This document shows positions 1-64,000 of a stretch of DNA of 64,000 nucleotides, in pieces. The stretch spans positions 2,604,001 to 2,668,000 of the forward strand of contig NZ_JACHLZ010000001.1 in NCBI RefSeq assembly GCF_014204755.1, read 5' to 3'. Position 1 is the first letter of the stretch, and the number at the start of each line of letters is the position of its first letter. A program made the position numbers and the translations under genes. Source of the stretch: Brachybacterium aquaticum. Its GTDB lineage: Bacteria; Actinomycetota; Actinomycetes; Actinomycetales; Dermabacteraceae. The notes beneath the pieces are model-generated. The model searched no databases. It had not been told where the DNA came from and saw only the letters and a program-made list of their open reading frames with translations.

Positions 1-815
1 GGCGATGCCCAGCTCGGCCAGCTGCTCCTGGATCAGGGTGACCACCTCGCGGGAGCGGGGCTGCGGAAGGGCCTCGTTGAAGGTCAGGGTCAGCGCCTGA
101 CCGTCCTTGGTGCGGGTGCCGTCGGCTCCCGCCGTCCACCCGGCCTCGTCGAGCAGCGTGGCTGCCCGCGCCGGGTCGTGGACGTAGCTCTCGGAGGTGT
201 CGACGTAGCCCAGCGCGGTGGCGGCGAGGATCCCGGTGGCCAGCGGATAGCTGTCCGAGAAGAGGGTGTCCACGATGGCCTGTCGGTCGATCGCGGCGAT
301 GAGCGCCTGCCGGGTGCGCACGTCGTCGAGAGCAGGGTCGCGGAAGCGGAAGTTGAGGCTGTTGTTCACGCCGTTGGTCGTCGCGGCGTGCAGGGCCAGC
401 GCATCGGTGGCGAACTGGGCCTCGTCCGGCGCGTCGATCTGGCGGGCGATGTGGGCCTGCCGGGAGGTGACGGTGCCGACGCGGACGGAGGACTCCGCCG
501 CGACGATGATGTCGATCTCGTCGAGCAGGGCACGGCCGCTGTGCGCGAGGGAGGCGGGGCCCCAGGCGTAGTCCTCGCGGACGGCGAGCTTCAGCCGCGT
601 GCCGATCTCCTCCTCGACGATGGTGAACGGACCCGAGGCGATGATGTCGGTCGCGTTGCCGGGGCCGAACTCCTCGCCGGTGCGGTCGAGCGTGGCGTTC
701 GAGAGCAGGCCGGAGTTGATCGTGGAGACGGCCTGTGCGAAGCCCGGGGCGGGGGCGGAGAAGTGGAAGCGCACCGTGGTCGCGTCCACGACCTCGCCGC
801 GGTCGTAGTTGTTGA
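1..815 (-). pseudogene. Peptide/nickel-type ABC substrate-binding protein, C-terminal part (split by IS110)
   Basis: The minus-strand frame reads through the left window edge and encodes the middle and C-terminal portion of a family 5 (SBP_bac_5, peptide/nickel) extracellular solute-binding protein. Recognisable pieces are 'FTIVEEEIGTRLKLAVRED', 'GVNNSLNFRF' and 'RQALIAAIDRQAIVDTLF', the last being the typical helix of this family. The frame begins at the AAC AAC TAC GAC codons at 802-813, exactly where the N-terminal fragment at 2202-2660 stops, so the two are one gene split by the intervening insertion sequence. The full-length protein would bind oligopeptides or similar solutes outside the membrane. 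As it stands the gene should not give a functional protein. The family call is firm; the substrate is unknown. Confidence 0.85.
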
Positions 816-829
816 ATCTCCTATGTCTG

Positions 830-1903
830 TCAAGCCCCGGTGAGCTCATTCTGAGCGGCGGTGTTGAGGCGGCGGTAGATGTCGCGGGCGAGGTAGCGCT
901 TGAGGCAGCGACGGATCTCCCGGAGGGTGCGCCCTTCGGCGGTACGGCGCTCGACGTAGGCGCGGGTTCGCGGGTCCATTCGCATGCGGGTGACGACGGC
1001 CATGTGGAGTGCTCGGTTGAGGCGCCGGTCGCCACCCCGGTTGATCCGGTGCCGGACGGTGTTGCCCGATGACGCGGGGATGGGGCTGGTTCCAGCGAGG
1101 CTGGCGAACGCGGACTCGGATCGAATGCGGCCCAGGTGTGACCACGCGGTCAGAGCGACGGCGGCGGTGACTGGGCCGATGCCGGGCTGGTTGAGCAGGC
1201 CACCGGCGGGGCTCTGCCGGACCAGGTCCGTGATCCGCGTGGTGATCTCCTTGAGCTCGCCGTCGAGGGCGGCGACGCGTTTGGCGAGCCGGATCGCTTC
1301 ACCACGGGCGGTGGCCGTGGCGAGCTCTTCGTCGCGGGTGCGCCACGCCGCGGTCGTGGCGATCTGGGTCGCGGTGAGCGGGCGGCGGGCATCGATACCG
1401 AGGTCGACCACGCGCAGTAGCGCGGTGAGCGCGTTGATCGTCGCGGTGCGCTCGGTGCTCATGTGGTCGCGGGAGGCCAGCAGGACCTTTATGGCAGCGC
1501 GAATACCTTCGTCGGCGCGCGGTTGACGCAGTTGCGTCTGCTGCAGCGGGAGCGCTGCTGCGGCGATGCGGCGCGCATCCAGCGGGTCGGACTTGCCGAT
1601 GCCGCGGTTCGCCCGAGCGTTCATCCGCGGGGCCTCGACGACGGTGTGTCCGGTGTCTGCTGCAGTGCGGGCAAGGCGTGCGCCGTAGGTGCCGGTGCCC
1701 TCGATCACCCACAGCGTGTCGAGGTCCCCTCCGGTGCGGCGCCCGACCCAAGACACCGCGCGTGACAAGCCTGCTGCCGTTGCGGGAAACTGAGCCTCAT
1801 CGACAATCTCGCCCGTCGGGCAGGCCAGGATCGAGACAGCGTGGTTGCGGGCGTGGGTATCCACGCCGATGACGAACGGGCGGGTATGCGCGACGATAGC
1901 CAT
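830..1903 (-). CDS. IS110-family transposase (DEDD recombinase)
   Basis: RNA-guided type DNA recombinase of the IS110 family, 357 aa from the ATG at 1903. This start is chosen because the conserved sequence 'FVIGVDTHARNHAVSIL' follows within ten residues; a longer upstream frame has no family similarity. The N-terminal RuvC-like DEDD domain shows D in 'GVDTH', E in 'WVIEGTGTYG' and the D-D pair in 'KSDPLDARRIA'. The C-terminal Transposase_20 domain shows 'LLNQPGIGPVTAAVAL' and 'SLAGTSPIPASSGN', which contains the candidate catalytic serine. It appears intact, so the element may still be mobile. Confidence 0.9.
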   Translation of the reverse strand: MAIVAHTRPFVIGVDTHARNHAVSILACPTGEIVDEAQFPATAAGLSRAVSWVGRRTGGDLDTLWVIEGTGTYGARLARTAADTGHTVVEAPRMNARANRGIGKSDPLDARRIAAAALPLQQTQLRQPRADEGIRAAIKVLLASRDHMSTERTATINALTALLRVVDLGIDARRPLTATQIATTAAWRTRDEELATATARGEAIRLAKRVAALDGELKEITTRITDLVRQSPAGGLLNQPGIGPVTAAVALTAWSHLGRIRSESAFASLAGTSPIPASSGNTVRHRINRGGDRRLNRALHMAVVTRMRMDPRTRAYVERRTAEGRTLREIRRCLKRYLARDIYRRLNTAAQNELTGA

Positions 1904-2201
1904 GGCGATCGACGCTCCTCTCTTCGAGACGGACATGGTCACGGTCGCCAAGCGGCCGGCACGGGTCCGGGAAGAGGTCACTTCGGGGCGAATCTGTGAT
2001 GGGCCACGGCCCGAGGGCCGGGCAGTCTCCTGATGAGGTCACCGAGGTGGGCCGGACGGTGTCGGCCGCACCGACCCGGGCGGACAATTCAACGGGAAGA
2101 CACCGCAAGCGGGCCAATTGCTTCGAGAGTCACACCCGGTTCGATACGACCGACATCCATCCTGACCGGCCAGTCCCAGACCAGCCAGATCCAGACTCAC
2201 A
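1904..2201 (-). ncRNA. Candidate bridge RNA region of the IS110 element
   Basis: This is the non-coding end of the element upstream of the recombinase. In IS110-group elements this end encodes the structured bridge RNA with target- and donor-binding loops. The stretch has no convincing ORF. On the transcript strand I see GTTGA (within CCCGTTGAATTG, about 2082-2093), complementary to TCAAC at the target junction, and AGGAGACT (about 2025-2032), differing by one base from AGGAGATT at the element's other end. Both matches are short and could be chance. Presence of the RNA rests mainly on family knowledge; its ends are not defined here. Confidence 0.35.
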
Positions 2202-2660
2202 GATCGCCTCGGAGACGGTCAGCGCCCGTGCCGGGTCGCCCTTGCCGTAGAGGTCGAAGTTCTTCACCACGTTCTCGGCGTCGATCGGGGTGCCGTCCGA
2301 GTAGGTGGCGTCCTCGCGCAGGGTGAAGGTGTACTGGTTGGCGTCCTCGTTGACCTCGGGCAGAGCGGTGGCGATCCACGGCTCCAGCGTCAGCGTCTCG
2401 GGGTTCTGGTAGAGCAGACGATCGGTGACGTTGTTGACCACGCCGCCGTTCGGGTAGAAGCCGCCGGCCGGCGGGTACAGCGTGGACCAGGTCTGCGGCT
2501 CGAGGTAGGTCAGGGTGCCGCCCTGCTGCGGCTCGCCGGACGCCGCGCCGGAGCCACCGCTACCGCTGCTGCCACCGCAGGCGGCCAGCGCTGCGGCGGC
2601 GGGCACGGAGAGCCCGAGGGTGAGGGCGAGGCGGCGGGTGGGACGGGGCGCTGGGGACAT
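2202..2660 (-). pseudogene. Peptide/nickel-type ABC substrate-binding lipoprotein, N-terminal part (split by IS110)
   Basis: The N-terminal 153 codons of the solute-binding protein that continues at 1-815. It starts at the ATG at 2660 (MSPAPRPTRR), with an upstream in-frame start rejected because it lies before the signal peptide. A lipoprotein signal ends in the lipobox 'LAAC' followed by a Gly/Ser linker. The mature part begins 'QGGTLTYLEPQTWSTLYP' and includes 'YTFTLREDATYSDGTPID', the usual SBP_bac_5 signature. The frame runs into IS110 sequence after 'ALTVSEAI' and ends soon after. A gene for the cognate permeases would lie beyond the left edge. Confidence 0.85.
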
Positions 2661-2970
2661 GGCGCGGTCTCCTCGTGGGGCAGAGGGCGTGAGCCCGGGT
2701 CGGGGCGAGCCGGGAGCACAGAGTCCAGCACGACGCCCCAAAGGGAACCTAATGCTTGTTCATAGCGCGAGATATGTACAGGTCAGAGACCTGATCGTGA
2801 CGTGATGGGCGCCACAGACCCCGCGCGCGACGTCATGCACGGTCGGGACCGGGTTCAGCGGAAGTCAGCGCGGGGTCGGAGCTGGAACTGCGGGGAGCCT
2901 TCGCCATCGCTCCCTGGCAGACCTCGACGATCGCCGGCGCGAAGGAGTTGACGGCAGCCGAGGGACCGCG
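2661..2970. other. Intergenic region upstream of the split lipoprotein gene
   Basis: About 310 bp between the start of the lipoprotein gene and the stop of the helicase gene, both on the minus strand. It should hold the promoter of the ABC lipoprotein. The section around 2752-2805 is less GC-rich than its surroundings, which suits a promoter, but I could not pick convincing -35/-10 boxes. No gene is supported here. Confidence 0.4.
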
Positions 2971-5900
2971 TCAGAGGTTCCCTCCCCGGTAGAGCGCGAG
3001 CAGCAGCTCCTGCGCCGGACCCGTGCACTCGATGGAGGTGTAGTGCTTCCCACCGGCGCCTGTCCGCTCGGTCTCGACCACGCCCAGCAGGGCCGCGAGC
3101 GGGGTGGGTCGCCAGTGCTTCGGCTCGCCGGCGAGCAGTCCGATCGCGGCCAGGCGCGGGTTGAGGGACGCGGCCTTCAGGTCGGCGTCCTCTGCGGTGA
3201 GGTGGCCGGCGTCGTCCCACGACTGGATCACGGCGGTGAGGCTGCGCAGCGGCACCTCGTCCTCGGTGGGCTCCTCGTGTTCGGTGGGCTCCTCGGCGGT
3301 CCGCGGCACCGGTTCGAGGACGGCGGGGGGCGCAGGCTCGTCCTCGAGGTCGGGGGGCGACGTCTCGCTCGGAGCGGCGCGTCGGGCGAACTGCGCCATC
3401 GTGCCGAACACGGGGCCGCTGTCCCACCGGTTCGGGGCGGCGAAGACGACCAGGTGGTCCTTGGCCCGCGACACGGCGACGTTCATCAGCTCGGGCGTCG
3501 CATCGATGAAGCCTGCCTGGGAGCTGGCGGTGCCGTAGACCGCGGAGAACAGGATGACCGGCCGTTCCGCGCCCTGCAGGCGATGAGCGGTCCCCACCGT
3601 GATCTTCTGCGCGAGCCCTCCCGGGAGGTCCGCGTCGGGGCCGGCCTCCTGCACGGCCAGGCGGATCTCCTTGAGGATGAGCCGGGCCTGGGCGGCGAAG
3701 GGTGTGACCACGCCGATCAGTTCGGCGTCGGGCACCTTCTTGTTCAGGTCCGGCTCCTGGTGGTGGTAGAGGTCGAAGAGGCTTCCGTAGTTCTCGACGA
3801 TCCATCGCGCGATGGTGCGGGCCTCGACCTGGTTCACGCGGCTGGACCCCTGCCGGGCGTCCTGGGACTGCGGGACGTCGACCCATTCGAAGGCGGGGCG
3901 GAGACCGTGGAGCTTCGAGCTCGCCGGTGGGCGCTTCGGCTCGAGCAGGCCGCCGTACAGCAGCTCGTTGCAGAACCCGATGATGTCCGGATGGCAGCGG
4001 AAGTGCTCGCGCAGCAGGAGTCCCGGCATCGCCTCGCCGTAGGTCCATCGCGAGGCGTGGCTCGCCACCCGCATCAGGCTGGAGCCTGCCGAGCAGGTCA
4101 GGCCGCGCTCGCGGAGGTCCTCCCGCCAGGTGTGCTCCGGGATGCCGGCGCCGCGGGCCATCTCCCGGTCGGTCTCCTCGTCCAGGGACCACACCGGGGA
4201 GAGCTGCTTCTCGTCGCCGACCACGACCGCGCGGCGGGCGAGCCCGAGGATCGGCAGGCCGAGCGGGGTGTCGACCTGACCGGCCTCGTCGACGACCAGC
4301 AGATCGATCCGCCCCGCATCGAATCGGGGCGGCTCCTCCTCCTTGGTCCAGAGCCCGAAGTACCGGGGCACCTGGTAGACGGTCATGACGAAGCACGGCG
4401 TCAGCGCCGCCGCCTGGGGCCAGTAGCGGTCCACGGCGTCCCGGGTGGTCTTGAACCGCTCCTTCTCCTCGAGGAAGTCGTCGGTGAGCAGCCATTGCGC
4501 CTCGAAGAAGTGCACGGCGAGCCAGAACTCGGCATAGCGCAGGGTGCGATCGAGGACCTCGTCGAGCGCCTCGAGCGTCTCGGCCGCGCGCACCGCGTCC
4601 AGGTCCTGTCCGCGCAGGTGCTCGGAGGTCGCCAGGCGATCGCAGAGGCGCGCGTAGGCGGCCGACGGGCCCTGCCGGGACATGGTCTCCAGGAGTGCGA
4701 TGCGATACCCGTCGACCTCGGTGAGGGCCTCGTGGATCCAGCCCTGCACCTCCGAGGGCTCCGCGATCGATCCGAAGTGCTGATGCACCTGGCGGAGGAA
4801 GTGGTTGCGGGCGGCGGCGAGGTAGGTGTCCTGCGTGTAGTCGGCGTACGCGCCGCTGCGCTCCTTCTGCTCGACCAGGAACTGCTTCTTCGCCTCGTCG
4901 AGCTTGTACTTCGCCGGGCAGTACACGGCCAGCGAGCGCAGCGGGTGCGCGGTCGCGGAGCCGTCCGACGCCTCGGGCAGCCAGCGCAGGTCCAGCGTGC
5001 CCGGCTCCCTCTTCGTGACCGAGGAGAAGGAGGAGATGATGTTGGTGACTGCCTGGTTGTTGGTGGAGGTGCCGACGATGACGGGGGCGGCTCCGCGGTC
5101 GAGTGCGCGCCGTGTGAGCAGGTTCGCGACGATCGACTGCAGCACCGTGGTCTTCCCGGTCCCGGGAGGTCCGCTCACCGCGGTGACCTCGCCGTCCTCG
5201 CTGCCCAGGAAGGCGTGCACGGCGCGGCGCTGGGAGGCGGTGAGCGGGAAGCCGTCGCTCATGGATCCGCATGCGGCGCGGGCGGCCTCGAGGAGCCCGT
5301 CGCCGTCGTGGATCCTCATCTCCTCGGCACGGGTGCCCTGCCAGCCCTGGACGGCACGGGTCAGCAGCGCCGTGCCGTTCCCGGTGCGCTCGTAGAAGTC
5401 GTAGAGCTGCAGCAGCCCGCCCACCGCGTTGAACCGGTCCAGCTCCTGGACGCAGCAGCGGCTGAGCGTGATCTCCCGGGAGAGGTCCGCGTTCTCCGCC
5501 GCGAAGTCCTCGAGCGTCGTGCCGGAGACCGCGCGGAAGAGCGTCTCGGCCAGTCGCACGGCGCCGCGCATCGTCTCGGTGCGCGAGATCTCGGCGGCGA
5601 CCTCCGTGCGGGTGTGCGCCCAGAAGTCGTGGAGGGATCCGACCATCACCTCCCGGTCCGTGACCGCGGGGGACGACGGACGCTCGGACGGGATCCAGGG
5701 CGAGGTGGAGCTCTCGAGGTCCGGCTCCAGGCGGCCGTCGCGGTGCAGCGTCGCCGAGAGCAGGAGCAGCCCGTGCTGGGTGCCGCCCCGGTCGGCCGGG
5801 AGGGTCGCGAGGGAGATGACCACGGAGATCGTCGGGTCCCGCCGAGCCTTTCCGCCCTTGGACTTGGGCGCCATGCGGTCGTGATGGGCGAACAGGGCGG

Positions 5901-6111
5901 CCGTGTCCTCCTCGTCGAGGGCTCCCTCCGTGATCTGCTCGCGGGGCGCCACGACGAAGGGCGAGGCGTCCGTGAAGGTCACCTCCTCGAGCTGGCCCCG
6001 TCGGAGCACCTGCGCGAAGTAGTCCGTCACCTCGTCCACCCTGCCGGTCCCCACCGTGCGTCCCCTCTCCCCGTCGCGCCGGAGCGCGCAATCCCCTGCG
6101 CTTCCCTGCAC
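2971..6111 (-). CDS. Superfamily 1B (UPF1/DNA2-like) helicase
   Basis: Large ATP-dependent nucleic-acid helicase, 1046 aa from the GTG at 6111. Walker A is 'GPPGTGKTT' near residue 312; motif II is 'DEAGQ' near residue 609, diagnostic of UPF1/DNA2/Dna2-type SF1B enzymes. Later motifs are 'GDEKQLSPV', 'LREHFRCHPDIIGFCNELLY', 'GVVTPFAAQARLI', 'VGTAHRLQGAERPVI' and 'NVAVSRAKDHLVVF'. A Pro/Glu-rich linker follows (about residues 905-945), then a small C-terminal domain. A start at the GTG at 6039 (VDEVTDYF) is also plausible. In-frame sequence continues upstream to about 6320 without a stop, so the true N terminus is uncertain. No partner gene shows its pathway. Confidence 0.8.
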   Translation of the reverse strand: MQGSAGDCALRRDGERGRTVGTGRVDEVTDYFAQVLRRGQLEEVTFTDASPFVVAPREQITEGALDEEDTAALFAHHDRMAPKSKGGKARRDPTISVVISLATLPADRGGTQHGLLLLSATLHRDGRLEPDLESSTSPWIPSERPSSPAVTDREVMVGSLHDFWAHTRTEVAAEISRTETMRGAVRLAETLFRAVSGTTLEDFAAENADLSREITLSRCCVQELDRFNAVGGLLQLYDFYERTGNGTALLTRAVQGWQGTRAEEMRIHDGDGLLEAARAACGSMSDGFPLTASQRRAVHAFLGSEDGEVTAVSGPPGTGKTTVLQSIVANLLTRRALDRGAAPVIVGTSTNNQAVTNIISSFSSVTKREPGTLDLRWLPEASDGSATAHPLRSLAVYCPAKYKLDEAKKQFLVEQKERSGAYADYTQDTYLAAARNHFLRQVHQHFGSIAEPSEVQGWIHEALTEVDGYRIALLETMSRQGPSAAYARLCDRLATSEHLRGQDLDAVRAAETLEALDEVLDRTLRYAEFWLAVHFFEAQWLLTDDFLEEKERFKTTRDAVDRYWPQAAALTPCFVMTVYQVPRYFGLWTKEEEPPRFDAGRIDLLVVDEAGQVDTPLGLPILGLARRAVVVGDEKQLSPVWSLDEETDREMARGAGIPEHTWREDLRERGLTCSAGSSLMRVASHASRWTYGEAMPGLLLREHFRCHPDIIGFCNELLYGGLLEPKRPPASSKLHGLRPAFEWVDVPQSQDARQGSSRVNQVEARTIARWIVENYGSLFDLYHHQEPDLNKKVPDAELIGVVTPFAAQARLILKEIRLAVQEAGPDADLPGGLAQKITVGTAHRLQGAERPVILFSAVYGTASSQAGFIDATPELMNVAVSRAKDHLVVFAAPNRWDSGPVFGTMAQFARRAAPSETSPPDLEDEPAPPAVLEPVPRTAEEPTEHEEPTEDEVPLRSLTAVIQSWDDAGHLTAEDADLKAASLNPRLAAIGLLAGEPKHWRPTPLAALLGVVETERTGAGGKHYTSIECTGPAQELLLALYRGGNL

Positions 6112-6526
6112 CTCACCATGAGCGGGCTGTGGGGCGCAATACCCGGCGCCCCGGGTCCACCCCTGAGCTCGGCCCTTGCTCGCGCCCTCCGCCCGCGAGT
6201 CCTCGTCCAGCTCGATGACGTAGGCCGCGAAGATCTCCTCGCGCAGGGCGTCGATCTGCTTCCGGAGCGTCTTGCGCTGCGTGGAGGTGGCACCGGGCGC
6301 GCTCAGCAGCTCGGCAGCGCGAGCCCCTTGATCCCCGTCTTCCCGCCCTTCGGTGCAGCGCTGTCCGCGCCCATCGCACGTCCTCTCATCGTGCCTGCCC
6401 GGAACGATACGGAAGGGACGTGGTCGGCCGGGGTGAGCGAGCCCGGCGCGTGCGTGGATCGCCCGCGCCCGCTGTCAGCCCGTTCTGCGAAGATCGGAGC
6501 CTCCTCCTGTTCCGGAAAGGACCGCC
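6112..6526. other. Divergent intergenic region with a possible broken N-terminal extension of the helicase
   Basis: Two minus-strand pieces look protein-like. One starts with an ATG at about 6374 and reads MGADSAAPKGGKTGIKGLAL before a TGA. The other, in the helicase frame from about 6320 down, reads 'RKTLRKQIDALREEIFAAYV' and runs on into the helicase. A one-base shift near 6305-6320 would fuse them into a longer N terminus. The right end (about 6380-6520) should hold the promoter of the exonuclease-helicase gene. Its RBS, GGAAAGG at 6513-6519, sits 7 nt before the GTG. Confidence 0.35.
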
Positions 6527-9500
6527 GTGGGTCTGCTCGATCGTCTCCCCGACCGCCGCAGCGCGTCTCAGGGACCTGCTGCTGCGCCCACCTCCTCCCA
6601 TGGCGCGCCTGCCCTCGGCACTCTCCCCCGCTTCGCGGTCCTGGACCTGGAGACCACGGGCTTGAACCCCGCCTCCGATCGGATCCTCGAGATCGCGATC
6701 CTGCGGGCCGACGCGCAGGGCCGGCCGCTCGAGCAGTGGGTCTCGCGCGTGAACCCCGACCGGCCCGTCGGGGCGACTCATGTGCACGGTCTGACCGACG
6801 CCGACGTCGCCGCGGCACCGCGCTTCGCCGAGCTCGCCCGCGTCGTCGGCGACGCGCTGCAGGGGATGGTCGTGGTCGCCCACAACGCCGAGTTCGACCT
6901 CGGCTTCCTGCAGGCCGAGTTCGCGCGCGCCGGGCTGCCGATGCCGCGCCTGGTGCCGTACTGCACGCTGCAGGGCAGCACCCTCTACCTCCCCCACCTG
7001 CGCCGACGCACCCTCGCCGAGTGCTGCGCCGCGCTCGGTGTGCCGCTCCGGAACGCGCACTCCGCCCTCGGCGACGCCTTCGCCGCCGCCGGTCTGCTCG
7101 AGCGCTACCTCGCGATGGACGCGCAGACCGGCTACGACGCCGCGCTCACCGCGACCCGGGCGCGAATCGCGGGCGAGCGGCTCGCCGCGTCGCTCGCGGG
7201 ACCGACGGGGGTCGAGGGGCCGACGGAAGGGCTGCCGACGGCGGGACCCGAGACAGGTTCGGCTCGTTCCCCTCTCACCCCGTCCCGTCCGGGCTCGACG
7301 ACGGTGGCTCCGCCCGCGCCGACGCCACCGGCACCTGCGTCGGCACCGACTGCACCCAGCGTCACCGCGAACGAGATCTCCCCCGCCGCCGTGCGCGCGT
7401 GGGCGCGGTCGCAGGGCATCCCCGTCGGCGACCGCGGGAGGCTGCGCGCTGAGCTCGTGGCGCAGTATCGCGAGGCGATGGACGCGCCCGGGAGCGGGGC
7501 GGAGCACGTCGCCGCCTCTGCCGGCCCTGCCGCTGCACGTCCTGCAGTGCCCGCACCGGCGCCGGCCGACGACGCGGCGAGCACCGCTCCCCCGTCGGCC
7601 GCCCCGACCGCACGCGCCGACGCCGCCCCGACCGGCCCCACCCCGTCGGCCACACCACCCGCGCCCCTGTCGGCCTCCCTGGCCACCCCGCACGCCGCCA
7701 CTCCCCCGTCGGCCGCCCCCACCCGGCCCCTCACCATCACCGACGAGTTCGCCGCCGCGCTCGACCACCTCCACGCCGGCCACCACCTCTTCCTCACCGG
7801 CAAGGCCGGCACCGGCAAATCCACGCTGATCCGCCACTACCTCGAGAGCACCGAGCGGACCACGATCACGGTCGCCCCCACCGGCATCGCAGCGCTGAAC
7901 GTGGACGGCTACACGATCCACCGCCTGTTCTCCTTCCCGCTCGGCGTCACCGAGGAGCAGGTGCGCGGCGGCTCCTACTACCCGGGCCGCTTCGCGAGGG
8001 CGCTGAAGGAGCTGGACACCCTGATCATCGACGAGGCGTCGATGGTGCGGGCGGACCTGTTCGATGCGCTCACCGCGGCGCTCGAGCTGTACGGCCCCCG
8101 GCCCGGCACCCCGTTCGGCGGGGTGCAGCTGGTGCTGGTCGGGGACCTGTACCAGCTGCCGCCGGTGGTGACCGATCACGATGCAGGCTGGATCGAGCGG
8201 CGCTACGGCACCCCTTTCTTCTTCTCCGCCCACTCCTTCGACGAGGACACCTTCCCGGTGGTGGAGCTGTCGACCGTCTTCCGCCAGCAGGGCGATGACC
8301 GCCTGGTGGACCTGCTGAACGCGGTGCGGGAAGGGACTCTGCTCGAGAAGGCACGGGCCGAGCTGAACCGTCGGACGGATCCCGATTTCGAGCCCGGGCT
8401 GGACGAGTTCTGGCTGACCCTCGCCACCACCAACCGGATCGTCGGCGCGCGGAACCGGCAGATGCTCGAGCGCCTGCCCGGCCCGGTGCAGGCCTTCACC
8501 GCGCAGACCAGCGGGGACACCGACGGATTCGAGAAGCCCACCGAGGAGACGCTGCGGATCGGGGTGGGCGCGCAGGTGATGCTGCTGAACAACGACCCTC
8601 TCGATCGCTGGGTCAACGGCACGCTCGGCCGGATCACCGCGATCAGCGCCGACTCCGACGGGCCGGTCGTCACCGTGCTGCTGCGCGACGGCCGCACCGA
8701 GCAGGTGCGCGAGCACACCTGGGAGATCACGCGCCCGAGCGTCGAGGGCGGTGCGCTGGTGCATCAGGTGATCGGCACCTTCACCCAGCTGCCGATGAAG
8801 CTGGCCTGGGCGATCACGATCCACAAGTCGCAGGGGCAGACGCTGGACCGCGTGGTCGTGGACCTCACCGGCGGCACCTTCGCCAACGGTCAGCTGTACG
8901 TGGCGCTGTCGCGGTGCACGAGCCTCGAGGGTCTGGTGCTGAAGCGCGAGGTGCTGCCGCGGGACCTGAAGACCGACCAGCGGGTGCGCCGCTATCTCGC
9001 CAGCGGCACGTCCACGACCGAGACGCTCGGCGAGGCGTACCTGTCGGTGCTGACCGTGGGCACGACCGGGGACCGGTGGCGCCCGCGGCCGGTGGAGATC
9101 GCGGTCGTCACCGACGACGGGGACGAGATCTCCACCGTCGTGAACCCCACCTCGGACCTGTTCGGGGCACGGGACGAGTTCGGGATCACCACGCGGGACG
9201 TGCAGCTCGCGCCGCTGCTTGCGGAGGCGTGGCCGGCGCTGTCGGCGCTGCTGGCCGGGCGGGTGCCCGTCGGCGTGGACATCGACCGTCAGCTCGCCCA
9301 CGTGGACTTCGAGCTCAAGCGCAACGGGATCGTCGAGCCGGTGCCGCTCGGGCTCGAGGTCCCGGGCAGGCTGCTCGGCGCCCGCGAGCGCGCCCGGTTG
9401 AACGCGCCGACAGCGCTCGAGCGGGCCCGGGCGGTGCGCGACGCGGTGCGGCGAGTGCGGGCCGCGGGAGAGGAGCTGCCCGGCAGCGGGATGGCGTTCC

Positions 9501-10021
9501 GTCAGGTCGTGGCGGGGCACGGCTATCTGCTCGCCCGCACGACGGGGCCGACGGGGACCAGCGCCCCGACGGGCTTCGTCGTCGGCGGGAACCTCGGCGC
9601 GCAGGACGACGCCGCCGAGGTGCTCGCCCACCTGCTCGAGGGGACCTGGCAGCGGGTCCTCTCCCCCGATCACGAGGTCCTCGAGCGCCTGCGCGGGGTC
9701 GAGGAGCATTTCGGGGTGCGGGTGCTGCCCGAGGGCCTGGAGGCGACAGGCCCGATCAGCGCGGCCGACGTGCTCGTGCCCGGCGCGCGGGTGTGCTTCT
9801 CCGGCACCGTCCACTCGCCCCGGCACGGGTGGCTGGAGAAGGAGCAGCTGCACGCCATGGCCGAGGCGCGCGGGCTCCGGGCCGTCCCGACCCTCACCAA
9901 GACCCGGACGGATGTGCTGGTCGTCGCCGAGGCCGGCTCGCAGTCGAGCAAGGCGAAGAACGCGGCGAGGTGGGAGAAGCCGGTGATCACGGCGGAGGAG
10001 TTCCTGGAGTGGGTGGGATGA
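6527..10021 (+). CDS. Exonuclease - Lsr2-like - PIF1-like helicase - BRCT fusion protein
   Basis: 1164-aa multidomain DNA-processing protein with a GTG start behind a good RBS. Residues 35-200 are a DEDDh 3'-5' exonuclease of the DnaQ type: 'LDLETTGL' (D40, E42), 'HNAEFDLGF' (119-127) and 'HSALGDA' (178-184). Residues about 282-318 ('AVRAWARSQGIPVGDRGR') resemble the DNA-binding C-terminal helices of Lsr2. Ala/Pro/Thr-rich linkers flank this segment. Residues about 405-860 form a PIF1/RecD-like SF1 helicase: Walker A 'GKAGTGKST', 'IIDEASMV', 'GDLYQLPPV' and 'HKSQGQTLD'. Residues 1085-1164 form a BRCT domain ('GARVCFSGTVHSPR', ending 'EEFLEWVG'). The set suggests repair or replication-fork processing; the exact role is unknown. 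Confidence 0.85.
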   Translation: MGLLDRLPDRRSASQGPAAAPTSSHGAPALGTLPRFAVLDLETTGLNPASDRILEIAILRADAQGRPLEQWVSRVNPDRPVGATHVHGLTDADVAAAPRFAELARVVGDALQGMVVVAHNAEFDLGFLQAEFARAGLPMPRLVPYCTLQGSTLYLPHLRRRTLAECCAALGVPLRNAHSALGDAFAAAGLLERYLAMDAQTGYDAALTATRARIAGERLAASLAGPTGVEGPTEGLPTAGPETGSARSPLTPSRPGSTTVAPPAPTPPAPASAPTAPSVTANEISPAAVRAWARSQGIPVGDRGRLRAELVAQYREAMDAPGSGAEHVAASAGPAAARPAVPAPAPADDAASTAPPSAAPTARADAAPTGPTPSATPPAPLSASLATPHAATPPSAAPTRPLTITDEFAAALDHLHAGHHLFLTGKAGTGKSTLIRHYLESTERTTITVAPTGIAALNVDGYTIHRLFSFPLGVTEEQVRGGSYYPGRFARALKELDTLIIDEASMVRADLFDALTAALELYGPRPGTPFGGVQLVLVGDLYQLPPVVTDHDAGWIERRYGTPFFFSAHSFDEDTFPVVELSTVFRQQGDDRLVDLLNAVREGTLLEKARAELNRRTDPDFEPGLDEFWLTLATTNRIVGARNRQMLERLPGPVQAFTAQTSGDTDGFEKPTEETLRIGVGAQVMLLNNDPLDRWVNGTLGRITAISADSDGPVVTVLLRDGRTEQVREHTWEITRPSVEGGALVHQVIGTFTQLPMKLAWAITIHKSQGQTLDRVVVDLTGGTFANGQLYVALSRCTSLEGLVLKREVLPRDLKTDQRVRRYLASGTSTTETLGEAYLSVLTVGTTGDRWRPRPVEIAVVTDDGDEISTVVNPTSDLFGARDEFGITTRDVQLAPLLAEAWPALSALLAGRVPVGVDIDRQLAHVDFELKRNGIVEPVPLGLEVPGRLLGARERARLNAPTALERARAVRDAVRRVRAAGEELPGSGMAFRQVVAGHGYLLARTTGPTGTSAPTGFVVGGNLGAQDDAAEVLAHLLEGTWQRVLSPDHEVLERLRGVEEHFGVRVLPEGLEATGPISAADVLVPGARVCFSGTVHSPRHGWLEKEQLHAMAEARGLRAVPTLTKTRTDVLVVAEAGSQSSKAKNAARWEKPVITAEEFLEWVG

Positions 10022-10446
10022 ACCGCAGCGACGAGGCGAGGCCTGACGTGGACGATACGGGGGACGACGACCGTTACCTGGTCATCCGGGGACGAAGATG
10101 GCGACGCACGGACCCGGCGCTGGACGCCGACGTGGTCCGGGCGCTGAAGAGCCATCTGGGCAGAGCCCGCTCCCAGGTCGGGCGCGCCGGCCGCGACGAC
10201 GACCCGGCGAGCGTCCGCTCAGCTCGAGACCGCGTCCAGCTCGCGAAGGAAGGCCTCGGAGAGCGCGGACCCGCATGGTGGGAGCGCCCCGAGGACGAGC
10301 GACGCCGTCAGGCTGCGGATCGACTCGCTCGGCTCGAGCGGCTGGACGCCTCAGCCCGCGATGCCGACGCGGACGACGACGGAGGGGAACAGTCCCACCA
10401 TGGTGAGCGTCCAGAGGGCGTGGACCAAGAGCGCCCCGGCGAGTGA
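10018..10446 (+). CDS. Conserved hypothetical protein (basic/acidic, 142 aa)
   Basis: Starts with an ATG that overlaps the stop of the exonuclease-helicase gene (ATGA), so the two are translationally coupled. The N-terminal half contains 'YLVIRGRRWRRTDPALDAD', then 'VRALKSHLGRARSQVGRA', then 'GERGPAWWERP'. This matches a small actinobacterial family of unknown function that I recognise only as conserved. The C-terminal third is charged and low in complexity, and its last 96 bp overlap the convergent protease gene. Coupling suggests a role with the upstream enzyme, but there is no direct evidence. Confidence 0.7.
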   Translation: MNRSDEARPDVDDTGDDDRYLVIRGRRWRRTDPALDADVVRALKSHLGRARSQVGRAGRDDDPASVRSARDRVQLAKEGLGERGPAWWERPEDERRRQAADRLARLERLDASARDADADDDGGEQSHHGERPEGVDQERPGE

Positions 10447-11013
10447 GCCGGAGGTCTCGCGGGCCCACATCGCCACCGGTCCCAGCAGGAGGGCCATCAC
10501 CGCGAGAGCAGGGCTGCCGGTGCACAGCGTGACGAGGGCGTACACCACGGTGGGGACCACCCAGCGGGCCGGGCCGGTGAGCAGCCGAGGCAGCGCACCG
10601 CGGAAGAACACCTCTTCAGCGGCGCCCGCCACCAGCGCGACCGCGAGCACACCCCAGCGCCCGTCGGCCGCCGCGGCGACGGGACCGGCCACCCACGGGG
10701 CAGTGGCCGGGACACCGGCCAGGACCAGACCGCCCGCCAGCGAGGCCGCGGCCAGGCCGACGCCCGCGGCGGCCACCGCGACCTTCGGTGCGCCCCCCGG
10801 GGCCCGGCCGGCGAGATCCGAAGGTGCCAGGCGCATGATCAGCAGTCCGCCGACGGTCCAGGTCAGGGCGATTCCCAGTGCCCAGCCGGCGACGGTCCCC
10901 GGCCCCCCGCCCTCGGCGCGCAGCGACGCGGCCAGGAGCGGCGCAGCCACCACGACGGCGAGGCCGGCCACCCCCCACGCGCCGGGACGGGAGGCGGGAC
11001 TATCGGGGCTCAT
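10351..11013 (-). CDS. CPBP-family intramembrane metalloprotease (Abi-type)
   Basis: 220-aa polytopic membrane protein with about six hydrophobic helices. The family signature 'AAEEVFFRGAL' (EExxxR) lies near residue 131, and a C-terminal helix contains 'LLVHALW', supplying the second metal-binding histidine. CPBP proteins are prokaryotic relatives of the CaaX protease Rce1 and act within the membrane on unknown substrates; some confer bacteriocin self-immunity. The 3' end overlaps the plus-strand gene before it by about 96 bp, an unusually large convergent overlap. Confidence 0.8.
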   Translation of the reverse strand: MSPDSPASRPGAWGVAGLAVVVAAPLLAASLRAEGGGPGTVAGWALGIALTWTVGGLLIMRLAPSDLAGRAPGGAPKVAVAAAGVGLAAASLAGGLVLAGVPATAPWVAGPVAAAADGRWGVLAVALVAGAAEEVFFRGALPRLLTGPARWVVPTVVYALVTLCTGSPALAVMALLLGPVAMWARETSGSLAGALLVHALWTLTMVGLFPSVVVRVGIAG

Positions 11014-11133
11014 GCGCCTAGGGTACGAGGCCGCTCGCTGCGCCGGGGCGAGGCGGGTCTTGCTCGCGGGCGCCGGCTCGTATAGACCTTAGGCACGGCT
11101 CGCGGCACGGGAGCACGGACACGGAGGTAGATC

Positions 11134-12159
11134 ATGCGCGTTCTCGTCATCGGAGCCGGGGGGTATGTGGGGAGCCGGCTGATCCCCGCACTGCTGGAGG
11201 ACGGACACCAGGTGGTCGCCGGGGCCCGGAATCTCCACAAGCTCGACGCCTTCTGGTGGAGCGACGCCGTCGACAGGGTCGAGCTGGATGCGACCGAGGA
11301 CGACTCCGTGCGTGCCGCGATCGCCGCGGACCCGTCGCTGGAGGCAGTGGTCTACCTGGTGCACGGCATGGGAGGAGAGGACTTCCGGGAGGTGGATCGC
11401 GCCGCCGCCCGGCGCGTGCGCGCCGCCGTCGACGCCTCCGAGGTGAAGTCCCTGGTCTACCTCTCGGGCATCATCCCGGACATCCCCCGCGAGCAGCTCT
11501 CCGAGCACCTGGCCTCCCGCCTCGAGGTCGAGGAGGAGCTCTCCGCGGCGCGATGCCGCTTCGTGGGCCTGCGGGCCGCAGTGGTGCTCGGCGCGGCCTC
11601 GACCAGCTTCGAGCTGATGACCCAGCTGGCCCACCGCCTCCCGGTCACCGTGTTCCCGGACTGGATGGACCATCTGGTCGAACCGATCGCCGTGGTCGAC
11701 GCCGTCGCCGCGATCCGGGCCGCCGTGATCACCGGGAGCGCCCACGGCGTGTACGACATCGGCGGGGGCGAGGTCATCGCCTATCCCCAGCTCGTTCAGA
11801 AGGTCCTCGAGCTCACGGACCAGGAACGGCCCGGGTTCTCCGTCCCGGTGATGCCCCAGGCCCTGGTCACAGCGGTGGGATCGTGGCTCTCCGACATCCC
11901 CGCCCCCACGGTCACCGCGCTGATGGAGAGCCTGCGCGAGGACATGGTCGCACGGGACGAGCGATGGCTTTCCGAGCTGCTGCCGGACGGCCATGCGGCG
12001 CGGGTGACGATCGACGAGGCCCTGCGCCGCAGCCTGGCCGCACCGGATGTAAGCCGCAGCCCCCGGGAGCGGGATCCGCTCGCGGTCATGCCCGGCGATC
12101 CCTCGTGGGCGACCAACGGCGAGGGTCAGGAGCGGGTGCTGGAGTTCAAGCAGGGCTGA
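11134..12159 (+). CDS. NAD(P)-binding atypical SDR / NmrA-like protein
   Basis: 341-aa cytosolic protein with an N-terminal Rossmann fold, 'VLVIGAGGYVGSRLI' (the TGxxGxxG equivalent of atypical SDRs). It continues with 'VYLVHGMGG' and 'SLVYLSGII'. It lacks the YxxxK of classical SDRs, as expected for the NmrA/DUF2867-like branch, which binds NAD(P) and may sense or reduce small ligands. Residues 214-240 ('YDIGGGEVIAYPQLVQKVLE') are typical of this group. The start is the ATG at 11134, preceded by GGAGG. It stands alone, with a terminator-like hairpin just after its stop. Confidence 0.75.
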   Translation: MRVLVIGAGGYVGSRLIPALLEDGHQVVAGARNLHKLDAFWWSDAVDRVELDATEDDSVRAAIAADPSLEAVVYLVHGMGGEDFREVDRAAARRVRAAVDASEVKSLVYLSGIIPDIPREQLSEHLASRLEVEEELSAARCRFVGLRAAVVLGAASTSFELMTQLAHRLPVTVFPDWMDHLVEPIAVVDAVAAIRAAVITGSAHGVYDIGGGEVIAYPQLVQKVLELTDQERPGFSVPVMPQALVTAVGSWLSDIPAPTVTALMESLREDMVARDERWLSELLPDGHAARVTIDEALRRSLAAPDVSRSPRERDPLAVMPGDPSWATNGEGQERVLEFKQG

Positions 12160-12160
12160 G

Positions 12161-12182
12161 CGCGGGGTCGGATCGCCCCGCG
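12161..12182. terminator. Bidirectional terminator-like hairpin
   Basis: CGCGGGG at 12161-12167 pairs perfectly with CCCCGCG at 12176-12182 around an 8-nt loop, between two convergent genes. There is no clear T run, as is common in high-GC actinobacteria. Confidence 0.55.
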
Positions 12183-12191
12183 ATGCGGAGA

Positions 12192-12506
12192 TCAGCCCAC
12201 GAACTGCAGCACGAAGCCGAGCAGGGCCATCACATAGCCACCGATGCGCACGCCGGCGACGAGCCGCCGGGCGGCGGGATCGAGCAGGTTCGCGACGCCC
12301 AAACAGAGCATGAACCCTGCGGCCACCAGCGCGATGCCGGGATCCGGCGAGGCATCGGAGAAGCCGTCGATCGTGAGCGACGCGGTCAGCACCAGACCGA
12401 AGATGATCAGACTGAACACCGGCGCCCCGTCCGGCTGGTGCGGGGCGTGGTGCCTCTCGCTCCGGCGCGACATCTGCTCGGTGCGGGTGGCGGCGGGCTG
12501 TTCCAT
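12192..12506 (-). CDS. Small membrane protein of unknown function
   Basis: 104-aa protein from the ATG at 12506 (MEQPAATRTEQMSRR), with a GAGAGGA-type RBS upstream. A charged N terminus is followed by three hydrophobic segments: 'FSLIIFGLVLTASLTI', 'GIALVAAGFMLCLGVANLL' and 'GGYVMALLGFVLQFVG'. A longer frame upstream was rejected because it overlaps the transporter gene and is all Arg/Ala-rich. I do not recognise the family. It is 29 bp downstream of the frameshifted MFS gene, on the same strand, so it may share its transcript. Confidence 0.6.
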   Translation of the reverse strand: MEQPAATRTEQMSRRSERHHAPHQPDGAPVFSLIIFGLVLTASLTIDGFSDASPDPGIALVAAGFMLCLGVANLLDPAARRLVAGVRIGGYVMALLGFVLQFVG

Positions 12507-12535
12507 CGGTCCTCTCCTCGGCGGGGCCTGCCAGG

Positions 12536-13863
12536 CTACGCGGCCTCGATGCCCTCCGCACCCCGGGCACGGATGAACACCGGCCGGCTCGCGACGATGC
12601 CGGCGACGAGCTGCCCGACCAGCACCACGCACAGCGCGATCAGCGGCACGGCCCAGCTGTCGGACGCGGCGTGGAGCGCGCCGATGCCGAGCGGGCCGAA
12701 CCCGGCGACCAGGTACACGAAGCCCTGCGACACCGTCGAGAGCTGGCCGGTGAGGTGCGTGGTCGGCGAGCGCCACACGATATACGTCAGCGAGAGGCTG
12801 ATCGAGGCGCCGAGCCCGAGGCCCAGCACCGTCATCCACGCCACGGCTCCGCTCGCCGGCGCGATGATCAGACCGAGATAGGCGGCGCCGAGGAGCAGCA
12901 CGGCCACGACGGGGGGCAGCCACGTCGGCCCCAGCCGCGCGGCGAGGGTCGGCGCGAGCAGGGCGGCGAGCGCGGCGGGGAACGCGGAGTAGGCGATCAT
13001 GCCGCCGGCGGCGGTCACGTCCATCCCGGCGTCCAGCAGGATGGTCGGCACCCAGGTCACCGTCGTGTAGTAGCTGACGCTCTGCAGCCCCATGAACCCG
13101 GTGACGGCGATGGCGGTGGGTCGGTGAGGATCGCTCCCAGCGGCGTGCTCCCGCGTCCGCTCGGAGCGTCGGCGACCGCGCCTGCGGAGCGCAGGCGTCC
13201 GGGCGAGCGGAGCAGCTGCGGCAGCCACACCACCAGGGCCAGCACCGCCGGGACGGCCCAGATCGCCAGCGCAGCCCGCCAGCTGCCGCCGAGGACCGGC
13301 AGCAGCGGCGCGGTCAGCCCGGAGGCGAAGGCCGCGCCGACGAACAGCGACATCGTGTACAGGCCCATCATCAGACCGGCGCGGTGGGCGAAGTCCTGCT
13401 TGATCGCCGCCGGCATCACGACGTTCCCCACCGCGATCGCGATGCCGACGAGCACGGTGCCGGCGAACAGGGCGGTCATGCTCGGCTCGTGCCGCAGCAG
13501 GTTCCCCGCCGCGAGGACCAGCAGCACGATCGCGAGCAGTCGGTGCATGCCGAGCCGCCGGGTCAGGCCCGGAGTGAGGAACGCGAACGCCCCGAACACG
13601 AACACGGGGATCGTGGTCAGCAGGCTCACGACGGTCGCCGACAGGCCCAGCGAGGCACGGATCTCGCCGACCACTGGTCCGATCGCGGCGACGCCGATGC
13701 GGAGGTTCAGCCCGATGAGGATCAGTCCGATGCCGAGCAGCAGCATCGCCCCGCGGCCACGGGGCGGCTCAGCGGGCTCGACGATCTCCGACGGCGCGGG
13801 CGGCGCGCCGGTGGGGACGGGGAACGTCTCCTCCGCGGCGGTGTCCGTGGAGCCGGTCGTCAT
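12536..13863 (-). pseudogene. CynX/NimT-family MFS transporter, frameshifted
   Basis: Two minus-strand frames together make one roughly 440-aa major facilitator permease. The N-terminal half (ATG at 13863; an earlier GTG at 13881 is possible) has 'GIGLILIGLNLRIGVAAIGP', typical of the CynX/NimT (cyanate, nitroimidazole) branch, and runs to 'LGAILTD'. The C-terminal half resumes in another frame with 'PTAIAVTGFMGLQSVSYYTT' and has the last six helices. The break is at about 13110-13125, where one base appears to be missing in a C-rich run. Either the gene is newly inactivated or this is a sequencing error; everything else looks intact. The substrate is unknown. Confidence 0.75.
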
Positions 13864-14175
13864 GGGGGCCTTGCCGATCACGAGGGGATGGGAGGGGTGC
13901 CGGTCCCGGCGGGCCGCTGCGCTGCGGGGCGCCGGGAGTCGGACACGTGTTGCACAGTACGCTCTCCGGTTGGCAGATACGCAACCCTCGTCCGGAATCG
14001 CGCAGTGCGCGGCCCGTCTGCCGGTGGGCGGACGCCCGTCGGCCGGTGGGCTCCCTGTCCTCGACGATCCCTGCCAGCACCGTGCGCGCGCGCCGGCGCC
14101 GCGGAGGCGTCGAGAGCTGCGGGGTGTACCAGGAGGGCCTGGTTCGTGGACGAGGGCAGGTCTTCACTGGGATGC
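13864..14175. promoter_or_regulatory. Divergent promoter region with an inverted repeat
   Basis: 312 bp between the MFS gene (minus) and the cupin-AKR pair (plus), containing no convincing gene. ACCAGG-AGGG-CCTGGT at 14128-14143 is a perfect 6-bp inverted repeat 32 bp before the cupin start and could be an operator. Promoter boxes are not obvious. Confidence 0.35.
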
Positions 14176-14613
14176 ATGACCGAGACGACCTTCGACCAGC
14201 CCTTCCCACTCGGGGAGCCCAACGACGCCTTCGCGCAGTACTTCATCGGCCGGTCCTACCTGGCCCCGCTCACCGGCGGCAGCACCCCGGTCAGCAACGT
14301 GACCTTCGAGCCGGGCTGCCGCAACAACTGGCACATCCACCACGGCGAGGACGGCGCCGGCGACCAGATCCTGCTGTGCACGGCCGGGTCCGGCTGGTAC
14401 CAGGCCGACGGCGAGGAGCCGGTGCGCATGACCCCGGGCACGAGCGTCCGCATCCCCGCCGGGACGAAGCACTGGCACGGCGCGACCTCCGACGCCTGGT
14501 TCTCGCACCTGGCCTTCATCACGCCCGGCGAGAGCGTGCGCAACGAATGGCTCGAGCCCGTCACCGACGAGGTCTACGCGCAGCTTCCCACCACGAACGG
14601 AGAGACCGCATGA
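14176..14613 (+). CDS. Cupin-domain protein ((R)-mandelonitrile lyase-like)
   Basis: 145-aa single-domain cupin. Motif 1 is 'NNWHIHHGEDGAGDQILL', with two histidines and a glutamine for metal binding; motif 2 is 'TPGTSVRIPAGTKHWHGA'. The 'LLCTAGSGWYQ' and 'DAWFSHLAF' stretches match the small cupin group that includes (R)-mandelonitrile lyase-like and carboxymuconolactone-associated proteins. Its reaction cannot be told from sequence. The start ATG at 14176 is chosen because 'TETTFDQPFPLG' begins the conserved region. It overlaps the next gene by 4 bp (ATGA) and forms an operon with it. Confidence 0.75.
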   Translation: MTETTFDQPFPLGEPNDAFAQYFIGRSYLAPLTGGSTPVSNVTFEPGCRNNWHIHHGEDGAGDQILLCTAGSGWYQADGEEPVRMTPGTSVRIPAGTKHWHGATSDAWFSHLAFITPGESVRNEWLEPVTDEVYAQLPTTNGETA

Positions 14614-15302
14614 GCATCCTGGAGGAGACCTACACCCTGACCGGCGGCGCCGAGATCCCGCGCCTCGGGCTCGGCACATGGTTCATCGACGACGACAAGG
14701 CGGCAGACGCAGTCCGCGCCGCGGTCGAGATCGGCTATCGCCACATCGACACCGCCCAGGCCTACGGCAACGAGAGCGGCGTCGGCGAGGGCGTGCGCAC
14801 CTCCGGCGTCGCGCGCGAGGAGCTCTTCGTCTCGACGAAGATCGCCGCCGAGGTGAAGGACTACGACGCCGCCGTCGCCTCGATCCAGGGGTCGCTCGCG
14901 ACGATGGGCCTGGGCTACTTGCTCGAGCACGCCGAGATGGTGCCGCAAGTGAACCAGCTGCTGGTCCACGCCGGGAACACGCCCCGCGAGCTGCTGGAGT
15001 TCTGCGAGGCGCAGGGCATCCGCGTCCAGGCCTACTCCCCCATCGCCCACAGCGCGATCATCGAGAATCCCGACGTGCAGGCGATGGCCGAGCGGTACGG
15101 GGTCACCGTCCCGCAGCTGTGCATCCGATACACGCTGCAGCTGGGCACCGTCTCGCTGCCGAAGACCGCGAACCCGGAGCACATGCGCGCGAACGCCCAG
15201 GTTGACTTCGAGATCACCGCGGAGGACATGGCCGCGCTGGAGGGCCTGGAGGCGCGGGACTACGGCGAGCACGCCGCGTTCCCGGTGTTCAGCGGGGAGT
15301 GA
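14610..15302 (+). CDS. Aldo/keto reductase with an internal deletion
   Basis: 230-aa protein of the AKR5 (2,5-diketo-D-gluconate reductase-like) family, which is normally about 275-285 aa. The N-terminal part has 'IPRLGLGTWFI', 'GYRHIDTAQAYGNE' (catalytic Asp and Tyr) and 'LFVSTKI' (catalytic Lys). After 'SLATMGLGYL' the sequence jumps directly to 'LLEHAEMVPQVNQ', omitting about 45-50 residues. That segment normally carries the catalytic His ('LIHWP') and 'GVSNF'. The deletion is in frame, so a protein is made, but it should be inactive or altered. The C-terminal NADPH site ('VSLPKTANPEHMRAN') is intact. Translationally coupled to the cupin gene. Confidence 0.75.
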   Translation: MSILEETYTLTGGAEIPRLGLGTWFIDDDKAADAVRAAVEIGYRHIDTAQAYGNESGVGEGVRTSGVAREELFVSTKIAAEVKDYDAAVASIQGSLATMGLGYLLEHAEMVPQVNQLLVHAGNTPRELLEFCEAQGIRVQAYSPIAHSAIIENPDVQAMAERYGVTVPQLCIRYTLQLGTVSLPKTANPEHMRANAQVDFEITAEDMAALEGLEARDYGEHAAFPVFSGE

Positions 15303-15309
15303 GCAGCCC

Positions 15310-15342
15310 GGGCGGGGGCGATGATCTGTCGGACCCCCGCCC
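15310..15342 (+). terminator. Terminator-like hairpin after the cupin-AKR operon
   Basis: GGGCGGGGG at 15310-15318 pairs perfectly with CCCCCGCCC at 15334-15342, eight bases after the AKR stop codon, followed by TACTCTC. Confidence 0.6.
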
Positions 15343-15354
15343 TACTCTCGGCGC

Positions 15355-15594
15355 ATGATCATGATCCTCGGCGACGAGCCGCCGGAGCCGTACTCTGAGC
15401 CGCGCGGCACCTGTCCCGTGTGCGGTTCGCACCAGCTGATCCACCATCCGCTCGGCGGTCCGGACCCGCGCCTCGACGAGGAGGATCCGCCGTGGGTCCA
15501 GTGGCAGGGGTGCGTCCTGGCCTTCAGCGACCGGACGTGCGAGGACTGCGGTGCCGGGTGGAACGTGGAGAGCGACGAGGACGAGGAGGAGTGA
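15355..15594 (+). CDS. Small zinc-ribbon-like protein
   Basis: 79-aa acidic protein with two Cys pairs, 'CPVCGSHQL' at residues 20-28 and 'CEDCGAGW' at about 62-69, spaced as in a zinc ribbon. Two more histidines lie near the first knuckle, and the C terminus is a run of Asp/Glu. I do not recognise a named family. It stands alone between a terminator-like hairpin and a decayed SDR. The start is the first of two close ATGs. Confidence 0.55.
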   Translation: MIMILGDEPPEPYSEPRGTCPVCGSHQLIHHPLGGPDPRLDEEDPPWVQWQGCVLAFSDRTCEDCGAGWNVESDEDEEE

Positions 15595-15605
15595 GCAAGG
15601 GCTGA

Positions 15606-16220
15606 TCCCGGCATCCCGCTCCGGCCCGGCCGGTGGATCTGCTGGTCAACAGCGCCGGCTTCGGGCTGCCGCTGGCTTTCGAGCGCAATGACATCGAGGA
15701 CGAGGCCCGGCATCTGCGCCTGCACGTCGAGGTGCCGATGCGGCTGATGCACGCGGCGCTGCCGGGCATGCTCGAGCGCCGCTCCGGCACGATCCTGAAC
15801 ATCGCCTCTGCCTCCGCGGTGATGCCCCGCTCCACCTACGGTGCCGTGAAGTCCTGGCAGGTCCAGTTCTCCCGCTGGGCGAATGGTGCCTACCGGCCCC
15901 GTGGCGTGACCGTCCCCGCGGTGTGCCCCGGCTACACCCACACCGACTTCCACGCCCGGCTGGGCCTGCCGCGCGGCGAGGAGGGGATCCCGGACTGGCT
16001 GTGGCTGGAGGCGCCGCGGGTGGTGGAGGAGTCGCTGCGCCATGCCGGGCGCGGGAAGGCCGTCTCCGTCCCGAGTCGGCGCTACACCGCGATCTGGACC
16101 GCCGCCCGCCTCGCCCCCTCCGGGCTGATGGCACGGCTCGCCGCGCGGGGGCGGCGAGCGAGGCAGCCCCCAGGGAGTGCCCGTCGGCCGCCGTTCCCCG
16201 ACGCGGCGCTCCGAGGCGAT
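15606..16220 (+). pseudogene. Short-chain dehydrogenase/reductase, N-terminally truncated
   Basis: The frame enters at 'VDLLVNSAGFGLPLAFE' (the NNAG-like motif of classical SDRs) and continues with 'SGTILNIASASAVMP', the catalytic 'YGAVKSW' (YxxxK) and 'VCPGYTHTDF'. The first about 80 residues, including the TGxxxGxG cofactor loop, are missing, and no start codon with an RBS lies before the surviving part. The C terminus degenerates into Arg-rich sequence near 16150-16220. It is therefore a remnant. The closest full-length relatives are DltE/YqjQ-like SDRs. Confidence 0.7.
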
Positions 16221-16319
16221 GTCGGCATACGGCACAGCGGGGGGCGGCGAGGCGATCCCGGAGCGGCTGCCGATGGGGCGTTGCGGGGCACCGGGCGACG
16301 GCGCGCTGCGCCCCGCCTC

Positions 16320-17604
<1,285 letters not shown>

Positions 17605-17658
17605 TACCCTCGGGGGTATCCCGTCCGCTGCCCGTCCCGCACACCCACTGGAGGAACG

Positions 17659-19101
17659 ATGCTTCTCGAACGGATCTATGACGAGGACCTGTCCCAGGCC
17701 GGCTACTTCATCGGCTGTCAGGCGCAGAAGGAAGCGCTGGTGGTGGATCCGCGGCGCGACATCCAGGTCTACCTCGACCTCGCCGCCCACCACGGCATGA
17801 CCATCACCGCCGTGGCCGAGACCCACATCCACGCCGACTTCCTCTCCGGCACCCGCGAGCTCGCCGCCGCCACCGACTCCACGGCGTACGTCTCCGGCGA
17901 GGGCGGCGAGGACTGGCAATACGGCTTCGAGGCCGAGCGCCTGCACGACGGCGAGTCGATCCAGCTGGGCAACATCACCGTCACCGCCCGCCACACCCCG
18001 GGCCACACCCCCGAGCACCTCAGCTACCTGGTCACCGACGGCGCCTTCGCCGACGAGCCCGGCTACTTCCTCACCGGCGACTTCGTGTTCTCCGGGGACC
18101 TGGGCCGCCCGGACCTGCTGGACGAGGCCGTGGGCATGGAGGACACCCGCTTCGCCGGCGCGAAGCAGCTGTTCGCCTCCCTGAAGAGCGCGTTCCTCAC
18201 CCTCCCCGATCACGTGCAGGTGTTCCCCGGCCACGGCGCCGGCTCCGCCTGCGGGAAGGCGCTGGGCGCGCTGCCCTCCACCACGGTGGGCTACGAGCGG
18301 AGGTTCGCCTGGTGGGGCCCGTTCCTGGAGAACGACGACGAGCAGGGCTTCATCGACGAGCTGCTGGACGGCCAGCCCGACGCCCACGCCTACTTCGCCC
18401 GCATGAAGCGGCAGAACACCGACGGCCCCGCCCTTCTGGGCGAGCGCCCCGCCCCGCGCGAGGTGGCGACCGGTGAGCTCTCCGGCGGCCTCGCCGACGG
18501 CTCTCTCGCCCTGGTGGACACCCGCCCCGTGGCGGAGGTGCATGCGGGCACGGTGCACGGCGCGCTGTCGATCCCCTCCCTCGGCAAGGCCGCCACCCAC
18601 ATCGGCTGGGCCTTCGACCCCGAGACCGACGACGCCCAGCTGGTGGTGCTCGCGCCCGACGCGGCCACCGCCGCCACCTACGGCGACCACTTCGTGCGGG
18701 TGGGCGTGGACGCGCTCACCGGCTACATCCCCTCCCTGGACGGGCTGGAGCTGTCCGCCCCCGCCACCGTGGCCCCGGCGGACCTCGCCGCGCTGCGCGC
18801 GCAGGAGCCGGATGCGCACCTGCTGGACGTGCGCACGCGCACCGAGCACGCCGCCGGCACGGTGGACGACGCCGACCAGCTCTCCGCCGGCAAGGTGCTC
18901 TTCCACCCCGGCGACCTGCCCGCGAAGGACGCCGGGCGCCTGATCACCTTCTGCCAGTCCGGGCTGCGCAACTCCGTGGCCGCGGCCGCGCTGCGCCGCG
19001 CCGGCTACGACGTGGTGGAGCTGGAGGGCAGCTACGCCGGCTGGTCCCGCTGGGCCGCCGCACAGCACGAGCTGGGGACCACCGGAGCGGACGCCCGATG
19101 A
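17659..19101 (+). CDS. cstB: CstB-like persulfide dioxygenase / sulfurtransferase
   Basis: 480-aa fusion. Residues 1-250 are a metallo-beta-lactamase fold of the ETHE1/persulfide dioxygenase type: 'ETHIHADFLSG' (HxHxDH-like), 'HTPGHTPEHLSY', 'TGDFVFSGDLGRPDLL' and 'FPGHGAGSACGK'. A degenerate rhodanese domain follows (about 265-360), without an active-site Cys. An active C-terminal rhodanese domain has 'LLDVRTRTEHAAG' and the catalytic loop 'CQSGLRN'. This is the CstB arrangement, which oxidises low-molecular-weight persulfide to sulfite and transfers sulfane sulfur to form thiosulfate. The RBS GGAGG lies 7 nt upstream; the next gene overlaps by 4 bp. Confidence 0.88.
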   Translation: MLLERIYDEDLSQAGYFIGCQAQKEALVVDPRRDIQVYLDLAAHHGMTITAVAETHIHADFLSGTRELAAATDSTAYVSGEGGEDWQYGFEAERLHDGESIQLGNITVTARHTPGHTPEHLSYLVTDGAFADEPGYFLTGDFVFSGDLGRPDLLDEAVGMEDTRFAGAKQLFASLKSAFLTLPDHVQVFPGHGAGSACGKALGALPSTTVGYERRFAWWGPFLENDDEQGFIDELLDGQPDAHAYFARMKRQNTDGPALLGERPAPREVATGELSGGLADGSLALVDTRPVAEVHAGTVHGALSIPSLGKAATHIGWAFDPETDDAQLVVLAPDAATAATYGDHFVRVGVDALTGYIPSLDGLELSAPATVAPADLAALRAQEPDAHLLDVRTRTEHAAGTVDDADQLSAGKVLFHPGDLPAKDAGRLITFCQSGLRNSVAAAALRRAGYDVVELEGSYAGWSRWAAAQHELGTTGADAR

Positions 19102-19688
19102 CCGCCACCCCCACCACTCGCACCGTGACCCCTGCCGAGCTCGCCCACCGCCTCAGCACGGACCCCGAGCTGATGGTGATCGACGTGCGCACCCCCGGCG
19201 AGTTCGAGACCGTCCACATCCCCGGCTCCCACAACGTGCCACTGGACCTGCTCACCGCCCACACCGACACGCTCGCCGGCCGCATGGGCGAGCACGTGGT
19301 GCTGGTGTGCCGCTCCGGCGCCCGCGCCGGGAAGGCCTGCGAGGCGCTGCAGCAGTCCGGCCTGGAGGGCATCGACGTGCTCGACGGCGGCATCGCCGCC
19401 TACCAGGACGCCGTGGGCGAGGTGAACCGCAGCGGCGGCCGCTGGGCGATGGACCGCCAGGTGCGGATGACGGCAGGCACCCTGGTGCTCGCCGGCACCC
19501 TCGCCGGACAGCTGGTCCACCGACGCCTGGGCCTGGTCGCGGGCGCGATCGGCGCAGGGCTCACCTACTCGGCGCTCAGCGACACCTGCGCCATGGCCGC
19601 GGTGCTCGGCAGGATGCCGTGGAACCGCACGGCCGACTCCCCCACCGTCGAGACCGCCCTGGTGCCCGGCGGCGTCGCGGCGCGCTGA
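19098..19688 (+). CDS. Rhodanese-DUF2892 membrane protein (YgaP-like)
   Basis: 196-aa protein, coupled to the cstB-like gene by an ATGA overlap. The N-terminal rhodanese domain (about residues 10-110) shows 'LMVIDVRTPGEFETVHIPGS' and the catalytic loop 'CRSGARAGKAC'. The C-terminal DUF2892 region ('RWAMDRQVRMTAGTLVLAG', then 'LGLVAGAIGAGLTYSAL') has two membrane helices. YgaP-like proteins move sulfane sulfur at the inner membrane. The context puts it in persulfide disposal with the upstream enzyme. Confidence 0.85.
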   Translation: MTATPTTRTVTPAELAHRLSTDPELMVIDVRTPGEFETVHIPGSHNVPLDLLTAHTDTLAGRMGEHVVLVCRSGARAGKACEALQQSGLEGIDVLDGGIAAYQDAVGEVNRSGGRWAMDRQVRMTAGTLVLAGTLAGQLVHRRLGLVAGAIGAGLTYSALSDTCAMAAVLGRMPWNRTADSPTVETALVPGGVAAR

Positions 19689-19717
19689 GGCCACCCGCCG
19701 AGGTCACCCGCCCCGCG

Positions 19718-19736
19718 CCGGAGCCCGCCGCTCCGG
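19718..19736 (+). terminator. Small hairpin between the rhodanese gene and the Cys-rich gene
   Basis: CCGGAGC at 19718-19724 pairs with GCTCCGG at 19730-19736 around a 5-nt loop. It may attenuate transcription or protect RNA between the two genes rather than end the operon. Confidence 0.4.
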
Positions 19737-19831
19737 TGCCGGGCGGCCTCCCCCTCCCCGGCTCGCGCCGGACCGTGCCCCGCACCCCGCTCACACCCCT
19801 CCTCTCTCACCTCTCACCGAAGGAGCACGCC

Positions 19832-19996
19832 ATGTGCCGAGCCACCACCTGCAACACCTGCGGCAAGACCACCTGGGCCGGCTGCGGCCAGCACGTCGAC
19901 CAGGTCATGAAGGACGTCCGCCCCGCCGACCGCTGCCCCGGCCACGCCGAGGCGGCCCCGGAGAAGGGCTTCTTCGCCCGGCTGCTGGGTCGCTGA
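19832..19996 (+). CDS. Small Cys-rich protein of persulfide loci
   Basis: 54-aa protein with a strong AAGGAG RBS 6 nt before its ATG. The sequence begins 'MCRATTCNTCGKTTWAGCGQ', with four cysteines and a His that could bind a metal or carry sulfane sulfur, then 'HVDQVMKDVRPADRCPGH', and ends in an amphipathic tail 'GFFARLLGR'. Small proteins of this kind are common beside actinobacterial cst-like genes, but I know no function. A longer upstream frame was rejected because it is out of phase with the rhodanese gene. Confidence 0.7.
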   Translation: MCRATTCNTCGKTTWAGCGQHVDQVMKDVRPADRCPGHAEAAPEKGFFARLLGR

Positions 19997-20353
19997 GGCC
20001 GCCACCGCTTCGCCCTCCTGCAGGGCGACCGCGGCCTGGCCGTTGACCTGCATCCACACGATCTGCTTGGCCAGCCCCCTGACCCGACACCGCGGCTCAG
20101 CGGGTCAGCGCCTCCCGGGCAAGGGAAGTCGCCTCCGGGGAGAAGCAGAAGCCCCGCTCGCTGAGCCGCGAGGTCACGGTGCCGGTGTTGGCGAGCAGAT
20201 GCCAGGCAGGCAGGTCGAGGATCGCCCCGGTGGTGACGGGGCCGGACTCGCTCGGTCCGATGCCGGGACAGAGGACGTCGGCCGTCCCAGGCCGCGCGAG
20301 TACGGTGGCCATAGACGTATGCACCGCGCATCACCAGAGAGAGGACGCCCCCC
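19997..20353. other. Intergenic region with weak coding remnants
   Basis: 357 bp. On the minus strand, 20097-20312 could encode a 71-aa peptide containing 'GAILDLPAWHLLANTGTVTS'. Another minus stretch near 20016-20062 reads 'LAKQIVWMQVNGQAAVAL', which looks like a fragment of a real protein I cannot name. Both lack convincing starts and are best seen as decayed genes. The region also carries the promoter of the VOC gene; its RBS, GAGAGAGGA, lies at 20335-20343. Confidence 0.35.
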
Positions 20354-20902
20354 ATGTCAGAGTCCCCCGCTCCCACCGCCGGCCCCCTGCCCCGCGGCAT
20401 CCAGCACATTGGGGTGACGGTCCCCGATCTCGACGCCGCCACCACGTTCTTCGTCGAGGGGCTCGGCGCGAAGGTCGCCTACGACGGCCTCACCCCCGAG
20501 GACGAGCCGCGCGAGGGCGAGGAGGTGGAGCGTCAGCTGGGTCTGCCCTCCGGCGCTGCCATCCATCGCCAGCGAATGATCGTGATCGGCGAGGGCCCGG
20601 GGCTCGAGGTGTTCGAGATCCGCGGGGAGCAGCGCGCGGCGTCCGGCCTCGCGGACTTCGGCCTGAACCACATCTCCCTGTACTGCGACGACATCGAGGG
20701 CAGCCTCGCGCGGCTGGTCGCGGCCGGGGGCAGGCCCCTGTCCGAAGTGCACGGCAACAGCCGCCACGAGGACTCACCGGGCAACGGCAGCGTCTACGTG
20801 AAGGCGCCGTGGGGGATGCTCATCGAGCTGCAGACCATCCCGTCCGGCCACTACTACGACGAGGACTCGCAGGCCGAGGTCTGGATGCCCTCCCCGCGCT
20901 GA
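20354..20902 (+). CDS. VOC-family (glyoxalase/bleomycin resistance-like) protein
   Basis: 182-aa protein with two beta-alpha-beta-beta-beta modules of the vicinal oxygen chelate fold: 'GIQHIGVTVPDLDAATTFFV' and 'LNHISLYCDDIEGSLARLVA'. It ends in 'VKAPWGMLIELQTI', whose Glu is a normal metal ligand. The first-module His ('QHIG'), the second-module His ('NHIS') and the Glu are all present, so it can bind a metal. The substrate is unknown. It stands alone, directly upstream of the BtpA remnant. Confidence 0.75.
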   Translation: MSESPAPTAGPLPRGIQHIGVTVPDLDAATTFFVEGLGAKVAYDGLTPEDEPREGEEVERQLGLPSGAAIHRQRMIVIGEGPGLEVFEIRGEQRAASGLADFGLNHISLYCDDIEGSLARLVAAGGRPLSEVHGNSRHEDSPGNGSVYVKAPWGMLIELQTIPSGHYYDEDSQAEVWMPSPR

Positions 20903-20904
20903 CC

Positions 20905-21107
20905 GTTCCGCTCACGGCCGCACAGATCGCTCGTTCGACCGTGGTCTCATCGCTTCCCGACGGGATCCTCGTCTCGGGGCCGATGGCGGGGGCGGGACCG
21001 GATCCGGCGATGCTCCGTGAGGTGCGCGAGGCCGTACCCGAGGAGATCCCGGTGCTGCTGAACACGGGCGCGCGGGCGGAGACGATCGCCCGGATGCTCG
21101 AGGTCCT
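20905..21107 (+). pseudogene. BtpA/SgcQ-family protein, C-terminal fragment
   Basis: A 65-residue plus-strand fragment resembles the C-terminal barrel strands of BtpA-family proteins: 'DGILVSGPMAGAGPDPAML' followed by 'IPVLLNTGARAETIARMLE'. It has no start codon of its own, and its 3' end is cut by the left terminal repeat of the IS1634-family element at 21108. The 5' two-thirds of the gene are absent from the window. It is a remnant left beside a mobile element. Confidence 0.6.
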
Positions 21108-21120
21108 GAGTTGGACCTTT

Positions 21121-21473
21121 TTAGTGAGTCAGTGCATCAAGCACGTGCCGGGCGTCGTCGGTGAGTTCGGGCTTGGCTGTGATCTGCAGTCCGGCGAGGC
21201 TGATGGTGACGTCTTGGAGTGGGCGTCGTGTGCGGATGATCTTGCGGATGCTGAACCCGGTCTTGTGCTGCAGGTAGCGGGCGATCGCCAGGGCAGTGAA
21301 CACGATGGTGAGGTGGGCTTCGATCGCGTCGCGTTGCCGGTGAAATATGGGCCTGGCCTGCAGGTCTGTCTTGCTCATCCGGAAGGGCTGCTCGACGTGC
21401 CAGAGGTCGTGATAGTTCGAGAGCACCTCTGCCGGCGGCATGACCTGGGCGGGGATATTGGTGACGTAGGGGC
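21121..21473 (-). pseudogene. IS1634-family transposase, C-terminal part
   Basis: Minus-strand frame ending at the TAA at 21121. It reads 'PYVTNIPAQVMPPAEVL', 'YHDLWHVEQPFRMSKTDLQA' and 'RDAIEAHLTIVFTALAIARY', the usual C-terminal catalytic region of IS1634 DDE transposases, including the conserved Glu of 'WHVEQ'. The reading frame enters from IS256 sequence, so no functional protein is expected. Confidence 0.8.
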
Positions 21474-22898
21474 GTGTCAGATGGTCTGTGTAAGCCGTAC
21501 CGAAAGGAACGGTAAGAATCATGACCATGACCGACGAGAAGACGCCGGGTGGGCCTTCGGGCCAGGACCTGGTCGAGCAGTTGAAGGCCGCCGGGCAGCT
21601 GGACGCGCTGCTCGCTCAGATCGACGCCGGGAATGTAGAGCTGACCGGCGATGGCGGGTTCGTGCCCGCGCTGGTCAAGGCCGCGCTGGAACGGGGCCTG
21701 CAGGCCGAGCTGAGCAGCCATCTCGGCAACGAGAAGGGCTCTGAGGACGCGTCGAAGCACGCCAACTCCCGTAACGGGACGACGCCGAAGACGGTCCAGT
21801 CGGAGGTCGGGCCGATCGCGCTGGACGTCCCGAGGGACCGTGCCGGCTCGTTCACGCCGCGCCTGGTCCCGAAAGGCCAGCGGCGCCTGGGCGGCCTCGA
21901 TGACATGATCATCAGCCTCTATGCCAGCGGGGTGACGATCCGGGACATCCAGCATCACCTGGCGTCCACGCTCGGCACGGACCTGTCGCACGAGACGATC
22001 TCGAACGTCACCGACGCCGTGCTCGAGGAGGTCTCCGCGTGGCAGGCGAGGCCGCTGGAGGAGTTCTACCCAGTCCTCTATCTCGACGCGATCCGAATCA
22101 AGATCCGGGAGAACAGCCAGGTCATCAACCGCGCCGCCTACATTGCGGTCGGCGTCGATCTTGACGGGGTCAAGCACGTGCTGGGGATCTGGGTCCCGGA
22201 CACCGAGGGGTCGGCGTTCTGGGCCCATGTCTGCGCTGACCTCGCCAACCGCGGAGTGCGGGACGTGCTGATCGTGTGCTGCGACGGGCTCAAGGGCCTG
22301 CCGGAGGCGGTCGAGGCGACCTGGCCGGACTCGATGGTCCAGACCTGCGTGGTCTACCTGATCCGGGCCGCGACGCGGTTTGTGGCCTACGAGGACCGCA
22401 AGAAGGTCGCCGCCGCGCTGAAGCCCATCTACACCGCGGCCAGCGAGGACGCGGCCTGGGCGGCGCTGGTCGAGTTCGAGACCTCGTCACTGGGGCAGAA
22501 GTACCCCTCGATCGTGATGACCTGGAAGAACTCGTGGGACCGGTTCGTGCCGTTCCTCCAGTTCCCGCCGATGCTGAGGAAGGTCATCTACACGACCAAC
22601 GCGATCGAGTCGTTGAACTACCAGCTGCGGAAGGTCACGAAGAACGGTGGACACTTCCCCTCGACGGACGCGGCCGTGAAGCTGCTCTGGCTCGCGATCT
22701 GCAACATCGAAGACAAGCGCGCCGCCGATCGCGCCCGAGACCGTGGCAAGCCCGCGAACGAGCGGAAGGCCCAGGGCCGGCTCGTCGAGGGGCAGGTCGT
22801 CTCGAATTGGAAGCAGGCCCTCGCCCAGCTCGCCGCCGCCTACCCCGACCGGATCACCCCATACCTGTGAACACCCCGCTTACACAGACAAATTGACA
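21474..22898 (+). mobile_element. IS256-family element inserted in the IS1634 transposase gene
   Basis: One transposase gene lies between terminal inverted repeats. The inner 12 bases are perfect, GTCTGTGTAAGC at 21484-21495 and GCTTACACAGAC at 22878-22889. The repeats extend outwards imperfectly to about 21474 and 22898 (both begin with a TGTCA motif). No 8-9 bp target duplication is visible, and about 20-25 residues of the surrounding transposase are missing, so insertion was followed by a deletion or recombination. Outer ends are accurate to within a few bases. Confidence 0.75.
21521..22870 (+). CDS. IS256-family (mutator-type) transposase
   Basis: 449-aa DDE transposase. The central catalytic region shows the first Asp in 'PVLYLDAIRIKIRE', the second in 'DVLIVCCDGLKGLPEA' and the Glu in 'VIYTTNAIESLNYQLRKV', all characteristic of IS256. 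The N-terminal 'LVKAALERGLQAELSSHLG' is also typical. The gene is full length and undamaged. Start at the ATG at 21521; a second ATG two codons on is equally possible. Confidence 0.92.
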   Translation: MTMTDEKTPGGPSGQDLVEQLKAAGQLDALLAQIDAGNVELTGDGGFVPALVKAALERGLQAELSSHLGNEKGSEDASKHANSRNGTTPKTVQSEVGPIALDVPRDRAGSFTPRLVPKGQRRLGGLDDMIISLYASGVTIRDIQHHLASTLGTDLSHETISNVTDAVLEEVSAWQARPLEEFYPVLYLDAIRIKIRENSQVINRAAYIAVGVDLDGVKHVLGIWVPDTEGSAFWAHVCADLANRGVRDVLIVCCDGLKGLPEAVEATWPDSMVQTCVVYLIRAATRFVAYEDRKKVAAALKPIYTAASEDAAWAALVEFETSSLGQKYPSIVMTWKNSWDRFVPFLQFPPMLRKVIYTTNAIESLNYQLRKVTKNGGHFPSTDAAVKLLWLAICNIEDKRAADRARDRGKPANERKAQGRLVEGQVVSNWKQALAQLAAAYPDRITPYL

Positions 22899-24026
22899 GG
22901 CCCAGTGGTTCTTCAAGAACCGGGTCGACTTCACCGCCACGTCCCCGTCGATCACGGCCCGGGCCCGGTTCTCCTGCGCAGTGAGCGTGTGTCCGTCCCG
23001 GACTGCGCGTTTGCGGGAGTAAGCCCAGACGGCCCGCCAGTGCACGAGATGCTGCTCGGGGTCCCAGACCGGCTCCCGCCGGTTCTTCTTTCGCTCGGTC
23101 CTGGTGTTGCCGTGGCGCGGGGTGATCGTGTCGATCAACTGCCCATCGGTGAACGCATCCCCCTCCCAGTGGAAGTGATTCTCCAGGTCACCCGGCGCTT
23201 TCACCTGTCTCGAGCCGCCGATGAACTTCAGCTCCGCCTCGTCCAGCGCCGTCAGATTGGCGGTGGAGAGCATCCCGGCATCAGCGACCACAACCATGTC
23301 GGCAAGGTTGTGGCGGGTCTGGAACTGCTTGATGATCGGCACGATCGTCCGGGTCTCGGCATGGTTCCCCTCGAAGCAGCCGATCTCCAACGGGAACCCG
23401 CCACGATCCACCAGAAGACCCACCACGATCCGCGAATCGACCCGGCGTTCCTTGGAGTAGCCGACCTTCCGCAGCTCGTCCTCGTGCTCCGCCTCAAAGT
23501 AGAGCGTGGTGACGTCGTAGAGGACCAGCGAGATGTCACCGCTGGTGGCAGCGTGTTCGACGCACTTCGTGGCAATATGGTCGCGGTACTCGCGCTCGGC
23601 GACGCGGGCCAGGCAGCGCTTCATCGTCGAGCGGTGCACCGGGTCCATCCCAACCTCGGTCAGCACGCGAGCGGAGTCGCTCATCGAGGTCGGCTCGATC
23701 AGTCTCGCGGCGACGAGCTGGAAGAACGCCTCGTCCTCGATGACGTCGAACCCCAGCGCCGTCCATGCCACCTGGAGCGTCTCCACCAGCTGGCGGGAGC
23801 GTTTCGAGTGGACCACCGCTGACTGCGGATCCCGCGGAAGACCCAGGTCAAGGGCCTCCTGGCCCGCGTTGATCTTGTCCCGGCCCGCACTCATCAGCGC
23901 GGCAAGCTCGGCCTCGGTATGGGCGGAGCCGAGGTGCTCCAGCACTACATCCCGGCGTTTCTTCCGCTCGGCGATCTGCACCGCAGTCGCACCCGACGCC
24001 GTCTTCACCTTCCGCAGAAACACCAT
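22899..24026 (-). pseudogene. IS1634-family transposase, N-terminal part
   Basis: About 375 codons from the ATG at 24026 (MVFLRKVKTASGATAVQIAE). Recognisable parts are 'ISLVLYDVTTLYFEAEHEDE' (first catalytic Asp) and 'DMVVVADAGMLSTANL' (second Asp). The frame breaks off after 'KSTRFLKNHWACQF', where IS256 begins. The matching C-terminal part is at 21121-21473; roughly 20-25 residues between them are lost. Confidence 0.85.
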
Positions 24027-24118
24027 CCCGTTAGTGTGTCACCCACGACCTCCCGCACGGCCCTGACCAGGAGGATCATCGACAGAATCAGCCGTCATCT
24101 CCCAGAGAGGTCCAACTC

Positions 24119-24270
24119 GGGCCCGATGTGCGGGGCCAGCGGGATGCCGGCGGCGTTCATCTCCGAGGCCTGCCCCCAGGAGATCGCGGCAGCGCGGGTG
24201 GGCCGGTCTCGATGGAGCCGGGATGGATCAAGTTCACGCGGATCCTGTCGGCCGCAAAGTTCAAAGCGAA
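24119..24270 (-). pseudogene. Short-chain dehydrogenase fragment
   Basis: Minus-strand codons at about 24198-24262 read 'ALNFAADRIRVNLIHPGSIE', the conserved stretch after the active site of classical SDRs. A second piece in another frame reads 'MNAAGIPLAPHIGPELD'. Neither start nor end of a gene remains. It abuts the right repeat of the IS1634-family element and is too short to function. The following 150 bp (to 24424) holds no gene I can support. Confidence 0.5.
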
Positions 24271-24424
24271 AGGCAATATAGAGAGGGGGCATGGTCGAAT
24301 CCCATTGACATCCAAAGCGAATAACGAATCGTCCCCCAGTGCCATTCTCACGCTCGGGCGACTCCGGGCGACTCCCAACCTAACCCTCACCGACTCGAGT
24401 CCACCCCAAACCCCTGCACCCCTA

Positions 24425-25570
24425 TCACGCCAGCGGCTGGACAAACTGAACGAAACCTTCTCCTGTCCAAATCCTAAGAACTGCATCTCGGAAGTCTTCG
24501 ACCCCAATGGAGCCCAGACGATCACTATCGACCACAAGAATTCCAACTGGCTCACGAAAACTCTCGCGCAGGTCACCTGCCATTAACTCGAGACCGCGAA
24601 CATCCCGGTCCGACATGTCCGAATAATCCTGTAGTGCCACCACCTGTATCGCCTTACATTCCGCCCTCTTCTGCCCATCGGGGCTGGCGGGATACGAGAA
24701 CCCACCCTTCAGCCAGACCGCAACTGAGGCCAGCCGCACCATGGAATCACGCATCCTCTTCGAAAACATCTTGACGCGTGAGAGCCTTACGTCAAATGCT
24801 ACCTGCCCGTACGAGTCGTCCCTGACGGGGCTAATAATTGCATCCACGATAACTGTCCTACCCGACTCTACATTCCTGACGGCGGCCCCGGGAGTTACAT
24901 TGAAGTCACCCCCGTAGGCTTCGACAAGGATGCGATACAGCCAGCCCTCGAGCTCCACGACCTTCTGTCGAACTTGCTGATGGCGCAATTCACGCGCTCC
25001 CAATTCCGGCTTACCATTTGTATCTCCGAGAGTCTTGCCATTCGCATCCTCGACCAGACTACCCGGGGGGCGCATGGTCGCATCCCCCGGGGCACGCTTG
25101 TCGCCAATCTCGCCCGCCAGCTTTTCGGGCACACGATCAGGTTTGCCGGCCAGTTCCATGAACTCCTCGGCTTCCCTTGCCCTCTTCTCCTCCATCTTCT
25201 CAGACGGCGCATTTAAGATTTCCGCCCTCTGCTTCTCGAGGACGACATTCTCAGTTTCGTTGGCCACTAGCTGGCGATCACGCCACTGCGACGCCCCCTG
25301 AAGCAATAGAGCTAAGCCCGAAAAAAACATTACTATCACCAAAATGGGAATACCCGAACCCTGAAGGGATGATATTATCTCTTGCCGTTCGAGAAGCGCT
25401 TCGCGCGCCACCGGCGTGTAGCTCTGAAGGTCACCCTCCGTGATACGCAATACGGCATCAACCTGAGCGAATCCCCATGGCATCAGGAACGCCGCCAGCA
25501 TGAGGCCTATCCCTAGGGACGAGGTGAACTTGTAGTAATGGCCGTAATCTAGTGCCGCAATTCCGTTCAA
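24425..25570 (-). CDS. Two-TM protein of unknown function, last gene of the defence operon
   Basis: 381-aa protein I cannot assign to a family. Residues 16-36 ('SLGIGLMLAAFLMPWGFA') and about 70-92 ('GIPILVIVMFFSGLALLLQG') are membrane helices. A charged, probably coiled-coil stretch follows (about 95-150), rich in Glu/Lys/Arg. The cytoplasmic C-terminal domain contains 'GWLYRILVEAYGGDF', 'VIVDAIISPVRDD' and 'AFDVRLSRV', an alternation reminiscent of PD-(D/E)XK or sensor folds but without a clear catalytic set. Its base composition is visibly less GC-rich than the rest of the window, suggesting separate transfer. It lies 112 bp downstream of the UvrD-like helicase on the same strand, so it may be the operon's membrane effector or sensor. 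Confidence 0.6.
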   Translation of the reverse strand: MNGIAALDYGHYYKFTSSLGIGLMLAAFLMPWGFAQVDAVLRITEGDLQSYTPVAREALLERQEIISSLQGSGIPILVIVMFFSGLALLLQGASQWRDRQLVANETENVVLEKQRAEILNAPSEKMEEKRAREAEEFMELAGKPDRVPEKLAGEIGDKRAPGDATMRPPGSLVEDANGKTLGDTNGKPELGARELRHQQVRQKVVELEGWLYRILVEAYGGDFNVTPGAAVRNVESGRTVIVDAIISPVRDDSYGQVAFDVRLSRVKMFSKRMRDSMVRLASVAVWLKGGFSYPASPDGQKRAECKAIQVVALQDYSDMSDRDVRGLELMAGDLRESFREPVGILVVDSDRLGSIGVEDFRDAVLRIWTGEGFVQFVQPLA

Positions 25571-25682
25571 GACGCCCGTCTCCGTAAGTTAGCTGACTCG
25601 ACAAAACTACAATCCGCCGCACCAGGCCCGCGGCAACCGATCCACAAACGACACACCGGAGCCCTTTCGAATCCTTCCGGTT

Positions 25683-28097
25683 CTATCGGCACCAAAGAGC
25701 ACTCTCCCGACCACGCCACGCCACCGCCAACTTATCCCGCGCCCGCGTCGCCCCCACGTACAGCAGCGACCGCTCTTGCAGCTCCGCCGCCTCACGGGTC
25801 TGGTCGTCATACGCACCCCGCGAGGGATCGATGGACGACGAGTCGTCCACGCCAAACAGGACCACGTGCGTGAACTCCATGCCCTTGGCCCGGTGGAACG
25901 ACATCACCAGCGGCGCCCCGCCGCGGTAGGTGGTGTTGCGGTCCACCGACACCACGCGGAGACCGCGGTCGTCGAGCGCGCGCACCAGGGTGTCGCGGGT
26001 CTTGTTGAACCGCGTGAGCACGCCGATGGTCGACGGGTCCCCGCCCTCCTTGACGACCTCATCGAGCCAGTCGCGCAGCAGTGAGGCGACCTTCTCGATC
26101 TCGTCGGCCAGGTCGGTGGCGGGCAGGAACGTCACCTCGGGTCCGCTGCGGGCGGAGCGGAAGGTGCCGCGTTCCCCGCCGTGGACGACCTCGTCGGCCG
26201 GGTCGTCGTCCTCCATGGCGGCGATGTCGAAGGCGCCGCCGCGCAGGATCGACACGGCGAAAGCCAGGTTCTGCGCGGTGGTGCGGTAGTTGAGCTTCAG
26301 GCGGCGTGACCGGCCGCGGATGGCGATACCGTAGCGGCCGAGCTTCACAGGGTTGGAGTAGATGCGCTGGTGGGAGTCCTCGGCGATGAACATGTCGTCC
26401 TCGCCCTCGGCGACCAGCGCTCGGAGCATCTGCCACTGGGTGGGGCGGAGGTCCTGGCCCTCGTCGACCAGCACGTGGTCGGCGACCCGCTCCCCCGTCG
26501 CCTCGGCGCGCGCGTCGAGGATCGCGGCGGCCACGGCGGAGGTCTCGTCCCAATCGAGGGCGGCGTCGCGCTTGCCGTTCTCGCGGTAGGCGGCGATCGC
26601 GGCCCACACCTCGCGCCGCTGGGCGCGGCCGAGCCTGGTGCCGCGTCCGCTCCGGGTCACGCGCAGGTACTCCCCCTCGGTAAGAACGCGGTGCGGGAGG
26701 ACCACCTCCCGGTACTCGTCTATAAGGAACGCTGCGGTGACGTGCGGCTGGCTGCGGTCACGGACGTTCCCGGCTGCGGCCGCGGTGTCGATCGCGATGT
26801 CCCATTCGCGGGCGTGGCGGGTGAACTTCGGTCCCCGCGCCGTCCATCCGAGCACGCTCGCCATCGGGGCGAGGTCCTGAGCGCCGGTGATCACGCCGTA
26901 GGCGATCCGGTCCACGCCGGTGACGTGGATGCCGGGTTTGCCGAGCGCGTCGGGACGCGCGATGTCCGGGGCGAGGGTGCGGACCTGCTGGTCGAGCGAT
27001 TCGGCGAGGGTGCGGGTGTAGGTGGTGAGCACGATCCGCGCCGGGTGACCGGCCTCCACGGACTTCCTCGCGAGCCGTACGGCGCGGTGCACGAGGACCA
27101 CGGTCTTCCCGGTGCCGGCACCGCCGGTGACCCGGTACGGGCCACGGGTGTTCACGTCGACGTAGGTCTTCTGCTCGGGGTGGAGGAAGATGCGCCACTG
27201 GGCGAAGCTGCCGGAGGCGAGGACCTCGGCGAGCGCCTTGTCGTCCTCGATGAGGTGGTAGCTCGCCTGCGACTTCTCGGCGCTCAGCGATTCGAGGACA
27301 TCCTCGGTGCCCGACGGGGTGCCGACCTCGCTGCCGCCGATCACACCCGTGAAGTACGACGCACGCACCTCCTCCAGGGTCGAGCCGGTGGCGAGGTCGA
27401 GCAGGGCGGTGCCCTGCCAGCCCTTCGTGCGGCTCGTGAGGGCGTCGAGCTCCTCCCCCGTCGCCTGAGCCGCCTCCTCCGCGAGGTCGGGGTCGAGGCC
27501 GAGGTCCTCGATCAGCTGCTGCGCGGTGTACTCGAGGAACGGGCCCGAGGGCACGGGAACTGACGGCGCCACCTCCTCGACAGCTGCCTCTTCGCCCTCC
27601 CCCGGCGATGCGGCGTCCGACGCCTCCTCCTCAGCCTCGAGGCCGCTCTGCTGCTGCGCGAGCATGCGCTCCGCCGCGAGCTTCTCGGCGAGTGCTGCGG
27701 CGCGGGAGCGCACCTCCTCCTCGCTGTAGCCACCGCCGGTCTTCACGGCGTCCTCGTCGGACCGGATCTCGGTGGTGCCGGAGATCGGGTTCATGCGCAG
27801 GTAGAGCGTGCGCGCCTTGCGGTAGGCGTCGTCGTGGTCGTAGATGCCCTCGACGAGCCACACGTTCTGCCCGGACGAGTTCAGGCGGAATACGAGCACC
27901 CGGTACTGGCGGTTCACGCGGACGGAGCGGATCCGGTCGTCCTTGGCGTTCTGGATCGGCTCGACGTGGAGGCCGGGCGACTCGGGAGTCGTGCGCAGGG
28001 TGTCGAGAGTGGACGTGACCTGCCCCGCCACGTCCCTGGGCACCGTCGTGAGGGTGGGCAGGAAGGTGTCCGAGATGGCGATGATGCCGTCGCTCAT
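25683..28097 (-). CDS. ParE/RelE-like domain fused to UvrD-type helicase
   Basis: 804-aa protein. Residues about 10-100 resemble a ParE/RelE toxin fold: 'VAGQVTSTLDTLRTTP', 'DRIRSVRVNRQYRVLVFRL', then 'VWLVEGIYDHDDAYRKA'. An acidic linker (about 125-190) follows. The rest is an SF1A helicase: Walker A 'TGGAGTGKTVVLVHRA' near residue 325, 'VLVDEGQDLRPTQWQML' (motif II), 'KLNYRTTAQNLAF' (motif IV) and 'LLYVGATRARDKLAV' (motif VI). Its ATG overlaps the stop of the DUF1998 helicase by 4 bp, so translation is coupled. The N-terminal domain may bind RNA or ribosomes, or simply act as an interaction module. Confidence 0.85.
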   Translation of the reverse strand: MSDGIIAISDTFLPTLTTVPRDVAGQVTSTLDTLRTTPESPGLHVEPIQNAKDDRIRSVRVNRQYRVLVFRLNSSGQNVWLVEGIYDHDDAYRKARTLYLRMNPISGTTEIRSDEDAVKTGGGYSEEEVRSRAAALAEKLAAERMLAQQQSGLEAEEEASDAASPGEGEEAAVEEVAPSVPVPSGPFLEYTAQQLIEDLGLDPDLAEEAAQATGEELDALTSRTKGWQGTALLDLATGSTLEEVRASYFTGVIGGSEVGTPSGTEDVLESLSAEKSQASYHLIEDDKALAEVLASGSFAQWRIFLHPEQKTYVDVNTRGPYRVTGGAGTGKTVVLVHRAVRLARKSVEAGHPARIVLTTYTRTLAESLDQQVRTLAPDIARPDALGKPGIHVTGVDRIAYGVITGAQDLAPMASVLGWTARGPKFTRHAREWDIAIDTAAAAGNVRDRSQPHVTAAFLIDEYREVVLPHRVLTEGEYLRVTRSGRGTRLGRAQRREVWAAIAAYRENGKRDAALDWDETSAVAAAILDARAEATGERVADHVLVDEGQDLRPTQWQMLRALVAEGEDDMFIAEDSHQRIYSNPVKLGRYGIAIRGRSRRLKLNYRTTAQNLAFAVSILRGGAFDIAAMEDDDPADEVVHGGERGTFRSARSGPEVTFLPATDLADEIEKVASLLRDWLDEVVKEGGDPSTIGVLTRFNKTRDTLVRALDDRGLRVVSVDRNTTYRGGAPLVMSFHRAKGMEFTHVVLFGVDDSSSIDPSRGAYDDQTREAAELQERSLLYVGATRARDKLAVAWRGRESALWCR

Positions 28098-31000
28098 TGG
28101 TCTCCTCGTCCGGTCAGCTCCAGTGCTGCAAGGACATTTTCGGGGTCGGGTCCGACGATCGCCCAGCCCTGCTGTTCGAGTGCGGTGCGCTCGCGGGGCG
28201 AGAGCTCCTCGGCGGTGACGCCGACCTTGCGGTCCGGCCAGGCGATCTCGAGCGGGGTCCCCTCGCCGTACTCGTCGCCGATGATCGGCGGTTCGATGTC
28301 GTAACGGGAGACGAGGGTGATGAGGCGGCGCTCGATCTCGTCCGCCGCCTCATCGAGGGCGTCCTGCCACTCCGGCGAGAGATGCCCGGCCTCGGCGTCG
28401 TCCAGCTCGGGAACAGCCACGACGTCCGCGGGCAGCGGCGTCGGCGTCGGGGTCGTGGGGGCTTCCGTCTGCTCGCGGGTGGGCTGCGCGGTGGGTTCTT
28501 CGGCCGACGGGATCCGCGGTGCAGCGGCGCCGTCGGAGGTCACGTCGATGCCGGCCTCGACCAGGCTCACCGTGGTCAGGCGCAGCGTGTCACCGAAGGG
28601 GTCGCCCTGGGCGAGGTTGGCGAGCTGGAGCCAAGTGCGCCAGGAGTCCGCGGAGCTCCCGCGGCGCAGCGCCTCGTCGCGGTCGTCGAGGACGAGGGTG
28701 AGGCTGAAGCGCAGCGGGCCGGGCTGTCCCACGGCAGCGACCTCGTCCCGGGCCTTCGCGACAGCGAGTCGTGTCGGGTCGGAGAAGGGGGCAGGTCGCG
28801 TCCCGGAGAGGAGTTCTGTGCCGATGCGCTCCGCCGAGACCTCCCCGAGTGTGGTGAGCGAGGACTGGTCGCCGCCCTTCACCATCAGGACGGGGAGGGC
28901 CGCGGCCAGCGTGTTCAGGCGGTCGACCTTGCCACGGGTGACGATCTCGGTGAGGAGACCGAAGGGGGTGGCGCGCAGCAGCGGTTCGAGCGTACGGTAC
29001 TGCGCTCCCGCGTCGGCCCATTGGCGGACGGTGACGGGGTCGACGAAGGCCGGCAAGGCGCCCTGTGCACGGTCGCTGTCGAGGTCCTCACGCCGCGCGG
29101 CGTCCTCCGTGAGGTCCGCTTCCGTGATCGAGAGCGTCAGGTACCCGGCTCGTCGCAGGCGCATCCGCTTGATGGCGTCGTCGGCGACGCGGTTCTTCGC
29201 GGCGGTGGCGTGGAACTCGCGGCCGTCGGTGAAGATGGCGACGCCCTTCACGTCGCTGCCGGGCCAGGTGAGGACGAAGTCGGGGCGCGAGCCTGCGATG
29301 TCGACCTGGCTCTCGAGGGTGAAGGTGCGCTCGTCGTAGCGGACGCTGATCGAGGAGCCGCGCGTGGTGACGTCGGCACCGTCGATGCTGCGCATCGCGT
29401 GGATGTACGCGTTGCGGAAGCGCCGCTCGAGGGAGGACTCGGAGACCGCGCCGAGCTCGACCTCGCGCTCCTCGACGGTCCACTGCATCGCACCAGGCTG
29501 CGGGTCCTCGGCCCCGAGCAGCACGTGGAGCGCTTCGATCGCCGTGGTGCGGCGCATGCTCTCGTAGGCGTCGGGCCGGACGTAGGGCAGCAGGCACCGG
29601 TGGCATGCGGCGAGTCCCTCGTCCTGGCAGGGGCAGGTCTCGAGTGCTCGGAGTCCGGCGAGGAGCACGTCCCAGACGGAGCGCGCGGAGGCGAGCTCGA
29701 AGAGGTAGCCGGTGCCGCCCACGATGGTGTCGGAGAGCAGCACCGCTGTGTGACCGGCCTCGTTGGGGTGGGCGATGAGGTCGACGTCGAGGTTGCCGAT
29801 GCTGCCGCCGAAGCGCATCTGGATGCCGAGTCGCAGGGCGGCGACGAGATTCACGAGCAGGTCGCCGGCGGCGTCGTCGAGGATCTCGGGCGGGAGCGTG
29901 ATGAGGACGGTCTCGGTCTTCAAGGTGCGCGAGAGGAGTGCGGCGCGGTTGTCGCCCTCGCGTGCGTAGCGGAGGTCGCACCATGCCTGGTGGTCCTGGG
30001 GCTTGTTCCCGGCGGTGTCGGAGTCGTGATGGCCGCAGTGGGCGCAGAGCAGGAATCCGGGCGCGGTGCGCTCCTCCCCGGAGATGCGGATCTTCTCGGC
30101 GACCTGGTGGGGGCGGCCGAGGTTCAACCGGGTCAGGGTAGTGTCACGGTCCAAGCGCATCCCGAATCCGGTGCCGACCACGTTCCAGCTCTGGACCTGC
30201 TTGGCGTCGTGGAAGGAGACGGAGAGTGCCTGTTCGAACTGCACCTTCTCGCGGTCGTCCCGGGAGTCGCCGATGCGGGTCCGGCTGCGACTCATGGTCG
30301 AGTAGACGCGGGTGAGGTCGATGACGTCGCGGTGCTGGCCGGCGTCGGCGATCTCGGCGCTGTGGCAGTTCGGGCAGGACTGGGGTGGCTGGCTCTTCTC
30401 GAAGGGGTGGGCGAGGCCGCAGCGCGGGCAGAACGCGGTGGGCTTCAGGGCAGCACCGTCGATGCCGATGTCCACAGCGTCGACCACGAGCTCGCGGCCG
30501 TGGGCGTAGAAGTGGGCGCCAGGCGCGAGCTCGGTGAGGGCGGCGGCACCGGAGCGGGTGTAGCTCACGGGGTCGTGCTTCCAGGTGCCGTCCTCGTCCT
30601 GCCAGATCACGGTGGCTTCGAGCGCGACCGCGTCGTCGACCAGGGTGAAGTTGGGCAGGAGGCCGTAGCGCTCCATCACGCCGATCCAGTGGGCGCTGTC
30701 GAGGGCGGACACCTCGGCGCTGAGCTGACCGGCGCGGCCGCGCAGGCGTCGGCGTTCCTTCTCCTGCTCCTCGGCGGTGAGGGTGGGCTCGGCACCGATC
30801 TCGTCCTGCTCGGCGGAGATGAGGAGATCCTCGGCGCGAAGCGCTGCCATGGCCTCGGCGCGCTCATCGGTCAACGGCTGGTTCTCGAGGTGCTCGAGGT
30901 TGGTCTGGATCCTCGCGCGTCGGCGGCGCAGCTCCTCCCGGCTCGCCGTCCAGCGTGCGACAGCGGTGTGGAGGGATGCGATGAGCTGGCTCTGACCACC

Positions 31001-34000
31001 ATCGTCCTGCGGCAGTGCCCAGGCCCGCAGATCCTCACGGGCCTGATCGGTGAGTCCATCCCAGGAATGAGTGCCTGTGGTGAAGCGCGCGAGGAATCGG
31101 TCCACATGCACCTCCCCGTTCTGGGTCATCTCCTCGATGACATGCCCCAGGAAGGTGCCCGGCGCTGCGGACGCCAGCACGGGTGTGGTGCGAGCAGGAG
31201 GCTGGACACGATCGTCGCCGGCGAGGGTGTCGAGGACGGACGCGAGAAGCTGTCGTCGGAGGATCTCCTGCGCCGAGAGGTACGCACCCGGTGCGCGAAC
31301 GGTGCCGTTCAACAGGTCGAGGGGGTCGTAGTAGAGGCCAGCTGCGCGCCCACGGCCGGCGACGAAGGTGACGTCCAGGGCGTTGCCGGTCTGTCGGCCA
31401 GCGCGTCCCACGCGCTGGAGGTAGCTGGCGACGGTCTTCGGGACGGAGGCGAGCAGCACAGTCGAGAGGTCGCCGATGTCGATGCCCATCTCAAGGGTGG
31501 GGGTGGCGACGAGGACGTTGGGCGTGCCGGGTGCCTGCTCGCTGTTCTTGAAGGACGTCTCGTAGCGCAGGCGGTCCTCGGTGGTGAGCAGGGAAGTGTG
31601 TTCGCGGGCGACGACGCGTCGCATGTCGCCCTGGTAGAGGCTGCGGTAGTAGGTGGCGCGCAGCTCACGGGTCCGGAGCGTGCCGAGGCAGCGGTGGCGC
31701 AGGCAGGGTCCGTCCTGCAGCTGGGCGAGCACGGTGCTGGTGCCGGTCACCGTCTCGCGGCATTCGTCGCAGATCAGCACGGGAGTGCCGTCCTCCGCGG
31801 TGCCGGCGGGCAGGCACGCTTCGATGCGGTCCGGGACGAGGGCGTAGCTGCGCAGCCCGCCGCTGGTGGCCTCCTCGACGTCGAGGACTCCCTGGTCGGT
31901 GAGGGCGTCGAGGAGCGGGCGGAGGAACGTGGAGGTGGTGCCGCGGTCGCGGGCCAGCACGCGAGCGCTCCAGTCCGCGTACCAGCCGGAACGGGAGGTC
32001 GCGTCCTCGAACTCGCTGCGAGCGCCCTGTCGGCCGATGCTCGGAAGCTGCGGCAGGGCACGGCCGGTGGGGAACGCGGGCATGAGGTCCTGCTCGGGGC
32101 GTCCTCCCCAGAGGCGGTACACCGGTCCGCCGTCGCGGCGGAAGGACGTCAGCCAGTCGTGGGCGATGGCGCCGTGGGTGCGCAAGCGCTCGAGGATGCC
32201 GCGCACCCAGCGTCGGCGCACGGCGACGTCGTCCCCGTCGAGCTGCAGTGTGCTCGTGCCGAGCGCGCGTTCCGCGGCCTGATCGAGCTCCGTGTCGGTG
32301 GCGCGCACGTGGGCGAGCGCCGAGCCGGTGAGCAGCAGGGTGCGACCCACCTGTCCGGTGAGTCCCAGTTCGAGGCCGACGTCGAAGGTGAGTCGCTTGG
32401 CGACGCGCGCGGTGGCTCGTTGCATGTCGCGGGTGCGGTGGCCGCGGCGGCGCTCAGGGTCCTGGTGCCAGAAGGCGGTGAGCCGGTCGGAGTCCGTGAT
32501 CGTGGGGTGGAGGAGCCGGTAGCGCTGCTCGTCCGTGGTGGCGGAGGCGAGCATCCGCTCGACGAGAGTGGTGATCGGTGCAGGCTCGGTGGTGAGTGCG
32601 TGCTGGATGACCGAGCGCATGGTGAGGCTGTAGGAGCGTGCTTCGACGAAGCCCGCGCGGTGGGCGGCGTCCTGCACGGAGTCGGTGAAGACGAGTGCCT
32701 TCTTCTCCTGCAGGTCGAGGCCGGGCGTGCCGAAGAGACTGGTGAGCGCGACGGAGAGCAGGGTCGCCAGGCGTGTGCCGAGGAAGCGGATCCCGTCCTT
32801 CTCGCCGCAGGCCGGGCAGGTCTGGTCGTTGGCGTGCTTGTCCGCGTCGAGGCCGGCGTGCACGAGCACGCGGAACACGTCGGAGTCCGGGTCTCCCTCC
32901 ACGGGGCCGAGGCGGTCGAGGGATTCGCTGGCGAGTCTCAGATAGCGGCGGCGGGAGGTCTCAGGAGTGGTGGCGTCAGGGTCCTCATCGGTGGTGGTGA
33001 CGTCGAGGATGAGTGCGCGGAAGCGTCCGGTCTTCTCCGCGGAGTCCTTGCGGATGCGGTCGGGGCGCAGGTCGAGGTCGTCGCCGACGGCACGGGTAGT
33101 GACGCCCCAGCCGGAGCGTCCGCAGTGCCGGCAGTAGATGGCGGGCAGGGCGCGGTCATCGTCCTCGGCGAGAGCGTCGGACCAGGTGAAAGTCGGGGCG
33201 GTGCTGACAATGCGGTCCACGCGGGTGATCTCGCGCAGCCAGAGGTGGGCTTCGAGATTCGGGAAAGAGTTGCGCGGTGCCTCCTTCCGGGCGCGTTCGT
33301 GGGAGAGCACCGCGAGGAGAGCTGTCGTGAAGTCCTGGGCGACAGATGAATCGGAGATCCAGGGGAAGACCGTCGAGGCCAGGTCGCGCAGCTCCGTCGC
33401 ACGAGCGGTGCTGCGCAAAAGATCCGCGACGAGCGGGTGGGCGAGCAGGAGGTCCCGGGTGGAGATGCCGTGCTGCGCGGCCACGGTACTCGCGGTCGCA
33501 TCATCGGCGGACCACAGCACATCGAGCACGTCGACAGTGAGCTGGTCGGCGTCGACTGGATGGCCTGGTTCGAGGTGGGGTCCGACGGCAAAGGCCATGG
33601 AAGACGCCGAAGGAAGTCGCTGCGCTCGAAGTGCAGTTCCCTCCCCCGCCGCACCCGTCTCTGCTGCAACGACTGCTTCGCGCGAGGGCCGCACGAACTC
33701 GTCGAGGTCGAAGCGGGTCTCGGTGATCACGGCATTTTCGCCGATGTCGGTGCCGAAGACTGTACGTGCGAAGTCGAGCATGGCGGTCGACGCATCCGCG
33801 CCGTCGCCGAGGGTGGCGGAGGTGGCGACGGGGGTGAGGTGCACGCGGCCGGGCACGATTTGGTCGAGCACCAGGCGCAGGCGACGCAGCAGCATGCCCA
33901 CGTCCGTGCCCTGCGCGCCGTCGTAGGTATGGAACTCATCGAGCACCAGGTAGCGCAGCGACGCGGCGGAGGCCTCCCACAGGGGCCGGTCGGCGCGGCG

Positions 34001-34681
34001 CAGCAGCAGCTGGTCGAGCATCTTGTAGTTCGTCAGCAGCACGTCCGGGGCGGAGCCGCGGATCATCTCGCGGTCGGTGATGAGCGAGTCCGCGGTGACG
34101 ACGGTGGAGGGGTCGTGGGAGGCCTCGCCGGTGTAGAGCGCGGCGCTGAGGCCCTGGTAGGCGGGGGTGTCTGTGAGGAGTTTCGCGAGGCGGCCGGCCT
34201 GGTCGTTCGCGAGCGCGTTCATGGGGTAGAGGATGAGTGCCTTGATCCCGCCGATCCCGGCCTTCCGCGCACGGGCGGCGTGGTCGAGCACGGGGTAGAG
34301 GAAGGACTCGGTCTTGCCGGAGCCGGTGCCGGTGGTGACGATCGTGGGCTGTGGGAGCCGGAACCCGGCCTCGTCCTGCTCCCCCGGTGCCTGCGGGCTG
34401 GTGGTGAGGCGGGAGAAGGCGGCGGCCTGGTGGGCGTAGGGCTCGAACCACTCCGGCAGGCTCGGCACCAGCTCCCGTGCCGCGGCGACGTCGCTGCCCC
34501 CCGCGAAGGGCAGACGCGTGCGCAGGTAGGGGCCGAGGAAGATCCCCGAGTCCTCATCGGTGAGGAAGGCATCGAGTGCGCTTGCGACCGACGGATCGGC
34601 GAGCGAGATCGCCGTGGTCACGTAGTCGATGACCGCGCGGCGCAGATCCGCGGCCTGCCGGGTGGGCAGCAGCTCCGTCAT
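28094..34681 (-). CDS. Giant DEAD-box helicase with DUF1998 and a C-terminal nuclease-like domain (DruE-like)
   Basis: 2195-aa protein. The N-terminal SF2 helicase has Walker A 'TTGTGSGKTESFLYPVLDH' near residue 115, DEAD-type motif 'VLDEFHTYDGAQGTDVG' near 245, and 'YLQRVGRAGRQTGNALDV' (motif VI) near 1090. Several Cys knuckles follow ('CRHCG', 'CPACG', 'CDEC', 'CPRCG...CPNC'). DUF1998 lies near residues 1640-1720, with its zinc cluster 'CPCQDEGLAACHRCLLPY'. A domain near 1780-1870 has 'RPDFVLTW' and 'VAIFTDGREFHA', as in Vsr/PD-(D/E)XK-like tails of Druantia DruE. It is longer than DISARM DrmA and carries DUF1998 on the same chain. It overlaps the methylase gene by 4 bp upstream. Confidence 0.85.
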   Translation of the reverse strand: MTELLPTRQAADLRRAVIDYVTTAISLADPSVASALDAFLTDEDSGIFLGPYLRTRLPFAGGSDVAAARELVPSLPEWFEPYAHQAAAFSRLTTSPQAPGEQDEAGFRLPQPTIVTTGTGSGKTESFLYPVLDHAARARKAGIGGIKALILYPMNALANDQAGRLAKLLTDTPAYQGLSAALYTGEASHDPSTVVTADSLITDREMIRGSAPDVLLTNYKMLDQLLLRRADRPLWEASAASLRYLVLDEFHTYDGAQGTDVGMLLRRLRLVLDQIVPGRVHLTPVATSATLGDGADASTAMLDFARTVFGTDIGENAVITETRFDLDEFVRPSREAVVAAETGAAGEGTALRAQRLPSASSMAFAVGPHLEPGHPVDADQLTVDVLDVLWSADDATASTVAAQHGISTRDLLLAHPLVADLLRSTARATELRDLASTVFPWISDSSVAQDFTTALLAVLSHERARKEAPRNSFPNLEAHLWLREITRVDRIVSTAPTFTWSDALAEDDDRALPAIYCRHCGRSGWGVTTRAVGDDLDLRPDRIRKDSAEKTGRFRALILDVTTTDEDPDATTPETSRRRYLRLASESLDRLGPVEGDPDSDVFRVLVHAGLDADKHANDQTCPACGEKDGIRFLGTRLATLLSVALTSLFGTPGLDLQEKKALVFTDSVQDAAHRAGFVEARSYSLTMRSVIQHALTTEPAPITTLVERMLASATTDEQRYRLLHPTITDSDRLTAFWHQDPERRRGHRTRDMQRATARVAKRLTFDVGLELGLTGQVGRTLLLTGSALAHVRATDTELDQAAERALGTSTLQLDGDDVAVRRRWVRGILERLRTHGAIAHDWLTSFRRDGGPVYRLWGGRPEQDLMPAFPTGRALPQLPSIGRQGARSEFEDATSRSGWYADWSARVLARDRGTTSTFLRPLLDALTDQGVLDVEEATSGGLRSYALVPDRIEACLPAGTAEDGTPVLICDECRETVTGTSTVLAQLQDGPCLRHRCLGTLRTRELRATYYRSLYQGDMRRVVAREHTSLLTTEDRLRYETSFKNSEQAPGTPNVLVATPTLEMGIDIGDLSTVLLASVPKTVASYLQRVGRAGRQTGNALDVTFVAGRGRAAGLYYDPLDLLNGTVRAPGAYLSAQEILRRQLLASVLDTLAGDDRVQPPARTTPVLASAAPGTFLGHVIEEMTQNGEVHVDRFLARFTTGTHSWDGLTDQAREDLRAWALPQDDGGQSQLIASLHTAVARWTASREELRRRRARIQTNLEHLENQPLTDERAEAMAALRAEDLLISAEQDEIGAEPTLTAEEQEKERRRLRGRAGQLSAEVSALDSAHWIGVMERYGLLPNFTLVDDAVALEATVIWQDEDGTWKHDPVSYTRSGAAALTELAPGAHFYAHGRELVVDAVDIGIDGAALKPTAFCPRCGLAHPFEKSQPPQSCPNCHSAEIADAGQHRDVIDLTRVYSTMSRSRTRIGDSRDDREKVQFEQALSVSFHDAKQVQSWNVVGTGFGMRLDRDTTLTRLNLGRPHQVAEKIRISGEERTAPGFLLCAHCGHHDSDTAGNKPQDHQAWCDLRYAREGDNRAALLSRTLKTETVLITLPPEILDDAAGDLLVNLVAALRLGIQMRFGGSIGNLDVDLIAHPNEAGHTAVLLSDTIVGGTGYLFELASARSVWDVLLAGLRALETCPCQDEGLAACHRCLLPYVRPDAYESMRRTTAIEALHVLLGAEDPQPGAMQWTVEEREVELGAVSESSLERRFRNAYIHAMRSIDGADVTTRGSSISVRYDERTFTLESQVDIAGSRPDFVLTWPGSDVKGVAIFTDGREFHATAAKNRVADDAIKRMRLRRAGYLTLSITEADLTEDAARREDLDSDRAQGALPAFVDPVTVRQWADAGAQYRTLEPLLRATPFGLLTEIVTRGKVDRLNTLAAALPVLMVKGGDQSSLTTLGEVSAERIGTELLSGTRPAPFSDPTRLAVAKARDEVAAVGQPGPLRFSLTLVLDDRDEALRRGSSADSWRTWLQLANLAQGDPFGDTLRLTTVSLVEAGIDVTSDGAAAPRIPSAEEPTAQPTREQTEAPTTPTPTPLPADVVAVPELDDAEAGHLSPEWQDALDEAADEIERRLITLVSRYDIEPPIIGDEYGEGTPLEIAWPDRKVGVTAEELSPRERTALEQQGWAIVGPDPENVLAALELTGRGDQ

Positions 34682-37600
34682 GATCCGTTCTCCTCCATCC
34701 GCCGGGTGAACTCGGCGTAGGCCTGGCGCATGTCCGCTTCCCGATCGAGGATCCGGAACGGCTGCTCGTACACGATGGTGCGGCCGGTGCCGGTGGCGCT
34801 GGGATGCACGGCGGTACGGTCCTCGAGCGGCAAGCCCGTCTCGGGTCGGCCCGCCTTGTTCCAGGCGGTGCGGACGGCGCTCGGGATCTGCCGGCCGTTC
34901 GCGTCGAAGATGTACGCCTTCTTCCCCTCGCCGCGGTCGTAGTCGTTCAGCACCCCGAACTGGGTGCGGTAGATCGTCACCAGGTCATCGATCGAGATCC
35001 CGGTGACGATCGCCATGATCGCGTCGATCTCCACCAGCGCCTGCCTGCGGTCCTCATCGATCCGCAGCGGCGACGCCATCGACCACTCCGGGCCGACGTC
35101 CCCGAGGGCGGGCCGGTTCGGACGGTCGAGGCCACCGGTCCAGGCATCGGCGGTGAAGGAGGAGTCGAAGGTGTCACGCCAGAGATCGGCGTAGGCAGTG
35201 GTGAGGGAGTTGAGGCGGAGGGTGCGCAAATGCGCGGCCGGGGCTAGCCAGTGGTCGCTCGGAACGACCGGTAGCCGTTCTACCGCAGTTGGAGATATGC
35301 CCGAGCCGACGGAACTGCGTATCACAAAATCGGCAAGCAATGACCCCATCGAAGCAACGAGCCCAACCAGCGATGTTTTCGCACATCCGGGAAGGCCGTA
35401 GGAGTTCACCGAGTGGACGGCCGCCGCACCCGGCGGGAAGATAGCGGGAACGAGAGTTCTCTCCCCGTTGCCAGCAGCCATAGCCCGCCACATCACCCTG
35501 TAGAAGGTACGAACCGGCGTCACATCCGTGACCGTCTCGCCATCACGGGTGTTGGTGTAGGACCAGGTGCCGTAGGCCTTGTCGTAGATGGACGTGTTGG
35601 AGACGAGCTCACCGCCCGCGGCCTTCGTCTCACAATAGAGGGGCTTGTACTCGGTCGCGGGGATCGCCGAGGGCAACAACGCCTCGAGGTCGGTCACGGA
35701 GTAATCTTGGAAATTCTTCATGGTGCTGTTCAACTGCGCGAACAATGGATTTGAGACGTGAAAAGAAGCCCCCTGCAGTATCACTTCCTCCCACGATTCC
35801 GGCACTCCCCAGCGGGACTCGAAGCGGCCCTTGGCACGGTCACCAGTCTCGTGCCATCCACTGCTGAATCGCGGGGCGAGCGAGCCGACCTTTGTGGTCC
35901 TCGAAAGGATCTCGAGCGCCGTCGCCGCGGCGTGATTGACGCTCGAAAGCATGCGACTCGACTCCACCGCCACTTCAGAGTTGCCCGACTCCATGAGAGA
36001 GTGCCACAGCTCGAGCTGATCCCGCCGATTACGCTGAATACGGGCGCGGTGAGGCGTGAGGTCCCAGCTCCCTTCGGCGTTCTTGAAACCAGGCTCAGGG
36101 CCGGTACCGTCGTGGCGGAACGATGCCTCCACAACCGTCGGGTGAAAGATCCCGACCGCGCTCAGAAAGTCAACGTCACGTGGCGCTCCATAGACGTTCA
36201 CTGAATACCAAATCTCGTCCTTAATCTCGTGGAAGAGACGGAGTTTGTTTAGGAGCCGCCAGTGACGGCGCATGCGCCGGTAGGTCGCCAGACGCAGGGC
36301 GTACCCGCGTGCATCGGTGAGATGCGTCGGCGGGTGCACGAGCGTGACGATGCCGGTCGCTGACGAGTGCGCCCACGTCTGCGCCATGAAGTTCCGGTAT
36401 AGGTCCGGCTGGGTCCCAGTCATGTCCGGATACATCGCCGCAGAGCCGACGAACTCCGCCGTCGCAGCGACATCGCGAGTCCCCGACAGCAGCGCCTCCG
36501 CCGCACCCTCATGACCGAGAGTCAGTTCCCGCCGGTGCTTCTTCTCTGCGTTCGACGGCTTGTTGCTGAGCACCCACCACGGGTTGAACTCTCCCAGCAG
36601 TCCCGGGAGGTCCAACGTCGGCCGCACCCACGGCGGGTTCCCGACCTGCAGGTCGAAACCCCTACGGTCGAACGCCGCTGCGAAGTCGAGCTCCCAGTGG
36701 AAGAAGCGCTGTTCGGCAGCGATCTCGGTGCAGCGCTTCAGCCACGGGGTGTCGGCGATGAGCCGCTCGGTGTTCGCGGCATTGCCCAAGGGGAACATCA
36801 TTTCGACAGCATCGAGCTGTTCCCATACCTCCGCGCTGCCGAGCGCGAGCTGGCCTTCGCCGGGTCCCTTGGCGTTCTTCGTGTGCTTCACGACCTCGAA
36901 GGACGTCCCGAGGATTTTCTGCACCGTCGCCAGCCACTGCGGGAACCTCGGCGGGGCGATCTCGTCGTCGGGGAGCACAGGCCAGAACCACAGGGCGCAC
37001 CAGGCGTCCATCACCAGGCGCAGCCGCTGGTAGGCACAGTTCGCATCCGCGAGGGTGTCCTCGATCTGCGTCCTCGTGACTGCGCCGCCCTCGCTGGTCT
37101 CCGCGCCCCACACGGGGATCGCGCGGCGGGACTGCTCCTCCGCGGCGCGGATGCGGCGCAGGGCCAGGCCCCACAGTTCCTCGACGCGCTGGGAGAGGGT
37201 CTGCAGCTGCGCGAGCTGCGGCGGCGTGAGCTTCCCGGCCCAGTCCTTAGCGTGGTCGCGGAGGTCCTTCGCGGCGTCAGGGGCGAGCTTCTTGATCTCC
37301 GCATCCTGCGCGGCGGCGAGCCACCCCTCCCCCGGCAGCAGGAAGTGGGCGATCCGCCCAGCCATGCTCGCTCGCGTGCCGTCGGCCCCGACGGGGTCGT
37401 GCACGGTGGTGACCGGCAGGGTCTCCGGCGCGGTCTCCACGACGGCCTTGAGCTTGGACTTCTTGAGTGTGTCCGCGCGGTACACGGCGTGCCGCGCACC
37501 GATGAGCGAATTACCGGCGCGCAGCCGCAGACCGAACCACGGTGCCTTCAGCCCCGGTGCCATCGTGTCCAGCCACAGGGACACCTCGGCGAGCTCCACG

Positions 37601-39630
37601 GCGGTGGGATTCAGGTCCACGCCGTACACGTTGTGCAGGGCGATATAGGCCTTCACCCGCTGCAGCTCCTCCGCGTACCGCTCGGGGTCGATGCGCTGAT
37701 CGAGCTCGTCCTGACGGCGGGTGAGGTACTCGGCGGCGAGCTGGCGCACCGCCTCGATCGCGAACGCCCCGGAGCCCAGGGCTGGCTCGCAGATCGACAT
37801 GTTCAGGATCTCCGCAGCGGTGGTGCGCCTGCGACGGATCGGCTGGTGGTCGAAGTCCTCGTCGTCGAACACCACAGTACCCTCGGGCAGGTCGGTCTCG
37901 TCGGTGATGACGGGGTCGAGCAGCTCGGCGAGGCCCTGGGCGACGGTGAAGGAGGTGATGACCTCCGGGGAGTAGTAGCTCGCGGACTGCTGGCGGGCGC
38001 GGCCGGAGAGACGGAACACGAACTCGCCGTGGCGGTAGGTGCGTGGCACCTTCTTGCCCGTCTCGTCCTCGACCATGACGAGGTGCTGGGTCATGGAGTC
38101 GTCGATGACGTCCTCCGGGACCACCCAGGAGCCGTCCTTCGGGTCCCCGCCCTTGGCGACCTCGACGAGGTCCTGGTCGGCGAAGGAACCGGTGTAGCTC
38201 ATGAGGGACTCGTAGACCGCGCCGAGCTGGTTGATGCCGAGGGCGACGTAGCTGATGAAGCCGCGGCTCTTGCCCTTCTGCACCCGGGAGAGCAGGAGGT
38301 TCTCGAGCACGGCCTGGAGTGCCTTGTTGCCGAGCTTGACCTCGTCAATGAGGGCGGTGCGGTCGGCGCGGAACAGGTCCGCGTCGAGGTTCTCGAAGAC
38401 GAGGGCGCCGCCGCCGTGCTCGGCAGGACCGTCCGCCTGCACGTCCTCGGGGCGGTGGCCGGTGTTGATGAGGTCGAAGAGGACCTGGAGGGAGCGGTAC
38501 AGGTACGTGCCGTCGGCCGCATCGAGAGGGACCTCGCGCTGGGTGAGATCACGGAGGCGGTCCAAGGAGTAACCGGCCTGGTACTCCGGGGCACCGACCG
38601 GGAGCACGCCCAGTTCGGGGCTCGCCTCCGCGTACAGCAGGAACAGGATCCGGTAGAGGTAGCGCAGCGACTGCAGGGCGAGCGGCTGCGCCTGGTCCTG
38701 CGGCAGGGGCGCGAGTCCCTGGGCGTCGCGGCGGCGGATCACCTCGTTGGCGATGATCTCGATGCTCTCGCGGACGCCGTCGCGGAGGTCCTCCGAGACT
38801 CCCACCGCGTTGTCGATCGACTCCTGGACCGTGTCGGTCCACCAGATCTGGGAGTTCGCATCCGGGGCGAGGGAGTCGGCGCTGAGGGCGGCGAGCATGC
38901 GCTCGACCTCGCCGCCGCGCTTCTGGTCATTGCGCTCGGCGATGGTCTGGAGGTCGGCGACGAGGTAACGGCCCTGCGGCCATAGGCGCGAGGAGGTGAG
39001 GACGGCGAAGCGGCCGGCGAGGACGAGGAGGAACTCGGGAGCGTCCTTCTCGATGGCGAGGGCGGAGAGGACCTGGGGGACGGTGGTGAGACGCTGCTCG
39101 TCCTCGGTGCCCTCGTGGAGAACGACGTCGGTGGGGAGGTAGCCGGCCTGCTTGGCGAGGACATCCTGGACGTCGTCGGCCGCGAGCGCGTCGAGCATCG
39201 CGAACGGGGCCTCGTCGACACCCCGTGTCGCGTAGCGACGCAGGGGTCCGGTGGTGGTCACGTCCCAGCGGCCGGGAGCCGCGTTGCCGTCGGAATCGGT
39301 CTGCTCGGTGTAGCCGAGGATCGTGCGGAGCTCGTCGGCCAGTCGGAGGGACCGCTCCCCCAGCAGCTCGCGACGCTCGCTCGAGCTCGCCGTCTCCGGG
39401 AGTGCGGCGGTGTCGGCCTGGAGATCCAGCAGGCGGCTCACCAGGCCCGTGCGGGCGGCGGTGAAGCGGTCCCGGGGGCTCTGCCAGGTCGGGTCCTCCT
39501 CGCCGGTGGTGCGCCATTCCTGGAGCAGTGCCTTGGTGCGGGCGGTGAAGGTCTTCGACGCGTCATCCGCGGTGAAGTAGTGCTCGCTGATCCAGTCCTC
39601 GACCACGTAGAGGGCATCGCTGATCGCCAT
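34678..39630 (-). CDS. Eco57I/PglX-type DNA adenine methyltransferase
   Basis: 1650-aa enzyme. SAM-binding motif I is 'CEPALGSGAFAIEAVRQL' near residue 612; motif IV is 'GNPPWVRP' at about 997-1004, which marks an N6-adenine methylase. 'VYGVDLNPTAVELAEVSLWL', between them, is the usual Eco57I-family helix. The long N-terminal part (about 1-600) and the region after 1050 likely recognise target DNA and partner subunits, as in PglX of BREX and DrmMI of DISARM. No endonuclease motif was found, so cutting or blocking must come from other subunits. The gene starts 11 bp after the SNF2 gene. Sequence around 35700-36500 is slightly less GC-rich, suggesting a variable specificity region. Confidence 0.85.
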   Translation of the reverse strand: MAISDALYVVEDWISEHYFTADDASKTFTARTKALLQEWRTTGEEDPTWQSPRDRFTAARTGLVSRLLDLQADTAALPETASSSERRELLGERSLRLADELRTILGYTEQTDSDGNAAPGRWDVTTTGPLRRYATRGVDEAPFAMLDALAADDVQDVLAKQAGYLPTDVVLHEGTEDEQRLTTVPQVLSALAIEKDAPEFLLVLAGRFAVLTSSRLWPQGRYLVADLQTIAERNDQKRGGEVERMLAALSADSLAPDANSQIWWTDTVQESIDNAVGVSEDLRDGVRESIEIIANEVIRRRDAQGLAPLPQDQAQPLALQSLRYLYRILFLLYAEASPELGVLPVGAPEYQAGYSLDRLRDLTQREVPLDAADGTYLYRSLQVLFDLINTGHRPEDVQADGPAEHGGGALVFENLDADLFRADRTALIDEVKLGNKALQAVLENLLLSRVQKGKSRGFISYVALGINQLGAVYESLMSYTGSFADQDLVEVAKGGDPKDGSWVVPEDVIDDSMTQHLVMVEDETGKKVPRTYRHGEFVFRLSGRARQQSASYYSPEVITSFTVAQGLAELLDPVITDETDLPEGTVVFDDEDFDHQPIRRRRTTAAEILNMSICEPALGSGAFAIEAVRQLAAEYLTRRQDELDQRIDPERYAEELQRVKAYIALHNVYGVDLNPTAVELAEVSLWLDTMAPGLKAPWFGLRLRAGNSLIGARHAVYRADTLKKSKLKAVVETAPETLPVTTVHDPVGADGTRASMAGRIAHFLLPGEGWLAAAQDAEIKKLAPDAAKDLRDHAKDWAGKLTPPQLAQLQTLSQRVEELWGLALRRIRAAEEQSRRAIPVWGAETSEGGAVTRTQIEDTLADANCAYQRLRLVMDAWCALWFWPVLPDDEIAPPRFPQWLATVQKILGTSFEVVKHTKNAKGPGEGQLALGSAEVWEQLDAVEMMFPLGNAANTERLIADTPWLKRCTEIAAEQRFFHWELDFAAAFDRRGFDLQVGNPPWVRPTLDLPGLLGEFNPWWVLSNKPSNAEKKHRRELTLGHEGAAEALLSGTRDVAATAEFVGSAAMYPDMTGTQPDLYRNFMAQTWAHSSATGIVTLVHPPTHLTDARGYALRLATYRRMRRHWRLLNKLRLFHEIKDEIWYSVNVYGAPRDVDFLSAVGIFHPTVVEASFRHDGTGPEPGFKNAEGSWDLTPHRARIQRNRRDQLELWHSLMESGNSEVAVESSRMLSSVNHAAATALEILSRTTKVGSLAPRFSSGWHETGDRAKGRFESRWGVPESWEEVILQGASFHVSNPLFAQLNSTMKNFQDYSVTDLEALLPSAIPATEYKPLYCETKAAGGELVSNTSIYDKAYGTWSYTNTRDGETVTDVTPVRTFYRVMWRAMAAGNGERTLVPAIFPPGAAAVHSVNSYGLPGCAKTSLVGLVASMGSLLADFVIRSSVGSGISPTAVERLPVVPSDHWLAPAAHLRTLRLNSLTTAYADLWRDTFDSSFTADAWTGGLDRPNRPALGDVGPEWSMASPLRIDEDRRQALVEIDAIMAIVTGISIDDLVTIYRTQFGVLNDYDRGEGKKAYIFDANGRQIPSAVRTAWNKAGRPETGLPLEDRTAVHPSATGTGRTIVYEQPFRILDREADMRQAYAEFTRRMEENGS

Positions 39631-39641
39631 GGGGAGACTCC

Positions 39642-42551
39642 TCAGGCCTGGGGACGGGGGACGACGACGAGCAGCGGGCGTGCGAAGGTGCGGTCCGGGA
39701 GCATGTCGGTGACGAGCTTCTTCTCCACCGCGAGGGCGTCACGGGTGGCGAGGAGCAGGGCGGACTGGCCGCGGGTGTGGGCGGCGTCGGCCTCCCAGCG
39801 CTGCTGCTCCTCCTGCCAGTGCTGGACGCGGGCTTCCGCGGCCGCCGTGATGCCCGGGGCGATCCTCTGCTCCATGAACTCGCGGGCGACGGGCACCGCC
39901 TGCCGGAGGAGTGCCTGGTACTGGGCCGGGTCCTCGACGGCGGTGCCGATCGCGTCGGGGTCGAGGCCGATCTCCTGGAACAGGGACGAGGGCGCGGTGT
40001 GAGGGAGGGCGCGCAGCGTGCCGTGGTCATTGGCGATGCCGAGGACGGTCGAGGAGACGATCTGGCCGCGGGCGGTGGTGAGGGTGCCCTGGAAGATCAC
40101 CCAGGGCTGGTCGACCTTGCCGTGGATCGCGAAGACCTCACCGCTCGGGACGCCGCCGAGCACGCGGTCGCTCATCCAGTCCAGGACCGGGTGGAGCGGG
40201 CCGAGGTAGTGGACGTCGGGCCAGTTGGTGCCGGTGTCGTCGTCGAGCGCGGCGCGCAGGCGCTTCGCGGCGACGTCGGCCCGGGAGGTGAGGTGCAGGG
40301 TCTCCTTGACGCGGCGGTCCTTGAGGTAGGACTGCGGGAGGTGGTCGAGGCGCCGGCCGAGGTTCTCGCCGGGGGTGAACTGGATCAGGCCCGTGGACCG
40401 GTCCAGCACGAGGTCGACCCCGCCGCTGGCGATCGGCCGGCCGGGCTCGGTGTGCAGCTCGGTGAGGCCCGAGAGCAGGAAGTCCGCGTCGGAGGTGAAC
40501 AGGCCCGTGGCGAAGGAGGTCTCCTGCGCGGCGCGGTGGCCGTCGCGGCGACGGGTAGGAGCGGAGTCCTGGGCGAGGAGGCCCTGGAGGAAGGCGCTCA
40601 TCGGGTCGATCTGTGCGACCTCGGGGAGCACGTCCTCGACGTCCTTCTCGCTGCGGAGCACGTCGATGAGGGCGCGCTCCTCGGCGCCGGCGTCGTACTT
40701 CTGCATGAGGGACGCGGCGTCGCCGAGCTGCTCGTGGGCTTCCTTCTCACGTTCGAGGAGACGGCGGAGCACGTAGATGTCACCGTCGAAGCCGTCGACC
40801 TCGGAGAGGTCCAGCAACAGGGCGGTGATCTGCGGGGGTGTGCGCTGGCCGTAGCGGTCGATGCGGCCGTTGCGCTGCTCGATCCGGATGAGGGACCACG
40901 GCACGTCGAAGTGGACCAGCTCGTGGCACTGGGCGTGGAGGTTCACACCTTCGGAGGCGATGTCGCCGGTGATGAGGATGCGGATCGCGGAGGAGCTCTG
41001 CTTGAAGGACTCCACGATCCGCTGCTGCTCGACGTCGGTGAGCCCACCGTGGAGCACCGCGATCTGGTCGTCCTTGAGCTTCAGGTCCTCCAGGAGGTGC
41101 TCACGCAGCCACGACAGGGTCGCGACGCGCTCGGCGAAGACGACCACGCGCTCGGGCGACGTGCGGGCGACGCCCTTGTCCCGCAGCAGCTGGACCAGAC
41201 GCTGGTACTTGCCCGAGCGGGGAGTGCCGTCGGCCGGGAGGCAGGCCTCGTTCAGAGCGCCGAGGCGATCGAGGGCCGCCGCCTCGGCGGCGAAGGCGCT
41301 GCTGGGCGGGATCTCGGCGAGGGTGCCGGCATCGGCCTTCCCGAGGATCTCGCGGGCGCGGTTGCGGAGCGTCTCGCGGAGCGCGACCGGGGAGGAGAGG
41401 AAGGCCTTGGCGAGGGTCCACGGGAACAGCTGGGAGCCGCGGCCGGACATGGGGCCGTGGCCCGCGGGCGGGTGGGTCCAGGTCGAGGCGATCTCGTGGG
41501 CGACGGCGAGCTCTTCCGGGGAGGGCTCGACCGGCAGCATCTCCGGCGGCCTGCGCTCCGCCCAGTTCTCCCCCACCTCGTCCTTCACCGAGTCCGAGTA
41601 ACGGTGGCGGCGGATCATGAGGCGCTGTGTGGCGTCCTCGGCGATCTCGCGCTTCGGGGAGACGGCGGTGGGCTCCAGCAGGCTGATGAGCTGGGCGAAG
41701 GAGTCGTTGGAGCCGTTGTGCGGGGTGGCCGAGGCGAGGATCAGCGCATCGGTGTTCGGTGCCAGCACGTGGGCGAGCTGGTTGTTCTGCGTGGACTGGT
41801 TGGTGACGTTGTGCGACTCGTCGATCACGACCGCGTCCCAGCGATGGTGGCGCAGGTCGTGGACGAAACGGTCCTGCTTGAGGGTGTCGATCGAGATGAT
41901 CACCTTCTCGAAGAAGGTGAAGGGGTTCCGCGACGCCGGCAGCTGCTGCTTGACCTGCTGCACGCCCTCGGAGTCCAGGCGCACGAACGGGATCGCGAAG
42001 CGGGTCCACAGCTCGTGCTGCATCTGCTCGAGGACATGGCGGGGGCAGACGATAAGGATGCGCCGGCCGCGACCGCGACGAATCAGCTCCGAAAGGATCA
42101 TGCCGATCTCGAGCGTCTTTCCGAGGCCGACCGCATCCGCGATCAGCAGACGGGGGCGGATCCGCTCCGGGTCCAGCGCCATCTCGACGGCCTCGCGCTG
42201 GTACGGGAGATCGTCCGCCAGCATCTGGGTCGAGACGGTGAGGTCCGGGTGGTCGACGGGGACCGGGGTCTTGCGGAGGGTGGACTCGATCCACAGCCGG
42301 GTGCGGCGGTAGCGCGGGGAGGTGTCCGCGACGACGGTCGAGTCCTCCGGGGCGAGGACGGAGATGTCGTCGAGGGAGCGGTAGAAGGACGCGGTGGTGT
42401 CCTTGACGAAGTCGCTCACCCCGCGGACCGCGTACAGCGGCCCGTCCGGGGTGTCCTCCACGGAGGTGACGAGCCACGTCTCGTCACGGACGACCACCAG
42501 GGAGCCGGGCGAGATCACGCCGGCGTCCTCCTCGACTGCCTGTGCGTGCAC
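39642..42551 (-). CDS. SNF2-family helicase/translocase (DrmD-like)
   Basis: 969-aa SF2 ATPase with a GTG start behind GGGAGG. Walker A is 'ADAVGLGKTLEIGMIL' near residue 140; the DEAH-type box is 'VVIDESHNV' at about 241-249, followed by 'SATPHNGSNDSFAQL'. The second RecA lobe has 'ITGDIASEGVNLHAQCHELVH' and 'RIEQRNGRIDRYGQ'. This is the layout of class 1 DISARM DrmD and related RapA/SNF2 proteins of phage-defence loci. It probably moves along DNA rather than unwinds it. It is the first gene of the five-gene minus operon; its promoter lies in the 133-bp divergent gap. Confidence 0.85.
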   Translation of the reverse strand: MHAQAVEEDAGVISPGSLVVVRDETWLVTSVEDTPDGPLYAVRGVSDFVKDTTASFYRSLDDISVLAPEDSTVVADTSPRYRRTRLWIESTLRKTPVPVDHPDLTVSTQMLADDLPYQREAVEMALDPERIRPRLLIADAVGLGKTLEIGMILSELIRRGRGRRILIVCPRHVLEQMQHELWTRFAIPFVRLDSEGVQQVKQQLPASRNPFTFFEKVIISIDTLKQDRFVHDLRHHRWDAVVIDESHNVTNQSTQNNQLAHVLAPNTDALILASATPHNGSNDSFAQLISLLEPTAVSPKREIAEDATQRLMIRRHRYSDSVKDEVGENWAERRPPEMLPVEPSPEELAVAHEIASTWTHPPAGHGPMSGRGSQLFPWTLAKAFLSSPVALRETLRNRAREILGKADAGTLAEIPPSSAFAAEAAALDRLGALNEACLPADGTPRSGKYQRLVQLLRDKGVARTSPERVVVFAERVATLSWLREHLLEDLKLKDDQIAVLHGGLTDVEQQRIVESFKQSSSAIRILITGDIASEGVNLHAQCHELVHFDVPWSLIRIEQRNGRIDRYGQRTPPQITALLLDLSEVDGFDGDIYVLRRLLEREKEAHEQLGDAASLMQKYDAGAEERALIDVLRSEKDVEDVLPEVAQIDPMSAFLQGLLAQDSAPTRRRDGHRAAQETSFATGLFTSDADFLLSGLTELHTEPGRPIASGGVDLVLDRSTGLIQFTPGENLGRRLDHLPQSYLKDRRVKETLHLTSRADVAAKRLRAALDDDTGTNWPDVHYLGPLHPVLDWMSDRVLGGVPSGEVFAIHGKVDQPWVIFQGTLTTARGQIVSSTVLGIANDHGTLRALPHTAPSSLFQEIGLDPDAIGTAVEDPAQYQALLRQAVPVAREFMEQRIAPGITAAAEARVQHWQEEQQRWEADAAHTRGQSALLLATRDALAVEKKLVTDMLPDRTFARPLLVVVPRPQA

Positions 42552-42684
42552 TGCGATCCTCCCTGCGGCATCTCTACCGCAGTGACTCTACGGCAACTTG
42601 CGTGCATTGTGCTGGTCAGGGCGGACATTCGGACGGGGCGGGACGGCCCTGCCGATTGTCCGGGGGCGAACCTAGGATCTGGTC
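42552..42684. promoter_or_regulatory. Divergent promoter region of the defence island
   Basis: 133 bp between the SNF2 gene (minus) and the HNH gene (plus), the only place where both arms of the island could be transcribed from. Two similar 8-9 bp stretches (CCGTAGAG and GCGGTAGAG on the minus strand, about 42565-42595) form an imperfect direct repeat just upstream of the SNF2 RBS. I could not define -35/-10 boxes, and no regulator gene lies nearby. Confidence 0.4.
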
Positions 42685-43629
42685 ATGGCTGTGGACATCT
42701 CGGACCTGCTCGAGCGCGGTGCGCTGACCATGGACGATGACGTCTCGTTCCGCACCCATGTGGAGGTCGCCCGGCTGTTCGGGTTCGAGTACAAGGGGCA
42801 TCAGCAGGCGACGATCCGGCTCGATGAGCACACGGACGTGTGGTTCCCGAAGCTCTTCGCGAACCGGGACTGGATCAACGCCCTCTCCCCCGAGGGTCTC
42901 GAGATCACGATGCGCCCGGCCGACGGCAGCCAGTACGGCCACCGGATGGAGACCACGCGCCGCGAGGACGTGATCGCCTTCGGGAAGGAGGGCCCCTCCG
43001 GGGACTACCGGTTCCTCGGAGTCTTCCGCTTCAACCCGCTCCGCTCCAATGACGAGGAGTGGGTGTTCGACCGCATCGCCGCCTCGATCACCCTGGGCGG
43101 CGAGGAGCGTTTCGGGTATCAGGACGGTGCGCTGCGCGCCGGCCAGGACGACCTCACGGCCGAGGCCGCTCCCGTGAACCCCGACCTGGTCCGGGAGTTC
43201 GACCAGCGCATCCCGGAAGGGCAGTTCGCCGTCGAGGACCGGGAGGTGCTGACGCGGACCCGCGGCAGCGCGCGGCGCTCCTTCGCGGAAGAGGTGAAGA
43301 GCAACTATCAATGGACATGCGCTCTCACCGGCATCGGCACCCGCGCGTTCCTCGTCGCCTCGCACATCGTGCCGTGGAGCGAGGACACCTCGATCCGCTT
43401 GGACCCGAGCAATGGGATCTGCCTGTCCACGTTCGTGGACCGGGCGTTCGACGCGGGGTACCTGGAGATCACTCCCGACGGGGTGAGCCGGGTGCGGTGG
43501 GAGCGGGTGGGCGACGATGCCCCGCTGCGGGAGGAGCTCTCGCGGTTCGATGGGGTCGCTCTGGCCCGACCGCAGGCTGGGGCGCCGGACCCGGAGAAGC
43601 TGCGGCGGCGGGTTGAGCTGGGGTACTGA
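42685..43629 (+). CDS. HNH endonuclease, probable restriction enzyme
   Basis: 314-aa protein. The C-terminal HNH domain (about 215-265) shows 'YQWTCALTGIG', then 'LVASHIVPWSED' (catalytic His) and 'RLDPSNGICLSTFVDRAFD' (Asn and the last metal/phosphate residue). The N-terminal 200 residues ('FRTHVEVARLFGFEYKGHQQ', 'YRFLGVFRFNPLRSNDEE') are of a type found before HNH domains in modification-dependent enzymes and may read DNA sequence or base modification. No methylase is paired with it. It is transcribed away from the main operon and followed closely by the DUF6308 gene. Confidence 0.75.
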   Translation: MAVDISDLLERGALTMDDDVSFRTHVEVARLFGFEYKGHQQATIRLDEHTDVWFPKLFANRDWINALSPEGLEITMRPADGSQYGHRMETTRREDVIAFGKEGPSGDYRFLGVFRFNPLRSNDEEWVFDRIAASITLGGEERFGYQDGALRAGQDDLTAEAAPVNPDLVREFDQRIPEGQFAVEDREVLTRTRGSARRSFAEEVKSNYQWTCALTGIGTRAFLVASHIVPWSEDTSIRLDPSNGICLSTFVDRAFDAGYLEITPDGVSRVRWERVGDDAPLREELSRFDGVALARPQAGAPDPEKLRRRVELGY

Positions 43630-43665
43630 TTTGGCATGCAAACGTCCTGCACCAAGGAGGATCAC

Positions 43666-44328
43666 GTGACCATCCGTGAAGCTGTCGAGCGCATCAGCAG
43701 CGAGAACGCGATCGAGCTCGCCACCGAGTACTTCGCGGCCTCGGAGACGCATCCCGGCACGCTCGCCTACACCGGTGCCCACTTCGAGACCTTCAGTGCG
43801 GAGCAGAATCTCGAGAACACGGTGAGCGCCGACGATCTGCTCGCCGTGCAGATGCTCGCGGTCACCGTGTCGGGCCGGGCAGCGCTCGGGATCCTCGGCG
43901 ACTCCGCTGGGGAGATCTCCGAGCTGCTGGCCGAGATCGAGCCGGAGCTCTGCCTCGAAGACATTGAGGACGAGGAGCAGTTCGACGAGGTGCTCGGCAA
44001 AGACTCCCCCGCGCTGAAGCTCTGGGATCTGCTGCGGCGCAACGATGCTCCAGCGCAGCGGTGGAGAGTCGGCCCCACGACCGCGAGCAAGATCATGGCG
44101 CGCAAGCGCCCGCGGCTGATCCCGATCGAGGACTCCGTCGTCAATCAGGTGATCCAGCTGGGTAACCAGAACTCGTGGCGTCTGTGGTGGGAGGCGCTCC
44201 GCGCGGACGGGTACCTGAAGGAGCGAGCCGACGAGGTGGAGGAGGCGGTGGGTCGGACGGATCTCGCCACTCTCCGTGCGCTCGACATCGTGCTGTGGAT
44301 GTGGGGCAGGGAGAGCGGGAAGTCGTGA
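43666..44328 (+). CDS. DUF6308-family protein
   Basis: 220 aa from the GTG at 43666, which has an excellent AAGGAGG at 43654-43660; an earlier in-frame ATG at 43636 lacks an RBS. The family signature is 'WRVGPTTASKIMARKRPRLI', then 'EDSVVNQVI' and 'WWEALRADGYL', ending 'ALDIVLWMWG'. The central part resembles a helix-hairpin-helix DNA-binding element, but the function of DUF6308 is unknown. It sits 37 bp after the HNH gene and 66 bp before the GIY-YIG gene, so these likely form one transcript. Confidence 0.7.
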   Translation: MTIREAVERISSENAIELATEYFAASETHPGTLAYTGAHFETFSAEQNLENTVSADDLLAVQMLAVTVSGRAALGILGDSAGEISELLAEIEPELCLEDIEDEEQFDEVLGKDSPALKLWDLLRRNDAPAQRWRVGPTTASKIMARKRPRLIPIEDSVVNQVIQLGNQNSWRLWWEALRADGYLKERADEVEEAVGRTDLATLRALDIVLWMWGRESGKS

Positions 44329-44393
44329 ATGCGCGATTCCCACTTGGCGGCAATGAAGATGCGGCACTTGAACGGTGAGGACGGGAAGAGATA

Positions 44394-45338
44394 GTGGCAT
44401 CACCTCGACGGCAGAAGCGCTGGGACGTCTCGAACGACGTCGCGCCGAGCATCTACTTCGGACTCGACCGGAAGCTCTGCGGGATCTACACACTGGAGTT
44501 CGCGAACGGCGAGCGCTACGTCGGCCAGACCGTCGATCTGACCAGCCGGCTCGCCTCGCATAGGCGGCGCTGGAGTGACATCACGGCGGTCTCGTTCCTC
44601 GAGTGCGGGCGCGATGAGCTCAACGACGTCGAGCGCACCCTGATCACGCAGACGGAGCGCAGCTACACCGTCCGCAACAGGGCCTTCACCCAGATGCCCG
44701 GCGGCGATGCCGAGATCGATCTCGTGGTGGACCGCCAGCAGCAGGAGGAATGGCTCGAGGGCGTGAAGCCGGCGTACCCGCTCGATGAGCGCGCCCGCGC
44801 CGCGGAGCGCCGTCGGCGGATCCGGCCGAAGTACGAGCAGCTCGCCGCTCACCCGGCGTACCCGGAGGCGCTCGCGGATCTCACCGAGTACGTCCACGAG
44901 GTCATTCCGTGGCCGTCCGTGACAGGTGGCCTGTACTGGGGAGTCTCGGCGATGCCCGGGACGGCGAAGTCCAAGGACCGGTACCGGCTCTTCACCGTCA
45001 ACGCCCACAACGTGGAGCTGCTCTTCGCGCACCACTTCCCGAACGAGGGCGAGACCAACGTGATCCTCAACGTCGCCTCCAGCATCATCAACGCCAAGGA
45101 CCGCAGAGGGTTGATGATCCGGCGGACCTCGCATTACCGCAGCTACAAGGATTGCGAGACGATCGCGCTTCCGGCAGGGGCGATGGCCGAGGTACTGGCG
45201 CGTTCCAGCGTCCTACTGGCTGCGCGCACGATGGCGCTCGGGCTCATGCGTCGAGGGCCGTCGAACTTCGCGAAGTTCCACTCAGATGATCTGCTGGACG
45301 AGGTGCTGCTGCATCGGGCGGGGGAGGCGACGGCCTGA
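44394..45338 (+). CDS. GIY-YIG nuclease domain protein
   Basis: 314-aa protein with a GTG start. The N-terminal GIY-YIG nuclease core is 'CGIYTLEFANGERYVGQTVD' (GIY and YVG elements), followed by 'LTSRLASHRRRW' with the conserved Arg and His. The metal-binding Glu is probably in 'DELNDVERTLITQTE'. Residues 130-314 are unlike known GIY-YIG partners ('YWGVSAMPGTAKSKDRYRLF') and contain no second enzyme I recognise. In this setting a role as a defence nuclease is likely. A homing endonuclease is less likely, because there is no intron or intein here. Confidence 0.7.
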   Translation: MASPRRQKRWDVSNDVAPSIYFGLDRKLCGIYTLEFANGERYVGQTVDLTSRLASHRRRWSDITAVSFLECGRDELNDVERTLITQTERSYTVRNRAFTQMPGGDAEIDLVVDRQQQEEWLEGVKPAYPLDERARAAERRRRIRPKYEQLAAHPAYPEALADLTEYVHEVIPWPSVTGGLYWGVSAMPGTAKSKDRYRLFTVNAHNVELLFAHHFPNEGETNVILNVASSIINAKDRRGLMIRRTSHYRSYKDCETIALPAGAMAEVLARSSVLLAARTMALGLMRRGPSNFAKFHSDDLLDEVLLHRAGEATA

Positions 45339-45420
45339 GGCTCGGTCAATGCGCTGCATCTCTGCGAGAGTCGCGCGATGATGGACGAACGTGCACCGCC
45401 TGAGGAAGGACCCGCAACGC

Positions 45421-47322
45421 ATGTCGACATTCCAGACGCCCCAATACACGATCACCGAGATGTTGAAGGACGCGTCTGACGGCACCCTCCAGTTGCCGGA
45501 CTTCCAGCGCCCCTACCGATGGGATGACGAGCGGATTCGCTCGCTCCTCGTGACGGTCCTGCGCGGGCATCCGATGGGCGTGATCATGACGTTGGAGACG
45601 GGTGGCGAGAACATCAGGTTCAAGCCCCGTCCCCTGACCGGCGTTCAGCTCGAGACCGCAGCGAAGGAGCCTGAGCTGCTTCTCCTGGATGGCCAGCAGC
45701 GGATGACGTCGATGTACCAGGCGCTCACCGGAGACGGGATCGTCGAGACCGAGGATGTCCGGCACCACAAGCTCACCCGACGATACTTCATCGACGTCGA
45801 GAAGGCGCTCGGCGATGCACGGTCCCAGGACGAAGCGGTGCTTTCGCTCCCTGCCGATGGGGTGATCCGGGAGAACTTCAATCGCGACGTCCGCTTCGAT
45901 GTCTCGACGCCCGAGAAGCAGCAGCTCGAGGGTCTCATGCCGCTGAGCGTGCTTTTCGACCAGCAGGCCGCGATGCCGTGGCTCTTCGGCTACATGCAGG
46001 CGAAGAAGCCCGACGAGGACGTTGATCGAACCGCTGTCATGCAGACGTTCACGACGAAGATCCTGAACCCGATGCAGCAGTACAAGATTCCGGCGATCCA
46101 GCTGAAGAAGGACATCGGCAAGGACGCGGTCGCCACAGTCTTCGAGAAGGTGAACACCGGCGGACTGCCCCTCGACACCTTCGAGCTGCTGACAGCCACC
46201 TTCGCGGGCGACCGCGCCTATTTCGAGGAGACCGGTAAGGACTTCCGGCTCGGCGAGGACTGGGAGCTCACGCAGAAGGTGATCGACGATCATCGCGCGC
46301 TCCACGGCATTCGCAACACCGACATCCTGATGGGGATCTCGGTCCTCGTCACCCTCGAGAAGAGGAAGGCTGATGCAGCCAAGGGGCTGACAGGGAAGAA
46401 GCTCTCGCAGACCAGTGCCCGCAGGGAGGACATCCTGAGCATGGAGCTGCGTGATTATCGCCGGGTCGCCCCGCTCATGCGCCGCGCGCTCCCGGCCGTC
46501 GCTCGTCATCTGCGATCACTCCACATTCACAGCTCGGGCGACGTTCCGTACCGCAGCCAGCTGATCGCGCTTGCGGTCTTCCACGTGCTGCTCGGAGAAC
46601 GAGCCGAGGAGCATGCCGTCCGCGCCCGGCTCAACCAGTGGTACTGGTGCGGTGTTCTCGGCGAGCAGTACGGCGCGACGATCGAGACCAAGATCAGCCG
46701 CGACGCCGAACAGGTTCCTGGGTGGGCGCTCACCGAGAGCAGCGAGCTTCCCGACACCGTCGCCCGTGCCACCTTCGCCGAGTCCCGCCTCGGCTCGCTG
46801 CGCACGCGCCAGTCGGCTGCGTACAAGGGCGTCTACGCGCTGCTGATGGCACAGGAACGTCCCACGAAGGACTGGATGCTCGATCGTGAGCTGGACTTCG
46901 CGACGTACGACGAACTTCAGGTGGACATCCACCATGTCTTCCCGAAGAAGTGGTGCAATGAGAACGGCATCGAGGACTGGCGTCGCGAAAGCATCATCAA
47001 CAAGACGCCGCTGTCCAAGTCGACGAACATCCGACTCAGCGGCGACTCGCCCGCTGTGTACATGCATCGCCTCGATGCGAAGGGCCTCACGCCCGATCAG
47101 GTTGACCAGCAGATCACGACCCACGCGATCGATCCCGCGTACCTCCGCGCCGGTGACTTCGACGGCTACTTCGAGGATCGTCGAGCTCGTCTGGTGACGA
47201 TCATCGAGACGGCGATGGGCAAGGCCGTCGCGCGGGACTGGGACCTCGACTCCGAGGAGACCGACCGTCCGGAGAACTTCACGGAGGAGTTCGAGGACCA
47301 GGAGGACGCCGACGCTTCGTGA
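45421..47322 (+). CDS. DUF262/HNH protein (GmrSD-like)
   Basis: 633 aa from the ATG at 45421 (MSTFQTPQYTI), with AGGAAGGA upstream; an ATG ten codons earlier is less likely. The N-terminal DUF262 (ParB/Srx-fold NTPase-like) domain shows 'LQLPDFQRPYRWDDERIRSL' and the signature 'LLLDGQQRMTSMYQAL'. The C-terminal part (about 500-560) has 'VDIHHVFPKKWC' and 'INKTPLSKSTNIRLSG', which is the DUF1524-type His-Asn nuclease. This is the architecture of single-chain GmrSD type IV restriction enzymes, which cut modified phage DNA using NTP. It is the last gene of the plus-strand arm. Confidence 0.8.
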   Translation: MSTFQTPQYTITEMLKDASDGTLQLPDFQRPYRWDDERIRSLLVTVLRGHPMGVIMTLETGGENIRFKPRPLTGVQLETAAKEPELLLLDGQQRMTSMYQALTGDGIVETEDVRHHKLTRRYFIDVEKALGDARSQDEAVLSLPADGVIRENFNRDVRFDVSTPEKQQLEGLMPLSVLFDQQAAMPWLFGYMQAKKPDEDVDRTAVMQTFTTKILNPMQQYKIPAIQLKKDIGKDAVATVFEKVNTGGLPLDTFELLTATFAGDRAYFEETGKDFRLGEDWELTQKVIDDHRALHGIRNTDILMGISVLVTLEKRKADAAKGLTGKKLSQTSARREDILSMELRDYRRVAPLMRRALPAVARHLRSLHIHSSGDVPYRSQLIALAVFHVLLGERAEEHAVRARLNQWYWCGVLGEQYGATIETKISRDAEQVPGWALTESSELPDTVARATFAESRLGSLRTRQSAAYKGVYALLMAQERPTKDWMLDRELDFATYDELQVDIHHVFPKKWCNENGIEDWRRESIINKTPLSKSTNIRLSGDSPAVYMHRLDAKGLTPDQVDQQITTHAIDPAYLRAGDFDGYFEDRRARLVTIIETAMGKAVARDWDLDSEETDRPENFTEEFEDQEDADAS

Positions 47323-48081
47323 TTTGCCGTCCACCCTTCTTGGATGGACTCTGCCTATTCTTCGGTCAGCAGGGCTGGTGCTCGATCAGGCGACTGGTGC
47401 GGTCAGGACACCGAGCTGAAGGTCGGATTCCTGAGGCCCGCGTGCTCCGATGGCTCCGCCGCGACGGGCGACGACCACGGCACCGGGCGCGGGCCGGCTC
47501 GCTACTGCGATGAACTGTTCGGTCACCTGGGTTGCTCGACGGGAGTCCTGGACGAGAGCCTCTGCGGAGGGGATCCACCGAGTGATCGCCTCTGGTCAGC
47601 CGAACAGGTGCAGTGCGCCCGGGCTGATGGCAGCGGTACGTGGAACGAGTCCGAGCGCCAGCAGGATGTCCACGTGGCAAGGTCGCCGTAGGGGTCGCCT
47701 GTCGGCATGTGTCCCCTATCGTGGTGATCATCTGCGAGAACGCCGAGACCGTGCAGGTGCTACCGGACCTCCCCGGCACACTCGCGGTGCACGGCAAGGG
47801 ATACGCGGTCCCTGCCCTACTCGACGTGCCGTGGATCGCCGAATCGGGGTGAAGTTACGGGTCTCGGCGAGGCGGGCTTCGTCTGTACGCGGGCGATGTC
47901 GCCGGCGATCTCTGACCCGATCAGCGTCTCCACCGCCGTGCCGTCCTCGGCATCTATGTGTCGCATCGCAGAGGTCAGGGCTGCCGTTGTCGGCGTCCCT
48001 CCCACGATCCCGGGACGCCTCGCCCAGGTCCTGCACCCTCCTCATCGGCGGGTGCATGAGCGCAGGCGGATCCCTCCCCGC
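47323..48081. other. Non-coding right border of the defence island
   Basis: 759 bp between the DUF262 gene and the LacI gene. Apart from the jetD fragment (listed separately) I find no gene. A minus-strand stretch near 47880-48000 reads 'ALTSAMRHIDAEDGTAVETL', which looks protein-like but cannot be assigned. Frames are short and broken, as expected of decayed accessory DNA. Confidence 0.5.
47712..47852 (+). pseudogene. jetD: Remnant of Wadjet jetD (DUF2220/DUF3322 toprim region)
   Basis: A 46-residue plus-strand stretch reads 'PIVVIICENAETVQVLPDLP' and 'GTLAVHGKGYAVPALLDVPW', then a stop. JetD, the toprim-domain nuclease subunit of Wadjet plasmid defence, has a matching 'V-ENxxTFxxLP...AVxGxGYAV...PW' stretch just before its 'YWGDxDTHG' motif, which is missing here. 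No jetA, jetB or jetC is in the window. It is a short relic, so identity is probable rather than certain. Confidence 0.55.
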
Positions 48082-49092
48082 TCACGCCCCGCAGCCGCAG
48101 GAGCGACGGAGGACGAGCTCGGTGCCCGCGACCACCTGCTCCACGACGAGGGAGGGGTCCTCGAGGCGTGCGAAGAGCCGCTCCGTGGCGAGGGTGCCGA
48201 GCTCGGCCGGGTCCTGGCCCACCACGCTCACGGCAGGATCCAGCAGATCCGCCTGGTCGAAGTCGTCGAAGCCCATCATGGCGACCTCCCGCTGCAGGCC
48301 ACGGCTCTGGAGAGCGCGCACCACGCCGACGGAGATCGCGTTGCGGGCCGCGAAGATCGCGGTCGGCGGCTCCGCCGACCCGAGCACGGCGGACACCGCG
48401 CGGAGCGTGTCCTCCGTGCTGGACAGGCCGGTCACGACCTGGAGCGCCGAGCCTGGGAGCCCGGCCTCGGCCCAGGCCCTGCGCGCGCCGGCGATGCGCT
48501 GCGCGGCCGTGGTCAGCGTCGACAGGTGCGTCAGGACCGCGACCCGCCGATGCCCATGCTCCACGAGGTGGGCGATCGAGGCATGCGCGCCGCCGTCGTT
48601 GTCGACCATCATCGTGTCGATGGACAGTCCCGTGGGCGGTCGGTCCACGGCGATCACCGGGGTGCCCAGATCGAGCTCGTGCTGGAGGAAGGAGAGGTCC
48701 CCGGAGGGCATGAGCACCAGGCCGTCGACCCGGCGTGCGACGAGGGTGAGGGCAAGCAGGCGCTCCCGCTCGGCGTCCTCGTCGGTGCTCGCGGCGAACA
48801 CGCTGACCCCGTGCGCCAGGGCGGCGTCCTCGACGGCACGGTGGAGACGGGAGTCGAACTCGTTGCCCACACTCGACACGAGCAGCCCGATGCTGTCGGT
48901 GCGCCCCTCGGTACGGCGGAGGTTCCCGGCGGTCATGTCCTTTCGGTAGTTGAGGTCCTTGGCGGCCTTCCGCACCTTCTCCGCCGTCGCGTCCGAGACG
49001 CCGGGCTCGCCGTTGACGACCCGCGAGACGGTCTTGAACCCGACGCCCGCCCGGGCGGCGACGTCCTTCATCGTGGCACGCTTCTTCGCCAT
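48082..49092 (-). CDS. LacI-family transcriptional regulator
   Basis: 336 aa from the ATG at 49092 (MAKKRATMKDVAARAGVG), preceded by GGGAAGAG. The helix-turn-helix is 'VAARAGVGFKTVSRVVNGEP', followed by the hinge 'NYRKDMTAGNLRR'. The periplasmic-binding-like effector domain runs from 'SIGLLVSSVGNEF' to the C terminus, which ends in an unusual 'RRSCGCGA'. It lies just beyond the terminator of the sugar ABC operon, on the same strand, and most likely controls the fructan genes. Confidence 0.85.
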   Translation of the reverse strand: MAKKRATMKDVAARAGVGFKTVSRVVNGEPGVSDATAEKVRKAAKDLNYRKDMTAGNLRRTEGRTDSIGLLVSSVGNEFDSRLHRAVEDAALAHGVSVFAASTDEDAERERLLALTLVARRVDGLVLMPSGDLSFLQHELDLGTPVIAVDRPPTGLSIDTMMVDNDGGAHASIAHLVEHGHRRVAVLTHLSTLTTAAQRIAGARRAWAEAGLPGSALQVVTGLSSTEDTLRAVSAVLGSAEPPTAIFAARNAISVGVVRALQSRGLQREVAMMGFDDFDQADLLDPAVSVVGQDPAELGTLATERLFARLEDPSLVVEQVVAGTELVLRRSCGCGA

Positions 49093-49112
49093 GCTCTCTT
49101 CCCCTCCACAAG

Positions 49113-49151
49113 GGTGGTGGCCCCGAGGCATCGCGCCTCGGGGCCACCACC
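49113..49151 (-). terminator. Strong terminator of the sugar ABC operon
   Basis: GGTGGTGGCCCCGAGGC at 49113-49129 pairs perfectly over 17 bp with GCCTCGGGGCCACCACC at 49135-49151, loop ATCGC. It lies 10 bp after the solute-binding gene's stop and just before the LacI start. Confidence 0.85.
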
Positions 49152-49161
49152 GTCGTTCGAG

Positions 49162-50256
49162 TCAGCCTTCGAGCAGCGCCAGTCGATCGGGATCGTCCGC
49201 GAAGACCTCCTGCGCATTCTCCTTGGTGACGACGATCGGATCCAACGCGTAGATCGGCACCTCGATCACGCCGTTGTCCTCGGTCTCGTCGGCCGCGGGC
49301 GCCTCCTCGCCCTTCTGGAACGCCGAGATGATCTCGACGGTCTTGGCCACGAGGTCCTTCGTCGGCTTGTGCACGGTCGAGTACTGCTCACCGGCCCAGA
49401 TCGACTTGATGGACTCGGTCTCGGCGTCGAGGCCGTCGACCACCGGGATATCCTGACCGGCGGACTTGCACGAGGTGATGATCGCGCGGGCGATGCCGTC
49501 GTTCGGGGAGAGCACCCCGTGGATGGGGGTGTCGGAGTAGTTCGCGGCGAGCAGCGAGTCCATGCGGGCCTGGGCCTTGCCGTTGTCCCAGTCCTGGGTG
49601 GCGCACTGCTGGAAGTCCGTCTGGCCGGACACGACCACGAGCGTGCCGTCGTCGATCTTGGGCTGCAGAACGGACATGGCGCCCTCGAAGAAGTTCGGGG
49701 CGTTCGGGTCGGCCGGTCCGCCGCCGAACAGCTCGATGTTGTACGGACCGTCGCCCTTGCGCTCGGCGAGTCCGTCGAGCAGGGACTGCCCCTGCAGCTC
49801 ACCGGTGCGGATGCTGCCGAACTGGACCACGCCGTCGACCGCGTCGGTGTTCTCGATGAGGCGGTCGTAGCCGAGGACCCGCACGCCGGCGTCCTTGGCG
49901 GCCGCGAGGGCGCTGCCCAGCTGGGTGCCGTCGATGGGGCCGACGACGATCGCCTTCGCCCCCTGCTGGATCATCGCCTCGATCTGCTGCTGCTGCTGCG
50001 GCACCTTGTTGTCCGCCGCCTGGATCAGCGGGGTGAACCCGGCCGCTTCGAGCTGCTCCTTGAACATGGCCTGGGCCTCGGCCCAGTTCTGCGTGCCCAG
50101 CCACGGCAGGGACACTCCGATGGTGGCGCCGGCGTCGAAGCCGGTGCCCGCGTCCTCGCCGCCTCCGGTCTCTCCGGTGCGTCCTTCGCCGCAGGCGGCG
50201 AGCAGGAGGGCAGTGGCGGCAGCAGCGCCGCCGAGGGTGAACGTCCTGCGCTTCAT
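49162..50256 (-). CDS. Sugar ABC transporter substrate-binding lipoprotein (ChvE-like)
   Basis: 364-aa extracellular binding protein of the Peripla_BP_4 class. The signal peptide 'MKRRTFTLGGAAAATALLLA' ends in the lipobox 'LAAC'. Mature features are 'IGVSLPWLGTQNWAEAQ', 'QIEAMIQQGAKAIVVGPIDG' and 'VLGYDRLIENTDAVDGVVQF', as in ChvE/multiple monosaccharide-binding proteins. With the adjacent permease and double ATPase it forms a CUT2 importer. The fructanase and levansucrase nearby suggest fructose or short fructans as substrate, but the protein family itself does not show this. Confidence 0.85.
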   Translation of the reverse strand: MKRRTFTLGGAAAATALLLAACGEGRTGETGGGEDAGTGFDAGATIGVSLPWLGTQNWAEAQAMFKEQLEAAGFTPLIQAADNKVPQQQQQIEAMIQQGAKAIVVGPIDGTQLGSALAAAKDAGVRVLGYDRLIENTDAVDGVVQFGSIRTGELQGQSLLDGLAERKGDGPYNIELFGGGPADPNAPNFFEGAMSVLQPKIDDGTLVVVSGQTDFQQCATQDWDNGKAQARMDSLLAANYSDTPIHGVLSPNDGIARAIITSCKSAGQDIPVVDGLDAETESIKSIWAGEQYSTVHKPTKDLVAKTVEIISAFQKGEEAPAADETEDNGVIEVPIYALDPIVVTKENAQEVFADDPDRLALLEG

Positions 50257-50375
50257 GGTGGATCTCCTCAGGTGAAGTGGAGGCCCGTCGTCGGGCTCCA
50301 GGGTGGGGATGGGGTCAGGGGGGCGAGTCGCGGACGGCGTCCGCGCTCGGGATCGGGGCGGATGTCCCGCGGCGC

Positions 50376-51647
50376 TCAGGCCTCGGCGGCGCCGGGCGCG
50401 GCGGGCGCGATCTGGGCAGAGTCGGTGGTGCTCTCCGACTTGCCTCGGTCGCCGAAGAGCCGACCGGTGATGGAGGGACGTCCCTGCTGCTTGTTGTAGA
50501 CGTCGAAGGCCACGGCGGCGAGGAGTACGAGACCCTTGATGACCTGGGTCTTGTCCTGTCCGACGCCCATGAGGAACAGGCCCGAGTTCAGGGTGGCCAT
50601 CACGAGGCCGCCGATCATCGTGGCGGTGACGGTGCCGATGCCGCCGGAGACCGCGGCTCCGCCGATGAACACGGCGGCGATGGCGTCGAGCTCCCACATG
50701 TTGCCGTCGGTGGGGCCTGCCGAGGTGGCGCGCGCGACGAAGAGGATGCCGGCGAGCGCGGCGAGGAAGGACATGTTCATCATGACGAAGAACTGCACCT
50801 TGCTGACGCTGACACCGGAGAGCGCGGCCGCCTGCTTGTTGCCGCCGACGGCATAGATGTGACGGCCGAAGGTGGTGCGCTGGGTGATCACGTGGTAGAC
50901 GAGCACGAGCACGACGAGGATCAGACCGGGCACGGGGAACGACGTGCCGGGCCGGCCGCTGCCGAAGAGGTAGGTGACGTATCCGAGGACCGCGGCCACC
51001 AGCACCACGCGGATGATCACCGCGGTGCGGTTCAGATCCGTCTCGCCGTCGGCGACGCGCTGGCGGTAGGTGCTGATCTGGTTCCAGGCGTACAGGCCGA
51101 TCGCGATCAGGCCCAGCAGGAGGGTGGAGTTGTTGAGCTGGGTGAACCCGGGTCCCCACTCGGGCAGGTAGCCGGCGCCGAGCACGTTCAGCTCGGGCGG
51201 TACGGGCACGCTCACGGACCCGCTGATCCAGATCACGCCGCCGCGGAAGATCATCATGCCGGCGAGGGTGGTGATGAACCCGGGGATCCCCACCTTGGCG
51301 AGCCAGAACCCGTGCCAGGCGCCGATCGCGGCACCGATCACCAGTCCGGCCAGCAGCGCCGCCCACCAGGGGAAGCTAAGGTCACGGGCGGAGAGGGCCA
51401 CGCACATCCCGACGAATCCGGCGACGGATCCGACGGAGAGGTCGATATGGCCGATCACGATCACCATCACCATGCCGATCGCGAGGATCAGCACGTAGGC
51501 GTTGCCGGCGATGAGGTTCTGCATGTTCCCCGGCGTCAGCATGTTGCCGCCGGAGGCGATGTGGAATCCGAGGAGGAGGGCCACGAGGGCGAAGACCATC
51601 GTGAACTGACGGAGGTCCGTCCCGAAGATCTGCTTCACGACATTCAT
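50376..51647 (-). CDS. CUT2-type sugar ABC transporter permease (GguB/MmsB-like)
   Basis: 423-aa integral membrane protein with about ten helices. Family motifs are 'GMVMVIVIGHIDLSVGSVAG', 'GIPGFITTLAGMMIFRGGV', 'NKQAAALSGVSVSKVQFFVM' and 'MWELDAIAAVFIGGAAVSGG', characteristic of the BPD_transp_2 family. The length matches GguB-like xylose/multiple sugar permeases, longer than RbsC. The start ATG at 51647 lies 38 bp after the ATPase gene, within one operon. Confidence 0.88.
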   Translation of the reverse strand: MNVVKQIFGTDLRQFTMVFALVALLLGFHIASGGNMLTPGNMQNLIAGNAYVLILAIGMVMVIVIGHIDLSVGSVAGFVGMCVALSARDLSFPWWAALLAGLVIGAAIGAWHGFWLAKVGIPGFITTLAGMMIFRGGVIWISGSVSVPVPPELNVLGAGYLPEWGPGFTQLNNSTLLLGLIAIGLYAWNQISTYRQRVADGETDLNRTAVIIRVVLVAAVLGYVTYLFGSGRPGTSFPVPGLILVVLVLVYHVITQRTTFGRHIYAVGGNKQAAALSGVSVSKVQFFVMMNMSFLAALAGILFVARATSAGPTDGNMWELDAIAAVFIGGAAVSGGIGTVTATMIGGLVMATLNSGLFLMGVGQDKTQVIKGLVLLAAVAFDVYNKQQGRPSITGRLFGDRGKSESTTDSAQIAPAAPGAAEA

Positions 51648-51685
51648 GGGTGTGCTCTTTCGTTGCTGCGTGAATGGGAGTCGGC

Positions 51686-53233
51686 TCAGGCGGCGGAGCC
51701 GACTGTGGTGGTCATCAGGCGCATGAGGGTCTCCTGGTCGGCGTCTGCGCGGTCGACCTCGCCGGTGATGCGCCCCTCGCAGATCGTGTAGATCCTGTCG
51801 CAGAGTCCCAGCACCTCGGGCAGCTCGGAGGAGATCACGATGATCGCCTTGCCCTGGTCGGCGAGGTCCTGGATGAGCTTGTAGATCTCGAACTTCGCGC
51901 CGACGTCGATGCCGCGGGTGGGCTCGTCCAGGATCAGCACGTCGGGCTCGGGGAAGAGCCACTTGGCCAGGACGACCTTCTGCTGATTGCCCCCGGAGAG
52001 GGTGGCGACGCCGACGTCGACCCCGGGGGTCTTGATCCGCAGCGAGGACCGGTACCGCTCGGCGACGGCCCGCTCCCGCGAGGGATCGATGAGCCCTCTG
52101 CGGACCACGGCCGGCAGGTTCGCCGAGACGATGGTGCGCTTGATGCTGTCCAACAGGTTCAGGCCGAGCTGCTTGCGGTCCTCGGAGACGTACGCGAGGC
52201 GGTGCCGGATGGCGTCCCGCACCGTGCGCAGCTCGACCTCCTCCCCGTGCAGGAACATCTGCCCGGAGCGGTGGATGCCGTAGGAGCGGCCGAACAGCGA
52301 GCGCGCCAGCTCGGTGCGCCCGGCCCCCATGAGCCCGGCGAAGCCGACGATCTCGCCGCGGCGGGCCACGAAGCTCTCCCCGTCGCACACCAGTCGGCCG
52401 GGCACGTTCGGGTGCTCGACGGTCCAGTCGCGGACCTCGAGGACGGTCTCGCCACCGAGATTCGGCGCGTGGTCGGGGTAGCGGTTGTCCAGGGAGCGGC
52501 CCACCATCGCGCGGATGATGCGGTCCTCGTCGACCTCGCCCGCCTCGACCGCGTAGGTCTCGACGGTGCGGCCGTCACGGATCACGGTCACCGCATCGGA
52601 GACGGCCGCGATCTCGTTGAGCTTGTGGGAGATCATGATCGAGGTGATCCCTCGGCCCTTGAGGCCCTTCATCAGCAGGAGCAGGTTCTCGGAGTCGTCC
52701 TCGTTGAGGGCGGAGGTCGGCTCGTCCAGGATCAGCAGCTTCACGTTCTTGGACAGCGCCTTGGCAATCTCCACCAGCTGCTGCTGGCCGACGCCCAGAT
52801 ACTTCACCGCCATGTCCGGGTCCACCTCGAGGCCCACCCGGGCGAGCAGGTCACGGCAGCGCCGACGGGACTCACGACGGTCGATGAGGCCCGAGGCGAC
52901 GATCTCGTTGCCGAGGAAGATGTTCTCGGTGACGGAGAGCTCCGGGATGAGCGCCAGCTCCTGGTGGATGATGACGATGCCGGCGCTCTCCGAGGACTTG
53001 ATGTCCTTGAAGGACATCTCCTCGCCCTCGAAGACGATCTGCCCACCGTAGGTGCCGTGGGGGTACACCCCGGAGAGCACCTTCATGAGCGTCGACTTCC
53101 CGGCGCCGTTCTCCCCGCAGATCGCGTGGATATCGCCTCGACGCACGGACATCGTGACGTCGTCGAGCGCCTTGACCCCCGGGAACAGCTTGGTGATGCT
53201 GCGCATCTCGAGGATGGCGTGCGGTTCTGCCAT
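51686..53233 (-). CDS. CUT2-type sugar ABC transporter ATPase (duplicated)
   Basis: 515-aa protein with two ATP-binding cassettes. The first has Walker A 'GENGAGKSTLMKVLSG', signature 'YLGVGQQQLVEIAKAL' and Walker B 'LLILDEPTSAL'. The second has a degenerate Walker A ('GFAGLMGAGRTELARSLFG'), signature 'LSGGNQQKVVLAKWL' and Walker B 'VLILDEPTRGIDVG'. This is the RbsA/GguA arrangement. A GGAGGAG RBS lies 4-10 nt before the ATG. It follows the GH32 gene after 74 bp and is probably cotranscribed with it. Confidence 0.9.
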   Translation of the reverse strand: MAEPHAILEMRSITKLFPGVKALDDVTMSVRRGDIHAICGENGAGKSTLMKVLSGVYPHGTYGGQIVFEGEEMSFKDIKSSESAGIVIIHQELALIPELSVTENIFLGNEIVASGLIDRRESRRRCRDLLARVGLEVDPDMAVKYLGVGQQQLVEIAKALSKNVKLLILDEPTSALNEDDSENLLLLMKGLKGRGITSIMISHKLNEIAAVSDAVTVIRDGRTVETYAVEAGEVDEDRIIRAMVGRSLDNRYPDHAPNLGGETVLEVRDWTVEHPNVPGRLVCDGESFVARRGEIVGFAGLMGAGRTELARSLFGRSYGIHRSGQMFLHGEEVELRTVRDAIRHRLAYVSEDRKQLGLNLLDSIKRTIVSANLPAVVRRGLIDPSRERAVAERYRSSLRIKTPGVDVGVATLSGGNQQKVVLAKWLFPEPDVLILDEPTRGIDVGAKFEIYKLIQDLADQGKAIIVISSELPEVLGLCDRIYTICEGRITGEVDRADADQETLMRLMTTTVGSAA

Positions 53234-53307
53234 CGTCTCCTCCTTCTCCTCGTCGGATGCCGCGCTCGGGCGGCTCGGTCGTCCCGGTCCGGGTGGCTGC
53301 GGGGCGG

Positions 53308-56016
53308 TCATGGTCCCGTCACCCCGGTCCCGTCGGTGAACATGGTCTGCGCCACCGGGGTCGCCGTCGCTTCGAGGATTCTCGCCCGGCCGCCCTCGGC
53401 GAAGGCGAGCACCTGCTGGGAGGCGGGATCGGGATAGACGAGCTCGGTGAGGGTGCGGGTCCCGCCCGCGGCGAACACCTCCACGGAGGAGCGGTCCACC
53501 CAGACGCTGAACGAGACCGTGCCGTCCGCCTCCCGGGTGACCGGGGCGTCCACGCGCCCGGCGAAGTCGTCGTGGAAGCCGACGGCGCCGGAGCGCGTGC
53601 GGTCCACGAACACCTTCCCGCTCTCGGCGTCGTATCCCACGAGCGTGCCCTCCGCCCCGTCGGCGCTCTTCGACGGATCGGCGGCGAAGCCGTCGGAGGC
53701 TCGCACCACCACCCCGGCGCGCTTCGCCGTGCCGGGGTCCAGGCGCACGTCCAGGCGCATCATGTCCCCGCCGAGGCGCTGTCCGCGCACACGCAGCGGC
53801 GCGGTGCGGTCGTCGACGGTCGCTCTGGAGACCGTTCTCGCGGACTCCGCGATGAGCGCATCGGTGGCGTGCGCGACCGGCGCCTGGGCGAGCTCGATCC
53901 CGTCGGCGGTGCGGGTCAGGGTCACCTCGCGCGGAAGGGTCATGGACGAGACCCACGGGGAGGTCGGGACCGCGCCCGCGTAGAGCCAGTTGTTCATCCA
54001 GCCCTGCATGATCCGCCTGCCGTCGGGCGCGTCGGAGTAGGAGACGGACGCGTAGTAGTCGCGGCCCCGGTCCAGCCACTGATAGCTCTCGAGCGTCGAG
54101 GGGACGGGCCCGTCGGTGGCGACGACGTGGTCGACCAGCACATGGCCCCAGCCGCCGCTCTTGTTGTCGACGATGCGGAGGCGCGCCTGCTGTCCTGCGA
54201 ACTCGCGCACGTCCCAGCTGGTCCAGTCCAGGCTCTCGCTGTCCGTGCCGGTCGCGGTGCGGACCACCTCGCCGCCGACGACGAGGTTGACCGTGGTCTC
54301 AGTGCTCTGCGGGAGGGCGATCTCGTCGCCCATCACGACGTGGTCGAGGGTCAGGTGGCCCCAGTCCCCGGTCGCCTCGTCCACCACACGGAGCTGCGCG
54401 GTGCGGCCCTGGAGATCCGAGACGTCCCAGCTGCGCCAGTTCAGCAGCCCGTCGGACGGGCCGGTGAGCCGACGCACCGCCTCGCCGTCGACCAGGAGCT
54501 GCACCTCCAGGGTCTGCTCGGGGTCCTCCTCGCGTCCGCCTCCGCCGACGAGCATGTTGAGGTGGGCGCCGTCGAGGACGAACTGCGGGGAGGTGAGCGT
54601 GCCGATGTTGTCATCGCCCTTCGGGCCGCCGGTCCAGGTGTTCACCCGCATCGCGCCGATCGCACCCTCCCCGCCGTCGGGCGAGGGGCTGTCCTCCGCC
54701 GCGAGGTCGCCGCTGCCGGTCCACCCGAGATCCGCGAGGGTCGCGGCGCCGTCGGCGGCCTCGAAGCCGTTCCACAGCAGCGTGCCGGCGGGCGGTGCGG
54801 AGTCGAGCCTCGTGCCCTCGCGGCGAGGGTTGTTCCCGCCGCCGACGAGGAAGGAGAGATGGCTCCGCTCCACGGTGAACGGCGCGGACTCCATCGACCC
54901 CACCGGTGCGTCGCCGCCGTGGAACGAGTTCACGAGCCCCTCCCCCACGAACCCGCTCACGGTCTGCTGACCGCTCAGGGCGCCGGTCGCCGGTGCGTTC
55001 CCGAACGGCCCGTCCTCGGTGGGCCGACCGTCCTGATCGGTGACCTCCCAGCCGGTGAAGTCACCGCCCTCGAAGTCCCACAGCACGTCACCCTCCGGCA
55101 CCGGGACCTCGTCGACGATGTTCTCGGCGGTGAAGGAGGTGCCGTCGAAGTCGCCGACGAAGTACTGCCCTCCGCTGCCCCCGGCCACGGCACCGGGGTT
55201 GAGGTTCACGACCAGCACCCACCGGGTCTCCTCGGGGTTCCCGTCCACGGGGAGCTCGAAGAGGTCGGGGCACTCCCAGACACCGCCGACGGAGTTGGCC
55301 GGCCCGAAGTCGGAGGCGTGCTCCCAGGTCAGCAGATCATCGGAGGTGTAGAGGACCACCTTGTGCTCGGTGGCCTCGACCGCGACCATCACCCAGTGCG
55401 ACTCCGCGGGCGTGGCGCCCTCGTACCAGAACACCTTGGGGTCGCGGAAGTTCGCCGATCCGCGATCGACGACAGGATTGCCCGCGTACTTCTCCCAGGT
55501 GAACCCGCCGTCGGTGGAGTAGGCGAGGGACTGGGCCTGCTGACCCGCACGCTCGGGATGCGCGCTCGTGTACGCACTGGTGTACAGCGCGATGAGCGGA
55601 TCCTCGCCGTCGATGCCGAGACCGCTGGTGTTGCCGTGGTCCACGACCACCGAGCCCGAGAAGATGTCCTCGATGCTCCGCCCCTGCTCATCGAAGGTCT
55701 GACCGATGGCCAGGGGCTGCTCGGTCCAGGTCATGAGGTCCGGGCTGGTCGCGTGCCCCCAGGACATGTTCCCCCACCGGCTGCCCTCGGGGTTGTACTG
55801 GTAGTAGAGGTGGTAGAGACCGTCGTGGAAGACCAGCCCGTTGGGGTCGTTCATCCAGTTCCGCTCCGGCGTGTAGTGGTACCCGGGCCGGTAGGGCTCG
55901 GTGCCGGGGGCGCCGTCGGCGAGGGCGTGCGTCGAGCCCAGCCCGAGGGTCAGAACGGCGACGGCGCCGACGCACAGGGCGCGGAGCGAGCGACGAGGAG
56001 CGTTGGTGCGAGGCAT
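53308..56016 (-). CDS. Secreted GH32 fructanase (levanase-like) with nested insert modules
   Basis: 902-aa exported enzyme; signal peptide 1-33 ending 'THALA'. The five-bladed propeller has the nucleophile in 'WMNDPNG' (D57), 'FRDPKVFW' near 190 and the acid/base Glu in 'ECPDLFEL' near 248. After 'WDFEGGDFTGWEV' (about 312) the propeller is interrupted by some 330 residues of beta-sandwich modules, then resumes at 'YQWLDRGRDYYASVSY' (about 645). The C-terminal sandwich domain runs from about 700. The insert contains two similar modules, one apparently placed inside the other ('HLSFLVGGGNNP' and 'HLNMLVGGGG'; 'SWDVREFAG' and 'SWDVSDLQG'). Such inserts are typical of actinobacterial levanases and may bind polymer. 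Confidence 0.88.
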   Translation of the reverse strand: MPRTNAPRRSLRALCVGAVAVLTLGLGSTHALADGAPGTEPYRPGYHYTPERNWMNDPNGLVFHDGLYHLYYQYNPEGSRWGNMSWGHATSPDLMTWTEQPLAIGQTFDEQGRSIEDIFSGSVVVDHGNTSGLGIDGEDPLIALYTSAYTSAHPERAGQQAQSLAYSTDGGFTWEKYAGNPVVDRGSANFRDPKVFWYEGATPAESHWVMVAVEATEHKVVLYTSDDLLTWEHASDFGPANSVGGVWECPDLFELPVDGNPEETRWVLVVNLNPGAVAGGSGGQYFVGDFDGTSFTAENIVDEVPVPEGDVLWDFEGGDFTGWEVTDQDGRPTEDGPFGNAPATGALSGQQTVSGFVGEGLVNSFHGGDAPVGSMESAPFTVERSHLSFLVGGGNNPRREGTRLDSAPPAGTLLWNGFEAADGAATLADLGWTGSGDLAAEDSPSPDGGEGAIGAMRVNTWTGGPKGDDNIGTLTSPQFVLDGAHLNMLVGGGGREEDPEQTLEVQLLVDGEAVRRLTGPSDGLLNWRSWDVSDLQGRTAQLRVVDEATGDWGHLTLDHVVMGDEIALPQSTETTVNLVVGGEVVRTATGTDSESLDWTSWDVREFAGQQARLRIVDNKSGGWGHVLVDHVVATDGPVPSTLESYQWLDRGRDYYASVSYSDAPDGRRIMQGWMNNWLYAGAVPTSPWVSSMTLPREVTLTRTADGIELAQAPVAHATDALIAESARTVSRATVDDRTAPLRVRGQRLGGDMMRLDVRLDPGTAKRAGVVVRASDGFAADPSKSADGAEGTLVGYDAESGKVFVDRTRSGAVGFHDDFAGRVDAPVTREADGTVSFSVWVDRSSVEVFAAGGTRTLTELVYPDPASQQVLAFAEGGRARILEATATPVAQTMFTDGTGVTGP

Positions 56017-56100
56017 GGGAGGTTCCCTCCATCGGGAATCGTCAGCGCGGCGGGGCGGCACCGGTTCCTGCTGCATCGCATTGCGGTCCCTCCCTCGGGT

Positions 56101-56112
56101 GACAACGTTGTC
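56101..56112. promoter_or_regulatory. LacI-type operator upstream of the GH32 gene
   Basis: GACAACGTTGTC is a perfect 12-bp palindrome with the central CG typical of LacI-family operators, 85 bp upstream of the GH32 start. It is a good candidate target of the LacI regulator at 48082-49092 or the frameshifted one at 56728-57911. Confidence 0.65.
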
Positions 56113-56249
56113 TAGTGCGTGGCGCCGAAGGTACCTCATGCATCGCGGCGTGTCCACACGCGACGCGCATCCGGTCACGCGACCCGCCGCCGATCGCACG
56201 GGGAGAACGCCTGCCCTCCTCGGTATGGCGACGACACAGATGCGGACGC

Positions 56250-56553
56250 GATGTGCCGGACTGGCGCGACCACGGCCGGGATCATCGAGAGGATCACGCC
56301 TGCGAGGACCACCGAGATCGAGCCCGTGCCGAGGTTCCCCTGCAGTGCGACGACTCCGAGCGGGAGTGCGTAGTTCTTCTCGGAGAGCATGAAGATCAGC
56401 AGGCGGAAGAACTCGTTCCAGTGGAAGGTGAAGGCGAGCACGTCCGCGATCGCCATGCCGGACACCGCGGCGACGCCGAGGGCGGCGTAGCGGGCGAGGG
56501 AGGGGAGCGTGGCGTTCATGGCGGTGGAGATGGTGCGGATCAGGGCGGTCTCC
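56250..56553 (-). pseudogene. Carbohydrate ABC permease (MalG type), decayed fragment
   Basis: About 100 minus-strand codons read 'LAFTFHWNEFFRLLIFML' and 'ALPLGVVALQGNLGTGSISV', the last helices of MalG-like permeases with the 'WNEF' element and the EAA-region residue 'ETALIRTIS' before them. There is no N-terminal half, no start and no proper C terminus. It is a remnant of a second, CUT1-type sugar transporter once served by this locus. Confidence 0.7.
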
Positions 56554-56640
56554 ACCGCGGCCTGCCGACGGCGGTTCGCGGACCGGCGTGCCGAGCCTCC
56601 GGACGGCTCACGTCCCGAGGTGCGACGGCCCGACGGCTCC

Positions 56641-56745
56641 GGCCTCAGGGGCGCCGGCCTCCGGGGCGCGGGCCTCCGGGGCGCGGGCCTCGGAGGCGCC
56701 GGCCTCAGGGGCGCGGGCCTCAGCGGCTCAGGCCTCCGGAGCGCG
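56641..56745. repeat. 15-bp tandem repeat, seven units
   Basis: Seven consecutive units close to GGCCTCAGGGGCGCG cover 56641-56745. Read on the minus strand in the LacI frame they encode a pentapeptide (R/G)-A-(P/S)-E-A. The second unit on that strand has TGA in place of CGC and ends the protein, so five further repeats are now untranslated. Confidence 0.8.
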
Positions 56746-57911
56746 GGCGACCGAGCTGCGCTCGACGAGCGGGCACTCCACGACGACGACGCGGGCGCGC
56801 TGCTCGTCGGCGGTGCGGTCGGCCGTCGCGTCGACTGTCGCGTCGGCCGTCGCATCGGCTGTCGCGTCGGCCGACCCGCCGACCATCCCGTCGGCCGACC
56901 CGCCCGGGCCGCCGCCCGCCCCGACGTGCGACCCGGCGCCCTCGACGAGGTCGAGCAGCATCGTCATCGCGCGCCGCCCCATCTCCTGATGGGGCAGGGC
57001 GATCGTGGTCAGCGGTGGGGTGAGCACCTCGGCGAAGAAGTCCTCGTCGTCGAAGCCGATCACGGAGAGGTCCTCCGGCACGCGCACCCCGGCGAGCGCG
57101 GCGGCGTGGATCGCTCCGGCGGCGACCCGGTCGCGGATGCAGAAGAGGGCGGTGGGCGGCTCGTCCTCGGCCAGCAGGGCGGCGCCGGCGCGGTGGCCGT
57201 CGTCCATCTCCCAGCCCGCGCGGACGATCCGCGGCACGAGACCGGCCGCGGTGATCTCGGCGGCGAAGCCCTCCTCGCGCTCACGGGTCGCGACCGAATG
57301 GTCCTTTCCGGAGACCATGACGATGCGGCGGTGTCCCACCTCGAGCAGGCGTCGGGCGGCCCGGCGGGCGCCCTGGACGTCGTCGGGGATGACCGCGGGC
57401 GGGGAGGCGGCCGTCCAGGGGGCGGGTGCCTCCAGGTCCCCCTCCTCGCAGTTCATGAGCACCAGCGGCATGTCCGGCGGGAGGACGGGCAGCGCGATAC
57501 GGGTGCGGCCCATCGAGCCGTAGACGAGCCCGTCGACCTGCCGCTCGGCGAGCATCCGCACCGCGCCTCGATCGTCGCCTCGCGCCGCGAGAGGTCCGCA
57601 GCGAGCACCATGTAGCCGCGCTCGGCGGCGGCCTGGTTCGCGGCGCGCACCATCCGCCCGGCCCAGGGGGAGGTCGCGATCTCGTCGCTGATCAGTCCGA
57701 TCGTGCGGGTCCGGCGCTCCCTCAGCGACATCGCGACGGCGGAGCGGGTGTACCCGAGCTCCGCCGCGGCCTCGAGCACCCTGCGCTGGTTCGCCTCGGA
57801 GACCGTGCCCTCGGTGCGACCGTTCAGCACCATGGAGACCGTCGCGCGGGACACCCCGGCGCGCTCGGCGACATCGGCGGAGGTGGGGCGGCGACGAGCG
57901 GCGGTGGTCAC
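56728..57911 (-). pseudogene. LacI-family regulator, frameshifted, with repeat tail
   Basis: The N-terminal part (GTG at 57911) has the helix-turn-helix 'DVAERAGVSRATVSMVLNGR' and runs to 'REATIEA'. The rest is in another frame from 'AVRMLAERQVDGLVYGSMGR' onward, including 'SVIGFDDEDFF'. A single missing base at about 57568 explains the break. The C terminus carries two low-complexity tracts: a 4-residue repeat (D-A-T-A, about 56815-56880) and the start of the RAPEA repeat, cut by a TGA. Either a recently dead gene or a sequencing error. It would be the regulator of the adjacent GH32 lipoprotein. Confidence 0.75.
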
Positions 57912-58056
57912 TCCCCCAGAGTAGGCGACGAGCGTGGTCGGACCGTCGCCGCGCGGCTCCCCTCACACCCGGTGGTGCCGCCCCCGCGCCCTTCGCTACG
58001 GTCGGGAGATCGCGCGAGGAGGCGCACGGATCCCACCCCTTCGCCTCGGAGCCGCC

Positions 58057-59793
58057 ATGACCCGCCCCACCCGCCGTTCCCTCCTGCAGCGCACCGCCGC
58101 AGGAGTCGCCTTCGGCCCGCTCGCACTGGCGGCGAGCTCCTGCACCCGGGACGAGGACGCCCCGGAGCCCTCCGCCGACGACGGCGGACCGAGCGACGAC
58201 GCGCCGGACGGGGCGGCCGACGAGGAGGCCGCGAGCCTCCGCCCGCGCTTCCACCTCACCGCCCCCTCCGGGTGGATCGGCGACCCGCAGCGCCCGGTGC
58301 GGAGCGGGGACACCCTGCACCTCTACGGGCTCCACCATGCCGAGGACACCGTCCCCGGCCCCACCTCGTGGACGCACTGGACCAGCACGGACCTGGTCGC
58401 CTTCACCCACCAGGGCACGGCGCTGACCGGCGCCGACGGCGTGGACGTGTGGAGCGGCTCCGCCGTGGTGGACGAGGAGGACACCGCGGGGCTCGGCGCC
58501 GGGACGCTGATCGCGCTGACCACCCGTCCCACCGACGGCCGGGCCGAGCTGCAGGAGCAGTACCTCGCCTCCTCGTCGGACGGCGCGACCTTCGCCCTGG
58601 AGGCCGAGCCGGTGCTGGAGAACCCCGACGGCCGCGACGCCCGCACCGAGGAGGAGCTCGCCCAGGCCTCGTGGTTCCGCGACCCGAAGCTGCAGCGGGA
58701 CGCGGAGCGGGGGCAGTGGGTGTGCGCCCTCGGCCGCGACCATCGCGTGTCCTTCTGGACCTCGCCGGACCTGCGCTCCTGGGAGTCGCGGTCCGACTTC
58801 GCCTACCGCGATCAGGACCCCGACGGTCCGGACCTCGGCGGGGTGGAGTGCCCGGACCTCTTTCCCCTCACCGCGGACGACGGCACCGCGCACTGGGTGC
58901 TCGGCGCGAGCCTGGACGGCAGCGGTGCCGGCGAGCCGACGAACTACGCGTACTGGGTGGGCGACTGGGACGGCGAGCGCTTCACGCCCACGGAGCCCGC
59001 ACCGCGCTGGCTGGACCGGGGCCATGACTGGTACGCCGCGGTGACGTGGCCGTCCGTCGAGGACCCGGAGCACGTGCGCCACGCGATCGGCTGGATGAAC
59101 AACTGGGCCTACGCGCGCGAGGCCTCCGCGACGGCGGCCTCCGACGGCTACGACGGCCAGTACTCAGTGGTGCGCGAGGTGCGCCTGGTGCGGGACGCCG
59201 ACGACGCGCTCACCCTCGTCTCGGCCCCGGTGCCGGCGCTCGCGGCGACCGCGACCGCCGCGCCGGACCTCGCGGACCAGGAGGTCGCCGCCGGGGCGTC
59301 CGGCGAGAGCGCGTCCGACGGTTCAGGGATCGAGGGTTCAGGGGCCGAGCATTCAGGAGCCGACGCCGAGCCCGAGGGCCTGGTCGAGCTCGGTGCACTG
59401 GGGCGCGCGTTCGGCCTGGAGATGGACGTGAGCTGGGATGACGGGGCCGAGGCGGCGGTGACCGTGGTCGGGTCCGCGAACGGCTCGCGGGGCACCCGGA
59501 TCACGCTCGGCGGCGGGCAGCTGCGCGTGGACCGCAGCGGCAGCGCGATCGCGCAGGACGGCGACGCAGAGCCCTTCGCGGGGCGGACCGCGGCGGTCGC
59601 CCCGATCGCCCCGGACGCCCGCTCCGCGCATCTGCAGGTGCTCGTGGACACGCAGAGCGTGGAGGTGTTCCTCGACGACGGCCGCACCGTCGCCTCGATG
59701 ACCGTCCACCCCTCCCCCGGGGAGGAGCACGTACGCCTGCACGCGGCGGGCGGAACCGCGCGGTTCACAGGGCTGCGCCTGCGCGAGCACTGA
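58057..59793 (+). CDS. GH32-family fructan-active lipoprotein, divergent active site
   Basis: 578-aa exported protein. The signal has a twin-arginine start 'RRSLLQRTAAG' and a possible lipobox 'AASSC'. The GH32 propeller is recognised by 'FHLTAPSGWIGDPQRP' (nucleophile D76), 'WFRDPKLQ' and 'GVECPDLFPL' (acid/base Glu). The normal WMNDPNG is replaced by WIGDPQR: the catalytic Asp is kept but both Asn residues are lost, which may change donor or acceptor use. An Asp/Glu/Ser-rich stretch interrupts the C-terminal sandwich near 410-445. Start at the ATG at 58057. It is divergent from the LacI-like pseudogene. Confidence 0.8.
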   Translation: MTRPTRRSLLQRTAAGVAFGPLALAASSCTRDEDAPEPSADDGGPSDDAPDGAADEEAASLRPRFHLTAPSGWIGDPQRPVRSGDTLHLYGLHHAEDTVPGPTSWTHWTSTDLVAFTHQGTALTGADGVDVWSGSAVVDEEDTAGLGAGTLIALTTRPTDGRAELQEQYLASSSDGATFALEAEPVLENPDGRDARTEEELAQASWFRDPKLQRDAERGQWVCALGRDHRVSFWTSPDLRSWESRSDFAYRDQDPDGPDLGGVECPDLFPLTADDGTAHWVLGASLDGSGAGEPTNYAYWVGDWDGERFTPTEPAPRWLDRGHDWYAAVTWPSVEDPEHVRHAIGWMNNWAYAREASATAASDGYDGQYSVVREVRLVRDADDALTLVSAPVPALAATATAAPDLADQEVAAGASGESASDGSGIEGSGAEHSGADAEPEGLVELGALGRAFGLEMDVSWDDGAEAAVTVVGSANGSRGTRITLGGGQLRVDRSGSAIAQDGDAEPFAGRTAAVAPIAPDARSAHLQVLVDTQSVEVFLDDGRTVASMTVHPSPGEEHVRLHAAGGTARFTGLRLREH

Positions 59794-59868
59794 CCCGACC
59801 CGCGGCCCGTCGCGCGGGCACCGCGGGCACCTCGAGAGAGCACCGGGCGGGCACCCCGCACGCACCGC

Positions 59869-59906
59869 GGCGCGGTGCCGCCCCTGCTCGGGGGCGACAC
59901 CGCGCC
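59869..59906. terminator. Bidirectional terminator between GH32 and GH68
   Basis: The stretch GGCGCGGTGCCGCCCC (59869-59884) pairs with GGGGCGACACCGCGCC (about 59891-59906) with one or two mismatches. It lies between two convergent genes. Confidence 0.65.
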
Positions 59907-59950
59907 GTCGTCGCTGTGCTGCGAGTCCTGCGCCAACAGACCCAGGGGCT

Positions 59951-59982
59951 GTCAAGCCCGGGGGCCGTCAAGCCCGGGGGCC
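59951..59982. repeat. Perfect 16-bp tandem duplication
   Basis: GTCAAGCCCGGGGGCC occurs twice in direct succession, 18 bp after which the levansucrase stop codon lies. It is part of the convergent intergenic region; no role is evident. Confidence 0.8.
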
Positions 59983-59999
59983 GCGGCGCAGGCTGCCGA

Positions 60000-61574
60000 T
60001 CACTTGTAGTGACCGACCCCGCCCTTGCGCTTGTTGGTGGGGATGTAGGCGTACGGGCCGAGGCCGTTGTCGCCGAAGGAGTAGTCCACCGCGGAGGTCG
60101 CGGTGGCGCCGTCCAGGTCCACCTTCACCGTGGGCGAGAGGGTGCCGCCGCGGCGCCCCTCGACGTTGTCGATGAAGGACTGCACGAGCCCGCCGGGCTG
60201 GATGTAGTGCGAGTAGGCCTGGAACTGGCGCGGATTCTGACCCTCGGTGGGCGACTCGGGGGCGTCGGCCGGGAGGTTCAGGTCCACGGGGCTGCCGAGG
60301 ACGACGCCGGAGGAGTTCAGCGGCTGGAAGTCCGAGCGGATGCCGTCGCCCACGAAGCCGTAGACGCCGTCGGGGCCACGCAGGTCCGCCGCGTAGGTGA
60401 ACTGGTGGGAGATCGTGAACAGGAAGTACTTCCCGTCCTGGATGATCATCTGCGGGCGCTCGGTCTGATCGTTCACGCCGTAGGCGGTGAGGATCGGGGG
60501 GAGCATGGTCCAGGAGGTGAGGTCCTTGGAGTCCGCCCAGGCCAAGCCGATGTTGCCACGCTGCCACTGGACGCCCTTGGCGTTGACCTCGTCGACCGTC
60601 TCCGCGAACGGGTCGCCCTCGACGTAGCCGAGGTCCTCGACGGTCGCGTCGGTCTCGGCGGTGCCGGGAACGCCCGCGCCGCAGCCCTCGAAGAGCATGA
60701 AGGTCACGCCCGGGTGCGCCGGATCCTCGAAGGTGAAGGGATCGCGGAAGGAGAAGTAGGGGTTCTGCTCCTGGGTCTGGTACCAGGTGCCGTCGGGCTC
60801 CGCGATCTCGAGGTGCTCGCCGAACTTCGAGAAGCTCACGCCGGCCTTGGTGGCCTTGATCTGACCCTCGACGGTGGCGAGGACGGCCGGCTTGCCGGGG
60901 GTGCCGGGACGCTTCTCACCGAAGGTGGTGGCGGTGTAGAACACGCGCACCTTGTTGCCCTGCATGAGACGGGCGGAGCCGGACCACTCGGTGTTGGACA
61001 GCGAGGTGTCGTCCTCGAAGAGGTAGCCGCCGTAGGTCCAGGCGTCGTCGGGATCCGCGGTCGAGGGACGGGTGAAGTAGCCGATGCGGGCGCTCCAGTG
61101 GCGCTCGTCGAAGGGGATCTCGCGGGGAGCGACGAGGGAGAAGATGACGTCCCAGCCCTTGTAGCTCATCTGGTTCGAGTACTCGTCGGTCAGCGACCAG
61201 GTGTCCCAGACCCACACCTCGTCGGTCATGATCGGGAAGTCCCTGGGGATCTCCGGCATGGTGATCGACTCGGGCATCGAGTTCTCGCCGCGCGCCACGT
61301 CGGGGTCGTTCTGGGTGCGCATGATCTGGCGGGCGTCCGCACGGGTCCAGCGGGCGTGGAAGTCGCTGGTGATCGGGTCGTGGGCCTGCTGCGTGTGCAC
61401 TGTGGGCTGGGGGCCGTCCGCGGTCGGGGCGGCGGGAGCGGCCGAGGCTGCGGGGGCCGCCTGCGCCGAGGGGGCGCCGAGCACCGAGGCGGTGCCGGCG
61501 GTCGCCAGGGCACCGAGCGCGAGAGCGCCGAAGCCGCGACGGGTGGGGTTCAGGGGGGCGATGTGACGGGACAC
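60000..61574 (-). CDS. GH68 levansucrase/inulosucrase
   Basis: 524-aa secreted fructosyltransferase that makes fructan from sucrose. A twin-arginine signal 'NPTRRGFGALALGALA' ends near 'AQAAPA'. The catalytic triad of GH68 is visible: nucleophile D124 in 'WVWDTWSL', transition-state Asp in 'FSFRDPFTFEDP', and acid/base Glu in 'NDQTERPQMI'. 'HWSARIGYFTRP' and 'EWSGSARLMQGN' are also family-typical. The C terminus ends without an anchor, so the enzyme is released. Together with the two GH32 proteins and the importer it completes a fructan make-and-use locus. Confidence 0.9.
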   Translation of the reverse strand: MSRHIAPLNPTRRGFGALALGALATAGTASVLGAPSAQAAPAASAAPAAPTADGPQPTVHTQQAHDPITSDFHARWTRADARQIMRTQNDPDVARGENSMPESITMPEIPRDFPIMTDEVWVWDTWSLTDEYSNQMSYKGWDVIFSLVAPREIPFDERHWSARIGYFTRPSTADPDDAWTYGGYLFEDDTSLSNTEWSGSARLMQGNKVRVFYTATTFGEKRPGTPGKPAVLATVEGQIKATKAGVSFSKFGEHLEIAEPDGTWYQTQEQNPYFSFRDPFTFEDPAHPGVTFMLFEGCGAGVPGTAETDATVEDLGYVEGDPFAETVDEVNAKGVQWQRGNIGLAWADSKDLTSWTMLPPILTAYGVNDQTERPQMIIQDGKYFLFTISHQFTYAADLRGPDGVYGFVGDGIRSDFQPLNSSGVVLGSPVDLNLPADAPESPTEGQNPRQFQAYSHYIQPGGLVQSFIDNVEGRRGGTLSPTVKVDLDGATATSAVDYSFGDNGLGPYAYIPTNKRKGGVGHYK

Positions 61575-61890
61575 GTCTACTCCTGGATCGGGGATGCGGG
61601 AGACGGGTGTCGGAAGTCGCGGCGGGCGTGCTGCCGTCGACCCACGGCGGTCGTCGGTTACGACTTTGACACGTGGCGAAACGAGGGCGTCAAATTTCTG
61701 TGGCGCCGATCACGGGCGCTGCCAGAGCGGCCGACGGACGAGAGGATCGATATCTGCGCAGGTCAGCTCGCCATGTCGGAGGCGGGTCGCGGTGCTCGAC
61801 AAGCACCCCCCGACGCGAACGGGATCCACGGCAGGTCCTTGACGCGGGGCGTGCGCCGCGGATCCACCTTGCGCCTCGGGCGGCTCCGGC
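61575..61890. promoter_or_regulatory. Upstream region of the levansucrase gene
   Basis: 316 bp without a gene, between the alcohol dehydrogenase stop and the levansucrase start, both on the minus strand. TTTGAC at 61665-61670 and GTCAAA at 61689-61694 form an inverted repeat with an 18-bp spacer in a locally AT-richer stretch. This could be an operator, or the minus-strand TTGACG could be a -35 box. Confidence 0.4.
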
Positions 61891-63027
61891 TCAGCTCAGC
61901 TCGGGCCGGGTCACCACGAGCCCCCGCCCACGGATCTCGCGGTCGTTCAACATCCGGTACGCCTGCCCGATCTCGTCGAAGGCGAAGCGGTGGGTGATGA
62001 GCGTGCCCAGGTCGATCCTGCCCTCCTCGGCCAGGCGGATCACCTCGGGCATGGTGGTGGACGCACGAGCGCCGAAGGTTCCGAGGATGCGCAGCTTGCG
62101 GCGCACCACCTTGGCGATGTCCACGTCGAGGGTCTGGCCGGCCGGGGCGATGCCGGCGAGGACGGCGCGGCCGCCGTCGTCCAGCAGATCGACGGCCTGC
62201 TGGACGGTCCGCACGGACCCGAGGGCCTCGAAGGCGACGTCGACGCCGTGACCGACGAGGCGCCGGACCTCGTCGGCCGGATCGACGCTGAGCGAGTTGA
62301 TGCTGTCGGTCGCGCCGAGCTCGCGCGCGAGCTCGAGCTTCGCGTCGTCGATGTCCACGGCGATGACCCGCTCGGCGCCCGCGGCGCGGGCGAGGTGGAT
62401 GATGCTCAGCCCGATGCCGCCGGTGGCGACCACGGCGACGCTCTCGCCGGGCCTCACGTCTGCGACGGTGCGCACGGCGCCGTGGGCGGTGAACAGCGAG
62501 CAGCCGAGAATCGCGGCCTCGTGCAGGGGCACGCCGTCCGGCAGCGGGAACACGGCGCGAGCGGGGACGACGCAGGTGCGGGCGTGGCCACCCATGGAGT
62601 ACATGGCGATGTCCTCGCCACCGCGGGTGTATCGCGTGGTGCCGTCGTGGAGGTGGCCGGCGAGCCGGTTCTGCTGGAAGAAGGTCTCGCAGAGGTCCTC
62701 GAGGCCCTTCTCACAGTGGCGGCATGTGCCGCACGGCATGATGAAGCTGCAGGCCACACGGTCACCCGGGCTGACGTGGGTGACCCCGTCCCCCACGGCC
62801 GCGAGGATTCCGGAGACCTCGTGACCGAGCACGGCGGGCGTCGGGAAGGCGACCTCGTCCTTGATGACGTGGAGGTCGGTGTGGCAGACCCCGCAGGCGG
62901 CGACGTCGACCAGCACCTCCCCGGGCTTCGGGGCGGCGACGTCGATATGGTCGGCGCGGAGGCGGTCGAGGCCCGGCGTGTCCTCGGCGCCGGCGGCGTC
63001 CAGGACGAAGGCGGGGACGTTCTGCAG
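61891..63027 (-). CDS. Zinc-dependent alcohol dehydrogenase (MDR family)
   Basis: About 378 aa. Catalytic zinc ligands are in 'ACGVCHTDLHV' and 'VLGHEVSG'; the structural zinc cluster is 'CGTCRHCEKGLEDLC'. The NAD-binding loop is 'VVATGGIGLSIIHLARAAGA', followed by 'VIAVDID' (Asp favours NAD). The family needs about 37 residues before the internal GTG at 62916, and these are present ('NVPAFVLDAAGAEDTPGL'). That stretch has no ATG, GTG or TTG; the best start is the CTG at 63027, with GAGCGAGGA upstream. Its substrate is unknown; it may oxidise polyols or reduce aldehydes made from sugar use. Confidence 0.8.
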   Translation of the reverse strand: MQNVPAFVLDAAGAEDTPGLDRLRADHIDVAAPKPGEVLVDVAACGVCHTDLHVIKDEVAFPTPAVLGHEVSGILAAVGDGVTHVSPGDRVACSFIMPCGTCRHCEKGLEDLCETFFQQNRLAGHLHDGTTRYTRGGEDIAMYSMGGHARTCVVPARAVFPLPDGVPLHEAAILGCSLFTAHGAVRTVADVRPGESVAVVATGGIGLSIIHLARAAGAERVIAVDIDDAKLELARELGATDSINSLSVDPADEVRRLVGHGVDVAFEALGSVRTVQQAVDLLDDGGRAVLAGIAPAGQTLDVDIAKVVRRKLRILGTFGARASTTMPEVIRLAEEGRIDLGTLITHRFAFDEIGQAYRMLNDREIRGRGLVVTRPELS

Positions 63028-63097
63028 GGTATTGGGGTCCTCGCTCTCTCTGCTCGGCGGTGAGCGGTCAGGGTCGGGGAAGGAGGGGCGGAGGCGG

Positions 63098-63418
63098 TCA
63101 GCCCATGTTCTGGAGGCCGCCGCGCTGGGAGAGCTTCTCGCGGAGGTTCTCGAGGGTGCGGCCGAGGCCTGCGGGGGTCTCCTCCTCCGCGGGCAGCTCG
63201 ACGTAGTTCACGATCGAGCGCATGGTGGCGACGTCGATGCTGGGGGTGCCGGCGGCGAGCAGGATGCCGATCCGCTGGCCGACGAGCTGCTCGAGGTGGT
63301 CGGCCGCGTCCGCTCCGCGTTGCTCGCGCACGGCGTCGAGCCGCTCGCGCAGCTGGCGAGCGGCGATCTCGGAGACGGCGACGGGCTCGGGATGGCCGGC
63401 GACGGTGATCTGTTCCAA
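63098..63418 (-). CDS. Hypothetical protein (106 aa)
   Basis: Soluble protein with likely start TTG at 63418 ('LEQITVAGHPEPVAVSEIA'), since further upstream the frame becomes Pro/Arg-rich non-coding-like sequence. It is mostly helical: 'RQLRERLDAVREQRGADAAD' and 'RTLENLREKLSQRGG'. I do not recognise the family. It lies between a sugar kinase and the alcohol dehydrogenase on the same strand, so the three may form an operon. Confidence 0.5.
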   Translation of the reverse strand: MEQITVAGHPEPVAVSEIAARQLRERLDAVREQRGADAADHLEQLVGQRIGILLAAGTPSIDVATMRSIVNYVELPAEEETPAGLGRTLENLREKLSQRGGLQNMG

Positions 63419-63536
63419 CGGTGGTCCTGACGGTCGAGGAGCCTCGCGCGGCGACTGTGGGCGCGAGGTCGCCGGCCTGCAGTGGCCGACAGTTGCAGGG
63501 TAGCCGGGGTTGCTGGGGCGCGGTGGGTGGGTCCGG

Positions 63537-64000
63537 TCAGTGCGCGATATCCATCCCATGACAGTTATCTACTGTCATGGCCCGGATATCCCTCTTCCGC
63601 GCACGGCCCACCCCCGCACCCCCACCTCCCCGATCCACCCCCGCGGCCCCACCCCGGGACACCCTCACCGCCGCGACCTCCGCCCCCACGCGGATCCGCT
63701 CCTCGATCCCCGCACCCTCGGCGAGCGCGTGCGCATACGCGCCGTGGAACACGTCCCCCGCGGCGAGCGTGTCCACCGCCTCGACCTGCACGGCCGGCAC
63801 CTCGCCGCTCCGCTCCCCCGCCCACCAGCGCACGGGATCGGCGCCGGCGGTCACGACCACCACCTCCGCGCCGCGGCGTCGCAGTTCCGCGGCGGTCTCC
63901 TCGGAGGTCTCCGCGCCGGGCGTGCGGTAGTCGGCGGAGGCGACCACGTCGCTCACGCCGCCCACCAGGTCCTCCATCACGGGCTTCCAGCGTCCCGCAT
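63537..64000 (-). CDS. PfkB-family sugar kinase, C-terminal part (truncated by the window edge)
   Basis: The frame enters from beyond 64000. It shows 'GAEVVVVTAGADPVRWW' and the PfkB signature 2 'VEAVDTLAAGDVFHGAYAHA', whose Asp in 'AAGD' is the catalytic base (the family more often has GAGD). The C terminus becomes Gly/Arg-rich ('AAGVDRGGGGAGVGRARK') and reads through a hairpin into 'NCHGMDIAH'. This suggests the original end was altered by a frameshift. It would phosphorylate fructose or a related sugar imported by the locus. Confidence 0.75.
   Translation of the reverse strand, partial: AGRWKPVMEDLVGGVSDVVASADYRTPGAETSEETAAELRRRGAEVVVVTAGADPVRWWAGERSGEVPAVQVEAVDTLAAGDVFHGAYAHALAEGAGIEERIRVGAEVAAVRVSRGGAAGVDRGGGGAGVGRARKRDIRAMTVDNCHGMDIAH
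63546..63590. repeat. 45-bp two-step inverted repeat at the kinase 3' end
   Basis: Inner arms CATGACAG (63557-63564) and CTGTCATG (63572-63579) are perfect around TTATCTA. Outer arms GATATCC (63546-63552) and GGATATC (63584-63590) are also perfect. The stretch is AT-richer than its surroundings and lies within the last codons of the kinase frame, so it may be an operator, a terminator or a mobile-element footprint. Confidence 0.65.

Follow-up and report, generated by a model that had tools for sequence, protein, structure and literature searches.

The window analysed here, a stretch of 64,000 nucleotides from Brachybacterium aquaticum, contains five minus-strand ORFs (within 24425–42551) that raise the question of whether they form a new defence system or one that is already defined. 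They had been predicted from the sequence to make up a five-gene operon mixing DISARM and Druantia parts, either as a relative of both or as a separate system. All five ORFs were confirmed, and the SNF2, Eco57I methylase, DEAD-DUF1998 and UvrD domains assigned to their products were recovered with Pfam. We conclude that four of them, armA to armD, very probably make up an ARMADA Type II system that is complete and intact and lies in a defence island, and that the gene for a two-TM protein just downstream is unrelated to it.

Gene content and order of the operon

The name ARMADA was given to an anti-phage system by Bell et al. in a preprint of 2025 (bioRxiv 2025.09.15.676423). Type II is defined there by a strict gene order, namely ArmA, a SNF2/BrxHII-like helicase, ArmB, a PglX-like methyltransferase, ArmC, a YprA-like helicase that contains BrxA-like, beta-barrel and MarR-like insertions and a C-terminal Vsr-type nuclease, and ArmD, a RelE-UvrD/GajB-like helicase, and copies are found in Escherichia coli ATCC 8739 and NCTC 12900 (bioRxiv 2025.09.15.676423). 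The first four genes in the window (Table 1) match those of ATCC 8739 one-to-one, in the same A-B-C-D order and on the same strand, and the helicase, methyltransferase and nuclease domains correspond. The best alignments cover most of each protein, at 28.7–35.9% identity. At each of the eight positions mutated in the preprint, the stated residue was present in the ATCC 8739 proteins and identical in the window. As the genes map one-to-one onto ARMADA Type II, the claim of novelty in the original prediction fails; what the operon offers is a clear instance of a known system.

Table 1. Features of the ARMADA Type II locus and the adjacent gene, with positions in the window
Feature	Position	Strand	Basis
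armA, SNF2/RapA (BrxHII/DrmD-like) helicase, 969 aa, first gene	39642..42551	-	domains, alignment
armB, PglX/YeeA-like adenine-type DNA methyltransferase, 1650 aa	34678..39630	-	domains, alignment
armC, YprA-family DEAD helicase with MZB/DUF1998 and C-terminal Vsr-type (PD-(D/E)xK) nuclease, 2195 aa	28094..34681	-	domains, alignment, tree
Vsr-type nuclease region within armC (approximate, residues 1752-1862)	29096..29428	-	profile match, invariant positions
armD, UvrD/GajB-like helicase with a putative N-terminal RelE-like domain, 804 aa	25683..28097	-	domains, alignment
Gene for protein with two hydrophobic segments, 381 aa, TTG start, possible PD-(D/E)xK-like C-terminus, probably outside the system	24425..25570	-	no family match
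Putative promoter region of the operon, 133-bp intergenic region between armA and the divergent SRA-HNH gene	42552..42684	.	coordinates

The four genes are tightly spaced (11, -4 and -4 bp in order from armA to armD), are similar in composition (GC 0.672–0.706, GC3 0.873–0.951) and were all recovered by a simple gene caller based on codon usage. Two further genomes of the genus (L036 and L038) contain homologues with 77–90% identity. The intergenic region upstream of armA is, from its position, likely to hold the operon promoter. The host is a high-GC actinobacterium, and the operon is part of a defence island in its genome. Its divergent neighbours, genes of the SRA-HNH and GmrSD types, differ from those of the E. 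coli copy, which are Druantia III and Zorya II.

Conservation of order was proposed as a check on the original prediction. A complete A-B-C-D set on one strand was found in 20 of the 38 slices picked by ArmD, and in 34 of them the gene for ArmC came before that for ArmD in the same orientation. Matches to the window ArmA-D were also in this order in all six plasmid loci (in E. coli, Streptomyces, Nostoc, Tsukamurella, Haematobacter and Microvirga). However, order alone is insufficient to define Type II because an Allomeiothermus plasmid has A-B-C-D matches in order, but in the tree described below the ArmC-like protein of this plasmid is not part of the ARMADA II group. In some relatives, additional genes lie between armB and armC. 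These were considered as a system variant and rejected: only five small groups, each of 2–3 ORFs, are shared, the rest differ from locus to locus, and they therefore look like insertions of other genes.

Conserved features of ArmA to ArmD

ArmA, the BrxHII/RapA-like helicase in first place, includes the Pfam domains SNF2-rel_dom and Helicase_C. Its best PADLOC model is DrmD (312 bits), while it scores 332 bits against the NCBIfam DrmD model, under the cut-off of 610 bits. Over 797 columns it is 35.9% identical to the ATCC 8739 ArmA, and K145 and D244 align with K136 and D236 of the E. coli protein. ArmB, in second place, contains an Eco57I methylase domain and an NPPW motif, and matched the PADLOC models REase_MTase_IIG (1232 bits) and DrmMI (161 bits). 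It shares 32.2% identity with E. coli ArmB over 1542 columns, with G619 and N998 (in NPPW) corresponding to G605 and N971.

The third protein, ArmC, has DEAD, Helicase_C and MZB/DUF1998 domains (Pfam) and aligns nearly end to end with E. coli ArmC (28.7% identity, 2309 columns), K123 and D248 corresponding to K110 and D234. The Vsr-type nuclease region at its C-terminus matched REase_MTES_1575 at an E-value of 3.1e-5, below the curated cut-off. This profile was matched by 13 of 26 ArmC members and Vsr itself by one; E27, D76, D94 and H99 (tail numbering) are invariant in all 26. A fold of the tail predicted from the single sequence was unsuccessful (mean pLDDT 36) and was not used, so the nuclease call rests on below-cut-off profile matches and conserved positions. 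An ArmC profile (A3) matched only RBL4 and RBL7_C2_3 among PDB chains; these matches lie behind the nuclease region and were judged irrelevant. When viral contigs were searched for ArmC relatives, ten stretches fitted the pattern and none was confirmed.

In a quick ArmC tree of 26 rows, smaller than the full YprA family and with long branches that meet, one branch (SH-aLRT 93, below the treekit star level of 95) set off 21 rows that include both the window protein and E. coli ArmC, which puts the helicase in third place with the ARMADA II clade. On the other side were two DruE rows, the Allomeiothermus protein, a YprA piece from the B. aquaticum genome itself and a Rhodococcus plasmid relative in Type I order. 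ARMADA Type I shares the SNF2 helicase, methyltransferase and YprA-like helicase with the window, but its YprA gene is usually first (bioRxiv 2025.09.15.676423), whereas the window operon starts with armA.

ArmD, a GajB-like helicase in fourth place, has UvrD-helicase and UvrD_C domains (Pfam) and matched the PADLOC models NERD-UvrD and GajB. It is 30.4% identical to E. coli ArmD over 631 columns, and K331 and D545 align with K266 and D454. The original prediction described a ParE-like/UvrD helicase, and the UvrD part stands. The ParE/RelE-like label for the N-terminus, which is 27.4% identical to that of E. coli ArmD over 106 columns, was weakly supported in Pfam: of 33 family members, three matched HigB-like, with a best E of 0.04, and two matched ParE_like, with a best E of 0.017. 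A profile of this N-terminus (A4) yielded no useful match in the PDB.

The gene downstream of armD

The product of the fifth gene does have two hydrophobic segments, as predicted, but its inclusion in the operon as a system component was not borne out. The gene deviates from armA-D in composition (GC 0.560, GC3 0.620) and was missed by the codon-usage gene caller. The protein had no PADLOC or NCBIfam match and a single Pfam match (E 0.053) below the cut-off. A profile search at E up to 10 found no relative in the 38 slices picked by ArmD, five of which hold less than 2 kb behind ArmD. Of 38 genomes searched in the genus only its own had a match, and plasmids gave none at E up to 1e-3. Only two of 396 genomes of the order were matched, its own and one Microbacterium. 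A set of 396 phylum genomes, overlapping in part with those above, included six with a match at E up to 0.01, the gene itself and five weak ones of 49–111 residues. A scan of genome contigs confirmed one locus among 91 candidate stretches, on the same Microbacterium contig. This one clear relative, from Microbacterium gallinarum, lies in a 16-kb slice with no ArmA-D match, and ArmD gave only a weak match in that genome (best E 4.6e-4). On the order, genus, phylum, contig and plasmid searches, the fifth gene was rejected as a conserved part of the system and is probably an unrelated neighbour or passenger.

A fold predicted from a two-sequence alignment (mean pLDDT 60, pTM 0.40) includes a mixed alpha/beta C-terminal region, and Foldseek found no PDB match to it at E up to 0.001. 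On visual inspection the Microbacterium relative has D followed by ExK, and the window copy D followed by DxR; this motif offers a lead to a possible PD-(D/E)xK-like C-terminus.

In a five-component variant of ARMADA II, the two-TM protein, its PD-(D/E)xK-like domain possibly inactive, would anchor or regulate the system at the membrane. The gene is on the same strand as armD and 112 bp behind it, and other ARMADA II loci also have genes close behind armD, encoding 104 aa (E. coli plasmid) and 132 aa (Microvirga). Against this stand the searches above, the low GC3, the position of the M. gallinarum relative away from ARMADA genes and the finding that E. coli ARMADA works with four genes (bioRxiv 2025.09.15.676423), and such a variant is very unlikely. 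That the protein is a lineage-specific fifth component holding the complex at the membrane, for instance where phage DNA enters, is scarcely to be expected.

Relationship to other systems and putative function

The locus is related to both DISARM and Druantia, as originally suggested, and is neither one; it is not new, having now been named ARMADA. With Class 1 DISARM it shares DrmD-like and DrmMI-like proteins, ArmA being nearest the DrmD models and ArmB matching those of DrmMI, and a divergent form with DrmA and DrmB fused could be imagined. However, of DrmA, DrmB and DrmC, all three of which are present in Class 1, neither DrmB nor DrmC was among the PADLOC matches listed for the five operon proteins and five other window proteins (for three of these ten, the best 25 of 34–39 matches), and no separate DrmA was found among these proteins. 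The helicase is of the ArmC/DruE kind, fitting the DruE models over those of DrmA (282.6 vs 68.6 bits), and the only other MZB/DUF1998 match in the genome is an 825-codon frame elsewhere. DISARM thus has next to no chance of being the right assignment. DruE being the best PADLOC model for the 2195-aa protein would suit a Druantia variant without DruH, and the two YprA-family helicases are related. Yet E. coli DruE matched in three short pieces, against the nearly full-length match to ArmC, the window protein is apart from DruE in the tree, and it has a Vsr-type rather than a PLD-type tail. Druantia III is made up solely of DruE and DruH (PMC13192584), whereas the window has three further enzymes; no druH is among the identified neighbours, and a query with E. 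coli DruH found nothing in the genome, although without a positive control at such distance. A Druantia variant is likewise extremely improbable. The transposase genes downstream of the operon (21521–24026) might point to a silent relic that merely looks intact, but four long open frames in tight spacing and all eight key residues have been retained, close homologues occur in two other genomes of the genus, and we consider a relic most unlikely.

For the ARMADA Type II operon, the likely function, by analogy with E. coli ARMADA, is direct, non-abortive defence against phage DNA. Anti-phage activity was demonstrated for the E. coli system, in which all four genes are required and protection is direct, with no cell suicide (bioRxiv 2025.09.15.676423). 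We infer that the window copy is active, with a division of labour as follows. ArmB would methylate adenines of the host's own DNA and/or aid target recognition, while the ArmA translocase and the ArmC helicase-nuclease would target phage DNA that is without this mark or has structures of the infection type, which would block phage DNA replication. ArmD, a UvrD helicase with a putative RelE-like domain, would be an obligatory partner. Methylation as a self mark is not proven, because an ArmB SAM-motif mutant of E. coli ARMADA lost activity only in part (bioRxiv 2025.09.15.676423).

The operon looked like a hybrid because PADLOC-DB 2.0.0, an older annotation library, assigns its parts separately to DISARM, Druantia, NERD-UvrD/Gabija and Type IIG, and the locus illustrates how an ARMADA II operon is divided among other systems by this library. 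The locus is complete, comes from an actinobacterium and has close copies in other genomes of the genus; it could serve for testing whether ARMADA II functions outside E. coli.

Assignment to ARMADA Type II

The window locus is a new copy of an already named and tested system, and the novelty claimed for the operon in the original prediction was not borne out, its first four genes being ARMADA Type II. ARMADA was named by Bell et al. (bioRxiv 2025.09.15.676423, PMC12458937), and a literature search found the name used in this sense, among the matches listed, in that preprint and in two later papers (PMC13192584 and PMC12904381); the system has therefore been both named and tested. As described in the preprint, Type II has a strict order: a BrxHII/RapA-like helicase, a PglX-like methyltransferase, a YprA-like helicase with a Vsr-type nuclease, and a fusion of a RelE-like domain with a GajB-like helicase. 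Using the locus in which the preprint made its deletions, that of Escherichia coli ATCC 8739, as the reference, the identity was 35.9% over 797 columns for ArmA, 32.2% over 1542 for ArmB, and 28.7% over 2309 for ArmC (window residues 7–2187 of 2195); ArmD aligned in two parts, at 30.4% over 631 columns and, in the N-terminal part, at 27.4% over 106. In contrast, E. coli DruE of Druantia aligned to the window ArmC as three short pieces only.

The positions of the five minus-strand genes were confirmed when the coordinates were checked, with spacings of 11, -4, -4 and 112 bp. Pfam assigned the first four proteins, in turn, SNF2 helicase, Eco57I-type methylase, DEAD helicase plus MZB (DUF1998), and UvrD helicase domains; it gave the fifth no match above the curated cut-off. 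PADLOC-DB 2.0.0 scatters the four proteins over the models of several systems (DrmD, Type IIG/DrmMI, DruE and NERD-UvrD/GajB), which accounts for the hybrid look of the locus. The PADLOC model PDLC03611, labelled as a Type IIG restriction enzyme, scored 1232 bits on ArmB and may in fact model ArmB-type proteins, causing mislabelling.

Eight mutated positions are given in the preprint for the NCTC 12900 copy. In our alignments, the ATCC 8739 proteins have the stated residue at all eight, and the window keeps all eight. The counts in the table are taken over every row of the alignment concerned, including those of the window and of E. coli; some rows are short, and every miss is a gap.

Features of the window and of retrieved loci of relatives
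Feature	Location	Strand	Details
Divergent neighbour, four genes	window 42685–47322	+	SRA-HNH, DUF6308, weak GIY-YIG match and GmrSD_N/DUF262 proteins
armA–armD	window 25683–42551	-
ArmA catalytic residues	window K145, D244		kept in 23/24 and 23/24 rows
ArmB catalytic residues	window G619, N998		kept in 26/29 and 28/29 rows
ArmC catalytic residues	window K123, D248		kept in 36/36 and 36/36 rows
ArmD catalytic residues	window K331, D545		kept in 40/40 and 39/40 rows
Fifth gene (two-TM protein)	window 24425–25570	-
Transposase genes	window 21521–24026	+ and -	Mutator-family (+), DDE_Tnp_1 (-); ORFs overlap at 22854–22870
Allomeiothermus plasmid locus	L088:3179–19006		brxL directly before ArmA-, ArmB-, ArmC-, ArmD-like row
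Tsukamurella plasmid locus	L085:1–24173		UvrD, helicase-related and DUF1998 genes directly upstream of ARMADA II with armC in two parts; second UvrD gene after armD
Tandem ArmD-like pair	L061:784–5299	-	after a single ArmC

Judged from sequence, the ArmC tail is a putative nuclease, consistent with the Vsr-type one that the preprint describes. MTES_1575, a restriction-endonuclease-like family, matched the window tail at E 3.1e-5, below the curated cut-off. Tails were obtained from 34 slices, and in an alignment of 25 of these with the window tail (26 members), MTES_1575 matched 13 members, and Vsr and DUF559 one each; E27, D76, D94 and H99 (tail numbering) were invariant in all 26.

Gene order and ArmC phylogeny

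Of the 396 genomes of the order, 350 had an ArmD match at E <= 0.001; most matches were weak, as expected from generic UvrD helicases. Slices were cut only around strong matches (E 4.6e-99 or better). This gave 38 ArmD slices, of which six came from five other genomes of the genus; one more slice was taken for the relative of the fifth gene. Of the 38 ArmD slices, 20 had armA–armD in order on one strand; the fifth gene was found in none of the 38. In a further 14, C preceded D and either A or B was undetected in order within the slice; in several of these the slice or contig end accounts for the missing gene. Neither arrangement was found in the remaining four (L052, L066, L070 and the 7-kb L074). 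All six plasmid loci picked from ArmC matches (E. coli, Streptomyces, Nostoc, Tsukamurella, Haematobacter and Microvirga) had A-B-C-D in order, with an extra gene between B and C in Nostoc and Haematobacter and a split armC in Tsukamurella. In seven loci (L042, L046, L047, L048, L051, L054 and L060) the gap between the armB and armC matches was 2.5–7 kb, and some of the ORFs there resembled, by eye, DUF262, TIR, PIN, AAA/ATPase or helicase genes, most of them differing from locus to locus. Defence genes may be nested in the operon between armB and armC.

In a quick ArmC tree of 26 rows, the window grouped with its own genus (support 100). A branch with SH-aLRT 93 separated 21 rows, the window and E. 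coli ArmC among them, from two DruE rows, an Allomeiothermus row, a Rhodococcus row whose genes follow the Type I order, and a YprA piece from the window's own genome; several branches are long and two long ones meet. The Allomeiothermus matches are in A-B-C-D order, yet its ArmC falls outside the window/E. coli group, so order alone does not define ARMADA type. This locus is possibly a BREX/ARMADA mixture or a deep branch.

The fifth gene and the divergent neighbour

The fifth gene, which lies between the operon and the transposase genes, is probably a passenger: its composition is deviant, it was not found in the ArmD slices, and the slice of its Microbacterium relative gave no ArmA–D match. 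Its GC and GC3 are 0.560 and 0.620, against 0.672–0.706 and 0.873–0.951 for the other four. A profile search (E up to 10) covered all 38 slices picked by ArmD as well as seven further loci and the slice from Microbacterium, and its sole match was the Microbacterium relative; none came from the slices picked by ArmD, five of which have less than 2 kb behind ArmD. Whole-genome matches were limited to 2 of 396 in the order (itself and Microbacterium) and 1 of 38 in the genus (itself). Behind armD, the 15 relatives inspected had differing ORFs or were too short to tell. The Microbacterium gallinarum relative (27% identity) adjoins a gene resembling, by eye, a relaxase; no ArmA–D match was found in its 16-kb slice, and the best ArmD match in that genome was at E 4.6e-4.

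The four divergent genes, separated from armA by 133 bp, appear to form a second defence cluster, of a modification-dependent kind; the SRA-HNH protein is of the methyl-directed restriction type. Relatives of the window's GmrSD_N protein were found at 4 of 46 loci tested (L058, L061, L062 and L069), two of them with 47–51% identity over 613–627 columns.

Proposed mode of action

According to the preprint (PMC12458937), each of the four genes of E. coli ARMADA II is required, Walker A and NPPW mutants are inactive, and an ArmB SAM-motif mutant retains part of the activity. Membrane and metabolic assays there indicated that infected cells survive, with lysis at the highest phage doses. In a review (PMC12904381), ARMADA is grouped with systems whose mechanism of restricting unmodified DNA is unknown. 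By analogy with E. coli, direct DNA-level defence is the simplest reading of the window system: the ArmC helicase-nuclease and the translocase would act on phage DNA jointly with the methyltransferase, and we infer that ArmB would mark self DNA. DruE, which is related to ArmC, loads on 3' single-stranded DNA (2026 preprint, PMC13192584), and by this analogy infection-type DNA structures are a plausible trigger for ArmC.
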